This document shows, in pieces, positions 1-64,000 of a DNA stretch of 64,000 nt. The stretch comes from Thelonectria olida (Eukaryota; Ascomycota; Sordariomycetes; Hypocreales; Nectriaceae). A program made the position numbers and the translations under genes. The stretch is taken from assembly GCA_020736575.1 (NCBI GenBank), contig JAGPYM010000068.1:1-64000 (forward strand), written 5' to 3'. Numbering within the stretch: the first letter of the stretch is position 1; each line of letters starts with the position of its first letter. The notes under the pieces were generated by a model. That model was not told the origin of the DNA. It made no database searches and was given only the letters and a program-made list of their open reading frames with translations.

Positions 1-2050
1 CACTTATTAATTAAACTTATATAAGAGATTAATATTTTATTAAAGCAATTAATTAGATTAGCTATTTAAGGGTTATTACCTAAAACCTTCTATTTAATTA
101 ATTACTACTATTAGCTGGGCGGAAAGGTTAGTAATTATAGGGGCAATATTATATACCCTTATAGGGAACCTATTAATTATATGCATTAGTTCTTAGCCTT
201 AAGGGAGGTCTTATATTCTTATACTAAGTAGGAATAGGTAGTCTTCCTTAGTAAGAAATAATTAGGCATATCTTAATACCTTTTATAATAAGAGTATAAA
301 GGGTATTATACTCTATTTTATAAAGATCCTAAGGTTTAAATATATACTTTTTATATAGCCTAATAATAGTTATATTTAATATAACTATATATAGGGCTTA
401 GGCTTAGTATTTATTTTTAAGACTTTTAATAGATATTATAAGGTAGAGATACTTAATTATCTATTTATAGAAAGTTTTATTATTTTTATTAGGTAGTTAC
501 TAGAGGTTTATATAATTAAAATAATTAATTATTATATCTAATTAATTAAAATTATTACTCTTAAAGGATTCTAATAGCTTAATTTTAACTTTAGGTTAAA
601 ATTATCTACTAATAGTAAACTCTACCTTTTTAATAATACTAAAAGTATAATTATATAATTTAAAATAATCTGGCCATTCCTTTTAAAAGTAGCTATTACT
701 TATAGTAAGGAGCTTAAAATATTTTAAATAGAATAAAATATTCTATTTTTTAAATAACCTTAAACTAATATAAGGTTATTTAAGCTTTAGCTATAAGTTT
801 TTTAAGAAAGTTTTAAATATACTTTCTATAAATTCTTAAGGTAGGGCTAGAATCTCCTAAAAGGTATTAGTCCTTTTAAATAAATATAAAATAATTATTT
901 TTAATATAAGGAAGCTAGTTCTTATTTTACTAACATATTAAGTTTGCTTTTTTAATAAAATAGAATAAGTAGAGGTAGTTTTATTAGAAGTAGTAAAAGG
1001 CAATTTAAATTATAAATTAGAAGGTTCTTTAAAATTGCTCTTATTAGACCTTCTAATTATATGGCCTTATACTAATAGTTAACTTATTTTATTATTAAAC
1101 TGGGTATAAGAGAGTGCAATTTAAAGATCTTTATAAGTAAATTGCTTTTAATAGTTTTAATTATTAACTAGACGCGGCTTATAGGGGCAAGCTATTAAAA
1201 TTTTAAAATAAGTAGCCTTTTATAGCCTTTAGCAGGCTGCGGAAGGTATTAGGTTAGAGGATTAAATAGAATAGGTTATTTCTTAAGTAAAAGCTAGGAA
1301 GGTAATATTTATTACCTTTTAAAAGGTATTTTCTTAGAATAATATAAAGTCTTCTGCTTTTTAATAACTATCCTTTTATAAGGAAGAATAGTATTTTTAA
1401 ATACTAAAGGAATATAAGAGTAAATATAATATATATACTTTTAGTAACTAATTATAATAATAATACCTATAAGCTAAAGCCTATCTCTAGATTAGTAAAA
1501 ACTTTTTATTTAATCTCTTTTTATAATTTTATATACTTATTTTAACTACAGTTAAAATACTAGCTTCATTTAGTCCCTCTTATTATTAAGTGTTTTAGAT
1601 TTTAGAAACCATTTGATTTTTAATAATATTATTTTATTAATAGGTATATTTAAGTTTAGGCTCTTTTATATTAAGGGTACCCTAAGTAGTAAGACATTTA
1701 CTTAGGGTTTTAATACTATTATAAATAGAATATTTATTTTATAGGTTTATAATATAAAATTTTAAATACAAGTAATATAAAATAAAACTTACTTATTTAA
1801 TAATAGCTTTTTTTCTTTTTCCTCTAATTAAATAGTTTAATTGGAAATTACTATATAATAGTAAAAGCACTAGGTAAAAGGTAGGAAAGTTTAGGTTAAC
1901 TAGATGCCTAACTAAATCCTAGTTTCTAGTTCTTTATTCCTTCTCTCTTTTATCTTTTTATAGCTAGTTTATCTTTAATAGTTTAAAAGTTTACTATTAA
2001 GCTAACTTAATAGCTTAATAGCTTATTAATTCCTAGCATAATTTCCAATT

Positions 2051-2449
2051 TAATAGTAGGAGTAATAATATAACCTAACCCCTAATAGAAGTAATTATAA
2101 AAGGTAAATATATAAAAGATAGAGCAATAGAGGTCTAGAGGAAAATTAACTCTTATTTGCAATTAGTTACAATTGCAAATAAGAAATAAAATAGAAAATA
2201 GGTAAACCAACTAATTAAAAGGAAATAAGTTAAAATTATTAAAATAAATTATAAAAATTTAGGTAAAAACTTAATAAAAAACTATAAAGAAGGCATAATA
2301 TCTGTCCTTAAAGGTTTCTAGCCTCCCTTTTAAGTCTATATAGCTTAATTTAGTAAAAGCTTAAACTATCTAATTCTTATTAACTTCTAATAAAAATCCT
2401 CTATTTTTATTATTATATTCTCTACTAATAACCCGCCACTACTACTATA
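2051..2449 (+). repeat. LTR-like repeat, plus-orientation copy
   Basis: This 399-bp segment matches the reverse complement of 7,002-7,400 over its whole length with scattered transitions. Shared landmarks are a segment around AGGTCTAGAGGAAAAT, a TTTGCAATTAGTTACAATTG-like inverted motif, and a CCTCTATTTT...TATATTCTCTACTAATAA end. It starts TAATAGTAGG and ends CTACTACTATA. Undoing transitions suggests original ends near TGTAGTAGTGG and CCACTACTACA, the short inverted ends of an LTR. No convincing target-site duplication is visible, and no coding remnant could be tied to this copy, so it may be a solo LTR. Confidence 0.7.
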
Positions 2450-5400
2450 GTAGGATATATAAAATAAGAAATAAATATAATAAAACTATTATAAAAATAG
2501 GCCTTTAATAAAAATAAATACTATTTTAAAATGTAAAATACTAGCGCCTGCTACTTATAATACCTACTAATAATAATAAGAATATATTATATACTTATAA
2601 AAATATAAGTTCTTTTTACTTAAATAGTTTAAGATTTAAAAAGTTATTATATTTTAATTAATATTATAATTTAAAAACCCTAGAACTACCTACCTATTAA
2701 AATATTAATACTCTAATTATATCTCCTAAAACCTATTAATATATTAAAATTTATATACTTTTTAATAATAGCTTAAATCTCTTTTTTATTCTTACTAACT
2801 TATAAATTATAAACTTTTATTATAATAGTAATATAAGGGCAGCTGGCCTAGTTTATAATTTTAATATTATATTCCTTTAAATCTATTATATATACCTTAT
2901 CCTATAAGTAATTAAATAAAGTATTATAATTTACCTTTTTAAAGAGGTATCTATTAAAATAGGCCTATTTATACTGATTATATAAGTTTTAAATATAATT
3001 AGTATATTACTTTTATATAAACCTAATAATAAATTAGTAAGTATAAAAGGAGTTAAAATATACTTATTTACTATTAAAATATTAGAAATATAAGTTTTAA
3101 TATAGTTAGAATATATAATAGAATTCTAATAGCTTAAAAAGGTAATAATAAGAGCCTTCTTTTACTTATAATAGCTAGAAATATTATATATAAACGCTCT
3201 AAAGGGATAATTAAAATTAATAGAAATATATACTAATTATAAAGGATAAATAGAAGTAAATTTTAAAGTATTTATAAAATAGAGTTAGAGGTCTTATTAT
3301 ATTAAATCTAATATTAAAAAGCAGCTAAGTATTTCTTTTTAGTCTTATTATTAAGTAAAAGTTTAATATATAAAGGCTAGCTAAGTTAGTTTAAAGCTAT
3401 TTAAGAGTAGACTTAAATTATAAAATGTTTTAAAATTATATTTTCTAAATAATTAGTAATATAACTTAAAGAAAAGGGAACTTTAACTTATATACTTATA
3501 CCTTATATAAGTATATTACTTACTTAAAATATAGTACTTATTATAATCTTACTAGTTTATTTAAATTTAAATTTGAAATTATTACCCTAGATTTACTTAT
3601 AATATAATAAAAATATTAAAAAGGTTAGCCTATTATATTTATTTTTAAATAGTTTAAAATAAAAGAGTATAATATTATTATTTAATTAAATAAATATAAT
3701 AATAAAAATAAAGGATTAATAAGAAAAAAGGAAAGAAGGGAAAATAATAGTTAAAAGTAAATATAAGTTATAATTATAAAAGTTAAAATAATTTATAAAA
3801 ATAGAGCAATTAAGTAAATATATAAACTAGCTAATAATTTATAGCCTTTATTATTTAATTAGTTTAATATAATATATATTTAATTAAATAGTATAAAACT
3901 ATTTAATATTTTCCTTTTTAAATAATATAACTTTTCCTCTTTTATATTTTTCTCTTTAAAGCTTATTAACCTATTATATTTAAGTACTTATTTTTATAAT
4001 TTTTATAATACCTTACTTTCTATTTTTTTTTAATTTTAATTACTAGTTAATCCTACTATTTCTAACTTTCTATTATATTCTAATTATAATAGTAAAACTT
4101 AAATATTATATTACTTAAATATAAGTAGATTTAATTTATAAACTCTACCCTATATTAATAAAAAGATTCCAGCTATTAATCTAATTATACTACCTTTAAT
4201 AATAAGGACCTATATTTACTAATAATAGTACTAGATATTTCCCTATTATAGCTATAGCCGCTCTATTAGCTTCTTTTATATTAATATTTACTAGTTTAAA
4301 GGAAGGCTAGGTTCTATTATAATAAGAAAGTAGCTATATTTTCTAATTTATAACTAAGCTATATTATAGCCTACTTTTATTTATTTTTAAATCTACTAGC
4401 CTCTAGATATTATATAATAGTTATTTAATTTCTTTTAACCTATTTATATAAATAAGTTTAAAGATATTCCTTCTTATAGTCTATTTAAAAATAGCTAAAT
4501 TATTAGTATTATATAGAAGAATACTATACTAATATTAAAAGAGTATATAAATATTATTAAAAGGTATATATACTTTCTTATTAGGGCTTTAAGCTATATT
4601 ATATACTATCTTTATAATATAAAAGATTTAATTACTATTATAAGAAAACTAATAATATTTAACTTTCTACCTACTTACTATTAAATAAATTAAATAATTA
4701 AAGTTTTATATTTACTTTCCTTACTCCTAATATAAATATAGCTAATATATAAAATATTAATATAGGTTTTAATAGCCTTATAAGCTAAAAATAACTTATT
4801 ATAATAAATAGTTTATTATCTGCCTTATTAACTATAATAACTATTACTAGGATTAGTTATTTTTAATAAAGTAGCTAGTTATTTATTTTATTATAATAGC
4901 CTTCCTTTTAGTTTAAGTAAATAATTAAAATATATAGCTTATACATTTTACTAGGTGCTTACTTTAATAGGTCTCCTTATAATTTTATATATTCTGCCCT
5001 CCTATTTATATTTAGAGATAGTTAGACTTATAGTTATATTATTATAACTTGATTTTTTTAAACTTATAAATACTAATAGGGGCTAGCTAAATAGACCTTA
5101 CTTACTTCTACTAGCCTAATATCTTATTTATTAAAATAGGTACTACTTAATCTTTAATATAAACTAGATTAAATTCTTACTACTTAATAAACTAGATTTT
5201 ATACCTATTAAATTAAATAGTTAGTACTTTTTAAAACTTAAATAAGGGAAATAATTAAATAAAGTAGTTTTTTATAATACTAGCCTTTAAAAGATTAGTA
5301 TTAAAAATCTTCTTATTTATAATAGTAAAGACTTTAATAACTACTTTAATAATTTAAAATAATATAATATAAATAAGTTAATCTTACCACTACTTATAAG

Positions 5401-7001
5401 AGCTGCTTTAAATTGCACTTAATATAATAGATTTTAAATAATTAACTAGCCTAGTTTCTCTATTATAAACTATAGAATAAATAGTAAGTTATTATTAATT
5501 TAAAGAATATAAAATATATTAGAACCCCTAGCCTATTAATAATATTTTAAAGTTTATATACTAGTTTTCTTAGCTATAGCTACTATTTAGGTTAGAAACT
5601 AGTGATTTTAAATAAGACTTAATATTATTACTTATTTACTTTTACTTAAAAGCTTAAATACTCTTATTATCTTACTTTACTTAAAACTTTAATACTTAAG
5701 ACCCCTAATAATAAGTAAAAGGCTTTATTTTTATAAATAGTTAAAATACCTTTTAAATCCTTAAAAAAAAGGCTAAAAAGGCTATTAAGTATATAAGTTA
5801 TTATATTATAAGCTTAAGTATTGCCCTTTAATTAATAATTAATTAGTAAAAAACTTATTACTATTAAGCTTACTAAATAGTATTATAAGTTCTTTAAACT
5901 ATTTAAAGAGTTTAATATAGCTAAAATAATTATAAAGCTATTTTAAATATTAAATTTAATAAAAGTACCTAATTAACTTATATAAGTAATTAATTATATT
6001 AAAATATATATTACTTTTATTTCTAATAGGCTTATTTCTAATATCTAGTAGCTAAGGATTACTATTACTCTTAACTAGCACTTTTACCCTCTAATTTAAT
6101 TAATATTTTAAGCTAAATATTATACTAAATGGGATTAATAATAAATTAAAGCTATTAAATATAATACTTATATTATAACTCTAGTACCTATTCCTTTTTA
6201 AAAAGAATTTTCTCTTACACCTAGTCCTACTTCTTAAAGCTAATCTTCCTTTTAACCTTCTAGTAGATATTTATTACCCACTTAATTTAATAACTTGCTT
6301 ATTCTTTTAACCTTAGCTTTTAATTAAAAAGTCCCTTTTTTGCACTTATAAAAGATTAAATAGATTCTCTACCTATTATATAAGATAAGCCCCTAACTTA
6401 TTAGAGTCCTTTCTAAGAGATACTCTCTAGTTTCTAGTCTTATTTGCCTACTGCCTTTTAAGCTAGTAAGCTAATACTTCTACCACCTTAGCTTTTATAA
6501 CTTCTAGGTTTACTATTCTAGCTTTATACTACTCTTATTATAACTATCCTATTAGTTATTTAAAATATAAGTATTTATTATTAAAATTTAGCTATAAGAT
6601 TAATTACTTTTAAATAACCTAAGTCCCTTATACTTATAGCTATTTAGCTAAATACCCTTACTACTAATTTTAAAAATAGAAAGGTAAATAAAAGTAATAA
6701 AAGTAATAAAAAAGATAAGAGTAATAAAAGTAAGGAGGATAATAATAATAATAGTAATAATTAATATTATTATATTTAATTATTAATAGTAATATTTATA
6801 TTCTAATAGATAGAATTAAAAATATTTAAATAGATTAATTAAATTTATATTTTACTATTTAAGTTTTTTTTATTTTTCTTTTTATATATTAGCTTTTTAC
6901 CTTTTATTACTATTAGTTTTTATTATTAAATTTATATTATAATAGTATTTTATATAGCCCTTAGGATTTTAAAGGCAAGAGTTAGCTTATATAGGGAGGT
7001 T

Positions 7002-7400
7002 TATAATAGTAGTAATAAGTTATTAGTAGAGAATATAATAATAAAATAGAGGATTTTTATTAGAAGTTAATAAGGATTAGGTGGTCTAAGCTTCTTATTA
7101 AATTGAGCTATATGGACTTAAAAGGGGAGGCTAGAAACTTCTAAGGATAGATATAAGGCCTTTTTTATAGTTTTTATTAAGTTTTTACCCGAGTTTTTAT
7201 AATTTATTTTAATATTTTTAATTTATTCCCTTTTAATTAGTTGGTTTATTTATTTTCTATTTTATTTCTTATTTGCAATTATAACTAATTGCAAATAAAA
7301 GTCGATTTTCCTCTAGACCTCTATTGCTTTATCTTTTATATATTTACCTTTTACAGTTACTTCTATTAGGGGTTGTATTATATTATTGCTCCCACTATTA
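7002..7400 (-). repeat. LTR-like repeat, minus-orientation copy
   Basis: Inverted partner of 2,051-2,449, also 399 bp. Read on the minus strand it begins TAATAGTGGGAGCAATAA and ends TACTACTATTATA. It lies just downstream, in minus-strand sense, of the integrase remnant, the position of a 3' LTR. It differs from its partner mainly by transitions, consistent with independent RIP of two copies. Confidence 0.72.
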
Positions 7401-10400
7401 AAGTAAACAACCTTTAATTATTAGGCATTTCTAATAAGGTGGACTAGTTTTCCTTAAGTCTTAGTAAGAGTTTTAATAAGTTTAATCCCTTATTTAATTT
7501 TAATATTACTAGTAAAAGTTTTTTAATAAGTGCTATATATAGGTAAGGTATTCTAGTAGTTCTTATATATTTTCCTTTTTATTATAGCCTTTCTATTTAA
7601 TAAGGTATTTAATTTGTTTATTTTCTTTTATAATATTAAGGATTTATTCTATTTTATATTTATTAAGGTTTTTAATTTTAGTTTTTATATTATTATTTAT
7701 TTTAATTATAAATATTTCTTTAGTTAATTTAAGTAAGGAAATATAAAAGATTAAATAGAGCTTAACTTTTAATAGTAAGTCCAATTTATAGTTGTTTTTT
7801 AAGATTTTTTTTAAAATTTTATAAGGTCTAATATATTTATAATTAAGTTTTTTATTTAGTCTTTTTATATTAATATTTTTTATAGTAAGGAGTATTATAT
7901 CTCCTTTTAAAAAGGTTAGTTCTTTTAACCTTTTTTAATTATAGTATTTTTTATGCATTTTTTAAATAAATGAGAGTTTTATATGCATTTTTTTATGTAA
8001 ATTTTTAAGTTAATTTAATATAAGAATAGCTACTAGTATAAGTGGTCTATTCCTTAAATTTCTATAAGTATTAAAAGTAAATCTAAAGTTTATATAGCTT
8101 AGTATAATTTTAATACTTTTATTAGTTGCTATATTATATATTAGTTATACTATTAGTAGTTTTTTAATCTAGTTATTCTAGATATGGTTAATATAATAAT
8201 AAAGGTAGGTTTTTAAAATTTAGTTTATTTATTTAGTCTATCTATTAACTTATAGTCTTTAAGTAGTAGTTAATTTATAGTTTAGTCTGATTCGTATTAT
8301 AAGGTATTATTAAAAGTTTAAGAAAAAGAGTGGTCCTCTATTTGAGATAATTATATTAGGTAGTCTATATATACTAATAATATTTTATAAAAAGATATAG
8401 GAAAATTTTTCTATATTAATTGCTTTTTAATATAGGATAAAATAAGAAAATTTAATAAGTCTATTAATAATAATTAGAATATTATTATAGGCCGTGCTTA
8501 TTATAGGGTCTAGTAATAGGGGTAGTTTTATAATAAAATCTATAATAATTAAATCTTATAATTATTCCGTAACTGGTATAGGTTATAGTTTTTTATAAGG
8601 TTTATATTATTATACTTTTATTTTATTATAAATAAGGTATTATTTAGTAGTTTTTTTAACTGTTTTTTTAATTTTAGGAAATAAAAATATTATTTTAACT
8701 TATTTAAGGGTTTTATTAATTCCTTAGTATTTATAGAGCGGGTGTTTATGGATTTTTTATTTAAGGTCCTTTTATAAGTATTCTAGTACTTATTACTTAT
8801 TTATTTTTTTATTATTTAGTAATTATTTATTATATTCTAGGATCTATTTAAGTAGTAGATTTTCTTATTTTACTATATATATTACTATAAGGGTATTATT
8901 AATAGGGGTTCTTCCTATTATCCTTAGGGTAAGGCCTTTATTCTTTAGGCACTAATTATAATAAAAGTAGTTATTTAGTCCTACTCCTTCCTACTAGAAA
9001 TTCTTATTAAAAAAGTTTTAAAATTATAAGTTATTTTATTTTTATTATATTTAATAGTTTAATAGTAGTATTTAATAAAGTTGTTTTTTAGTTTTTAGGG
9101 TAGGTAGATTGTTTTTTAATAGGTAATTATTCCTAATATAAAATTAACCTAATTTACTTATTTAATAAGAAGTTATTTGAGTTTATTTTTAGTAATTAAT
9201 TATTAGATATATTCCTTTTATTATTCTATTAAACATTTAGGGATATATTAAATAGTAGTAGTTATAATATACTTCTATTTAAGGTATTTTTTAAATATAA
9301 AAGTTAGTAGTTATTCTTCTATTTTAACTTTACTTATATTAAAGTCTAATTATTAGCTAATAGTATTAGCTCTACCATTCTCCAATCCTTTCTTATATTT
9401 AATAATATAATTAAATTCTAATAGGTATTTAGTATATTTAAGTTATTATCTATTAAATTATTATATAATAGTAAAGTGAGAGATATTCTTATAGTCTATA
9501 TAGATTATAATCTAATAGTAGCTTTTAAGGAGGTACTATTTAAACTTTTTAAAAGTATTAATAATTATAAGGAATTCTTTATTATAAATAGGGTAGTTAA
9601 GTTTTATTTTATATAACTTATAAAAGTAGAATGCTATTAGATATAACTTCCTATTATTATTATATTATTTAATTTAAGCTCTTAAGGTAAAGTCTAAGGA
9701 GTCTATTTCTAGTTTAATAAGTTATATAGGGTTAAATATCTTAAGTATTAGTTTGCTAAGGATAAGGTTTTTAATTTTATTAAAAGCTTTCTAGATATTA
9801 GGTTTCTAAATAAATAGTTAATTCTTTTTTATTAATTTAGTAAGTAGTGCAGCTAGTTTCCTAAAATCTTTAAGGAACTTGTAATAGTAGTTTATAAATT
9901 TTAAAAAGGCTTATACTTTTTTAACTAACTCTGGTTTCTTCCAGTCCTTAACTATTAAAAGTTTCTTTAAGTCCATTTGTATTTTATTATAAGAGATAAT
10001 ATATTTTAGAAATTCCACTTTTAATATATAGAAATAACTTTTCTCTAGTTTAACTAGCAGTTTGGTGTTTTTAAGAGCTTATAGTATTTTATAAATATAT
10101 TTTATATATTCTTTTTCTATTTTAAAAAAGATAAGAATATTATTAAGGTAGTATATTATAAATATATCTAGGTATTCTTATAATATATTATTAATTATTT
10201 ATTAGAATATTACTAGTATATTAGTAAGACTAAAAGGTATAATAAGATATTTATAAAGTCTGAATTTTATTTTAAAAGCAGTTTTCTATTTGTGTTCTTT
10301 TTTAATATAGATAAGGTTATAAGCTCCCTTTAGATCTAATATAGTAAAGTACTTTATCCTATAGAGTTAGTCTTTTAGTTTATTAATTAAAGGTAAAAGC

Positions 10401-10700
10401 ATTCTATTTTTAATAGTAATATTATTAAGCCTGTGGTAATTTATAATAAGTTAGAGCTTTTTATTCTTTTTAGGAATAAATATAACTAGATAGCCTGCTT
10501 TTAACTTAAAAACCTTAATATACTTTTTTTTAATATTTTTTTAAAGTAGTTTTTAAGCTTGTGTAGCTATACTTTATTAAGGTTATAAATAGGGTAGAAT
10601 ATGGTTAATATTCTATTTTTAAGCTAAATCTTATAATCCTATTAAGAATACTTTAGTAGATTTATTTCTAGTTTTTTAGTAAATAATTTCTTATAAACTT
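7002..10700 (-). mobile_element. RIP-degraded Ty3/gypsy pol remnant (RT, RNase H, integrase)
   Basis: On the minus strand a Ty3/gypsy pol can be read through many stops. About 10,500-10,290 holds the reverse transcriptase core: a KAGYLVIFIPKKNKKL-like stretch, then NYHRLNNITIKN, then a YFTILDLKGA motif, then LIIPFSLTN near 10,240. The YLDD catalytic box near 10,150 now reads YLNN, as expected of G-to-A mutation. About 9,790-9,560 holds RNase H (IKLEIDSLDFTLRAQI, then LNYPIYNKEFL). About 8,760-8,480 holds integrase: an HPLYKYQGINKTL zinc-finger-like segment and then PYKKLQPIPVTE, which matches the conserved segment before the DDE core. The order RT-RNase H-IN is that of Ty3/gypsy, not Ty1/copia. 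The LTR at 7,002-7,400 has the right orientation and place to be its 3' LTR. I could not find a matching 5' LTR, and the gag end (probably up to about 13.9 kb) is not recognisable. The element is non-functional. Confidence 0.8.
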
Positions 10701-13700
10701 AATACTATACTAGTATATTTCTAAATCTATTATTAGGTAGTGCCTCCTTTTATTATTTAAAATCTTTATTTATTTATATAAATATCTTTTTAAAGAATGC
10801 AATTATTTGTTATATTTATTATACTTGCCCTTTCTTATATTTATATTATATTCCTTTTAGAGGTTATATTTTCTCTATAGGTTAGGGAGTGTTTTTATTA
10901 TTATTCTACTATACTTTTTTATTCTTTTTAATAGAAGTTTAAGATTTTATATTATTTAAATTATAGTTTATATTATTAGTTATATTACTTTAAAAGGTTT
11001 GTACCTAGCTAGTATATTAACTAATAAGGGGGTTATATTAGTAAAGCTATAAGTAACCTAAAAGTAGGTTATATTTTTAAAAAGGTATAATATTAAGATT
11101 AACTTTTTAATTCTTTCTTTTAATAAATACCTTAAAGTAATTAACCTTATAAGTAACTTATTTATTTTTATATTTAAATAGTTTTCCTTTTATATTAAAT
11201 ATCTTATAAGGTATATCCTTATCCTTTTATAATAGTTTAAAATAATTAACTACTTATAAATTAATTCTATTTATTTTTACTCTATTATCTACTAATATAA
11301 TAAACTATTATCTTTTAATTTATACTTATAGTATTATCTATTATTATAGTAATATATTATTAGGTTTTTATATTATATATAAAGCTTTTATTAAAGGTTT
11401 TATAAATTCCTCCTACTCTTACTAGTCCTATAGCTCTATTATAGGCAGTATTTATTATTTTTTAACTTTTAGTATATATTCTTAACCTAGTTTTCTATTA
11501 TATTATTTTTTTTAAGTGGTATATTATAGGGTTATATATATTATACTAAATGCTTCCTATACTAATTTATTATTTTAGTTTATTTGTATATAAGGTACTT
11601 AAAGTATAAGTATCTGTTTTTATTATATATTCTATTTATATATTTTTTAAGAGTTTATATATATACTCTATTAGAATAGTAATATTTAAATAGTATAGCT
11701 AGGTTATATTTTTTTATAATTTAAGTTAATAGTTTAATACTATTATCCGATTAGGTATAGTCCTAATTATAATAAGTAATAGTTATTTTTAACCTTTTTA
11801 TTTAAGTGGTATATATAATTATAATAGTAGTAGGATATTTATAAGATTATATAGTAATCCTAATATATTATATTAAAAATAGGTATATTATCTTTATAAG
11901 ACTAATAAAGTTTATATCTTCCGGATTATATTACTTATTATATTATACTATAAATATAGAGTTTTTTAATATTAATTTTTTATTTATATTAGATTTATTT
12001 ATAAATTAGATAGACTTATCTTATCCCTCCTTCTTTTATAGTATCTTCTAATTTTTTATTAGGTGTTTTATAAATAATTAATTTTTTAATTTATAATTAT
12101 CTAGTTAATTGTATGTTATTAAGCGAGTTGGGAAACATATACTATATACTAACTAGTAGTCCTAATTCTCGGGCCCTATTTAAGTCTAATAGTATTAAAA
12201 AAGCTTATAGGATATTATTTTTATTTTAAATAGTAAGTTTTTATTTTATAAGGTTAATAAGGTCTTAGTTTATAGGGCTTAGGTCGAGAGCTTTTATAGC
12301 TGCTTACTTTATATAGTTATTTTATTATAAGTTTATTAAGTGGCTGTATGTTTTAGTAAGTTATTATAGCATTTTGTTATAAATAATATTACTTCCTTTT
12401 GGGCTTGCTGCCTTACTCTTGCGGACTATTATAAGAGTTTTTATATTATTTTAACTAATATATCTAGTCTTTAGTAGTTTAGGGACTGGTTTTATATAGT
12501 ATATTTAATAATATTTTATTTATATAAGTTAGTTTAAGCGTCCAGTTAGATTATTATATTAATATTATTATACTTGGCTTTTTTTTATTCCTTATATAAA
12601 TTCTATAATACTAATAGTATAATCTTACTAGGGATCCTTTATTATTATAACTACTTTATACTATTATAAGGGTTTTCTTTAGGATGTTTTAATTAGGTGT
12701 GTTATTTTTAGGTATATTAATTAGTACTTTTACCTATCCCTTATTTTTACAAATCTGGCAGTTTCCTAGGCAGGTTTTATTATATGTAGTAAGTTGTGTC
12801 TTTTATTCTTCTTTTTACTAATATTTGTAGGGGTAGTATTTATTATTCTTACTATTCCTATAAATATAGCAGTTATTATTATAGTATACTATCTAGTATA
12901 TTAGAGTATGCTTTTAGGGTTTAAGGTACTAGTTAATTTTACTATTAATATAAATATAACAGTCTTTATTTATATATATTACTTAATACTATAGGGCGTA
13001 CTTATATTATTTATTATAATCTATTAGGTTAGTTGTAATTATAATAGTTACTATTAGTATTCTAATAGCTATTCTAACTGCTATTTAGGGTTCGTCCTAT
13101 TAGTTAGTATTATTTAAATATTTTTTACCTTTTAGGATAGGTTTAAACTTCTAATTGGTTTTATTAGGGTTTTAATACTTACTTTTAAAATATTCCTTCC
13201 TTTTATAATTCTAATAAGTAACTTATAAGTAATTTTATTAAATAGCTCTAAGCTTTATAAGTTTTAAGTTTATATTATAGGAAGTATTATTTTAATAGGC
13301 TCTTCCCTTTCCCTTATTATTATTTGCTTAATACTAGTAAGGGTAATAAGGGTTATAAGAAGTATTTTATTTTATATATTATTTTTAGGCCTTTTTTCTT
13401 TTGTATTTATACTATTTTTTATTAATTTTAATAGCTATAGTAATAAGCTTTATAAGGGTCTTAGGACGTTCTGCCTTATAGATCCTATTTTTAACTTCTT
13501 CCTTAAGTCTCTAATAGTAGATTTTTATAAGTATATTATTATTTTATTTAAATTTAGCTATAACTTATTAAAATATAATAGAATAACTAATAATAAAATT
13601 AAATTATTTAATCTAGTAGATGTTAGTAGCTGCTTATTGTTTTTTATTAACTATTTTAAATATATCCTTAAGTGCAGTTTTAAAATTATCCTATTTTAAG

Positions 13701-15200
13701 AAGATATTAATTATATTTTAATTTTAACTAATATTATTATTATACTTAAGGTAGTCTTTTATAATAGGTTTAAATTAAGTGGCTATAGTTCCTTTTATAT
13801 AACTATAGGCATATATAACCCTTCCTTTAGCTAAGGCAAGTCTATATAGAAACTATTAGAAGTAGGTTTTAAAATATATAAAAAAGGTATAATATTTTTA
13901 AAAATTCTATTAAAAAGTTTCAGTTAAGGTAGTTTAACTATTTTACTAGGGTTATATCCTCCATCCTATTAAACAGTTAGAGCTTATTATTTTTAACTTT
14001 ATACCTAAATATAGAGCTAGTTAATTAAGTTTTAAAGTTATTAGACCTTAGTAATAACCTCTATATTATTAGATAAAGTATTATAAGCTAGGGGCAAGTT
14101 ATTTAATATAGGGTTAGGAGTATTAGTAGGTTGACTTTTAGATATAATTATAATAGTATAATATTACTTAAGGTAATATAGTAATCTTTTAAATAAGAGC
14201 TTTTAATATATAACAATTTAATTAATTCCTAATAGATAAGACTAGAGGGTTCTAGGTTTATATTAGTAGAGAGATTAGAGTGTTAAGGTTTAAGTAATAT
14301 AATAGGTTATTATATCTAGTAATATATTTAAAATAGATAAGTGTAATTAAATTATATTAAAAGCTAAAATAGTTATATCTATTTAATATGCTAAATAAAT
14401 GTGTTTATATATTAAAGGGGTTTTCCTTAAATTATAATTAAGATTATAAGCCTTCTTTTAAATTATAATTATAAGAGTGATCCAGATATTTAGATTGTGC
14501 TTAGTAGGGTAATCTTATAGCAATTAGATAATAAAAGTGGGATTAGTATAGGGCACGTGATAGAGTGTTTGTTACGGACTATAATATATACTTATTAAAA
14601 TCTTTTATTAAAAACTTAAAAATAATATTAAAAAGAAATTTATAAAATAAAATACTTTAAAACTCTTATTTAATATATTATTATTATTTATAATATTTTA
14701 TATTTTTTTATAGCTAGCCCTATTTTATATTATTTATAAGGGAAAAACTTCTAGCTTTTAAGTGCATATAAAATTAAACGCCCTTATAAGCACTTAGCTA
14801 TAGTATACAGCTATATAATTAACTAACTAATAGCTAATATAATATACCTTAGCCTTTAAAACTAGCCTTTAGCTCTTATAATATAGGAAATCTACTAATT
14901 ATATCTAATTATTTATATACTAATATAGTGCAAGCCAATTAAAAAGCCCTTTTATATATATAGCCTAGGAGTGTTATAAAATTTACTTGCGCTTAACTAG
15001 CTGCCAGCTGCTAAAATTAAACTGACTATAGTTTTTTTTTTATTTTTAACCTAGGTTTCCAATTTGAGAGGTTTAGCTTAATTGCAACTAGAGATATACT
15101 ATTATGCCCCAAGCTGGAAAATATATTATTATAACTATTAAAATTAATAAATAGTAGTATAAATATAAAAAGAAAAAGCTTAAAAATATTATATTAAATA

Positions 15201-15294
15201 AAAAAGCTTATTATAATAAATATAAGGCTAGGGTTTAGCTTATATTAACTTCTATTATATATTTAAATTTTAGCTTTTTTAATACTAATATAAT
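15201..15294 (+). repeat. Direct repeat in AT-rich block, copy 1
   Basis: About 95 bp beginning AAAAAGCTTATTATAATAAA and containing ATAAGGCTAGGGTTTAGCTT. Nearly the same sequence recurs at 16,201-16,296 in the same orientation, 1.0 kb away. Its identity is high compared with the surrounding mutated DNA. Origin unknown; it may be a piece of one retroelement present twice. Confidence 0.7.
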
Positions 15295-16200
15295 ATTAAG
15301 AAAAATACTATTTATAACTCTTATTATTCTAACTAATATTAAAAAAATAATATAAAAAAAGAAAAAGAAAAAAACTATTAGAAAAATACTTTTTATAATA
15401 TAAATTTACTTTATAATTAGTAATTTTTATTATTATATAAACTTTTAATATGTTTTATTACTTAGTTACTTTACTCTATTTCTATTAGTTTAAATGCTTT
15501 TAAACCATTTTAATCTTTTTTAAACTTTCTTTTTTATTTAACCTTTTTAGCCCCCCCTTACTTTTTAACCCTTGTATCTATTTAACTTACTTTTTATTTT
15601 TAAATTTTCCTTTATAGCCTTTTAAGTAACTATTTAAATATTACTATTATATATAGTAGCTTTAAAGCTATAGCTTATAAGTATTAATTGGATTATTTTA
15701 ATAAATTGCTTATTATTATTATTAAAATAGTTTTTTCTTTCCTTTTAAAAAGTTATATAAGGTTTTTAACTTTCTATTTAAGAAAGTTATAATAGTATTA
15801 ATATATATTAAGTCTTTTAATTAGAATTTATAACTTAAAATAATTAAGTTATTTTTTAATTAATATTTAATAGTATATTTATATTAGTAGTATAGGGATA
15901 TTTAAAAGTTATAACTCTTTAAGTGCCTATTAAAATCTCTTATTAATTTAATATATTTAAGAAATTTATATATTTTAATATATAATAAGTAGTTATATAA
16001 TTTTATTATTTAATTAGATTATATTATATTTAATAATAAGAAGTTAAGTATTTTAGCTATTATATATTATATTATTAGTTAATTATATAAACTAGGGTTA
16101 AATAGAGAGAATAGGTACTTTTATATTAAAGCTTAAAATAAGTTTTTAAATAAGGTTTATTTAATAGGGACTTTTATTTTAAATAAATTATAAGCCTTAT

Positions 16201-16296
16201 TAAAAAGCTTATAATAATAAATATAAGGCTAGGGTTTAGCTTATATTAACTTCTATTATATATTTAAATTATTAGCTTTTTTAATAATAATAATAT
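16201..16296 (+). repeat. Direct repeat in AT-rich block, copy 2
   Basis: Second copy of the 95-bp segment at 15,201-15,294, in the same orientation. The sequence after each copy diverges at once. Confidence 0.7.
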
Positions 16297-18510
16297 AAAT
16301 TTAAATTTAATAAAACTTAAAGCTATTTAATAAAATTATTTATAAGTTATTTTTTAAAATTATAAAAAAAAGGAATATTTTAAAAGTAAATATTAAAACT
16401 TTAATAAAACTAATTAAAAGTTTAAACCTATTATAAAAAGTAAAAAATATTTAAATAATATTAATAAATAGAAATATAAAAGAATATTAATAATAGTATA
16501 AAATAGCTATAATTAAGTAAAACTTAGCTTTTTTAATAAAGTTATTCTTACTAATAATAACTTATATTATAATAAGAAAGATTTTAATATTATTAATTAC
16601 TTTATTTTTTAAGTTATAAAAAATAAATGTATATTTTAAATTAAAAATAAGCTTAATAGTTATATTTTATATAATATAATAAAAAGCTTAAAAATAAATA
16701 AAATATATTTAACTTTATAAAACTTATAAAATAAATACTTATACTATTTATAAAAATTACTTTAAAAAAAGATAATATAAAAACTCTTATAATAATTTAT
16801 AAAGGAAAAATATTAAGTTTAAAAGAAAGTAATATTATTTATAATAAAGTATTATAATAACTTATTAAAATATATAATTACTTAATATAGTTTTAATATA
16901 ATAATTATATAAGCTAAACTATTATAAAACCTTTTAAACCAAGCTTAGTAAATTAAAACCTTATTAACTTTATATAATAAAAACTTATAATTTAAATTAA
17001 AAATAATATTTTAAAACTATTTTTAATACTATTAAATTTAGAATAAGTATAAATTTTAAGCTATTTATTAATATTTAATATATATTTTTAAACTTGCTTA
17101 ATAATAGCATTTTAATATAATAAGTATATATTTATAAAATATTAAAAAAGAAAAAATATTTAAAACTAATAATATAAACTTAAAAAAGAATATTAAAAAG
17201 AAAGTTTAATAAATATATTTAATTTACAAATTAATTATTAAAAGCTAAAACTACTATTAAAAACTTTTATATATATATTTATAAACTAATAAATTATTTA
17301 AATAGAAAACTATAAATTTAATTAGATTAATAATAATAATATATCTATTTTAAATATAATATATTCTAATTATTATATAATTTTATAAGTATTATATTAT
17401 AATTATATAAATATATAATACTTATTATATAAAGCTTAAAATAACTATTATTTAATATAATTAAAACTATTCTTTATAAAATAATAGTATTAAATTATTA
17501 ATTTTATATATTAAAAATATAAACTAGCTATTATATTAAAATAATACTATTTTTACAAAATATATATACCTTTTATTAAAGAAATATATATATAAATATA
17601 TAATACACTTAAATATTAATATTAAAAGTACCTTATATATAAAAAGTGAAAATAGTAAATTAGTATTTAATATATTTAAAATAAATTATATAACTTTATA
17701 ATATATATAGCTAATAAAATAAAATTATAAAGTAATAGGTTTAAACTATATATAAAATATTAAGAAAATAATAAATACTATTTATAATAGAGTTATAAAA
17801 CTAATTAAAATAAAAGAAATTTATAAAGCCTTTTAAAAAGGCTTTATATATAATATAAATAGTAATATAAAAATAGATTAAACTTTTATTATAAATATAA
17901 GTTAAAAGAAAATAATTATATATTATAATAAATAATAAAGCTAAAATAAATACTATTAATTTAAAAATAGTAAATAATTTTAAACAATTATAAAAGAAAA
18001 TAAATAAATTCTATTTAATATATAATATTATAAAAGCTCTATTTAATTATAAAAATAAAGTAATTATTAAAAAGATTAATTATTTTAAAATATTTAATAA
18101 AAAAAAGATTTTAAAAACTAGTTTTAATATAATACTATTAGAAAGTTATAATTTACTTTTAAATTATTTATAATTATACTAATTTAATTCTTATATTAAT
18201 TAGTATATTAATTAAATATAAACCTTTTAAAATAATATAATTAGAAATAAAAATAATAATTTAATAAAAATAAGAAATTTTAAACTTTTATTAAAAAGAA
18301 TAAAAAAGTATAATAAAATAATAATAATAATACTTTTTAACTTATAAAAAAAATATAACTTTTTAAAAAAATATAATATAAATAAAAGAATAAATAAATA
18401 TAATAATAATAATAAATAATTATATTTTATAAAAAAATATTTATTTAAAAAAAATAAAAATTTTAAAAATTAATAAGAATTATTTAATAATAAATTTAAA
18501 TATATACTTT

Positions 18511-18875
18511 ATTATTCAATGCTGCGGCTTCTCGACTGCCATTTCCAGCAATTCTGACAATCATTTCCTGTCGCCCATTTGCCAGTGAAACTCATGCCGC
18601 TTTAAGGGCGCCGCTCCCACACAAGCGCGCCAAACCCTGGTCAAGTCATTCAGAAGTATCGACCGGGTCACCAAGGCTAACCGCCTGACATCGCCCAGAG
18701 CCCCGCCTACCTAAGCGCCGGGCAGCGCTCAGTACGTTTCCATTTGCTGCAGCCCTCCTCCTTGGGTGCCGCTCCAGCAGCGCCTGATGGACATAAAGGC
18801 AGGTAACCCACCACTTGAGCCGAGAGAGAATTCCATCTCCTTAAGTTCTACTCTATCCTCTACGCACAACTTTCA
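18511..18875. other. Presumed Starship left terminus and captain promoter
   Basis: Base composition switches abruptly between about 18,505 and 18,520, from RIP-like AT-rich DNA to balanced sequence starting around CAATGCTGCGGCTTCTCG. The remaining 355 bp up to the captain start contain no coding signal. Starship captains normally lie a few hundred bp inside the 5' end and read inward, so the element's left edge is expected at or near this switch. Exact terminal repeats and the target-site duplication cannot be defined because the right end is outside the window. Confidence 0.5.
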
Positions 18876-21318
18876 ATGACGAATCAGCGGTACCAATTCA
18901 CCATCTCGGATGAGTCTGATGACTCGTCCAGCCAGCATGATGGTAATAGCGTATTTGACAACGGTGACCAGGCCTCGGACGGAACCTCCGACTCCAGCAA
19001 TGTCTCTGACGTCGACGTCGACTCAGATGACCCTTCGGATCTTTATGGCGGGAGCACCTTGCCTCCCGAATTTTTCCTTCAGATGCAAGATGAGTTTGAC
19101 GAGGAGGACGCAGGTGAGACTGCGTACTCCGAAGGCACCACCCGACAACTTGATGGGATTGAACAGCGGTGGAATATGTAAGTTTCAGCACACCTGCTTT
19201 CTGTCAATACAACTAACAAGCTTAGCTATTGCAAGTTCACCAAGCAAGATCCCAAACATTGCATGCATAACATCTCCCTGGCTAAGGTCAACGCTTTCTT
19301 TCACTGGATCTTTACCCGAAAACATGGACTCGACGGGAGGAGTCTACCTGGCATTAAATCTGCCAGCAGCCTCAAACAGTATTGGAAGGATTTTCGCCTA
19401 GTCCACGAGAGAGAGACGAAGAGAAAGATCGATCCTGTATTGAATCGCAAGATGCGCAATGTAAGATCACGTGCTTCCCATCATTCCAGAGTCCTTCTCT
19501 GACTGTCCAGATCCTTCTCAAGCTCATCACCAAGCACAACTTGACGGGCGAACGGCGGGAAAACCGATGCATGACCATCGAGGATCTTGAGAGGCAAGCC
19601 GAGACCACCATCAGCACGACCAAAAAAAGATTCCGGATCGGTGAACATCGGATCCTTGCTCTGCTATTTCTGCTTCTCATCGCGCCAAGCGGCTCCAGGC
19701 CGCGAGCACTCCTCTTCTTACGCTATGGAGACCTGGAGCTCTCCTTGTCGCGAGATCCTGAGGGCGGCCCTCATCGTATCCTCATCCGATTCAAGCTTCA
19801 TTTCACCAAGACATTCCTGGGCGAAAAGGAAACGTGAGCTAGCCACACAGAAGCGGAGATATCCAGTGCTAACTTGGCAATACAGTAACCTCTTAACCCT
19901 CCCTGAAACCATATTTGATTCGAGTCTGCTCCTCAGCCCTCATGCCCTCCTCCTCGGTCTCCTTTTCCATCACAAAGCTTTCCAGGCACCTACGCTCACT
20001 TCCCCCGAGGGTTTGAGTACACTCGATATTCATCCTGGAGAGTATGAGCTGCCATTGCCACTTAAGGAGAGTATGGACGATATCTTCATCTTCCGAAACA
20101 CTGTCAAGACTTGCCTCAATGCCTACGAGTTGTCTGCAAATGAACAGATCACATACAGCATGATATCCGGCTGGACAAAGAAGATCGGCGAGCTTGCTGG
20201 GTTTGTTGTTGCGGTCATCTTGTACACATTGCGGTATAATGCTGGAAACGAGTTTGACCAATGCCGTGCGTATCCAGACAGTCAGCTGTCAGACCAGAAG
20301 AGATCTGCTAACAACCGTTGCAGCGAATATCAGCGATGGACTCCGCAATCTCATGCTCCAGCATGCGGACTCGACTCCCTTCAGGAAGCATTATCTTGGC
20401 CGCGTTATTTCAGTTGATACCATGGCTGTTGTGCGGCACACAAAGCAGCAGAAAGCCCTAATGCGCCAGGCCTGCAGCATCGGGTACTCAGCCAGTAAAC
20501 GGCGACCCACTGAACTCACTCCTGAACAGTCTGCCGCAGTGAACAGTGATCCTCGGATCCAGGAACTTCTTCGACAACGGCAAGATCTCCTTCAGGCAGC
20601 CAAGAAGTCTCCCACGGCCCGGAAGAGGCTGAAAATAATCAACAAGGATCTACAAAGCGAGAGAGCGAAGCTGCGACGAGAACGCAAGCGACAGGTTCGC
20701 AAAAGTTGGTCCCGGGAACAGGCCGTGGCGGATATCGAGCGGCAACTGTCTGGACAGACGTTCGAGGAGCCGCCCGTGCCACCATCAAACGAAGATGCCC
20801 ATCCTGCTCAGAGACGCCTGCTTGAAGCTCTGACGAGCCCCGTAGCTAGCACAATCGAGGGCGAATACGACCGCCGCAATAATGCAATTCTGGCTGTCAT
20901 GGCCTACTGCCCTATTCAAGAAGCACCATTACCTCCCGGCGCTAGCAGAAACATATCGACGGTCAGCAAGGGGGGTGTCTCTCAAAAGCCAAAGACCACA
21001 GGCCACCAAACAGACGACGCCCTGGGTGCTGCAATCACCTCCGTCTTCGTGATGAATAGGACGGAGCGAAGCCGTAGATGCTTCCTCTGTGTTGGAAGAG
21101 CCACCACTCTCGCGCCCTCCGACCCGGCCATCGAGCGTCTTATCAAATCATTTTACTCTCCAGGCGACTTGAGCAAGCATTTCAAACGGCACCACCTGTC
21201 CAACCTCCAAGGAGACGAAGAGTTGCATTGTCACCTATGCAAGCTATCTTTGGATCACAAAATGCATCTACAGAATCATGCTGAGACGGTGCATGGAACT
21301 GTATCAAGAGGAGGGTAG
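18876..21318 (+). CDS. DUF3435 tyrosine recombinase (Starship captain)
   Basis: Predicted 744-aa tyrosine recombinase of the DUF3435 family, the enzyme that cuts and integrates Starship giant transposons; expected to act in the nucleus. My model has five exons: 18876-19177, 19226-19460, 19511-19833, 19886-20265 and 20324-21318. Their sum is an exact multiple of three, and introns are 48-58 nt with CTAAC/CTGAC branch sites. Residues 1-100 are acidic and Ser-rich. The family core follows: RWNIYCKFTKQDP, SLKQYWKDFRLV, CMTIEDL, RFRIGEHRIL. Likely catalytic positions are Arg in APSGSRPRAL (about residue 241), Arg in YTLRYNAGNEFDQ (about 401), His in LQHADS (about 428) and Tyr in RKHYLGRV (about 436). 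A basic coiled-coil-like stretch and two Cys/His finger-like motifs (CFLC...H, CHLC...H) end the protein. No frame break is seen, so it may be functional. It is the first gene after the AT/GC boundary and reads inward, as captains do. Confidence 0.9.
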
Positions 21319-21520
21319 GCCGGAGTGAGTATACCTCCACACAAGCGATAGTAATGGTCGGGAGCACAAACAATAAGGGAACTAGAGGCCACTCCCGGTG
21401 GATGCATTGGATAGAGAATGGGGAATGGTAATTAGACGGACTATTCTTGCGGTGAGGGCGGAAATTGTTCTATTGTACTCTATATAATACTGGATTTGAA
21501 TGTTAGTGAACCCCTAGTGA

Positions 21521-22003
21521 TTAAAAGTTGTCCGCGTGAATACCGCCGCTGTAATCACGCGACTCTGGCCGCCCGGCAGGGTTACCGTTAGACAGTTGAG
21601 GCCGTTTCCCAGCGACAAGCGCTTCCATAACCTCGGTCTCAGAGCCGTATGGCACCTTCCACTCACTGATCTCATAGATAGCACTGCCGAGGGCGAACAT
21701 CGCGCGATTCATAGTGCCGATATCATGACATTGAGATCTATCCGAGCCGGGCGAGCAGTCCTCGCAGCCGTACCAGTCGCTAGGATAGTCGTCCATTCGG
21801 TCCGAGTCGGCGAAGTCGCCTAACCTGATGCGCCACTCATCGAACAGAAAGACGTTGCGAGTCGAGAAAGCAGGGCAGGAGAAAAACAAGCTAGCCGGAC
21901 ATTTTCGCGAAAGAGCCCTATCACCTTCCTGGCGATGTGGGAGGAGCCAGCCAATGAGTGAGAAGCTATGATGGAGGGCATCTACGTCAGAGCTGACCAC
22001 CAC
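21521..22003 (-). pseudogene. Protein-kinase C-lobe remnant
   Basis: An open stretch on the minus strand encodes kinase C-lobe features: NVFLFDEWRIRLGDFADSD (the strand leading to the DFG-like position, here DFA), then MFALGSAIYEIS, then VPYGSETEVMEAL and RPQL. This is the layout of fungal kinase-like proteins from the activation segment into helix F. The N-lobe and catalytic HRD loop are not present in recognisable form. The frame ends in unrelated residues before the CW-containing final helix. I read it as a truncated relic. It sits between the captain and the NLR, pointing back toward the captain's 3' end. Confidence 0.55.
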
Positions 22004-22112
22004 GAAACTGCGTTGATGCCTGGCTCACCCAGCGAGGAGAGCCAACACCAGCGGGGCTCACACGACTCACCCGAGTCGCGCGATTGGCCGGAGCGCCAGA
22101 GCCAAACTCGCA

Positions 22113-22228
22113 TTTTCCCCAGAGTCCCGATACTCAAGGCAAGTGCGATAAATATGCCGGTGGAGGCCGCGCGGGAAATGCTCGGTAATCGATGGACTGG
22201 AAAGGCTCGGATTAGCGGCAAGGGTCGG
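22113..22228 (+). repeat. 116-bp dispersed repeat, copy 1
   Basis: This segment contains GTCCCGATACTCAAGGC and GGTGGAGGCCGCGCGGGAAA. It recurs at 31,722-31,837 in the same orientation with only scattered substitutions and one-base indels. Weaker similarity extends upstream in both (CACCAGCGGGGC versus CACCGGCGGGC). It encodes nothing convincing. It may be a small non-autonomous element or part of a duplicated promoter. Confidence 0.75.
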
Positions 22229-22612
22229 GCCGTTCAGCCGTTGATCACCCGAACGGGCCAAATCAGGTACCCAGTGCACCTAAAGAACAAGGCGGGCGCA
22301 AATCGAGGCAATGCCGGATTGAATAACGGTCTGACTAAGCGCCAAGAACGGATGGGGGCCCAATAGAGCACGGGTCCGTACAGTCATTCTACTGGGCCCC
22401 GAACGGATGCGCCTAACCTTCCAGTTGGGCAACTCACGTCCCAGAAGGAGCATGCATTCAGACGCTGCCCGACAAAAAATCCTGAACTGACACCCGATCC
22501 CACAACATTCTCGTCTAGTTCTCTCCGTCACGAAAAAGGCAAAAACTGCAAGGTACATCCTCTGGTACCAAATCCTGGCGAAGAATTCATCTCGCGTGGA
22601 CTCCCCGGTGAG

Positions 22613-25600
22613 ATGGATGTTGCTAAGTCCCTCAGCCCCACGAGGTAATTAGGCTACCGTACCTCCGCTTCGGCTTTCCATCTAACAAGTCATCTGCGCA
22701 GCGACGACCTCTGGGCCGCCGCCGTCCGCACGCTCGGGGACGAATTGACGTCTCAGATAGATTTCAACCAGGAGACAAAGCAAAATGCGCTAGGTGAGCT
22801 GCTAGCCGCGACCGAGGAAGCGAGGACACACTTGGTCGATAGATCGTTGTCCTTCAAGCGGAAGAATGGCGAGAAGGTTATCGTGCGCGATGTCTTGGCC
22901 AAGGTGGCCAAGTGGGTCTCTCACTTCAAGGAAGTAGGCGACATTGTCGTGCAGTACGATCCAGTCCACGCTGCTCTGCCTTGGGCGGGTGTCCGGTTCC
23001 TGTTGAATGTGAGCCATGGTCTTCATCCATCCGAGGCGGCTACGTTAACATCTAAGCAGATCGCGGTAGGGGATTTGGACACATACAATACGCTGCTCGA
23101 GAGCACCGCCGACATTGCGGAATACATATGCCGAAATGCCCTTGTTGAAAGCCTGCTGAAGGGCTCTTCATCACCCGCCGCAGATGAGCTGAGCCGTGCG
23201 TTGGTCAAGTTGTACGCAGCCATCCTGGGTTATCTCGCCAGGGCAAAATCATACTACAATCAGAATACTCTCAGTGAGTCGGCACACCGCGGTCATAATT
23301 AGATACTGACCCAGTCAGAGCGCGTTCTCAAACATGGAGTTCTTGCCTCGTCCGACTTGGAGTCAACCTTTACTGCCATCGGTAAAGCCCAGAAAGATGT
23401 GGACCGTTGTTCTACCAATTTCAATTTGGAAGGTCCGCCACCACTCATCATCACCATGCACCTTTGCTCACACTACAGAAGCCCAGCTGAAAATGCATGA
23501 CGACCTCAAGCACATGCTGAAGCATTTCGATGCCCCGGTAAACCGCTGGGACGAGGCTCTTAATGTCATCACGGATCAACTCGATGGTAAATCTCCAGTC
23601 CGGAATATCTTGCGATTGCTAACTCGCCCAGCGGAAAAAAGGCGGAAGATATTGCATTGGATATCAGCCGAGCCCTACAGACAACACCACGAACAGACGA
23701 AGAGTGAGGTTTTGGAGGGCACAGGAAAGTGGCTTCTCCAAGACCCAACTTTCCTGCGGTGGAAGAACGAAAGCGCTTCGTCGATTCTATGGCTTCGCGG
23801 CATCCCAGGCTCCGGCAAGAGCAAGCTGACGTACGTAAGGAACAACTTGAGATATTCCGATCTAATTGTAAACTACAGGTCCATCGTTGTTGAGGACGCC
23901 CAGGATGCTTTCCAAAGAAACCAGACCCCAGCTCCGGTGTATTTCTACTGTTCCCGCAACCCAGCTGTGCCTGGACGCTCCGATCCTTCCAGGATAGCGG
24001 CTGCTATTGCGAGACAGCTGTCGACTCCTCAAGCCGGAGGATCACTTCTTGAAGCGGCAGTCGAGGCGTACAAACAACGGGAAGCTGACGCCTTCGCATC
24101 TGGGCCCCTTCGTCTTGTCGAAAGCAAGGACCTGATCCTCAAACTACTTGACCGATACAAGGGCGCGACAATGACGATTGTGATTGACGCCCTAGACGAA
24201 TGCAACGAGGCAACTCGAGCCAGTCTTCTGGATACACTAGACGACCTCCTAAAGGCATCTCCATGCCTGTTAAAGATCTTCGTGTCAAGCCGGAATGACC
24301 AAGACATTGTCTATAAACTGGACAACTACCCCAACTTGGACCTCTCGTCCAACCGCAACTCGGCAGACATCAACCTGTTCGTACAGTCGGAGACAAAACG
24401 CCTTGTCAACAATGGGTCTCTGCTAAGGTTCAGCATGAGAAAGGAAGAATTGCGAAACAAAATCATCCACGAGCTCACATCCAATGCGGATGGCATGTCA
24501 GTCTTTCACCGTATCAGCGTGGTCGCAGAGAACTTACGAAATCAGGTTCCGCTGGGTCAGCCTACAATTACAGGCACTTCAACAACATCGCACTGACGAG
24601 GCGATTCTTGAGAGACTTGGACGGTTACCTAGGACATTGGCAGAGCTATACCAAGAGGTTCTTTCAAAAATCGAAAATTTCGAGGCCGAGGCAGACAGGC
24701 AATTAGCTAGGAATGCTCTTAGCTGGATGCTCTGTAGCCGGGAACAACTCCGATCGGACGACTTCCTAGCCGCTGTGTCCGTCACTAAGGATCGATCCAC
24801 CTCCGCAATCTCGAGAGACCAGCTCTTACACCTGTGCTGCAACCTGGTCAATTTCGATTCCACCCTTGACGCGTTTCGGTTCTCTCACTTATCGGTCAGA
24901 GAGTTCCTCGAAGATCAAGAGATGTATGGGACGGGATCCGTGAACGCAATCGTGGCGGAAGCCTGTCTTTTTCACATCGTAGGAGTAACACCTGAGATTG
25001 AGCCACCGACTCCGCTTCTGGAGTACTCATCCTGCTTCTGGGCAGAGCATGCACAAGCAGCCGCTGAGCAAAGGCAAGCACGACTTGGCGATATCCTACC
25101 CAGGTTTTTATCTGGAGAGCAGGATCGATCTTCCTACTTTTACTGGTGGAATAGGTTGGTTGAGGGATTCGTTTCAGATCAGTCACTCAGGTCACGCAGA
25201 GACTGGAAAACTACGACCAAACTCGAGGCTTCCATGTCCTATACACCTTCGATTATCCTCGTAGTTTGCGCGTTCAACTTGTACGGTGTTCTCAGTCCGG
25301 GACAGTGGAGACAGCTAGCGCGAAGAAGGCCCAAAAACAAACATGGCGCCACGCACCAAGAAGTTGCGGTCCGCTACGGTGGCCCTGAAATTCTTAAATG
25401 GCATTTCAGCAACAAAATTCCTTTTCAAATGACCGGCAAAACCGTCAAGGCTGCAGCTGAGAACGAGGACAACGGCGAGGAGGTGATGGCGCTGCTTCTC
25501 GACAAGCGCGGGGCCGAGATCCAGATCACTGAGGACGTCCTCAAAGCTGCGGCTCAGAACGAGAATTGTGGCGAGAAAGTGATGGCGCTGCTTCTCGACA

Positions 25601-28600
25601 AGCGCGGGGCCGAGATCCAGATCACTGAGGACTTCGTTAAAGCTGCAGCTCAGAACCGGAATCGTGGCGAGGAGGTGATGGCGCTGCTTCTCGACAAGCG
25701 CGGGGCCGAGATCCAGATCACTAAGGACGTTATTAAAGCTGCAGCTAGGAACTGGCATAGTGGCGAGAAGGTGATGGCGCTGCTTCTCGACAAGCGCGGG
25801 GCCGAGATCCAGATCACTGAGGACATCATTATAACAATCGCAAGGCATTTCGACGAAACTACATTTAGCAGCCTTCTCAACAAGCGCGGGGCCGAGATCC
25901 AGATCACTGAGGACGTCGTCAAAGCTGCGGCTCAGAACGAGAAACGTGGCGAGAAGGTGATAGCACTGCTTCTCGACAAGCGCGGGGCCGAGATCCAGAT
26001 CACTGAGGACGTCGTCAAAGCTGCAGCTCAGAACCGGAATCGTGCCGAGGAGGTGATGACGCTACTTCTCGACAAGCGCGGGGCCGAGATCCAGATCACT
26101 AAGGACGTTATTAAAGCTGCAGCTAGGAACTGGCATAGTGGTGAGAAGGTGATGGCGCTGCTTCTCGACAAGTGTGGGGCCAAGATGCAGATCACTGAGG
26201 ACATCATTATAACAATCGCAAGGCATTTCAACGAAACTACATTCAGCAGCCTTCTCAACAACCGCGGGGCCGAGATCCAGATCACTGAGGACGTCGTCAA
26301 GGCTGCGGCTGGGAACGAGAACAACAGCGAGAAGGTGATGGCGCTACTTCTCGACAAGTGTGGGGCCAAGATGCAGATCACTGAGGATGTTATTACAACA
26401 ATCGCAAGGCATTTCAATGAAACTACATTTAGCAGCCTTCTCGACAAGCGCGGGGCCGAGATCCAGATCACTGAGGACGTCGTTAAAGCTGCGGCTGGGA
26501 ACTGGTATCGTGGTGAGAAGGTGATGGCGGTGCTTCTCGACAAGTGTGGGGCCGAGATGCAGATCACTGAGGACATCATTATGACAATCGCAAGGCATAT
26601 CGACGAAACTACATTTAGCAGCCTTCTCGACAAGCGCGGGGCCGAGATCCAGATCACTGAGGACGTCGTCAAAGCTGCAGCTCAGAACCGGAATCGTGGC
26701 GAGAAGGTGATGGCGCTGCTTCTCGACAAGCGCGGGGCCGAGATCCAGATCACTGAGGACGTCGTCAAAGCTGCAGCTCAGAACCGGAATCGTGGCGAGG
26801 AGGTGATGGCACTACTTCTCGATGAGCGCGGGGCCGAGATCCAGATCACTGAGGACATCATCGAAGCTGCGGCTGAGAACGAGGACAACGGCGAGGAGGT
26901 GATGGCGCTGCTTCTCGACAAGCGCGGGGCCGATATCCAGATCACTGAGGGCGTCCTCAAAGCTGCGGCTCAGAACAAGAATCGTGGCGAGAAGGTGATG
27001 GCGCTGCTTCTCGACAAGCGCGGGGCCGAGATCCAGATCACTGAGGACGTCGTCAAAGCTGCAGCTCAGAACCGGAATCGTGGCGAGGAGGTGATGGCGC
27101 TGCTTCTCGACAAGCGCGGAGCCGAGATCCAGATCACTGAGGACATCGTCAAAGCTGCGGCTCAGAACGTGTATCGTCGCAAGGAGATGATGGCGCTGCT
27201 TCTCGACAAGTGTGGGGCAGAGATGCAGATCACTGAGGACGTTATTACAACAATCGCAAGGCATTTCGATGAAACTACATTTAGCAGCCTTCTCGACAAG
27301 CGCGGGGCTGACATCCAGATCACTGAGGCCGTCGTTACAACAATCGCAAGGCATATCGACGAAACTACATTTAGCAGCCTTCTCGACAAGCGCGGGGCCG
27401 AGATCCATATCACTGAGGACGTCATTAAAGCTGCGGCTCAGAACGTGTATCATCGCAAGGAGATAATGGCGCTGCTTCTCGACAAGTGTGGGGCCAAGAT
27501 CCAGATCACTGAGGACATCATTACAACAATCGCAAGGCATATCGACGAAACTACATTTAGCAGCCTTCTCGACAAGCGCGGGGCCGAGATCCAGATTACT
27601 GAGGACGTCGTCAAAGCTGCGGCTCAGAATGGGAATCGTGGCAAGGAGGTGATGGCGCTGCTTCTCAACAAGCGCGGGGCCGAGATCCAGATCACTGAAG
27701 ACGTCGTCAAAGCTGCGGCTCAGAACGAGAATCATGGCGAGAAGGTGATGGCGCTGCTTCTCAATAAGCGCGGGGCCGAGATCCAGATCACTGAAGACGT
27801 CATCAAAGCTGCAGCTGGGAACCGGGATAGTGGCGAGGAGGTGATGGCACTACTTCTCAACAAGCGCGGGGCCGAGATCCAGATCACTGAGGACGTCGTC
27901 AAAGCTGCGGCTGGGAACTGGTATCGTGGCAAGGAGATGATGGCGCTGCTTCTCGACAAGCGCGGGGCCGAGATCCAGATCACTGAGGACATCGTCAAAG
28001 CTGCGGCTGGGAACGGGTATCGTGTCGGGTATCGTGGCGAGGACGTGATGGCGCTGCTTCTCGACAAGCGCGGGGCCGAGATCCAGATCACTGAGGACGT
28101 CGTCAAGGCTGCGGCTCAGAACGAGAACAACGGCGAGAAGGTGATGGCGCTGCTTCTCGATAAGCGTAGGCCGGAGATCCAGGTCACTGAGGACGTCGTC
28201 AAAGCTGCGGCTCAGACCGGGAATCGTGGAGAGAAGGTGATGGCGCTGCTTCTCGACGAGTGCGGGGCCAAGATGCAGATCACTGAGGATGTCATTACAA
28301 TAATCGCAAGGCATTTCGACGAAACTACATTTAGCAGCCTTCTCGATAAGCGCGGGGCCGAGATCCAGATCACTGAGGGCGTTGTCAAAGCTGCGGCTCA
28401 GAATGGGAATCGTGGCAAGGAGGTGATGGCGCTGCTTCTCAACAAGCGCGGGGCCGAGATCCAGATCACTGAAGACGTCGTCAAGGCTGCGGCTCAGAAC
28501 GAGAATCGTGGCGAGAAGGTGATGGCGCTGCTTCTCGATAAGCGCGGGGCCGAGATCCAGATCACTGAGGGCGTTGTCAAAGCTGCGGCTCAGAACGGGA

Positions 28601-30081
28601 ATCGTGGCAAGGAGGTGATGGCGCTGCTTCTCGATAAGCGCGGGGCCGAGATCCAGATCACTGAGGGCGTTGTCAAAGCTGCGGCTCAGAACGGGAATCG
28701 TGGCAAGGAGGTGATGGCGCTGCTTCTCAACAAGCGCGGGGCCGAGATCCAGGTCACTGAAGACGTCGTCAAGGCTGCGGCTCAGAACGAGAATCGTGGC
28801 GAGAAGGTGATGGCGCTGCTTCTCGATAAGCGCGGGGCCGAGATCCAGATCACTGAGGGCGTTGTCAAAGCTGCGGCTCAGAACGGGAATCGTGGCAAGG
28901 AGGTGATGGCGCTGCTTCTCGACAAGCGCGGGGCCGAGATCCAGGTCACTGAAGACGTCGTCAAGGCTGCGGCTCAGAACGAGAATCGTGGCGAGAAGGT
29001 GATGGCGCTGCTTCTCGATAAGCGCGGGGCCGAGATCCAGATCACTGAGGGCGTTGTCAAAGCTGCGGCTCAGAACGGGAATCGTGGCAAGGAGGTGATG
29101 GCGCTGCTTCTCGACAAGCGCGGGGCCGAGATCCAGGTCACTGAAGACGTCGTCAAGGCTGCGGCTCAGAACGAGAATCGTGGCGAGAAGGTGATGGCGC
29201 TGCTTCTCGACAAGCGCGGGGCCGAGATCCAGATCACTGAGGACATCGTCAAAGCTGCGGCTCAGAATGGGAATCGTGGCAAGGAGGTGATGGCGCTGCT
29301 TCTCAATAAGCGCGGGGCCGAGATCCACATCACTGAGGACGTCCTCAAGGCCGCGGTTGGGAACGAGAGAAGCGCGGAAGTTGTTGCTTTGCTTTTGACA
29401 AAACGCGGGATCGACACCATTGCCGCCATTACGGACAACGTGTGCTTCACTGCGGCTGCTTCCGGGCAGCTGGACGCTCTTCGGTTCCTTTGCCAACAGA
29501 TTCCGCCTAAGACTGTCGATCCGAGTTGGAATTCTATTGCTCGTTTCTATCACGCAGCAGAGCATGGCGATGTGGACCGAGTCAAACAATTGCTGCAGGA
29601 ACCAATCCCAACAGATACAAAAAACAGCCGCGGTCAAACTCCTCTTTGGATTGCAGCATTCAACAGGCGAACTGACGTTGTGAAAATCCTGGCACGAGAA
29701 AAAAACGTTAATGTCGACTCTTTATCCGCCTCTGGTCAGTCACCGATTTTCTGGCCTTCCGCTTATGGTTATGAGGATGTCGTCGACATCCTCGTGTCCG
29801 TTGGAGCGAAATCACACTTTATTGATGCTAATGGACGAACCGCTGTCTCTATGGCGAGACAGAACGGACATGAAAGAATCGTCCGAGTTCTCGACGCACA
29901 ATCGGCACAGCGCCGTGAAAGCGTGTCAGTTGGACATAGGCTTTGGTGGAGACGATTGTTACTCTGTGCTGCCCTGATCTTCCTGGGTTTTATCTTTGGC
30001 GCCGGCATGCTCGATAAATATCATCAGACTCGTACACCTGAGAATTCGGGGGCCGGCTTCTGCTTATTTCGTTTGGGATGA
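22613..30081 (+). CDS. Giant NACHT NLR with ~41 near-identical 32-aa repeats, ankyrins and C-terminal TM
   Basis: Predicted 2392-aa fungal NOD-like receptor, a STAND NTPase of the kind used in heterokaryon incompatibility and other non-self responses. Seven exons: 22613-22644, 22702-23273, 23319-23432, 23479-23586, 23632-23830, 23879-24496 and 24546-30081; the total is an exact multiple of three. Residues 1-290 are the usual fungal NLR N-terminal helical region (KFKEVGDIVVQYDPVHAALP). NACHT: Walker A GIPGSGKS (about 331), Walker B TIVIDALDEC (about 440), MFRWVSLQLQAL (about 548) and a winged-helix-like part. Residues about 845-2176 hold 41 repeats plus one degenerate unit. Two or three ordinary ankyrin repeats follow (about 2209-2330). 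A hydrophobic helix (LLLCAALIFLGFIFGAGML, about 2350) lies near the C-terminus. Start chosen because ATG at 22613 plus a phase-2 intron joins exactly to the conserved DDLWAAAV segment. The gene looks intact. Confidence 0.88.
25437..29430 (+). repeat. Tandem coding array, ~41 units of about 96 bp
   Basis: In-frame array inside the NLR. The consensus unit is VVKAAAQNxNRGEKVMALLL followed by DKRGAEIQITED (32 aa, 96 bp). I count 41 units plus a decayed 42nd. Eight units (5, 9, 11, 13, 20, 21, 23, 31) are a 30-aa variant with the core TIARHFDETTFSSLL. Unit 28 carries a four-residue insertion (GYRV). Most variation falls at the residues after AAA (Q/G/A/R-N, then E/R/G/W, N/Y/H and so on) while the rest is nearly fixed. 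Toward the 3' end, units 33-40 form a two-unit (192-bp) higher-order repeat of alternating ENRGEK and GNRGKE types, almost identical at DNA level. This suggests recent unequal exchange. Confidence 0.92.
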
Positions 30082-30780
30082 TGGACTTTTCAATGGAGAA
30101 TATTAATTCTACTCAAGTATTACCCCCCTGGTTACTAGTTAAGCGAGTATTCCACTAACACTATCAACTAGACCAACGGGGCTTGTCGTCGGGACTTCAA
30201 AAGCCTTCCTGGCTTCTGCAACCATTTGGAAAGTGAGTCTACTGGATTCATCCGATTCGAGCAAGTCCAGAGAAACATCGGTGACATTGTGCGGGGCAAT
30301 CGTCTTACCACCTTGGAAGGGGATGAAAATAGTAGTGACTGCATGGTGACGTTTTTGTTTACCTTGGGACGGTTGGAGGCAACGCATAGCTTAATTGAAC
30401 TAGAAGAAAGATTATTAGTTTCCTAATACTGGTTGGTTGTCCCTCTTGGCACTATGACGGCTGTACATTGGCTGTAGAGATTGAGGCCACTAGCTTCTTG
30501 GTCATTTGATATCTCCCAAACACTAAAGGCAAGCTGGCTCGGCGGATCTTCGCGTATAGTCTAGAGATCCTAAATCTCAGGTACAAAATATACATACTAA
30601 GACTGCTGACTGCGAACATCAATGGGCTGCGACTTGGCGTAACATGGCAAGCGCCTTGATGGAATAGATACTTGTGCTCATTCACTCTGCGGAGTTGCAT
30701 TATCTCTCAATAGAGCGATGTACCATCCTTTTCCTTGTGCCTTTAATTGCATAGACGCTAACCGGGAATCTCGCTTAATA
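30082..30780. other. Intergenic, no clear gene
   Basis: About 700 bp between the NLR stop and the Ulp1-like fragment. On the minus strand, an ATG at 30,387 opens a frame that could splice (donor GTAAAC, acceptor CCAAG) into a short product ending VGLVDSVSGILA near 30,139. I recognise no family and do not count it as a gene. Confidence 0.4.
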
Positions 30781-31564
30781 TTCTCCTATACCCACCGAAC
30801 AATATGATTAAAGCACCCTAGATCGAATTGCAAATGGAATTGTGTCCGGAGTCGGCATTTCTGGGTCATCGGCCCGGACATATGTGACGGACAAGTGGGG
30901 ACTGTCCGGAAGGCGGCGCCGAGTAGCCTGTGAAGAACTTGATCTGGGCTGCCATTTAGGTCAATCGATAGACCTTAACAACTGCCGAAAGACCCGTCGT
31001 GGGTAGCTGGTACTAGAAGCAGCATTCACACCGATCTACCTTTGTCTTGAAACAGTTCTTGCAATACCGTTGAAGATTGTGTACATTTCTTATCAGGTTG
31101 ATAAATCGACTTGCTTTCTCATGTGTGCGGGCTTAGTCACATAACTTCTGTCGTTTACCCTTTTCCTCTTGGCAGTCTTGCCCCCTCTCCTTGCCCATCC
31201 GTTTCCTCCTTGGCTGTTCTGGCGCAACGACCAACGCGTCACTCGTCCACGCTGAACACAAGAGGCTTACAGCTTCAGCCCTTAGTTCTCCCGAGTCATA
31301 ATTATCCTCATCTCCAGAAATAATAGGTCGACCGAGCATACGGCGGCGGGCATGTCTGATGACAAGCGGACCGCAGCTATGCCCATCGTTCTGTCGCAGC
31401 GTTTCCTGATCATCCCCATCAGTTAGATTCTAGCTTCGCACCGTTGTCCTGGAGATACACACCTTCTCGATGTACCGAAGATGGGGAAACTCTTTGCACA
31501 TGCCGTCTACTAACCAATTAGCTCCTGTTTCCCCCTTGGCTAGAGGTATTTGTCGCATACCTTA
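30781..31564 (-). pseudogene. Duplicated, frameshifted 3' fragment of the Ulp1-like protease gene
   Basis: This 784-bp segment is nearly identical to 39,223-40,006, the last two exons, introns and 3' flank of the Ulp1-like gene. It keeps the coding stretch with QNDGHSCGP (catalytic Cys region, about 31,405-31,133) and the preceding intron. The small penultimate exon has lost one base (TGTGCAAAGAG where the other copy has TGTGCACAAGAG), shifting the frame. The 5' part of the gene is absent: similarity stops at the AAG/GTATGC exon-intron edge. It is therefore a dead partial duplicate, not an independent mobile element. The other end of the duplication is at 30,781, about 350 bp past the stop codon. 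Confidence 0.88.
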
Positions 31565-32309
31565 GCAATCTGAACGGTGGAAACGCGGCTTGGTCCTTCT
31601 GTTAAATTCTCTCCGCATCCACCAAGCAACCCGTCGCGTCGTTTCGCGTCTTCGGGCTTTACTAAAACAAGCTAGCCCATGAACTGCCTTGCTGCCTGGC
31701 GGAGAGCGAACACCGGCGGGCTTTTCCCAAGAGTCCCGATACTCAAGGCAGTGCGATAAATATGCCGGTGGAGGCCGCGCGGGAAATGCTCGCTAATCGA
31801 TGGGCTGGAAGGGCTCGGATTAGCGGGCAAGGGTCGGTCGGAAACTGTGGCGCTGAGATTGTGCGAAGATGAGTATTTGCAACCATCGCCCACCAGGAAA
31901 TGTTTGGAGGTGCGATACGCCTGACAAGCTTGAGCAAGAAGCATGATAGACCCACCTCTTCAGAAAGCCGTGTTGGCTGTACAATTAGCGATGCAAACTT
32001 CGAGGGCGACCCAGACAATGTTGAGCTCACTCACTTCTACAGAGCCTTTTCAAGGCGTAGCACATCCTACGGTAGCACGGGAAGATACCTTGGAGATGGT
32101 GCACCTCAGAGGAGCATATCAGATCCCCATCGAGGGGAATAGGAGTGCTGTCGGGCCACATGGCCTGCCACATGATGCCCTAGGGTCCATGCGTTAAAGA
32201 CGATTCCTTAGGAAACTTCCAGGAAGATGATGGCAAATTTTTGTACTATATAGGGGATGCCCCTAGACTCTGTACTTTGCAAAGGTAGTAGAAGAAGAGA
32301 GGAAAAGAA
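31565..32309. other. Intergenic with dispersed repeat; no clear gene
   Basis: Contains the second 116-bp repeat copy (31,722-31,837). The remainder up to the 3' end of the Zn2Cys6-ankyrin gene shows only short unsupported frames on both strands. Confidence 0.5.
31722..31837 (+). repeat. 116-bp dispersed repeat, copy 2
   Basis: Partner of 22,113-22,228. It lies 158 bp to the right of the Ulp1 fragment, in the same orientation as copy 1. Confidence 0.75.
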
Positions 32310-34421
32310 CTAGAACTCTGCAATACCATGATATAAAGCCTGCAGCAGCTTAACGACGGCCTCGTGTCCTCCCTCGGCGGCATACGACAGCGACGTCCGG
32401 CCGTACTTGTCTCTTGAGTCGACGTCGGCGCCCTTATCGAGCAGCAGCTTCACAACAGCCTCATGCCCTTCCACGGCGGCATAAAATAGCGGCGTCCAGC
32501 CATACTCGGCATATTTTGAGTTGACGTCGGCGCCCTTGTCGAGCAGCAGCTTCACAACAGCCTCGTGCCCTTCCACGGCGGCATACGATAGCGGCGTCCA
32601 GCCATCCTGATCCTTCAAGTCGATATCAGCGCCCTTATCAAGCAGCAGCTTCACAACAGCCTCGTGCCCTCCCGCGGCGGCATACGATAGCGGCGTCCAG
32701 CCATCCTGATCCTTCAAGTCGATATCAGCGCCCTTATCAAGCAGCAGCTTCGCGACGGCCTCGTGTCCTTCCTCGACGGCATACGATAGCGGCGTCCGGC
32801 CATACTCATCCTCCGAGTCGACGTCGGCGCCATTATCGAGCAACAGCTTCACAACAGCCTCGTGCCCTCTGCGGGCCGCCCACGAGAGCGGCGTCCGGCC
32901 ATACTCATCCTTCAAGTCGATATCGGCGCCCTTATCAAGCAGCAGCTTCACAACAGCCTGGTGCCCTTCCACGGCGGCATAAAATAGCGGCGTCCAGCCA
33001 TACTCGGCATATTTTGAGTTGACGTCGGCGCCCTTGTCGAGCAGCAGCTTCACAACAGCCTCGTGCCCTTCCACGGCGGCATACGATAGCGGCGTCCAGC
33101 CATCCTGATCCTTCAAGTCGATATCAGCGCCCTTATCAAGCAGCAGCTTCACAACAGCCTCGTGCCCTCCCGCGGCGGCATACGATAGCGGCGTCCAGCC
33201 ATCCTGATCCTTCAAGTCGATATCAGCGCCCTTATCAAGCAGCAGCTTCACAACAGCCTGGTGCCCTCCCACGGCGGCCCACGACAGCGGCGTCTGGCCC
33301 CAGTTATCTTTCAAGTCAACGTCGGCGCCCTTGTTGAGCAGCAGCTTGATGACCCCATGGAAGACCCCGGAGCACGCGATATGAAGAGGCGATCGTCCAA
33401 AGACATCTATGATAGTTATAGACTTGTTGAATAGATGGGGAGCGTGCATATTCTCTCCAATACCAAGGTCAAGACCAACATGCAGTAGAGACCGTCCTAG
33501 CATGTCTTGCTGTCCGATAAGGTGTTGTTGACTTGAAATTAATGGCAGGAATGCACTCGCTTCAGTCAGTAGTAGAAGGTTGTGCAACGGAGGCATTGGT
33601 AGGACCTCACGACCATGAATAGTCTTTAAGCGTTGTATGCTTTCGCCATGAATATCGCAATATTTCTGCATCTCGACGGACCAGTGGGAGGATTCTACTA
33701 AATCGATAAGCCGAACTTCTTGCATCGTCAGCGCTGCGCCAATATCGCCAATACTTCGCGCCCGGTCGACGACGTCTGCCGAGACTCTGGCTTGCTGATA
33801 CATTTGCTCGCATTTAAGACGGGAGTCTTCGGTCGCAAGCAAAAGGGTCAGAGAGGAGAGAGCGACAAAAGGATGTCCAGAAGAAGGGGATTCGTCCAGA
33901 TACGACTTGATATCGGAAATAACTAATGCCTCTTCTTCTGTAATCCAGCGGAAGACATTCGCTATGGCCTCCGGTTCGCGGCACGATCCAAATAATGTCA
34001 TCCTCGCGTCGATGATGGCGCGGGCAGACTTGGCGTAGAGATTTAGTCGTCTAAGCCACGCGACTCTCAGCGACCTAGTTAGTGATTGTAAGCCGGGGAA
34101 GCATATCAAGCAGACGCCGTTAAGAGCATACAGGTCGCGGAATTTTTGAATGCTGTCGGTGCTTGCTACCTCGCCACTGGGGCTAGGCGGCAAGCATTTA
34201 GATCCCGCAGCCCGCTGGTTTTCCGAGCACTCATACCCCTTCTCGATGCATCGCTCGCATTTCTGAGGCCATACTCGGTCGGTCGGCTTACACTAAAAAT
34301 GATGACGTGTCGGCTGGTGTTCCTGGAAGGAATTGACGCCACGTACCTTTTGCTTGGCTTCCCGACATCGATGACATTTTTCATAATTAAGGCGTCGCCT
34401 CTTTCTCGGAGCCTGGTCCAT
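32310..34421 (-). CDS. Zn2Cys6-ankyrin repeat protein
   Basis: Predicted 685-aa protein from two exons: 34421-34347 and 34292-32310, with a 54-nt phase-0 intron. The ATG at 34421 is preferred because it gives a basic stretch (PRKRRR) and then a complete Zn(2)-Cys(6) cluster spanning the intron: Cys16, 19, 26, 37, 40 and 47 (C-x2-C-x6-C-x10-C-x2-C-x6-C). A helical middle region of about 280 residues is unassigned. Eleven ankyrin repeats of 33-34 aa fill the rest (consensus GWTPLSYAAVEGHEAVVKLL followed by LDKGADIDLKDQD). Units 3-5 are repeated almost exactly as units 8-10, a block duplication of about 300 bp. Such repeat homogeneity is known from fungal recognition proteins. The Zn cluster suggests nuclear location and DNA binding; a role in non-self sensing or regulation is inference. 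The gene looks intact. Confidence 0.85.
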
Positions 34422-35654
34422 GTGTGATCGATCTGGATGCCACGAGTTCGGGAGCGATGTGGAGGCCGTTTTGAAATTCTTTGGTCGTCGCAGTATCGCA
34501 GTGAAAAGCGGGCGACCAGGCCGATTTTAAGGGATTTTTTAGTCTACTGATGAACGGGCTGGCCAATGACGCACTGTCGCAGTCGACGTGCCGAATGAAT
34601 GGGTGGCAGCCAATGGCGCCCTGCTGGTGAACAAGGAGGAGACGGATACGCTGCCCCACTGGAGGCTCCGAGCAAACCTTGGAGACGACGCAGCCCTGCT
34701 ACCGCTGCGGGAACAACCAAGCCCCTGTGCCCCGTTCAAGCTCCGTCCCCAGAGGAACAAGCCAATGAAAAATCTCCGTAGCAAGGCCACAAGGACCTGA
34801 AGTGGGTCAATAGTACATACCGACGCAATGCCACGCCCTCCTCCACAGCCGGGTGGAGCGGATCGCCCTTGCTCCTTGTTGCTCTTGTTGCTCACTCTGA
34901 TGAGTGAGTTGCGATGTCATGGTGTCGGACCTAAACAAGCCGCAATATGGAATAGGCCTTTTCTGAGCTGTCATTGGAGCTCTCGCTCAATTGGCGCTGA
35001 CCAACGTTGGAGTCGTCCTAGTTAGTTGCTGTTGTTTTCAACAGCAACCCGAGAATGGGACTTCTGGCAAGTAGTCAGCGTGGCTTAACGTTATTTACTT
35101 TGTAGATAACTCGGTCTTGGACGGAATGTGGTGAGCCTTAGATTGAGGAGGTCGGGCTTCAGCTGGAAGGGGGCAGCCCGTCCACTCGAGAGCGCCTTCG
35201 AGACCCATATGTGGAGCAAGACGGTGTCGGCTTGTCCAACCAGAATTCTCATATCTCGACAGCAGATCCTGGTTGGCCCATGACCACCACACACTTTGAC
35301 GCAGGCTCTGAAGACCAATCGCGCACTGGCGCACTGGGCCCAAGTAATCTCGGAAACGCTAGACGACGGTTTACGGTTTTGTCATGCGGGGGGTGGGGGC
35401 CATGTATCATGCATTCCCCACTACAATTGGACGACAGGGACCAATCGTAATCTGCATGACAGCGGTGCTTGCTCTCCTCACCGTAAAATCGAAAATCTGC
35501 CAAGATCGAGATCTGAAAATACAACTTTTTCGTGCTATATCTGGCTATTTAAGGGATATCTTTGCCATCCCGAGTCTGCATACTCACCGATAAAATTTCT
35601 TCCCTGTTCAAAATCCTAACTCCATCCACCCCTCAACTTAATCTCTATGGCCCC
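34422..35654. other. Intergenic, no supported gene
   Basis: About 1.2 kb upstream of the Zn2Cys6-ankyrin gene. Short frames exist on both strands, for example around 34,588-34,895, but none has family motifs or convincing splice continuation. The left part presumably holds the promoter of the ankyrin gene. Confidence 0.45.
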
Positions 35655-35819
35655 ATGGCATTATCCAACGAAGCAATCATCGCCATTGTCGGCATTGTGA
35701 TGGGGATCCCTACGGTAGCGATGTTTCTGTGGGGGCTTTGGAGAAAGCTCAAGCCTGGCTCCCCCAATCCGTCTAGTTCGTCTCCCCACAGGTCTTCCTA
35801 CTCTCCAACGCCGATATAG
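35655..35819 (+). CDS. Small single-pass membrane protein
   Basis: A 54-aa frame begins MALSNEAIIAIVGIVMGIP, followed by a hydrophobic run up to MFLWGLWRKLK, then a Ser/Pro-rich tail (PSSSSPHRSSYSPTP). One membrane helix with a positively charged cytosolic edge is predicted. Short fungal proteins with this kind of start are common, but I know no function. The frame is open upstream to 35,562; the internal ATG at 35,655 is preferred because it places the helix right at the N-terminus. A downstream exon is possible. Confidence 0.45.
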   Translation: MALSNEAIIAIVGIVMGIPTVAMFLWGLWRKLKPGSPNPSSSSPHRSSYSPTPI

Positions 35820-36462
35820 CTAATATGAGGGTAGCTTCAGACGATCCAGAGTCTATGCCACTTACCAGAAGGAGTCCAACAAGAATCAATGTGCTTCCCA
35901 CCGAAATACGCTTCGTGTTTGCGCCCCGAGAATAGAGAGAGAATGTAAAGGTCCAGCCTGGCTATCACGGTTTTGTTAGCGCGCCTTGCCGATGGGAACA
36001 GTTGAAGTTGCGTACTACGGTACACGTTAATGACACACTCTTTTCCCTGTATCGCCATTTTCCTTCTATATAGCCTAGATAGAATAAATCATCATACCCG
36101 TAGGTGTGAGGGTGTCACTATCCGTCTAGGTCCTCTCAGTTTGCGTGCTACTGATGTCCCACCTCTCTACCACCATGTACCCGAAAATCCGTATTTCATC
36201 CAATAAGTACCTACCCCAAATTAAAGGGGTTTGAACTGTTGATGGTCGGTGGCGCCTTCGGCAAGTTGCGCCTCTTCATTTGAAGCCTGAGCCCTCCCCA
36301 TAGCGGTGGGAGTTGAGCTGGTTCCCGCCCAGGGTTCCCGTGGAACAATCGGAACAGGGCTCGGAAGTGCGGTGACGAGTGGGGTTATGGCCTCTGGGGA
36401 TGTTTGGTAAGTAGGTCCGATTTGATAGTGCATATGATACGTATTTAGATGTGGAACGCAAC
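35820..36462. other. Intergenic; possible small minus-strand frames
   Basis: A 73-codon frame on the minus strand (36,058-35,837) has a TATA-like GCTATATAG just before its ATG, but I recognise no family. The segment 36,433-36,221 is open on the minus strand and Pro/Ser-rich. It could be a last exon of the gene to its right, whose end carries a GTAAGT donor. Confidence 0.35.
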
Positions 36463-37333
36463 TTACGGAACCGTATCTATCGGCGTCTTATACGTCGACG
36501 GGTTATGGGCCGAGAATTCGTCACCAGGATCGCGGGGCGCTCGTTCTTCGTGGTGATGGAGCTGGGATAAGTTGGGGTTTAACAAGGGTTGGCTGCTGGT
36601 AGATGCCCCGGTGCCGTAGGGGAGAGTGGATGCGGGGCTTAGCGGCGTGACATTCTTAACCGTTTCGTCCAAGATGTTTGCACTGGTTCTTATGCCTGTC
36701 TGCTGAAAGAATGATTCTTTGTCCAAGTAATGATTGGGGGTGCGGTTGTGTGCCGTCTTGCGAATTTCCAAGACCAAAATAACGGCACAAAGCAGGACAA
36801 GAATGACTACGAGAACGAGGGTGGCCCGAGAAAGACTGGATTCAGCAATGGTACTTTTTGGCGTCGGTGGTTCATTGGTTACAGCACGCTGATTGAGGCG
36901 ACTGATGGGAGCTACGTCAATGTGCGGAGGTGGTGGTAGCGATGCCCTGACGACGTCCTTGCACTTTGGCGTTGCTGAGCCCGCTGCCTAGGAGGGGAGC
37001 CGCGGTATTAGCCCAGTGCTGTACATAAGTACCCGGAAATTGTCAATTGGGGAGAGAAAAGTCAGAACATACCAGATCGGCTTTGCACTGGTTAAGATAG
37101 TCCTTCAGTGCGGTCCATCTTGCAAGGTCAAGTGCCTTTTGTGAGAGACCTTGACTGTTAAATCCGGGGAGGAGGGCAATGATTGCGACAATCATGCTAA
37201 CCACAGTTATAAACCAGCTGGTCACAGCCATACTATGGCTGAGCAACCATGCTTTGATGTGGCTAGTGCGAGATGGGGTGGACTTGGGAGTGGGAGGGGT
37301 GCGGGGTGTATATGGCGAGTTATTAGTCGCCAT
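36463..37333 (-). CDS. Fungal two-helix membrane protein
   Basis: Predicted 261-aa protein from exons 37333-37073 and 36987-36463 (85-nt phase-0 intron, donor GTATGT, acceptor CTCCTAG). The N-terminus is Thr/Pro-rich. A first hydrophobic helix (SWFITVVSMIVAIIALLP, about residues 39-56) is followed by a conserved-looking LARWTALKDYLNQC. A second helix (LVLVVILVLLCAVILVL) lies near residue 150, followed by a long Ser/Pro-rich tail. The stop comes directly after a GTAAGT, so a short extra exon down to about 36,279 or 36,221 cannot be excluded. The N-terminal pattern resembles a widespread family of uncharacterised fungal membrane proteins. No function is assigned. Confidence 0.65.
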
Positions 37334-39222
37334 CTGGGATCGAGTGGGAGCTTCTTAGAGGAATGGATTGTGCTTCTAAAGATCGCTCGGAGGTGGGTTA
37401 ATTGCTAGAGTGACTGGAATATGGTCGCTGTGAATAAGAATGAGGAGAAAATATCTAAGCTTGAGACGGGAGGATGAGATTTATGAATAATTGGAACAGT
37501 AATAATCGGGAGAAAGTGTAACGATATACATGTACCACGATGCTATCATTTCACCCTGCAACCTGGAAGTGATCTTGTGGACCCTGGAGTTTGATGACGT
37601 CTCATTGGTGAGCTTCAGGGCAACTCCACGTTGGTGAAGGCTGTGCCTTTGCTTTGCTCGGCCATGTGGGGCCAAGCGGGGGAAACCAGGAGCCCAATTA
37701 CACTCCTCTCTATCAAGTTCGGTAGCACGACTCAACATCCCGTCTCTTTTCTCCACGCCACTCTCCCTCTGTCGTCATCCCATCGTCGCGCCGCGTATCG
37801 CATCGCCTCTGTAGCCTCCATTGCTCCAGGGCTGCTCATCGGGCCTTGGCTCCGGAGCCTGTCAACCTCCCGTACCAATACCAATCGCCCTGGTTGCTCC
37901 CCTGCTTCCTTGTCCAGCACAAGTCGCGTCCCCTGGTCGCCTTTCCCTTCTTCCTTGTCTCCGTGGTTAAGGTTCGCATCCCCTGCTTTCCCTCCTGACT
38001 TTTCGAACCGTCCCCATAAAAATTGCTAATTAAAAACAGAATGGCTCAAGACGACCACGCCCAGAGTCACGACTCTGGAATGCTGTGCCGGGCTCTCCTT
38101 GAGTAGCCCCTAAGTATAGTTTCCATATAACCTGGCATGATGAGGAACTTGGGAGCTGTCTCCGTGACTCTCCATGATTGAAATGCGCCTCGGTGGACAG
38201 TCCTCAGCGCTTTTACTCCAGATCTTTGCGCACAGGCACTGTGTCCAACCACGGTGCTATGCCTCGATTGACCCACACATCCATGGATCCGGCGCCTTTG
38301 ATCGAGGGGTCGGTCTCTTGTTTCCACTTCACCTCATTGCATCGCATCGCATCAACTACTCGTCACCGCACTCACCTAGTCCATCTGCTCTCGAACCTCA
38401 CTCACGAGCGTCCTCCCTCCATCTAGAATCTGACCGTGTCTCATTCATGGCTCCTCTCATCAGCCGTCTTCTTCACCACTCAAGGTCCTTCGATTCCCTT
38501 CGTCGAGCCCCTAACTCGCCAACTGCACCTTGTTTCCCCGTTGCCGTCGGGACCAGATGCCCAAGATAGCCTTGGTTTGCAAATAATGCTATATAAGATT
38601 GAGCGCATCCTGGTGCCACGATTGTCCCAGATGACTATTAGCATTAAAATTTCTATTTCCCATAGACTCTAGAAGAATGTTAAACATTTCCGCGACGGCC
38701 AGACCGCACGACGGATAAGAATTCAACGTCAGACCTCATCACAACCAGTGGCAGAATCCACAAACCCAAGGAGAAGAGACCCAGCCGGCTCCACCACAAG
38801 GATCCTGACCAAGGTATAAAATCAACCGGGGGGGAAGGCCCGGGTTGCACGACGGGATCAGTGTCGATAAGAAACCAGAATATTCGAATAGGTCATGCAA
38901 GAGACTGGTCAGGCCAAGGCGCGATCACTAAACTGCTCTGCCTATAGCGCGACTTCCTGGGAAGTCGCTCCAGGCCGTCTGGAGGCAAGAGGTGGTAGGG
39001 GCAGCTTGCCTTGCGAATCGGAGAATACCTGGTCGACCAAGATATTTTAGAGCTTGGTAAGATTTTGGTTCATGCTTACGCGCACATGGCTGGGTATCAT
39101 TCCCGGGCACCTCGTCACGTCTTCGAGCGCGATACGGCCACTCTCATCCTTGCTAGTGTTCTTTGCACATAGGGATCAATCACTCTCACATGTCCTTAAC
39201 GCACAGAGCCGAGCACTTACTG
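37334..39222. other. Long intergenic stretch with possible decapitated gene
   Basis: About 1.9 kb without a gene I can support. From about 37,690 the plus strand is pyrimidine-rich like a fungal promoter and 5' leader. At 37,971-38,040 there is a GTTAAGG...GCTAATTAAAAACAG intron-like segment directly before an ATG at 38,041, but the frame stops after 21 codons. This looks like a promoter and start left behind when the coding region was lost. A near-perfect palindrome, GCGACTTCC-TG-GGAAGTCGC, lies at about 38,947-38,966. Confidence 0.4.
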
Positions 39223-40006
39223 TTCTCCTATACCCACCGAACAATATGATTAAAGCACCCTAGATCAATTGCAAGTGGAATTGTGCCCGGAGTCGGCATT
39301 TCTGGGTCATCGGCCCGGACATATGTGACGGACAAGTGGGGAGTGTCTGGAAGGCGGCGCCGAGTAGCCTGTGAAGAACTTGATCTGTGCTGCCATTTGG
39401 GTCAATCGATAGACCTTAACAACTGCCGAAAGACACGTCGTGGGTAGCTGGTACTAGAAGCAGCATTCACACCGATCTACCTTTGTCTTGAAACAGTTCT
39501 TGCAATACCGTTGAAGATTGTGTACATTTCTTATCAGGTTGATAAATCGACTTGCTTTCTCATGTGTGCGGGCTTAGTCACATAACTTCTGTCGTTTACC
39601 CTTTTCCTCTTGGCAGTCTTGCCCCCTCTCCTTGCCCATCCGTTTCCTCCTTGGCTGTTCTGGCGCAACGACCAACGCGTCACTCGTCCACGCTGAACAC
39701 AAGAGGCTTACAGCTTCAGCCCTTAGTTCTCCCGAGTCATAATTATCCTCATCTCCAGAAATAATAGGTCGACCGAGCATACGGCGGCGGGCATGTCTGA
39801 TGACAAGCGGACCGCAGCTATGCCCATCGTTCTGTCGCAGCGTTTCCTGATCATCCCCATCAGTTAGATTCTAGCTTCGCACCGTTGTCCTGGAGATACA
39901 CACCTTCTCGATGTACCGAAGATGGGGAAACTCTTGTGCACATGCCGTCTACTGACAAATTAGCTCCTGTTTCCCCCTTGGCTAGGGGTATTTGTCGCAT
40001 ACCTTA
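39223..40006 (-). repeat. 784-bp segment duplicated at 30,781-31,564
   Basis: Donor copy of the segmental duplication. It covers exons 3 and 4 of the Ulp1-like gene, the two introns before them, and about 350 bp of 3' flank. The two copies differ by a few substitutions and compensating single-base indels. Confidence 0.9.
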
Positions 40007-41756
40007 ACATCTGCGTTTTCCCTAATGCTCATTGAGTCGTAGTGATAGATGGAGCCTTCCCTCTCGTTGATCTCGAGGAGGCTGAAGTGGTTTTGGCGCT
40101 GGAAGAGCGGGTAAAAGCACACCAAGTGGCTCTGTGCTTCGGCCTGGCGGTGCCATTCTGTCATCTGCTTGGCAGCCCTCTCGAACGGGCGTGGTATTGC
40201 AGTGTGGGCTCGAGTTTGCCGATGAATGGGAACCGAAAAGCCAACTCGAACGAAAGACAATTTGTCAGACAGGTGCAGGCAAGCGAGAATGATCTCCTCA
40301 TTGAGCCAAGTTGTTGCCCCAAGCCTTCGGAGTGAGTGTTTTTGGAACCTAAAATCGATACCATTGACGAGGAGCATGTTGCCGGTGGTTGACTGCTGTA
40401 CTTTCTCATAGAAGGCGTCAAGCTCTTCACATCCAGTAGATGAGCCCGGATCTGAAACTAACAAGCCTTCGCTCTCCAAATCGTCGCGAAATTTGTCTTG
40501 GTTCGTCCTGCCTGTCTCTAGAAGCAGTGACATTTGTTCCGTGAGGAGTTTCAAGACAGACATCTTCTCTGGGCTGCCTAGTAGCTTTCTAATCAGTGTG
40601 TTTAACACAGACTCTGGTGACTTCGCGAGTCGCCTGCTTCAGGATTAGCCAGTCATCTCGACCCTCTGAAAGTTGCTCACCACGCATTCTTGAGTAGGAC
40701 GCCAGAACCGAGTTCCTCCATCAGCCGAGACCACTTCCGCCCACGGGCTAAGTGCGTGCTGAGGTTTTTGCGGCGTCGTTCCCATAATTCTTTCTTAGTC
40801 TTGTCAGCCTCGGGCTTAGGACCAAGAATTCTTCCCGACACTGCTTTCGCGGCTTTCTGGCCCGTTGCGTGCTCTGCACATTCCATCAGCTGTACTTGAG
40901 ACGCGTGCCATCTGGCAAAGGCAGTGGCAGTCAGGGCATAGCGAATTGATCCTTTGGATCGCTCGGTGTGCCCTGCTTCCACAAGGGAAACCCACTCCGA
41001 GCCGTCCGACCACTTCGTACCGTCCTTGTATGGCTCGTTGCCGAGCGAGGCGAAGAGAGCCTTGTACGTTTCTGCCGAGTTTTCCGACGAACTGAACTGT
41101 CGTACCTGCTGGCAACTCTCGTTGACAAACTCCTCAATGGATTGCTCAAGGACATTCAAACTTCGCCCACAATCATCCGTTTGCCTAGGGCTCGTACCAT
41201 CCAGGGGCACTGGTTCAGGCGTTCTCTTCGGAGTCATGGGCTCAATGCTGGGGACGGCGCTTTGCGAATTGCCCACGTGAGTTGTATCTGCCACGCTGTC
41301 CGCAAACTCTTCCTGGCTCGACCCCGAGACTGGATTGATCTCCTGGATTGCCGAATCTGCGGCTCTCCCGTGCAGCTCATCACAGTTACTGCAGAGGCTG
41401 CGAGCGAAACTCTGAATCCGATGTTGCTCCTGAGCAGACCGCGTGCTCAAGACCAACCTGAGACCTTCGCTGAGTTGCTCGCTATCACCTGCAATCCGGA
41501 GAATAATGTCGATGATGTTGTTGAGACTGAGGGGAAGTCGAATGCGGTTCACTAAAGACTGGATTGCTGGTTCGGTCTCCACTGAACCGTCTGCATTGAG
41601 TGGCAAGGAATTATCGTCAAGACACTCAGGGGTGAGAGGCTCGACAGAAGGACGTTCAGGTGTAGCACCAACCCTCTCCAGCTGATTGGAGGCCGTATAT
41701 GTTGTTGTCTGTCGAGAAGGTTCCGAGACTTTAGTCAGCCGACTGCTGGGAGACAT
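39574..41756 (-). CDS. Ulp1/C48-like cysteine protease
   Basis: Predicted 674-aa SUMO-protease-like enzyme (clan CE, family C48) from four exons: 41756-40681, 40633-40003, 39948-39904 and 39846-39574. The total is a multiple of three; introns are 47-57 nt. The first 370 residues are Ser/Pro-rich and unassigned. The catalytic region starts near TTWLNEEIILACL. The triad is split by introns: His541 in QNHFSLLEIN, Asp558 in YHYDS, then FPHLRYIEK, then Gln589 and Cys595 in QNDGHSCGP. All catalytic residues are present, so an active protease is plausible. A highly basic tail (RRKRMGKERG) ends the protein. Ulp1-like domains occur both in host SUMO/ubiquitin-like proteases and in proteins of fungal transposons, and I cannot say which this is. 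The last two exons are duplicated in broken form at 30.8-31.6 kb. Confidence 0.8.
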
Positions 41757-42571
41757 GATGGAAACCTGAGGTATCGCGGACCAAATTCTTAATATAGGGC
41801 AGCAAGTAGAAAAAAAAGGGCATGAGAAGGAAAGAAGAATGAGTCCTCCTCAACTCGGGGGAGGACGCGATATTTATGTTTGAGCGACTCATCTCATCGC
41901 CCTTTGGCCCTCGCGTGGCGGCCTGCATATGGAGGCAGTGAGTGGTTGGATAGAGCGGCACAGCAGACCAGCGCCATTTGTCTTGCCTCCTGACATCCCC
42001 AACCGACTTCCCAGGAAGTCGTTGATGCAGGCAGGGCAGAACCGTGATCACTCCTTGGCCTAGCCTGGTCCTGGCCAAGGATCCCCGGCTGCCTCCCAGG
42101 ACCAAGACGACCAACTCGAGACATCTGCGACCCCCCACCCGTACGCGGACATAGTTGTGATGAGGCTTCTCGCTGGACTGACTCATGGTGCTGGGGGTGG
42201 TTGATGTAAGGCAGGACTGCTGACCTCTGCATGAGAGCTCTCTGACTGAGGAGCTGCTCTCCTGTGGTGCGTCAGGCGAGATTTTAGGATTGAAAATGGA
42301 TGATGGCCAGCGGTACGCTGACCGTCTCGTGGAAATGCTAGTACAGGGGGCTGCTTGGAGGAATTTATCTGGACGATGCTTACCGTCAACTTGGAAGAAG
42401 AAAAATGCACAAGGACAAGTGATCAGACAATGAGAGAAGGTTTGCAGGATGGTAGGTTTAAGTAGACGCTCTTGCGGCGCTAAGACCAAGAAGGAGACAG
42501 GAAGTCGCCCTGGCGAGCCCCATCACCAAGACGCGATCCCCCCCTTCTTCCGATCATGATCCCCTCTCCAC
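41757..42571 (-). pseudogene. Degenerate paralogue of the 5' part of the gene at 45.39 kb
   Basis: On the minus strand, about 42,480-42,230 resembles the promoter and first exon of the gene starting at 45,392. Shared features are a TTTAAGTAGACGCTC versus TTTAAATAGATAGC promoter segment, a conserved CCAGCGGT/CCCAGTGGT block, and an exon end at CAG or CAGAG before GTCAGC/GTCAGT. The corresponding start codon is ATA here instead of ATG (an upstream in-frame ATG exists at 42,410). The frame ends after 75 codons without the second exon. A 252-codon frame elsewhere in this stretch has no family features. The palindrome CGACTTCC-CA-GGAAGTCG lies at about 42,003. Confidence 0.4.
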
Positions 42572-43654
42572 TCAATCCTTCTGGGAGGGGATGGGTTGGG
42601 GCCGCTGCCTGCTGCCCGCTGCCCGCTGTCTTTGCCCCTCTTTCCCTCTCCCCGGCCTGTAGATCAAAGAAGCAAAATCATCACAATCTCCAAGAACCTC
42701 ATGCTTGATAAAGGAGCGCAACTCCTTAGGTTTTGGATCCACCTTGTTCACCCACACCGTCATGCCATCTGAGCTATGCAAGCGGACCGCTTTGCAAACC
42801 TGCCTCACAAATTGCTTCAGTGAGTGGATGCGCAGCCTTGTCCCCACGATTATGAGGGCATCAATAGGCTGCTGCAGATCGCGTTTGAAAGCATCCAAGA
42901 AATCCGATTCGTCCGGGCTGTGCTCTCCGTAGAGAAGTACGTCCGTCCTGAAAAACCCTCCGCCTCGTGTGCGTTTGCCCTCTCGTCGCCGGCTCTCATT
43001 TTCCATCTCGCATTCCGTGCAAGGGGTCGTCACCAGCTCTTCGAAAGATTGGGGGTTAACGCCAACTCTATGCCCTGGAGCTTTATGACATCGGAGAGTA
43101 TCTGCTCGGCCATGAAGCCAGACGGTCTTCGGAGCGAGACACTCTAACCTGGAATAGCGGCAATCGATATTTTGGGTGTAGTGATGGAGAAGACGGCCTG
43201 ACCGAGCAAGCTCTTCTAGGAAGGAATCGAATGTTGTGAACGAAGAGGACATGCCAGATTTGAACATCTTCAACACTTCCTCATGCAATACGCTGGTTGA
43301 CTCCAGTGTAGAATACGCCGAAGAGTCAAACACATTGTGGCTGGACTTCTTAGTTCGGGAGACGCTCCGAAAGTCGTCGACTGGCAGACTTAGCAAGCTT
43401 CCTGCTATAGGTGATCGATTGTACTTACTCCCGGCATTGGTGGATGTACCAGCTCCACTGACGATGACGATGTTTTTCTTGGTTTGAAGCTTTTCCTTCA
43501 GATCCAGTCCACCGCGTTCGTCGTCAGTAATCCAGAATGAAGTAACATCATCGGAAAGGCCCCCTCTGGCCACGTTGCGGCGGACTCTAGCACTTCGTTC
43601 ATACGGCTTATGACGTGGGGATAAACACCCTACTTTCAGGCAAGCCTTAGGCAT
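42572..43654 (-). CDS. Sirtuin (Sir2 family, Hst3/4-like)
   Basis: Predicted 344-aa NAD+-dependent protein deacetylase-like enzyme from exons 43654-43429 and 43380-42572 (48-nt phase-1 intron). Splicing restores the classic motif as GAGTSTNAG-IDDFRS (residues 67-81). Further motifs are TQNID (144-148), the catalytic His165 in WLHGR, GGGFFRTDVLLYGE, and nucleotide-binding GTRLRI and TVWVNKVDP. The spacing and the GERTDVLLYGE-type block resemble the Hst3/Hst4 group, which in yeast removes H3K56 acetylation; substrate identity here is inference. The zinc site looks incomplete: one pair is normal (CTEC, near residue 197) but the first pair reads CHKA, so one Cys is missing. The gene lies alone between the Ulp1 gene and an unrecognised gene. 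Confidence 0.82.
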   Translation of the reverse strand: MPKACLKVGCLSPRHKPYERSARVRRNVARGGLSDDVTSFWITDDERGGLDLKEKLQTKKNIVIVSGAGTSTNAGSKYNRSPIAGSLLSLPVDDFRSVSRTKKSSHNVFDSSAYSTLESTSVLHEEVLKMFKSGMSSSFTTFDSFLEELARSGRLLHHYTQNIDCRYSRLECLAPKTVWLHGRADTLRCHKAPGHRVGVNPQSFEELVTTPCTECEMENESRRREGKRTRGGGFFRTDVLLYGEHSPDESDFLDAFKRDLQQPIDALIIVGTRLRIHSLKQFVRQVCKAVRLHSSDGMTVWVNKVDPKPKELRSFIKHEVLGDCDDFASLIYRPGRGKEGQRQRAAGSRQRPQPIPSQKD

Positions 43655-44265
43655 TTTGAATGAAGGAGGTAAATTAGAGCGGGGAGGTGTCTTCTTGTGG
43701 GAGGGCGGAGTAGTAGTTGCTGAGTTGATAAAAGAAAAGATGAGGAAGGAGGAAAATGATTTCGAGAGGGGAGGAATGCCCTTTAAGTACCCGAAATCAT
43801 TCCCCCCCGTCCTCTCTGCGGAGTCCTCCGAGGGCGGCCGATAGATGCCTCTTCAGGATGTGGTATTGCAGAATCCAGAACGGACTAGTTGGAGCCTCTG
43901 GTCACATGCCGCAGCTTATGCTCTTGCTCCCAGTTTGAATAGAAGGTAAAGAAGTTGCACAACTGCTTTGAGGTTGCAGTTGTGAAAGGGGTTATGCATG
44001 GCTTGAAGAGTGTCTGGGTGCTTCCCTCCAGGCACCTTTCTGAGCTTAAGGACTTGTGAAATTACTAACAGCAATTATAAGAACGAAACTGCCCCATACC
44101 GATTAAGCACATCCCAGGCTATCACTGGAAAGAGATATAGAGGTCTATCTGTTATTGCAGACAGTCGATTATATTAATAATACATTAGCATGAAAATGGG
44201 GACATATTGGTAAAATTATAATAAAGTTAAGGGAAAATTATATCAGTTAATAACCTCTGCTACTA
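43655..44265. other. Intergenic, partly AT-rich
   Basis: About 600 bp between the sirtuin start and the next gene's stop. It becomes AT-rich after 44,050. I see no coding signal or repeat here. Confidence 0.5.
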
Positions 44266-45392
44266 CTATGACTTAAAAAGCCTCCTCTTATCCTCTCCTA
44301 CTAACAAGCTCATATTCTTATTCTTGGGAGTAAGTAATATCTCAACTGGATATTTAGAAGAATAATGGGGATATACTTGAAAGAATGTCTCGATTTCCTT
44401 TCTCCATAAATCTTTCAGTGATTGAAAGCATTCATTACTGTTTGGAGCATTACAGACAATGGATGTCCTGTCCATCTTTCTCATTCGAGTCTTAAGCTGC
44501 AAGTCCAAACGATAAAAGTCACATTTGAGATGACTGCGCAGCTTTCGGAAGAGCTCTTCTGCGGAAAACTCGTATATAAGGCCCTGAGGCATCCAGAGTT
44601 CACGCTTATTTCTCCAGCGTATCACCCAAAATGTGCCAGGCCATGTCGGTAATATATCCTTGACTGAAGGTAGGTGGGCTGGAAGAGGCTGGGGCCGCAT
44701 TGGAGCAAGTCGGTTTTGGACTTGAAATGGTTGGTACTGGGTTGGAGGGAGGAAGCCCTGGGTCTGAAGAGGCTGGGGCTGCATTGGAGCAAGTCGGTTT
44801 TGGACTTGAAACGGTTGGTGCTGGGTTGGGGGGAGGAAGCTCTGGGCCTGAAGAGGCAGAAGCTGGGCTGGGGGAAGTAGATGCTGGGTTCCCGAAGGGA
44901 TTCGTTCCGCTTGAGGAAATATATGTTGAACTTGTTGAGAGGGAGCTCGAGCTTCTGGAGATGGGTATCGAGCTCGTCTAAGTTTCTATACGATATTAGC
45001 TAAGGCCCATTTTGATTGGGAACGCGGATAAACGAGTGTGAACTTTGCTGACCTTGAAAGACTGATTACTTGATCCCTTAACTGAGGGAGGTTGAGCTTC
45101 TGGAGATGGGCAACGAGCTCGTTTAAGATTCTATGCGGACATTAGCTAAGGCGGATTCTAATCGGGAGTGCGGATAAACCTGGACCTTCTGAGTTGTAAC
45201 TTGACTGACCTTAGAAGACTGATTAGTTGATCTCTCAACTGAGGGAGGGCACGATTGCGGACCTCCTGGGGAGAGTCCGCTTTCCTGTGATGTATTATGC
45301 GTCGTCGGCACCTGGGTAACGGACCATGCCCAGTGGTGTGCTGACTGTATAATAGAGTGGTTAGGCTCTGTCTGGTCTGCTGGCGAGTTCAT
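44266..45392 (-). CDS. Unrecognised protein with duplicated exon and Gln/Pro repeats
   Basis: Predicted 326-aa protein from exons 45392-45210, 45130-45053 and 44985-44266, all phase 0. Exon 2 (NLKRARCPSPEAQPPS...) and the start of exon 3 (KLRRARYPSPEARAPS) are copies of each other, and so are the introns before them (both end in a GCTAAT branch site and an ATAG acceptor); donors are GTCAGT and GTCAGC. Exon 3 continues with Gln/Pro/Leu-rich repeats (LPPTQHQPFQVQNRLAPMQP and a second copy). The C-terminal region of about 130 residues looks globular (TWPGTFWVIRWRNKRELWMP, then FYRLDLQLKTRMRK). A TTTAAATAGATAGC element lies about 90 bp upstream. I recognise no family. Confidence 0.6.
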
Positions 45393-47155
45393 CTTGATGA
45401 TACTTGTTTGTAAACTTGAGGGAGAAAAGAAATTGTTGAAAAGTTGTAAGATGGCAAGCTCAGTGTTCGGGGACAGTGGATTTAAATAGATAGCCCTGCG
45501 ATGATGAGACAAGAAGGAAGCAGGACGAGCTAACTGACGACTCCGAGTCATACCCCCACTCCTCAAATCCACTATCTCTTGAAGGGGAGAAGGCACTGCC
45601 AGAGACCCTTTCCGTGTCCTCCCTTTCCCCTCTGCATGGCCAATCTCATCACCCTTTGCAGATCAATCCAAATAGCATCACACACACATATTACGCGAGC
45701 ACTCTAGGCTACCCAACCAAGGCACGTCTCAGCCCTGGTTCAACCTGGCTGTTTACTAGGCCGGTGTTGATCCCGGGGTCAAAGGATTTCACCCAGTCCT
45801 AGGTCGCCTCAAAATAGACCCATCAGCACGAGTTTGGATCGTATCCGCGTGGTCCAACATGCCTGGAAGACGGCAATCCCCTTGTCAAGACGAACTTCAG
45901 CTGGCTTTTCTCGACTCCCCCATAGGCAGTACATTGTGGCGATGAGCTAGGTCACAGGGGAAGGGCCAATTTCGGCGATGTTTGTGTGAGGATTCGTAGG
46001 CAGAGACAGGGGCTTCGGACTTTGTGCTTCGGCTATCTGTATGTCGGACGGTGCCTCCTTTGAACTCGCTTCGGAGCGGCGAACAGCGAGAGCGAGACGC
46101 CGGTCTATGAGGTCAGATGAGGGCCTAACTTCTGCATGGTTGATGCTATGAGTACTGCAGTCAGCCTAAGCTTTAGGATGGGTCACAGGATTGCCAACAG
46201 GGAGACATGGCCCGCGGCGTGGAAAACTTTGAAGTTGGGGATTCAGGGGTTTCCCCTTCGAGACAGCCGCCGGGATAGATTGATCGATATGAATACCGAA
46301 TCAATGCCCGGAAGACGGTACTAACCCTTGACTCACTGGAAGCGAGCTGGTCTCTTAGAGGCCGGCTGAAGGCTTGGTCTTGGTTGCAATGGCTGAGCGT
46401 AGGTTACGAGGGCTGAAGGGGTCACTTCATCTGGCCAACATCCTGTTGATAAGACATAAAGGCCATCTTGTGGTTAGCAAAAGTTCCAATGTTGTCGTCA
46501 CAAATCACCGCAGCGGCTATGGTCGCATATAACTCGACCATCGTATCATAAAGGAGGCCTCGCCGAGATCACAGGTTGCTTGATATCGATAACCGGCCAA
46601 CTTATGGCCCCAATGCTATCACACTTGTCCAATATCATGCCCCTACAGGAGCATTAGATGTGTCAGTTGACGCTGATGAGGCCTCGAGAGAAGGTCAAAG
46701 ACCCCTTTTACAAATCACCAGACAGCTTCTATGCAGCCGGCCTCTTCATGAGCCCAACATCTCCATATTCATCCAATCGGTGAGCCGGTCTCTTGGTTGA
46801 GGTCTCAGTTTCCAGGGTATTGTCACAACCTGCATCCAACTGACCAACTTATGACCCCGATGCTGTCAGTCTTACCCAATAATCTGGTTGCTTTCGAAGC
46901 ATTGGCCGTAACAGTTGGCGCTGGCAAGGCATTTTTCTGCCAAAAGGGCGGTTAAGATTCTTAGTGTGGCTGCTCGGTAACGCACCCAGTCCTCCCTCTC
47001 GGATTGTGGATCATACTCTGGTCTGGCTCCTTCAAGAGGCTCATGTGATCTATCTCGCGGCTCACTGGCTATATAAGGAGGCATCTCCCCGCTTAGGAAC
47101 CCTTCATCTCCATCTTCTAACATCAGTCTTTTGTCACTCAACAGCACCATTCAAG
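45393..47155. other. Long intergenic stretch with an imperfect internal repeat
   Basis: About 1.8 kb without a supported gene. An 85-bp segment at 46,597-46,682 (CCGGCCAACTTATGGCCCC...) is repeated imperfectly at about 46,845-46,930 (TGACCAACTTATGACCCCG...) in the same orientation. The right edge holds the promoter of the ankyrin gene at 47,156. Confidence 0.5.
47070..47078 (+). promoter_or_regulatory. TATA box
   Basis: TATATAAGG, 86 bp before the ATG at 47,156 and followed by a pyrimidine-rich leader. Confidence 0.5.
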
Positions 47156-47854
47156 ATGATTCCCCTACAACTGCCCCTCGACCACACATCATTTGGACGG
47201 GTCGAGCTCATTGTTGACGCGCTCCAACTAGCCTCCAACGACATCCAAAGTGTCAAGGAGACGGAGGAGTGTGTTCTCCTCTATTCAAGTATCTTCCCTC
47301 TCAAAGACTTTCAACCCGATGAAAGCGACGGTCCAGCATATGTCCCACAAGATGGCACTTATCTCTTCACCACTCCACTACACCTCGCCGCGTACTCCGG
47401 CAAGGATGATGTCGTTAAACTGCTATCGGCATTCGTGGACATCAACATACATCGCAAACACGACAAGGCTACTCCTCTTTTCCTATCTCTCATCAACAGG
47501 CATCTCAGCACGGCCAAGTTGCTATTAGAACGTGGTGCTTCTCTACATGGGGCGTTTTGCGCAAACGGTCTACATGCTGCAGCGAGACAGGGATTCTTGG
47601 ATGAGATCCTGAGTTTTATCCAAGACTATCATGTGGAACCAGATGTCGAGGATGAAGATGGCGCAACACCTGTTATGTATGCTCTTTACCTGCCGGAGGA
47701 GCATGCTTTGGAGACGATCTCCCTCCTTTTCAGTCTAGGGGCGAAGGCGGATGTCCAGATCGGGGACTACTTTTGGACGTATGCCGATCTTGCCAGGGCT
47801 ATGGGTAAAGAAGGATTGGCGTCTTGGCTCGAGAGCAGAGCAAGTTCCTCTTAG
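47156..47854 (+). CDS. Small ankyrin-repeat protein
   Basis: Intronless 232-aa protein. Start chosen at the ATG in CAAGATGATTCC, downstream of a TATA box and pyrimidine-rich leader; the frame is open 64 codons further up without support. About four ankyrin units can be seen: TPLHLAAYSGKDDVVKLLS, TPLFLSLINRHLSTAKLLLE, a diverged GLHAAARQGFLDEILSFI, and TPVMYALYLPEEHALETISL. Unlike the large ankyrin array at 32.3-34.4 kb, the units are well diverged from one another, so this gene is not under repeat homogenisation. It probably acts as a protein-binding scaffold; partner unknown. Confidence 0.75.
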   Translation: MIPLQLPLDHTSFGRVELIVDALQLASNDIQSVKETEECVLLYSSIFPLKDFQPDESDGPAYVPQDGTYLFTTPLHLAAYSGKDDVVKLLSAFVDINIHRKHDKATPLFLSLINRHLSTAKLLLERGASLHGAFCANGLHAAARQGFLDEILSFIQDYHVEPDVEDEDGATPVMYALYLPEEHALETISLLFSLGAKADVQIGDYFWTYADLARAMGKEGLASWLESRASSS

Positions 47855-48024
47855 GCTTACACGTTTGAATTTGTGTAAGCAGTTCACGACATGAATCAGG
47901 CAGTTCAGGATATGAAGATAGGTTTATAATAGTTTCAAATACGAGTTTTCGTCGCCTCTCTATATGTCCCAACTTCTAACTCTTAATGGATACTGCTTTT
48001 AAGAAACGACATTGCATTTGCAGA

Positions 48025-48631
48025 TTACTGCTCATGTCTTAACTTCCTTAAGAACCACAGCTCACAAACCGCAAGAATTGATGCTGTGACTATTCCCCAA
48101 GCTCCAATAATGCAAACTGTCACTATTGCTGTTGCCGACCAGTCCCCGTCTTGTGCAGTGTATATGTTGATTAAGCTCATAAGGAATGCCACTATAGCAT
48201 TGAGTAATCCAGGTCTGGGTCTGTCAGACTAATACTTGAGATATTCACCTAGAGACTCACAGAAAGATTCGGTCGACCAGCCAGACATAATTTCCCCTGA
48301 ACTTCCATGAGACCCAGCCAATCCCCGCACCGCCAACTGAGCAACAGAGAATCCCCACAGCTAGAAGGGACATATTGCGGCCGATGAAATCTTGCACTGC
48401 CCTGCCAGTTTGAGACTCACTCAGCAATGTGGCATGACTTAGTGAAGTAAAGGCGCCGGGGAATACAACGAAACCAGCAAGAAAGAGCCAATTTGATATG
48501 GCTGCTAATAGGCAATCGAAGGCCGGAGTTTCATGCGCTTCGAGGACCATTGCTCCGTATGGAGATTGTCGATCAGTGCGTGGAGACTGGCTGGCGCTTG
48601 AATTAACTTTCAGGTTTTCCTTGTTTTCCAT
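48025..48631 (-). CDS. Four-helix fungal membrane protein
   Basis: Predicted 188-aa protein from exons 48631-48261 and 48220-48025 (40-nt intron, phase 2, CTGAC branch site next to CAG). Four hydrophobic helices are expected: around NWLFLAGFVVFPG, SLLAVGILCCSVGGAGIGW, GLLNAIVAFLMSLINIYTAQ and ATAIVTVCIIGAWGIVTASI. The pattern FDCLLAAISNWL...FPGAFTSL and WKFRGNYVWLVDRIF resembles a family of uncharacterised fungal membrane proteins in which these positions are conserved. No enzymatic motif is visible. Confidence 0.72.
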
Positions 48632-48929
48632 GGTGCGTGGTGTGGTTCAAATTGATACTCTAACTTATTGATCAAGCAACTGACATTTAGGCAGGGTTCA
48701 GTGACTTTAAATAGGTACTTGCGAGGTTGTTAAACGGATTGTGAAGTACTGAACGGGAAACTGTATGCAGAGGGCCGCAAACGTCAAGCCGAAACCGGAT
48801 GATGTGGAATGGTAGGATTATGCGGTATAACACAGACTTATCAGAAATGGTCAGTTAACCGAAATCCTTGCATAGATCATATATTGGGCAATGACACGAT
48901 GCTCCACACCGTGTTTCCACTAGTCTCAG

Positions 48930-49090
48930 ATCTAATCAGATTCTAATGCCACACTAAGATGCCACACTGAGATCCCAGATTCCAATGCCACACTTAAGAT
49001 GCCACTAAGATCCCGGATTGTAATGCCACAGATCCCACACCAAGATCCCACACTAAGATCCCACACTAAGATCCCGCCCTAAGATGTTTG
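48930..49090 (+). repeat. Degenerate short tandem array
   Basis: Irregular copies of a motif like ATGCCACACTAAGATCCCA (for example CACACTAAGATCCCACACTA), about 15-20 bp each. The motif shares its CACACT...GATCCC theme with the larger array 420 bp to the right, so the two may have a common origin. Confidence 0.65.
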
Positions 49091-49509
49091 AAGTCCTTTT
49101 TATGTTATTCTGCTTAGGCTACTTTTGATAAGCGTTTGAATGTGTGACTACACCAGCCCCACGTCTAGCCGACCGCCGTACTTGAAGTGCTCTGACTGCG
49201 GGCTCGACTTGGATTGTCCAACGTTTTGCCATAGGTCAATTGCAGGGGCATGGGATTGAGACGCTTTTACCCATGAGGTCGTGGGCTTCATTTTAAGCCA
49301 GCACTTGGCGCTGGCACGTCGGGTTGTGGTACCTGCAGCATTATGCTTACGGTTCCTTGCTGGTTTCTGTTTCTCGTTTCTTGAAACCAGGCCCGGCGAC
49401 GGATACTGTCCCCGGGCTTCAGCGTCCTCCTGGGCATCGACTAACGCCAACAATGAACATCGTAACCGCGCGATACACATTGAGATGCCCCCTTACACTG
49501 ACTGCACTG

Positions 49510-49870
49510 AGATCCCCTTACACACTGGAGGTCCCCTTACACACTGGAGGTCCCCTTACACACTGGAGATCCCCTTACACACTGGAGATCCCCTTACACA
49601 CTGGAGATTACACACTAGAGATCCCCTTACACTAGAGATCCCCTTACACACCGGAGATTCCCTTACACACTGGAGATCCCCTTACACACTGGAGATCCCC
49701 TTACACACTGGAGATTACACACTAGAGATCCCCTTACACTAGAGATCCCCTTACACACCGGAGATTCCCTTACACACTGGAGATCCCCTTACACACTGGA
49801 GATCCCCTTACACACTGGAGATCCCCTTACACACTGGAGATCCCCTTACACATTGGAGATCCCCTTACAC
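49510..49870 (+). repeat. 19-bp minisatellite
   Basis: Tandem array of CCCCTTACACACTGGAGAT, roughly 18 units, including shortened units (GATTACACACTAGAGAT). A block of about 110 bp containing two short and several full units occurs twice in a row, showing block-wise expansion. Non-coding. Confidence 0.9.
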
Positions 49871-50150
49871 ATTGATCACACTGACCACTGAGACCCCCCT
49901 ACACGCTGACCACTGACCAGACTGACTACCCATACTGAGATTCTGCACGAAAAACCCACTTTCCACACCCGACATAATAGCGCTGATTGCGGCGCTCTTA
50001 GTCAGACGGGTGCAGATGCGAAAGAAGTTCCTCCGGACAGTCTTCCATAACCTTGAACGCTACCAATCGCAAGACCGCAGCATTTGTACTCTTAAAATCC
50101 TTTCTGGGAGCATGATCAGCGCTAATGAACCTCGGCGAAGATAATATGAC

Positions 50151-50948
50151 CTACATGACTGATTCTGCAGCCTCAGAGTACATAAGAACTAAGAGGGGGG
50201 ATGGTTTGGATAGGTCTTCCCAGCTTCTGCCCGCTCGTTTGCGTTCTTTGAGCTGGCGGCGTAGATTATCGGGGTTTGATGCGTCCTCCTGAGCACTCAT
50301 GTATATGTCAAGAGCAACACTTGCGCCACGAGAATAACGTCCCCACACAACTTGCCCTGTTTTTCTTTCGAAGCGAATTACATCCTCGAGAAAAGCGAAG
50401 AGCCGCATTAATTGAATATAGGCTAGCCGGCGAAGCAGAGTGGAGCCTTTTCTGCCACAAATCACACTATCAACCGCCTTGAACGCGTGAATGATACGAA
50501 GATCGGAACTTGAGGCAATGTTTGGGAGAGCAGTCTCGCTCTTGAGGGAGCTCCAGTCTGCCATGACCTTCTCGCAGTTCTTGGCGAATGTGTGCAAAGG
50601 ATCCGCGCCCAGAAGCTTATGATAAACCCGGATGGCCCGAGCTTTTTGTCTCGTACGCAAGGCCTCAACTTCTGACCATTTCCGTGCTCGTCTGATTGGA
50701 CGGTATATTGGTGCTCCGCCAACAACGGATCTGCCTCGCCAGCTATGATTAATCGCACTGGAGCTAGGTGTCTCAAGTTTTCGCGGGTGCCATGGCTCTA
50801 TGTCATTTAGCAGAAGCCTGCTCAGGGCCTCGGAGAGGGCAATCGGCGCCTCGGCTGTTTCGTCGCACGGGTTGTCGCTATCAAGCCGCAAGGGATCACC
50901 ATTGCGGGCTGTAGCTTTATACTCGACCGAGGCTGCGAGATCTTCCAT
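50151..50948 (-). CDS. Unrecognised 265-aa protein
   Basis: Single-exon minus-strand gene with ATG at 50,948. The N-terminal 80 residues look disordered. The rest is rich in predicted helices and charged residues: RRARKWSEVEALRTRQKARA, then ADWSSLKSETALPNI, then STLLRRLAYIQLMRLFAFLE. Codon use, length and a clean start support a real gene. I recognise no domain. It lies upstream-to-downstream with the PWWP/Tudor-like gene, on the same strand. Confidence 0.6.
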   Translation of the reverse strand: MEDLAASVEYKATARNGDPLRLDSDNPCDETAEAPIALSEALSRLLLNDIEPWHPRKLETPSSSAINHSWRGRSVVGGAPIYRPIRRARKWSEVEALRTRQKARAIRVYHKLLGADPLHTFAKNCEKVMADWSSLKSETALPNIASSSDLRIIHAFKAVDSVICGRKGSTLLRRLAYIQLMRLFAFLEDVIRFERKTGQVVWGRYSRGASVALDIYMSAQEDASNPDNLRRQLKERKRAGRSWEDLSKPSPLLVLMYSEAAESVM

Positions 50949-51299
50949 TTCGTCTGCTTCAAAATGTCAAAGAGAAAGCAGGACCGACTCAGGTGGGAGG
51001 GCATAATGCAGACGAAGCGTAATATCTATATATATTTGCTGAGCAGCCTGTCTCAATGCAGAATCCAGATTTCAGATTCCTGCTCTAGTATGTTCTCCGA
51101 AGTCCGTTTTCTGCATCGCGTTCCAGGAACAGTCCCTGGAACCACATTCTGGATACTGACCCACGCGTCTACGCGCCCAGATCTCGTTACCGAGTTGCTA
51201 ATAAAATCAGACTAGAGCGTTCGCTAACTTCCTACTGCATGAGTTTTGCGATGGAACAGCGAATCGTATAATCAAAAACCTGGTATATTGCTACTATTC
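50949..51299. other. Intergenic, nothing recognised
   Basis: About 350 bp upstream of the 265-aa gene and downstream of the stop of the next. It presumably holds a promoter and a 3' end. No repeat or conserved motif is seen. Confidence 0.5.
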
Positions 51300-52870
51300 C
51301 TAATGCATCCTCCATAAATGTTTCGTAAAGCGGGTTATTTGCGCGAACTCTTTAATTTCATGACACAACGGGCAGCGGAGCAAACCCCGCGAGTTCTTGA
51401 AGTCTTGAGGAAGTGGTTTGACCCCTTTAACCTTCGTTATCTTGGCCAGTAGCTCAACAATGCGCGGTGGGAGGTCCTCGGGCCATTTTAAATGTAAGCT
51501 ACTTAAACGTGGTAATGTTATGGAGCTTAGTTGTTGCTTTCTGCCGTCGATTGGAGGAAGACGATAGGTACTAGATAGAGTTGGCGTGTGCGGCATTCTG
51601 GCTCGGCTAACACGGGCGTTTGAATGCATTGGACGGGGCACTGGCAGTCCGAGATGTGGTGGAATGGCCAATGCCTTGTTCGAAAGGCCGCGCGTGATGC
51701 AGCTGCTGGAGTCGGACGATTGAGAAGGGAGTGTAAAACAACTGCTCCGTGTTGAGGTGGACTGCAGTCTGTTACCTTCCCTCCTGGTGGAGAAGCGGGC
51801 ATCGGACAACTCTAGTTGTGGGGGGGGCTTCTGGCCTCTTAAACTTGGGCCATAAACTTCACTCTGCTCATCTATATAGCCAAGGATCAATATCTACCTG
51901 TTAAGCGTTCTAAGGAGACTGAGACGTACCATATAGAGGAAGAAAGTCTCCCATTCTGGCCTTCAAAGCGCCGGACACTGCGCGTCTCTCGAGGAAAGCT
52001 CGCACAATACTGTAGTGCGGAACGGGAGAAGGCTTGGTGAGGCATGATTCATGAAGGATTCGCAGGTCCTCAGCCGCCACCCAGTCTGTTGCACCGCTGT
52101 CCGGGAATCTCGGACCGGCGAAGTACACGATAGGAAACTTGCGCTTATGGGAAGAAGGTCCGCCATCCTCATACCCCTCTCGCCACTCAAGCCCCTGTGT
52201 GTTCACGTTGTAGGAATGGCAATTGGGCACGTTTCTCGAAAGGCCTAGGCTGTCAAGGGTACCTGAGATGCCAACATCGCGTAGATCTTCATGGGGGAGG
52301 AGGAGCGCTGCAAGCCAGCATTGAGACTGCTTTCGATACGCAAGGTAAAGCTCTCCTGCTTTGGGCTGAATGACATGGGTGGCACAATTGGCACTTATGT
52401 TTTGCCCGGCAGCCATTGTTGGAAGCTCTCGAGCCAGCGCATCGGTGCAATTTTGCTTTTTGGTTTGGCAGCCGGTCGGTTTGGGCAGGATCTCCCTAGT
52501 CTGTTCCCGATCGCAACGGCGTTTCCGATCAGTATGGGGTGATGAAGAGCGCTTCCGCTTCTATAGGATAGTTAACGAGAATATCCAGGAGCCCAAAACA
52601 TAGAATACGTACGATTTTCACATGAATTGTCGCGTCCTCGGCGATGATTCTTTGCTGGTCTTGGAGATCGCTCAATACGCCATCATACCCAGCCATCGAG
52701 GCTTGCAGGTCATGCAAGTCGGCTTCATCGGGATCCACGGCGACGGCTGACCATGCATCTCTGATCCGGGCAGCTACTGCCGAGATCTTCTCTCGTAAGG
52801 CGCCAAAGTCTGGCTCTGGCTGCACGGCAGTCTGTTGAGCTGACTCCGTTGGAAGGGTCCGTGCAATCAT
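51300..52870 (-). CDS. PWWP/Tudor-like protein with C-terminal zinc finger
   Basis: Predicted 486-aa protein from exons 52870-52613, 52560-51930 and 51871-51300; the total is a multiple of three. Residues 1-86 look coiled-coil-forming (ALREKISAVAARIRDAWSAV). A strongly basic segment follows (KRKRSSSPHTDRKRRCDRE), likely a nuclear signal. Residues about 150-260 form a compact aromatic-rich domain (GELYLAYRKQSQCWLAALLL, then FPIVYFAGPRFPDSGATDW), resembling PWWP/Tudor-type readers: a strand, a W, and an acidic-aromatic end. The C-terminus has a zinc-finger-like C-x2-C-x14-H-x4-H (CPLCHE...TKHLWRMH). A chromatin-binding role is inferred; the domain name is tentative. Two of the introns contain GTACGT donors. 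Confidence 0.6.
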
Positions 52871-53428
52871 AATGAATATACAATGTTGCCGAAGAAAAAG
52901 CTACCTTGAATAAAAGTAGATGAGCGTGTTACTTAAAGAAAATGTCTCGACATAAGTCGCGAAGAAAGAAACGGCCTGCTCGGGGTTGGACGTGTCCGTG
53001 GGCATTCTTGTTATACCTGACCAAGATTGCTTCACCAAGTCATGTTGGCTACCAACAGCGCATTTCCAATTTTAGCTATTAGCAACCACTACAGTGTGAT
53101 AAGGGCGGAACACATGATTTTCACCCCATGCATCAGGGGGGGTGGTAAGGTTCATTAGTGGCACACACCAAGGACAACATCCTTGCTGACATTTGTGGGT
53201 TCGCAAAGCGCGAAAAAGTTCAATACAGTTTGTGAATCACAATAAAGTTTTTATTAACACGGTGAGTTCTTTCTCGTGGTTGTTGTTCAACCATGCAAGC
53301 TCACAGTTGGTTCGATGGTCCTCTCTTAACAGTATTTAGGTAATAAATTCCTCCAAATAAGCGTGTACTTGTATCAGTACGACTTTAGTCTACCTAAGGA
53401 GTGACTACGTTTGACTTGCCATCCCAGG
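52871..53428. other. Intergenic, nothing recognised
   Basis: About 560 bp holding the promoter of the PWWP/Tudor-like gene on its left and the 3' flank of the small MADS-like gene on its right. No repeat or coding signal is seen. Confidence 0.5.
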
Positions 53429-53854
53429 TCACGGACTGGGTGTCCGTTCCTCCTCCTCCTCCTCCTCCAGTGCTCCGTTTTCCATGGGACATTGTGATTG
53501 CGTATTTTGAGGCCGATATCGAATCGGAACTGGGTAGTTCCTCTCCTGCTATCATATGAGTGGGTTGCCGCGACGTACGAGCAAGCTGGGACTCACAAGG
53601 CTCGCCTCTGTAGGTGGCCACGATTCAGAAGATTCCGAGGAGTAGACGTGGTAGCGGCTGTTGACCTCGATTACCATGTAAACTCGTGCGCCAAGCTTGC
53701 TCAGTTGATCGCTCTTGCCGATCAAGGTCTTGCACCTCTTGTTCGTTAAGGTGCGTTTCAATTGGGCAGGTGTAAGTTTGCGCGGAATAGGCTTGGTGAT
53801 TTTGAATGCAGGCTCGGAAGAAAGGACTGCTTCTGGGCGCGTCATGGCTGTCAT
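53429..53854 (-). CDS. Small MADS/SRF-like protein
   Basis: Predicted 125-aa protein from exons 53854-53597 and 53548-53429 (49-nt phase-0 intron, donor GTGAGT, acceptor GATAG). The core KRTLTNKRCKTLIGKSDQLS followed by KLGARVYMVIE resembles the helix and first strand of a MADS (SRF-TF) domain as found in many small fungal proteins. The spliced C-terminus is short and acidic (six Glu in a row, encoded by the GGAGGAGGA run). A second, diverged member of the same type lies at 57.5-58.1 kb. DNA binding is plausible but unproven. An alternative reading without the intron would give a Gly-rich tail. Confidence 0.5.
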
Positions 53855-54045
53855 GGCTGTTATTATGTCTAGGCAGGTACTGTGATCTCGAGCTTTGGGG
53901 TGATGTTGTCTGGAATCGGGATGGCGACAGGAGCCACTAATATACCACCCCCACCATCAGGAAATCCGCAACAGCAAACCGAATCCGTCCGCCCAGCGTC
54001 TCTACAGGACGTTTTCTGTTTTCTGCTTTCTGTGTGCCCCTGGCT

Positions 54046-54439
54046 TTACCAGTATCCGAGGCCACAGGCTCCTTTTCCAGTTTGGGTGAACGATTCCATC
54101 CTCGGCGCTTACCAGTAAATTTAGGATATGCAGTTTCCTGCTTTCTGCCCGAAGACTTGTGTCCCATCGCGCGTACCAGTAAACGCCCTGTATTATGGAC
54201 GCAGGTTACCAGTACCGGGCCACCGCATTACTGGTAAACCCCTTTCAGAAAACCGTACTGGTAAGCTGCCACCTGCCGACTAGTAAATAATAGGCAGGCT
54301 AACGAAAGATTACCAGTAATTCTCAGCTTTCACAGAGGAACTTTACCAGTCACTCGAACCTTCAACTAAAACCGATATCTGATTTCTTTCTCCAGGAACA
54401 ATGCAAAAAGAATGCAGGCACCTGGAGATTTACCAGTAA
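54046..54439. repeat. Cluster of TTACCAGTAA motifs in both orientations
   Basis: TTACCAGTA(A) or close variants start at 54,046, 54,109, 54,173, 54,206, 54,310, 54,343 and 54,430. The reverse form TTACTGGTAA starts at 54,228 and 54,255. Spacing is irregular (27-87 bp) and the sequence between motifs is not repeated, so this is a set of short sites, not a tandem array. Confidence 0.8.
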
Positions 54440-54482
54440 TTCTTCTCTTAGAATAATCTAATAAAGTCTTTTTGGCGTCGAT

Positions 54483-54790
54483 TGTATCCCTTCTCTATAG
54501 TAAATTATACGCGCGAGCTTCCTCTCTGCTCTCAAGATGGTTCATTGCTTCAATTCTATTACAGGGGAATGATGAGAGATTGTTCTACCCGGATTAGCAC
54601 TATCCATCAGATGTTGAAAAGAATTTCATAGGTTCTGAGGACGTATTGAAAACAAAAGAATCACAACTCAACAGATACGTATTAGTATCCCTTCTATATA
54701 GCAAATCATACGCTCGAGCAAGATGTTTCATGGCTTTAATCCTCTTATGGGGCAATGATGAGAGATTGTTCCACCGGGATTAGCACTGTC
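54483..54790 (+). repeat. Duplicated ~115-bp segment
   Basis: Copies at 54,483-54,605 and 54,684-54,790, same orientation. Shared blocks include GTATCCCTTCT(C/A)TATAG, AATGATGAGAGATTGTTC and GGATTAGCACT. The copies differ by substitutions and one deletion of about 14 bp. Confidence 0.75.
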
Positions 54791-54978
54791 AGCGGCCCGA
54801 AGCCTCCCGCCCACTGTACCTAGGGATGTTCTAAATCAGTACATTGGTTCAGAAGAGCACGCGAAAAGCAGCTATTGGACGTATTAAAAACACAGCACAT
54901 TCGGATTGACTACCAGAGTCTATCTACTCGCAAAACTGAAAACAAAACATGACCCGAACAATGAATGATTCGATAGCC

Positions 54979-56496
54979 TTAGTGAGCCCAAGCCTTGGCC
55001 TTGATCGGCTTCGGCCCCCCCCCTCTGATGGACTGCCCGGCCATAGTCATATGGCCATGAAGTACCTCCATTGTCGACGACATTCCCCACTCCTTATGAG
55101 AGGCAAGGAGTGCCTTTGAAAACACCATAAAGTCCCGATCGGTTTTGTAGTGAGGAATTCCATAAGCAGCGTAGCGATAGCCCTTGCCCCACGGCATCAC
55201 CAGCACGAGGTTCAGCTCAAACTGCCCCGGGCAGCAGTCGTCGAGTTGTTCCTTGTTAGCCGCAACCGAGAGGGTTTTATTCGAACCATGGTTGACGTAA
55301 TCGTTAAAGGCGTCCTGGTACCTTGTCTCCTTGCCGTCGATGTAGTGACCCCTGGATAAGGTTTTGAACTCTACGTTGAGACTGGGGAGAGCAAGAGCCA
55401 GCCAGTACTTGCGGAGAGGATGTCGACCCAGGATCTCGGCCACAACCGTTTTTCCGGTTTCTGGATCGTCGATCGTGATGTTATTGGCACTGAGAGCTCC
55501 CTTACCATGAAATCTGGCCCTCATTTTTCGACGTTTTTCAGAATTGTATTGTCCTTGTACTTCCGTGACTCCTGGAACATCTGTTTGGACTTTCCCAGAT
55601 TCATCCAGCGCTCTTAACACACCGTCTAGCTTCGAGTTTGCAAGATCCTTATCATGATCGGATCCCCATGGGATTTCATCCCATACTGGGGGATCGCTGA
55701 CAAAGTCTTGTATCAGATCCATTGCATCATCCGGGTGTGGGTTATGTTGAAAACAGAAGTCGGCATAGCAGAAAAGCTGGAAGACACTCCTATCCGGGTG
55801 CTTAGCCTTAAATTTCGGGCCGAGGGCGAGAAACTCTCCTATTGTCTCATTAGGCGTCGCACCAATATAAGTAAAATATTGAGCGCCTGTCGCTTCGACC
55901 AAGTTCTGCTCCGCATCCGTTAATGGTATTGGTTCTGGTTCTAGTTCCCCGTCATCTGAATCCGCGTCGAGATCGACCTGCTGGTGGACAGATTCTGGAT
56001 CGATAGGTGCAGGAGGGGCAGCTGTAGATGCAGGAGGGGCAGCTGTAGATGCAGGAGGGGCACCTGTAGATGCAGGAGGGGCAGCTGTAGATGCAGGAGG
56101 GGCAGCTGTAGATGCTGGAGGGGCAGCTGTGGATGCAGGAGGGGCAGCTGTAGATGCTGGAGGGGCAGCTGTGGATGCAGGAGGGGCAGCTGTAGATGCA
56201 GGAGGGGCAGCTGTAGATGCAGGAGGGGCAGCTGTAGATGCAGGAGGGGCAGCTGTGGATGCAGGAGGGGCAGCTGTAGATGCTGGAGGCGCTGCTGTAG
56301 ATGCAGGAGGGGCGACAGAACCATCAGATCGAACAACGTCGCTTCCCGCTTCTTGCGTCTTCTTCGCCTTCTTCGCCTTCTTCGCCTTCTTCGCTTTCAA
56401 CTCGGCAAGTCGCTTCAAGAGCTCTCCCTCCTCGTCTTCCGGCAAAGGAGTTGTCTCCCGCGACCCCGCAGGGGTGATGGGGAGTATAGCGGACAT
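54979..56496 (-). CDS. Unrecognised protein with PPASTAA heptad array
   Basis: Single-exon 505-aa protein. The ATG at 56,496 is the first in frame. Residues 1-60 contain a Lys/Ala repeat (LKAKKAKKAKKAKK), helical and basic. About 15 heptads PPASTAA follow (about residues 62-165), encoded by a 21-bp tandem repeat. An acidic linker (DLDADSDDGELEPEPIPL) leads to a C-terminal region of about 300 residues that looks globular and contains WDEIPWGSDHDKDLANSKLD, ARFHGKGALSANNITIDDP, ILGRHPLRKYWLALALPSL and VLVMPWGKGYRYAAYGIPHY. I know no family for the globular part. Confidence 0.7.
   Translation of the reverse strand: MSAILPITPAGSRETTPLPEDEEGELLKRLAELKAKKAKKAKKAKKTQEAGSDVVRSDGSVAPPASTAAPPASTAAPPASTAAPPASTAAPPASTAAPPASTAAPPASTAAPPASTAAPPASTAAPPASTAAPPASTAAPPASTGAPPASTAAPPASTAAPPAPIDPESVHQQVDLDADSDDGELEPEPIPLTDAEQNLVEATGAQYFTYIGATPNETIGEFLALGPKFKAKHPDRSVFQLFCYADFCFQHNPHPDDAMDLIQDFVSDPPVWDEIPWGSDHDKDLANSKLDGVLRALDESGKVQTDVPGVTEVQGQYNSEKRRKMRARFHGKGALSANNITIDDPETGKTVVAEILGRHPLRKYWLALALPSLNVEFKTLSRGHYIDGKETRYQDAFNDYVNHGSNKTLSVAANKEQLDDCCPGQFELNLVLVMPWGKGYRYAAYGIPHYKTDRDFMVFSKALLASHKEWGMSSTMEVLHGHMTMAGQSIRGGGPKPIKAKAWAH
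55995..56310 (-). repeat. 21-bp coding minisatellite
   Basis: About 15 copies of a 21-bp unit (plus strand GCAGGAGGGGCAGCTGTAGA plus T) encoding PPASTAA on the minus strand. Variants alternate TAGATGCAGG, TAGATGCTGG and TGGATGCAGG in a pattern that suggests block duplication. The unit length keeps the frame in all phases, which explains long artefactual frames on the plus strand. Confidence 0.9.
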
Positions 56497-56768
56497 ATTG
56501 AACAAAAATTAGAGTGCAAGATCAATAAGAGATGCTGAACCGATGGAAACTTGGTGAGTTGCTAGATGCTGATGCGGTGTAGATACGACCATCTAACTGC
56601 TTTTATAATGTACTCAAGCTAAGCCCGTACCTGCAAGAACAGGATTCTGCAAACAGGAACCGGTCTGAGCGCGTAGTTAGGAAGCCCTCGACCGAAACTG
56701 ATTCCGGCTTTACACGGTTGCCAACAACATACACCTTACAGGTCCTTGCAGGGCATGAGGATGCTGGT

Positions 56769-57284
56769 ATGAATAGCCCCCTCCATATGTTTGGCCATTT
56801 ATCAGAAATTCCAAACTTTCAAATCATGCAGTACACAATGTCTCAACAGCAACAGCTGGAAGAATTTCAGCGCCCTTGGAGTCAGAAGCCCCTCATCCGA
56901 CCACCAACCCCTCACCCATTCGTCGAGCCTCATCCCGCCGGAGACGAGCCCGACTTGACCATGAGAGACTTCCCCACAACAAACACAAAAAAAGACCCCT
57001 CTTTGAAGCGCGTCATGCCTCGCAGCATCCAGTCGCGAATGCAATTAGCGCGCCTTCTTCGCCAGAATCAGAGAACTACGACTGTATTTCGGCCAAAGGT
57101 CGCTCGGTCTTTGCACCCAAGCCCACTGGGAAAGGAGATGGGCGAACTGGAGCTGGGACAACAAGACCTCTCGGAGGTCATGCAGGGTCTTACACTGGAA
57201 AATGATGAGAGGAATATGAGGAACGATGGCCTTTTGCGATGCAGACTCTGTGGACATCGATTGGCTAGTGGTTGGACGAATTGA
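56769..57284 (+). CDS. Unrecognised small protein
   Basis: Plus-strand frame of 171 codons from the ATG at 56,769 (later in-frame ATGs at 56,787, 56,826 and 56,838 are also possible). It is Gln- and Pro-rich at the N-terminus (MSQQQQLEEFQRPWS), basic in the middle (RSIQSRMQLARLLRQNQRTT), and ends with a single CRLC motif and HRLASGW. One CxxC pair with a nearby His hints at half a zinc finger. No family recognised. It lies tail-to-tail with the MADS-like gene. Confidence 0.4.
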   Translation: MNSPLHMFGHLSEIPNFQIMQYTMSQQQQLEEFQRPWSQKPLIRPPTPHPFVEPHPAGDEPDLTMRDFPTTNTKKDPSLKRVMPRSIQSRMQLARLLRQNQRTTTVFRPKVARSLHPSPLGKEMGELELGQQDLSEVMQGLTLENDERNMRNDGLLRCRLCGHRLASGWTN

Positions 57285-57510
57285 AATTGTCATGTTATTT
57301 TCAGGCTCTTCTGCCATACAAATATTATTAGAAATGATTTCTCTCTTGAAATTCGCATTAACCCCAAACCCTAGAGCGAGAAAAAGATGGGAGGGAAAAA
57401 AAGGAAAATAGGGAAAAAAGTCGCGCTAAAAGAAAATTAATCAAATGCAACCCTCACACTATTAATACATAATATTTATCGTACATATGAATCCATCCAC
57501 TTGCTTAATG

Positions 57511-58065
57511 TTAATAGTCGAACCATGAAGTGCTTCTTTCCCTCTTCCGCGGTGATTCTTCCAAACCATCGGGTGATGCCGGTCGGGGTCGCTTCCGAGA
57601 AGCTGGCGCGGTTCTGGGGCCATTTTGGTAGACTTGGGGTGCAGGGTTGACGGGTGCAAGGTCACGTTCCAATTCGGGCCCGATGCGAACGATCTCCAAG
57701 TCGTCCCAGTTAGGCTTGAGAGGAGAAGTCTTGCCTGTTGACGGCCAAGCCAAGCGAAGAGAGTCTAAATCGGGTATTGAGGGCGAAGAGCGTGTTTGGG
57801 TTGCCGTCCCTTGCTTGTTTGCTGGTTGCGGAGTCATGGCCGTCTGTGAAGTTGCTCGAGGTTGAGGTCCCGGTTCATTCCAAGATGGCTCGAGATCAGG
57901 GTGTGTCTTGTAACAGAATGCCTTTCCATCATCAACCTTCTCAATGTAGAGAGCCACCCTCACGCCGAGCTTCGTCAGGTCCATACACTTCCTCATGAGT
58001 CCCTCGGTCCGAACCCTGAGGCTGCGTGCTGGGTCCTGAGGCACTTTCCAAGGCTTGGTACCCAT
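57511..58065 (-). CDS. MADS/SRF-like protein with disordered tail
   Basis: Single-exon 184-aa protein; ATG at 58,065 preferred over the longer open frame. Residues 14-60 (RVRTEGLMRKCMDLTKLGVR followed by VALYIEKVDDGKAFCYKTH) match the layout seen in the 53.4-53.9 kb protein and resemble a diverged MADS (SRF-TF) domain. The tail is Pro/Ser-rich and ends in basic patches (SRKRPRPASPDG, SPRKRERS), a likely nuclear signal. Its start is 346 bp from the ferric-reductase start on the opposite strand, so the two share a divergent promoter. Confidence 0.5.
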   Translation of the reverse strand: MGTKPWKVPQDPARSLRVRTEGLMRKCMDLTKLGVRVALYIEKVDDGKAFCYKTHPDLEPSWNEPGPQPRATSQTAMTPQPANKQGTATQTRSSPSIPDLDSLRLAWPSTGKTSPLKPNWDDLEIVRIGPELERDLAPVNPAPQVYQNGPRTAPASRKRPRPASPDGLEESPRKRERSTSWFDY

Positions 58066-58411
58066 GATTAAAGACAGTTCTAGAAATATGCGTGAAGAAA
58101 GGCTGAGAAGGAAATGATGGTCCCGATTGAAAAGTATTTCCAAAGACAACAATGACGGATTATGCTACACGATTCAGTGAAACGAAATGAGGGGGGAACC
58201 CAGAACGCTTTAAAGTCCGGAGACAGAAAGCAGGATTGCGCAGGATGCTATTCTTGTCCTGCCTGCCGCTCGTTTCCATTTCTCGTCCCCGCCATCCATC
58301 AAGAGCCGCGCGCCTAAGCTCGAAACTCGACTCCACTGTTAAAGGTACATAATTGCTTTGATGCGCTGCTATCCTTCAGGGGCGCAGGGGCTGGACCAGA
58401 ACCCTGCCGCC

Positions 58412-60285
58412 ATGGATTTTGCCCGAATTTACCTGGTCGTCCTCTGCGGCGCGTTGGCACTTCCACTGCTCCTGATCATCGCTCGTTTTCTCTACTCTAC
58501 CCTTGAGCCACAACTTCGCGTCAGGGCTGCGCACTTTAGATATTCAAAGCTAGCACTTGGCAGCATTAGTTTCGGAGTCTCGGGCTTACAGTTCTCAATA
58601 CTTGTACTTTATCTTGCTGCTAATGGCTTTCTCCTTGGCGTCGGCAGCGGCGCCAAAGCAGAGTTGGAGAAGAGAGCAGCAGCGATTGCCTCGGCGAACC
58701 TCATGCTGGTCTTTCTAGGCGGTAGAACTAATCCTCTCGCGAACTTCCTCCAGATCCCCCTCGCCTCTTATTATTTTGGTCACAGCTGGATTGCCATTGT
58801 TGCAACCTGTGAAGCCCTCCTGCACTCGGGCTTGGCTTTATCCCGACATCAGAAGTTCGATTCTCTGACCAAGTCCGGATATTTGGTGAGTGTTGGCATG
58901 CCCCCTTTAGTTTTTGTTCAATCTAATGCACTCAATTGGCTGCGAGTGGCTTATTCGCCATTGTCTTCTCTGCCCTCTGGTTTCGCAGGCTATTTGGGCG
59001 ATTCTTCGGTCTATTCCACCTGCTCTGCTCTATGGCGGCGCTCGGCGGTCTTGTCTGGCACATCTGCCTGCAGCACTCGGCAGCAGCCAGGATCCCAGTC
59101 TTCGTGTCGTGCGGACTGCTGGGGTCCACTCATCTCTACCGGCTGGTCCGCATGTTCATCTGCGGTCACGCCGAAGGCTTCCTAGAAAGACCCTGGGATG
59201 ACGGCAATGTCATGCGACTTCAGGTGAATACCAACAAGCCCGTCACTGTCTTTCCAGGCTGCTACTTCTACGTCTTTTTCCCTGGCCCCCTTCCCTTTTA
59301 CGACTTCTTTCACGGCTACGCCATGATGCCCGTGTGGGGCAAGCCAGACCAGTACGTGACCGGCAAGACGTCCGATCTTACTTTTTTGATGTCCCGCACT
59401 CGAGGACACCATTGTAGATCTCTTGGTATTGTTTCCCCAGGCCAACGCCTTCGCCTCGACGGCCCTTACGGGAAGGACCTTCAGCTCCACACGTTTGAGA
59501 CTGTTGTCCTCACTGCGAAAGGGCTGGGTATCTCGGGAATCTTACCTTTCGCGCTGCACCTAGCTGCTCGGAAGCGACATGATAATCGCGTTCGTGACAA
59601 GTCTGCCAGGTTACGTGACTCAAGCGAGCCTGTCTTCGGTGATCTGAGCCGGAATGTGGACTTAATATGGTGGTTAGAACACGATGATCAAGATAAATGG
59701 GTTGGCGATCAACTTCGATCCCTCCAAGAGGTTGATGCGAAAGTATGTTGCTCTTTCCCTGTCTTCTCCTCTATGCTGACACCTCGCAAGTTCTTGGTGG
59801 TTTGGTGTGTTTACCCCGTGAAAAGGAAGCCGGAACGCAAACTCCCCTTCGAAAAGAACGACTATTGGAAAAGGCGATACAGTTTTGGTTTTGAAGAGTT
59901 CTCGAGGGAACTTCGGCAAGAGGCACGATATCCCGGGCGAACTGTGGTTGTTGGTGAGTGGCGAAATGGTCAATGGTGTCGCCCACGTCTTTAACAGGTT
60001 ATAGCTTCCGGCGAACAGAAATTCGTGAATACGATGCGGGGCATAGTTGTGCAGAATACGACGTCGCATCGAATCATCGAATTTGCTAATCTGGAGTATT
60101 TTACGCCGCCAGGGGGGTTTAAATCTACATTCCGCAGGTCTCTGGACTTGCAGGAGACTCTGGTCAACTCGGGCGAATCCTCATTAGACAAGTCCCAGGC
60201 CACGCCAGTCAACCCGGACGGTATTGAGATGATGGAAATGGATATTGCTGAGCAACGCACCCAGAAGATTAGAGAGATGGTTTAG
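58412..60285 (+). CDS. Ferric-reductase-like transmembrane protein (FRE class)
   Basis: Membrane flavocytochrome-like protein of the ferric reductase/NADPH oxidase superfamily, expected to move electrons from NAD(P)H to extracellular metal. Likely start is the ATG in GCCGCCATGG at 58,412. Exons: 58412 to about 58,872-58,885, about 58,947-59,742, 59,791-59,953 and 60,005-60,285. Five or six helices form the N-terminal half. Candidate haem His lie in ALLHSGLALSRH and in SMAALGGLVWHICLQH. The cytosolic half has LRLDGPYGKDLQLHTFE and VLTAKGLGISGILPF (NAD(P)H-binding type). The usual FAD-binding HPF motif is not obvious (RTRGHHCRSLG occupies that place). The first intron is a problem: its good donor (GTGAGT at 58,886) leads out of frame at the only nearby acceptor, and an in-frame join needs a weak GTCCGG donor at 58,873. 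A lesion is possible. FRE genes are common Starship cargo. Confidence 0.75.
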
Positions 60286-60541
60286 GTGTAATAAATATAA
60301 AGTTTTGGCTTCCTTTTTTAATCTACTGGCTAGCTCTCTGCCCGCCTTATCTCACTACTCTGTCATCGCGCAGGCGGTCGATCAGTCCGAACCACCTGAA
60401 CCCGCTAGTTATTCCGCACGCCAGCTTCACTCGACTCACCTCCCTGGACGATCTGATTCAATGATGCTCGCCCCGAGGCGGAGGATTTTATGTAATTAGT
60501 AATATATTATCAGGCCCAAGTTATAAAATAGAGTTCTCATT
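60286..60541. other. Convergent intergenic gap
   Basis: 256 bp between the ends of the ferric-reductase-like gene (plus) and the patatin-like gene (minus). No gene is seen; it probably holds both 3' ends. Confidence 0.5.
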
Positions 60542-63074
60542 CTAAACCCAAGCGTCGCTACTGCCAGATGGCAAAAATCTGCCCAGCTCCTCGCTCAGCT
60601 TCTCAATCTCTGCAGTTAGACTGTTGCCCGTGGTCCCAGTCTCGCACAACAATCGATGATCCCTCCTTCCAAACGCACAGTCTAGCCCTTGATCTCTAAT
60701 GAGCTTTTCCACTTTGTAAGGACAGTTGCTGATGCTCTGCTCCCCCATTAAGCTATCACGCAATCTCACATCTAATACCGTATCCATCGCGGAGACCTGC
60801 ACCTCTAAGACTCTAGAAAATGATTCCCCTCTGCGGCAGCGGGCCAAGATCGCTGGCGTCACTAGGCTATCCCCAGTCCACTGAGCTTCTGCCCCACGAT
60901 AGTGGATGCGGGCGCTTCTAAGGTGCAAGCCTGTGATCAAGTTCGTCATCTCTGGACCCGGAGTCAAACGGCACAAGAGTCGAATACAGGCTGCTTCTGG
61001 CGAAGAATAGAGCATTGGAGCAGACAAAAGCTCGATGTAGAATAGGCAAGAAAGCATTCGCTCGGCACTGAGTTGAAAGGACAAGGCATCGTAAGGTCCG
61101 CCCATGTAGCGGGCGGTAAAGTCGGGTCCATGCTCACGCCGAGTGGCATGGATTCTAGTTGGACAGTCAGTTCCTGGCCAGAATGAGGTCCAGCATATGT
61201 GTTTTCTCACTCTGTACGCCTCCCAGCCATGTGATGGCCTTCGAATATCAGGATGGCGTTCATGCCCATACTGCTCGCCGTTCTTTCCATCTTCCAGGTT
61301 AGTCCCTTGCCGAAAGACACGAGAGATCGTTGCTTGTCAACCTTGGGATCGCCGAGGTTCTTCAGGTGGTATTGGCAATCGGACAAGCTCCATCCTTCCA
61401 AGAAGATGGTTTGAATAAAGAAAAGCCCTATTGAATTGGGTCAGAAAGTAAACTGTTTAGAGAAACGTCAGCTTACCAATTCCAGATCCAATAACGAGGT
61501 CGAAGTGCTTCCGTAGAGAAAGTGGTAAACCAATTGAGGATTGCAAGTCCTTTAAGAACTTAATCATCTCCCACTTATATTGAGACGTCCCACCCAACTC
61601 GAGAACCCTATTTCCACTAGTTGGTGGTTGTAGGAGGAGTAGTCCGTCATGTCGCTGCCCACACAGAGGGCATTGCGTGACTTGCTCCTTTGGTGAGTCG
61701 GCGGTTGCTTGCTGGGTGCCACATATAATCACGCAGGCGTCACAAAGTCGGTGCCTGCATTCTAACTTTGTCGAAGCTAGCCTCATTAGACACACAAAAC
61801 AAAACTCCTCCTCAGTGCAATCCCGCCAAGCAGCCTGGAACTCGCGGAGCAAAGAAAGATGTGCACATGCCGAGGAACCATCTTGCCGTTCTAGAGCGAA
61901 CCGAATGAATGTTTCGCGGACTTGATCTAATAGTCCATCTTCGTTCAGGCTCCTCTCTACCCGACTCAGCGCAGCCCTGTAGTTCTTGTCAAATGTTAGG
62001 TGAGGGGGAAAGACTTGATTGTTGTCCAGGTTAGCGGAAAGTTAGCGGGGTTGCGGGGCTCTCGGCGGGCTTACAGTGCATGCCTGGAGGATGCGCATCA
62101 AGGTCAAGCGCCGAGGCCATGACGGGGATGTGATCGATATTGGCATCCTTCATCGACAAGATGAAATGCACAAGTGTCTCTGTCAGTTGCTGTGATGTTG
62201 GATTCTGGAGGCGAACTGCGTGATGAAAGTCAAGTTGATGGCCGGTGGACTTGGAGAATCGGAGCACCGCGGTCTGAAGAAGGTGCTTGAGGTGCTGGCT
62301 GCTAAACCCATACCCCGCGTTCTCGCGAGCAGCAAACGAAGCTTCTGTCTGAGACCAAAACTCAGAGGCGGCGTTCCAGGTCGGAATCAGTCGCACGCTC
62401 TCGAAGGCATTTTCACCTTGCAGGTATATAGGCGAATTCACTCCAGCCTTAACGACATCCTCGCCTCCCGAGACTGTACACATCAATCTTGTCCGCAAAC
62501 GACTCTCGAACGACACGATCTCGCTTCGATTGCGCCAATGGAATATGACCAGGATTCTCGGCGGTGCGGAGATGGCCCTCAACCTTGCTCGGCGACTCCA
62601 GGACGCCAATATCTCGATGACAGGCCCAACGCCGCCCAAGTCATCGAGAAAGAGCAATACGGTTGAAGCAAATGGGAATAAAAGCTGCCAATACATGTCG
62701 AGAGCGAACTGCGCGACCTTATGCGGCGGGCTCTGAGGCGTTAAAGAGCACTGGAGAGGGTGCAGCGCCATTTCCCCGCCCGAGTATTGGTCATGTATTT
62801 TGTCGAGCCGGGTCTGGTTATGGAGCTCGCAATCCAATATTAGCGTTGCAAGCTGCACTGGTCGGAAAAGAATGCCAGCGCCTTTGGGGAATCTCTCATC
62901 TAGCTCAATGCTTCGATAAAAATGTCGCTTTTCCACGCCCCCAATTGAAAGGACCATTCTGGGTTGAAAGGCTTGGTGGTCGAAGAGCTCATAAGCCCGA
63001 CGGTGTTCGGTGATGACTGGAGACAACTCTTTTTGCCTGCCAAATCGTAGTTCAATCCAGTTGTGAGACGCCAT
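60542..63074 (-). CDS. Patatin-like protein with RING-type insert, catalytic serine lost
   Basis: Predicted 788-aa fungal patatin-like protein (the PLP class of Starship cargo) from exons 63074-62075, 62013-61477, 61427-61211 and 61154-60542; the total is a multiple of three. Residues 1-330 are the family-specific N-terminus (WIELRFGRQKELSPV, RHFYRSIELDERF, DQYSGGEMALHPL, LLFLDDLGGV). Residues about 405-460 hold a C3HC4 RING-type pattern (CFVC...CRHRLCDAC...CPLC). The patatin core follows, but the glycine-rich DGGGVRG loop is replaced by ELGGTSQYK, and the GxSxG nucleophile motif reads GSGIG across an intron, putting Gly where Ser should be. The downstream part (GWSLSDC, then VEKLIRDQGLDCAFGRRDH) follows the family. 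Frame and splice sites are intact, so this looks like a pseudoenzyme and not a decayed gene. It diverges from the DUF3723 gene with 237 bp between starts. Confidence 0.85.
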
Positions 63075-63311
63075 GTTTCATGGTAGGTTGACCTGTCTGA
63101 GCTGATATCGGCATCTGCGCCGATATTTGAGTGTCGCACCTGCACCGACGCTTTCTGGTTACTGTTTCCTGTTTTCGTGGAGGACCGCACAATCCGGCTG
63201 CTAGCGCCGTTTCTCCATCCCGTGTCCTAATTTGGAGCAGCAAGTAAAACACATCAATAAGGACGAGGTCGGCGTGCCATCACATCATGAGAAGTCCAGC
63301 AACTCAACATC
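63075..63311. promoter_or_regulatory. Shared divergent promoter of patatin-like and DUF3723 genes
   Basis: Only 237 bp separate the two start codons on opposite strands, so the promoters must overlap. No clear TATA box is seen in either direction. Confidence 0.4.
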
Positions 63312-64000
63312 ATGGAACTTGTCGGAATCGTCCGTTGCCCAGTCCGCTCGCTCATTCCTTATGGAGAGGGCAGACAGGTAAACCTCGATACGGTCAAACG
63401 GCTGGCAAAGTGCTTCGAGAAAACAAAATGCAGGCCTGAGGAAGAAGACAACTTTATTCGCGGAGTCATCACCTACGACGACCTCAGGCAGATTGTCTCG
63501 ACACTGGGGGTCTCTGAAAACGCCCTCAAGCGCACCACTCTTCAAAGGAGTTTTCCACTTCTATCCGGGCACAACATCGCCTGTCTTGAAGGACGACACA
63601 GAATCCGGGCTGCAATCGAACACAAACCGCTTTCGTGGTGGGTGGTGAAGTTATTGTGCGTCCAGGGGAGCTGGATAGAATTTCCTCTAAAGATAGCTCT
63701 TGCATCCATCGACCCCCAGATTATTCAAGATCGAATTGAGGCTACCTCACGCGAGACGCCCTACTCGGATGCCGAGGTCTATCGGTTAGTCCGCAAGTAC
63801 ATGAAGAACCACGACAAGGCGAGAGTGGAAGGGTGTCTGAGCCGGCTATCGCCCCCTAAGCAGGTCAGTTTGAAAGGCCTATTGAAGCGACCGCAGCTTG
63901 TTTGCGATCTCGACGCCCTGATCAAGTTCCCGGGGGTGATAGGAGGGCTCCAACTCGGCAACATCCACAAGTACCTCGGCCTTCACGTTGATGAGAATTT
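63312..64000 (+). CDS. DUF3723 protein, N-terminal part (runs off window)
   Basis: Open frame from the ATG at 63,312 to the window edge (229 codons, no stop). Family features: CLEGRHRIRAAIEHKPLSWW (a ParB-like GxHRxxAA segment), ETPYSDAEVYRLVRKYM, CLSRLSPPKQVSLKGLL, and FPGVIGGLQLGNIHKYLGLH followed by VDEN. DUF3723 proteins are among the gene families most often found in Starships; their biochemical role is not established. Family members are several hundred residues longer, so most of the gene lies outside the window. No frame break is seen in the visible part. It shares a promoter region with the patatin-like gene. Confidence 0.85.
   Translation, partial: MELVGIVRCPVRSLIPYGEGRQVNLDTVKRLAKCFEKTKCRPEEEDNFIRGVITYDDLRQIVSTLGVSENALKRTTLQRSFPLLSGHNIACLEGRHRIRAAIEHKPLSWWVVKLLCVQGSWIEFPLKIALASIDPQIIQDRIEATSRETPYSDAEVYRLVRKYMKNHDKARVEGCLSRLSPPKQVSLKGLLKRPQLVCDLDALIKFPGVIGGLQLGNIHKYLGLHVDEN

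Follow-up and report, generated by a model that had tools for sequence, protein, structure and literature searches.

A probable complete Starship of Thelonectria olida, delimited by paralogous empty sites and carrying a SPOK homologue next to a HET-S/NWD2-type gene pair

The analysed window, the first 64,000 bases of a 115,943-bp contig (C131) of the Thelonectria olida assembly (52.5 Mb, 165 contigs), changes its base composition abruptly, with a GC content of 0.085 at 17-18 kb and 0.507 at 19-20 kb and an exact edge at 18,509. The first gene behind this edge, at a distance of 367 bp, encodes a DUF3435 recombinase, or captain, that reads inward and is followed directly by an NLR gene and further cargo (Table 1). 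GC content drops again near 112.5 kb on the same contig. Both flanks carry a RIP signature (TpA/ApT 1.28-1.45; (CpA+TpG)/(ApC+GpT) 0.22-0.24) that is absent from the sequence between them (0.67 and 1.27, respectively), within which no 2-kb window has a (CpA+TpG)/(ApC+GpT) index below 0.8 or a GC content below 0.4. The unit thus enclosed is bracketed by the 7-bp direct repeat ATATACT. The original prediction of a sharp composition boundary at about 18.5 kb, followed by an inward-reading captain as the first gene, agrees with these results. It had also described the right end as out of sight, which is correct for the window but not for the contig, on which the proposed extension past 64 kb reached a right terminus at 112,535.

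Table 1. Features of the element and its borders (numbering of contig C131, identical to that of the window)
Feature	Position	Strand	Evidence and remarks
Left direct repeat ATATACT	18,502-18,508	none	Flank comparison
Starship, whole	18,509-112,535	+	94,027 bp; GC and RIP change at either end, empty sites
Starship portion within the window	18,509-64,000	+	Remainder on the same contig
Captain, DUF3435 tyrosine recombinase	18,876-21,318	+	Five exons, 744 aa
NLR	22,649-30,081	+	NACHT_N, NPHP3_N, then 36 DUF7104 stretches and ankyrin repeats; extent provisional
Ankyrin-repeat ORF	32,310-34,292	-	Pfam
SIR2-like ORF	42,572-43,852	-	Pfam, NCBIfam
Ferric reductase-like ORFs, borderline	58,343-59,994	+	Pfam
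RING-like gene, adjoining DUF3723	about 60,542-63,077	-	RING-like stretch; possible source of the earlier PLP call
DUF3723 ORF	63,291-66,494	+	Domain match 63,429-64,646; crosses the window end
JmjC ORF	75,356-78,154	-	Past the window, same element
SPOK homologue, two halves in different frames	100,766-103,266	-	Relatives search
HET-S-like gene	103,931-104,794	-	HeLo 194.9 bits; HET-s prion domain 103.1 bits
NWD2-like NLR	105,029-108,490	+	NACHT; open frame
Right direct repeat ATATACT	112,536-112,542		Flank comparison

The captain is free of stop codons across its five exons and shares 692 of 701 aligned residues (98.7%) with a protein of Neonectria punicea; the next relative by score, from F. 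oxysporum, shares 73.8%. In a structural model of the 98.7% identical relative (pLDDT 71.3), all 23 Foldseek matches at E <= 0.001 were Cre or Cre-derived, with modest superposition, and this predicted fold points to a tyrosine recombinase. Genome searches for other copies of the element returned, with the left 3.1 kb, short flank matches and three relatives of the captain (two at 72-74% and one at 65%) and, with the right 2.5 kb, three short places besides itself. Across the genome, DUF3435 gave 35 exon-level matches on 13 contigs, so that further captains or relics exist.

The cargo was annotated with Pfam, which was applied to 30 of the 41 ORFs of at least 150 aa in the window and to 20 ORFs beyond 63 kb; genes with small exons may be missed because the run covered those ORFs only. 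Additional NCBIfam scans of six proteins yielded SIR2-type matches in one, low-complexity matches in a second and a single weak, irrelevant match, with none in the other three. More than one ankyrin ORF is found among the window cargo, and long in-frame tandem repeats occur in the ORFs at 54,979-56,508, 70,984-72,060, 75,356-78,154 and 101,380-103,266. All four hallmark accessory classes had been predicted for this stretch, which is an overstatement. The NLR and the DUF3723 gene are clear, the domain match of the latter continuing past the window end. The ferric reductase (FRE) call is borderline, with PF01794 at 28.9 bits just above its cut-off of 28 and the NAD-binding PF08030 at 17.9 bits below its cut-off of 22.2, and FRE is probably among the accessory genes. 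The patatin-like (PLP) gene could not be confirmed: PF01734 has 17 matches in the genome and none on this contig, a strict patatin motif scan gave one match, in a stop-containing frame, and comparison of three candidate ORFs with two patatin loci of the same genome returned nothing significant. The best candidate, a set of minus-strand ORFs (60,545-63,077) next to the DUF3723 gene, contains a RING-like stretch without a patatin profile match and could not be confirmed as PLP. Six of the nine other genome matches of this RING-like gene (61,460-62,041, minus strand) lie on contigs with a DUF3723 match, three of them less than 10 kb away, so that its family seems to accompany DUF3723, irrespective of the fold. 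NLR, FRE, PLP and DUF3723 genes are common in Starships and are not required.

Near the right end lies a gene that is assigned to the SPOK family by homology across the protein and whose frame is broken. Its two halves are separate minus-strand ORFs (101,383-103,266 and 100,769-101,644), both of which match, at 89%, consecutive segments of a single T. olida paralogue of 752 residues. By calculation, the ORF and alignment positions leave too little sequence between the halves for an intron. The killer and resistance parts are consequently not in one open frame in this assembly, and an assembly error is a possible alternative explanation for the break. The 120 listed of 166 relatives include Podospora SPOK4 (51%, covering 75% of the query) and, at 63%, a protein that bears the name meiotic driver SPOK1. 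PF27653 is the precomputed family for SPOK relatives, and four SPOK-type proteins gave no family in the Pfam copy scanned. According to a published study, a SPOK without resistance domain is lethal when expressed, and killing appears to act via DNA degradation (PMC12693581).

About 0.7 kb from the SPOK homologue, a single open frame encodes a protein with both a HeLo and a HET-s prion domain. It aligns to solved HET-s with 301.9 bits and also to solved HET-S, and is 95% identical to a protein of Dactylonectria estremocensis and 58% identical to HET-S of P. bellae-mahoneyi. The solved HET-s and HET-S sequences differ at position 33, where the T. olida protein has His33; this position sets the het-s or het-S type (PMC3321046). 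The adjacent, divergent gene, whose start codon is 234 bp away, encodes an NWD2-like NLR that combines a NACHT domain with ten almost identical WD repeats of 42 residues. Residues 2-21 of this protein align across the whole r0 motif at 4.8 bits with a joint profile built on 232 r1/r2 segments of 121 proteins, a score reached by 2 of 2000 shuffles. Single profiles were matched as well by 69 (r2-only) and 86 (r1-only) of 2000 shuffles, and a pairwise test by 132 of 2000. An r0-like N-terminus is thus moderately supported, helped by position, because the motif of P. anserina NWD2 sits at residues 3-23 and the genes are divergent there too. Judged from its sequence, the pair is apparently intact. 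Once activated, the NLR would act as the receptor that seeds amyloid folding of the HET-S-like executor, whose HeLo domain would then form a pore in the membrane; for Podospora, these roles of receptor and pore-forming executor have been shown in print.

The borders of the element could be fixed within the same genome. The left flank is part of a diverged AT-rich repeat. In a genome search, its matches end at 18,508 on two contigs (C114, C37) and at 18,506 on a third (C62); in a local BLAST, they end at 18,508 on C114, C37 and C145, and a gapped match on C62 ends at 18,483. Right-flank matches at the same places on C114, C62 and C37 start at 112,535 or 112,536 and span 108-136 bp (local BLAST), and C145 was positioned over the junction solely through alignment. 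When the two flanks are fused with a single ATATACT, they align through the junction in all four host-repeat copies, with 132 of 150 left and 116 of 143 right positions in C114, 116 and 111 in C62, 119 and 100 in C37 and 123 and 103 in C145; the target in C62 is a one-base variant of ATATACT. All four empty sites are paralogous rather than allelic, being other copies of the host repeat within this genome. Because flank homology breaks at these positions and the junctions align with one ATATACT, the element extends from 18,509 to 112,535, a size of 94,027 bp. Past about 112,655, many matches belong to a separate high-copy repeat. Terminal inverted repeats are common in Starships and not universal, and comparison of the terminal 30, 50, 100 and 200 bp revealed none above random pairs.

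This stretch is very probably one complete Starship of T. olida, and the direct repeat at both ends and the four paralogous empty sites of the same genome support the predicted single element with a left end near 18.5 kb. The size lies within the range of about 15-700 kb known for Starships (PMC12289983). The host repeat would have been RIP-mutated before the insertion, because the AT-rich state halts at the junction on both sides. We infer that the DUF3435 captain most likely moved the unit into this old, RIP-mutated AT-rich repeat and left the 7-bp direct repeat behind. Alternatively, the sequence could be a normal gene-rich region flanked by two AT-rich isochores, in which a DUF3435 gene happens by coincidence to lie close to the edge, since AT-rich repeats are abundant (at least 401 genome matches to the right flank, self included) and DUF3435 matches are spread over 13 contigs. 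Yet in four copies of the host repeat the sequence passes straight through the junction, with the 94 kb absent and ATATACT present once. An isochore edge without insertion is ruled out by these empty sites, and we regard the coincidence as extremely improbable.

Two further questions concern the history of the Starship. The near-identity of its captain to the N. punicea protein, compared with 73.8% for the next relative by score, makes us lean slightly towards a recent arrival in Thelonectria from another genus by horizontal transfer. Against this, the 98.7% is a value for the captain, and N. punicea is not among the named relatives in the 120 listed of 256 for HET-S or the 120 listed of 166 for SPOK. 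Within the genome, the right-end cargo region has many diverged relatives (53 matches including itself, with 40 of 58 candidates having been scored), and blocks have likely been exchanged between elements. One relative, a RIP-damaged relic with AT-rich stretches on C65 (L043, 585-4457), is collinear with the SPOK side (100,774-103,703) and with 109,353-109,909, yet lacks the HET-S/NWD2 block, and a 50-nt direct repeat of 84% identity (103,545-103,594 and 108,629-108,678) brackets the pair. Both observations favour a composite origin, a refinement of the Starship reading by which the element was later joined by blocks, above all by the HET-S/NWD2 block that separates SPOK from the right-end gene. 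The break in the relic does not coincide with the 50-nt repeat, however, and loss from the relic is as possible as gain by the element described here. We put the chance of a composite origin just short of even. Elsewhere, two segments that adjoin in the NWD2-like query (C13:874111-874791 and C13:882290-883010) are separated by about 7.5 kb, as would be expected of an interrupted relative.

Known Starships such as Sanctuary (PMC12506042) and those of A. fumigatus (PMC12153272) have in common with the T. olida element a DUF3435 captain as first gene and short direct repeats at the empty site; the Sanctuary captain lies about 350 bp from the edge (PMC12506042), compared with 367 bp here. NLR, DUF3723 and probably FRE genes are shared as well, PLP being unconfirmed in T. 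olida. The T. olida element differs in that no terminal inverted repeat was found and in that its empty sites are paralogous repeat copies and not those of another strain. Both ends of a Starship can hence be fixed within one genome by means of paralogous empty sites, and no second strain is needed if the target is a repeat.

Each of the right-end components has precedents. SPOK-family cargo is described in Enterprise and other Starships, with 33 of 408 Fusarium SPOKs located within known Starships (PMC12693581); compared with these, the T. olida SPOK frame is broken and a HET-S/NWD2-type pair adjoins it. A Gaeumannomyces Starship is reported to carry one NLR of another type, sesA-NACHT-WD40 (PMC12134995). 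The HET-S/NWD2 pair of P. anserina (PMC3321046, PMC4344463) has the same arrangement of adjacent divergent genes, with a HeLo and a prion domain and His33 in one protein and a NACHT domain and 42-residue WD repeats in the other, whose r0 N-terminus has a putative, moderately supported counterpart in T. olida. The reading frames in P. anserina are 0.6 kb apart, compared with 234 bp between the T. olida start codons, and, unlike the P. anserina pair, that of T. olida belongs to a mobile element, with a SPOK homologue about 0.7 kb away. A limited literature search revealed no HET-S/NWD2 pair described from a Starship. Starships, their SPOK cargo and HET-S/NWD2 pairs have all been described before, and it is the combination of cargo that is unusual.

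It is conceivable, if rather unlikely, that the right end acts as a selfish self-recognition cassette, in which a SPOK-family drive gene and a complete HET-S/NWD2 cell-death pair are combined on one mobile unit. Such cargo, if functional, could favour the element by killing cells or spores without it, and if Starships spread such cassettes, this would account in part for the patchy occurrence of the two gene families. The cargo thereby joins two questions, how allorecognition genes and how spore killers came to be scattered over species. In Podospora, the closeness of Spok2 and het-v has been discussed as a means by which drive could aid the persistence of allorecognition genes (PMC9262711). 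A spore-killer homologue and allorecognition genes as neighbours on a transposon make this idea testable.
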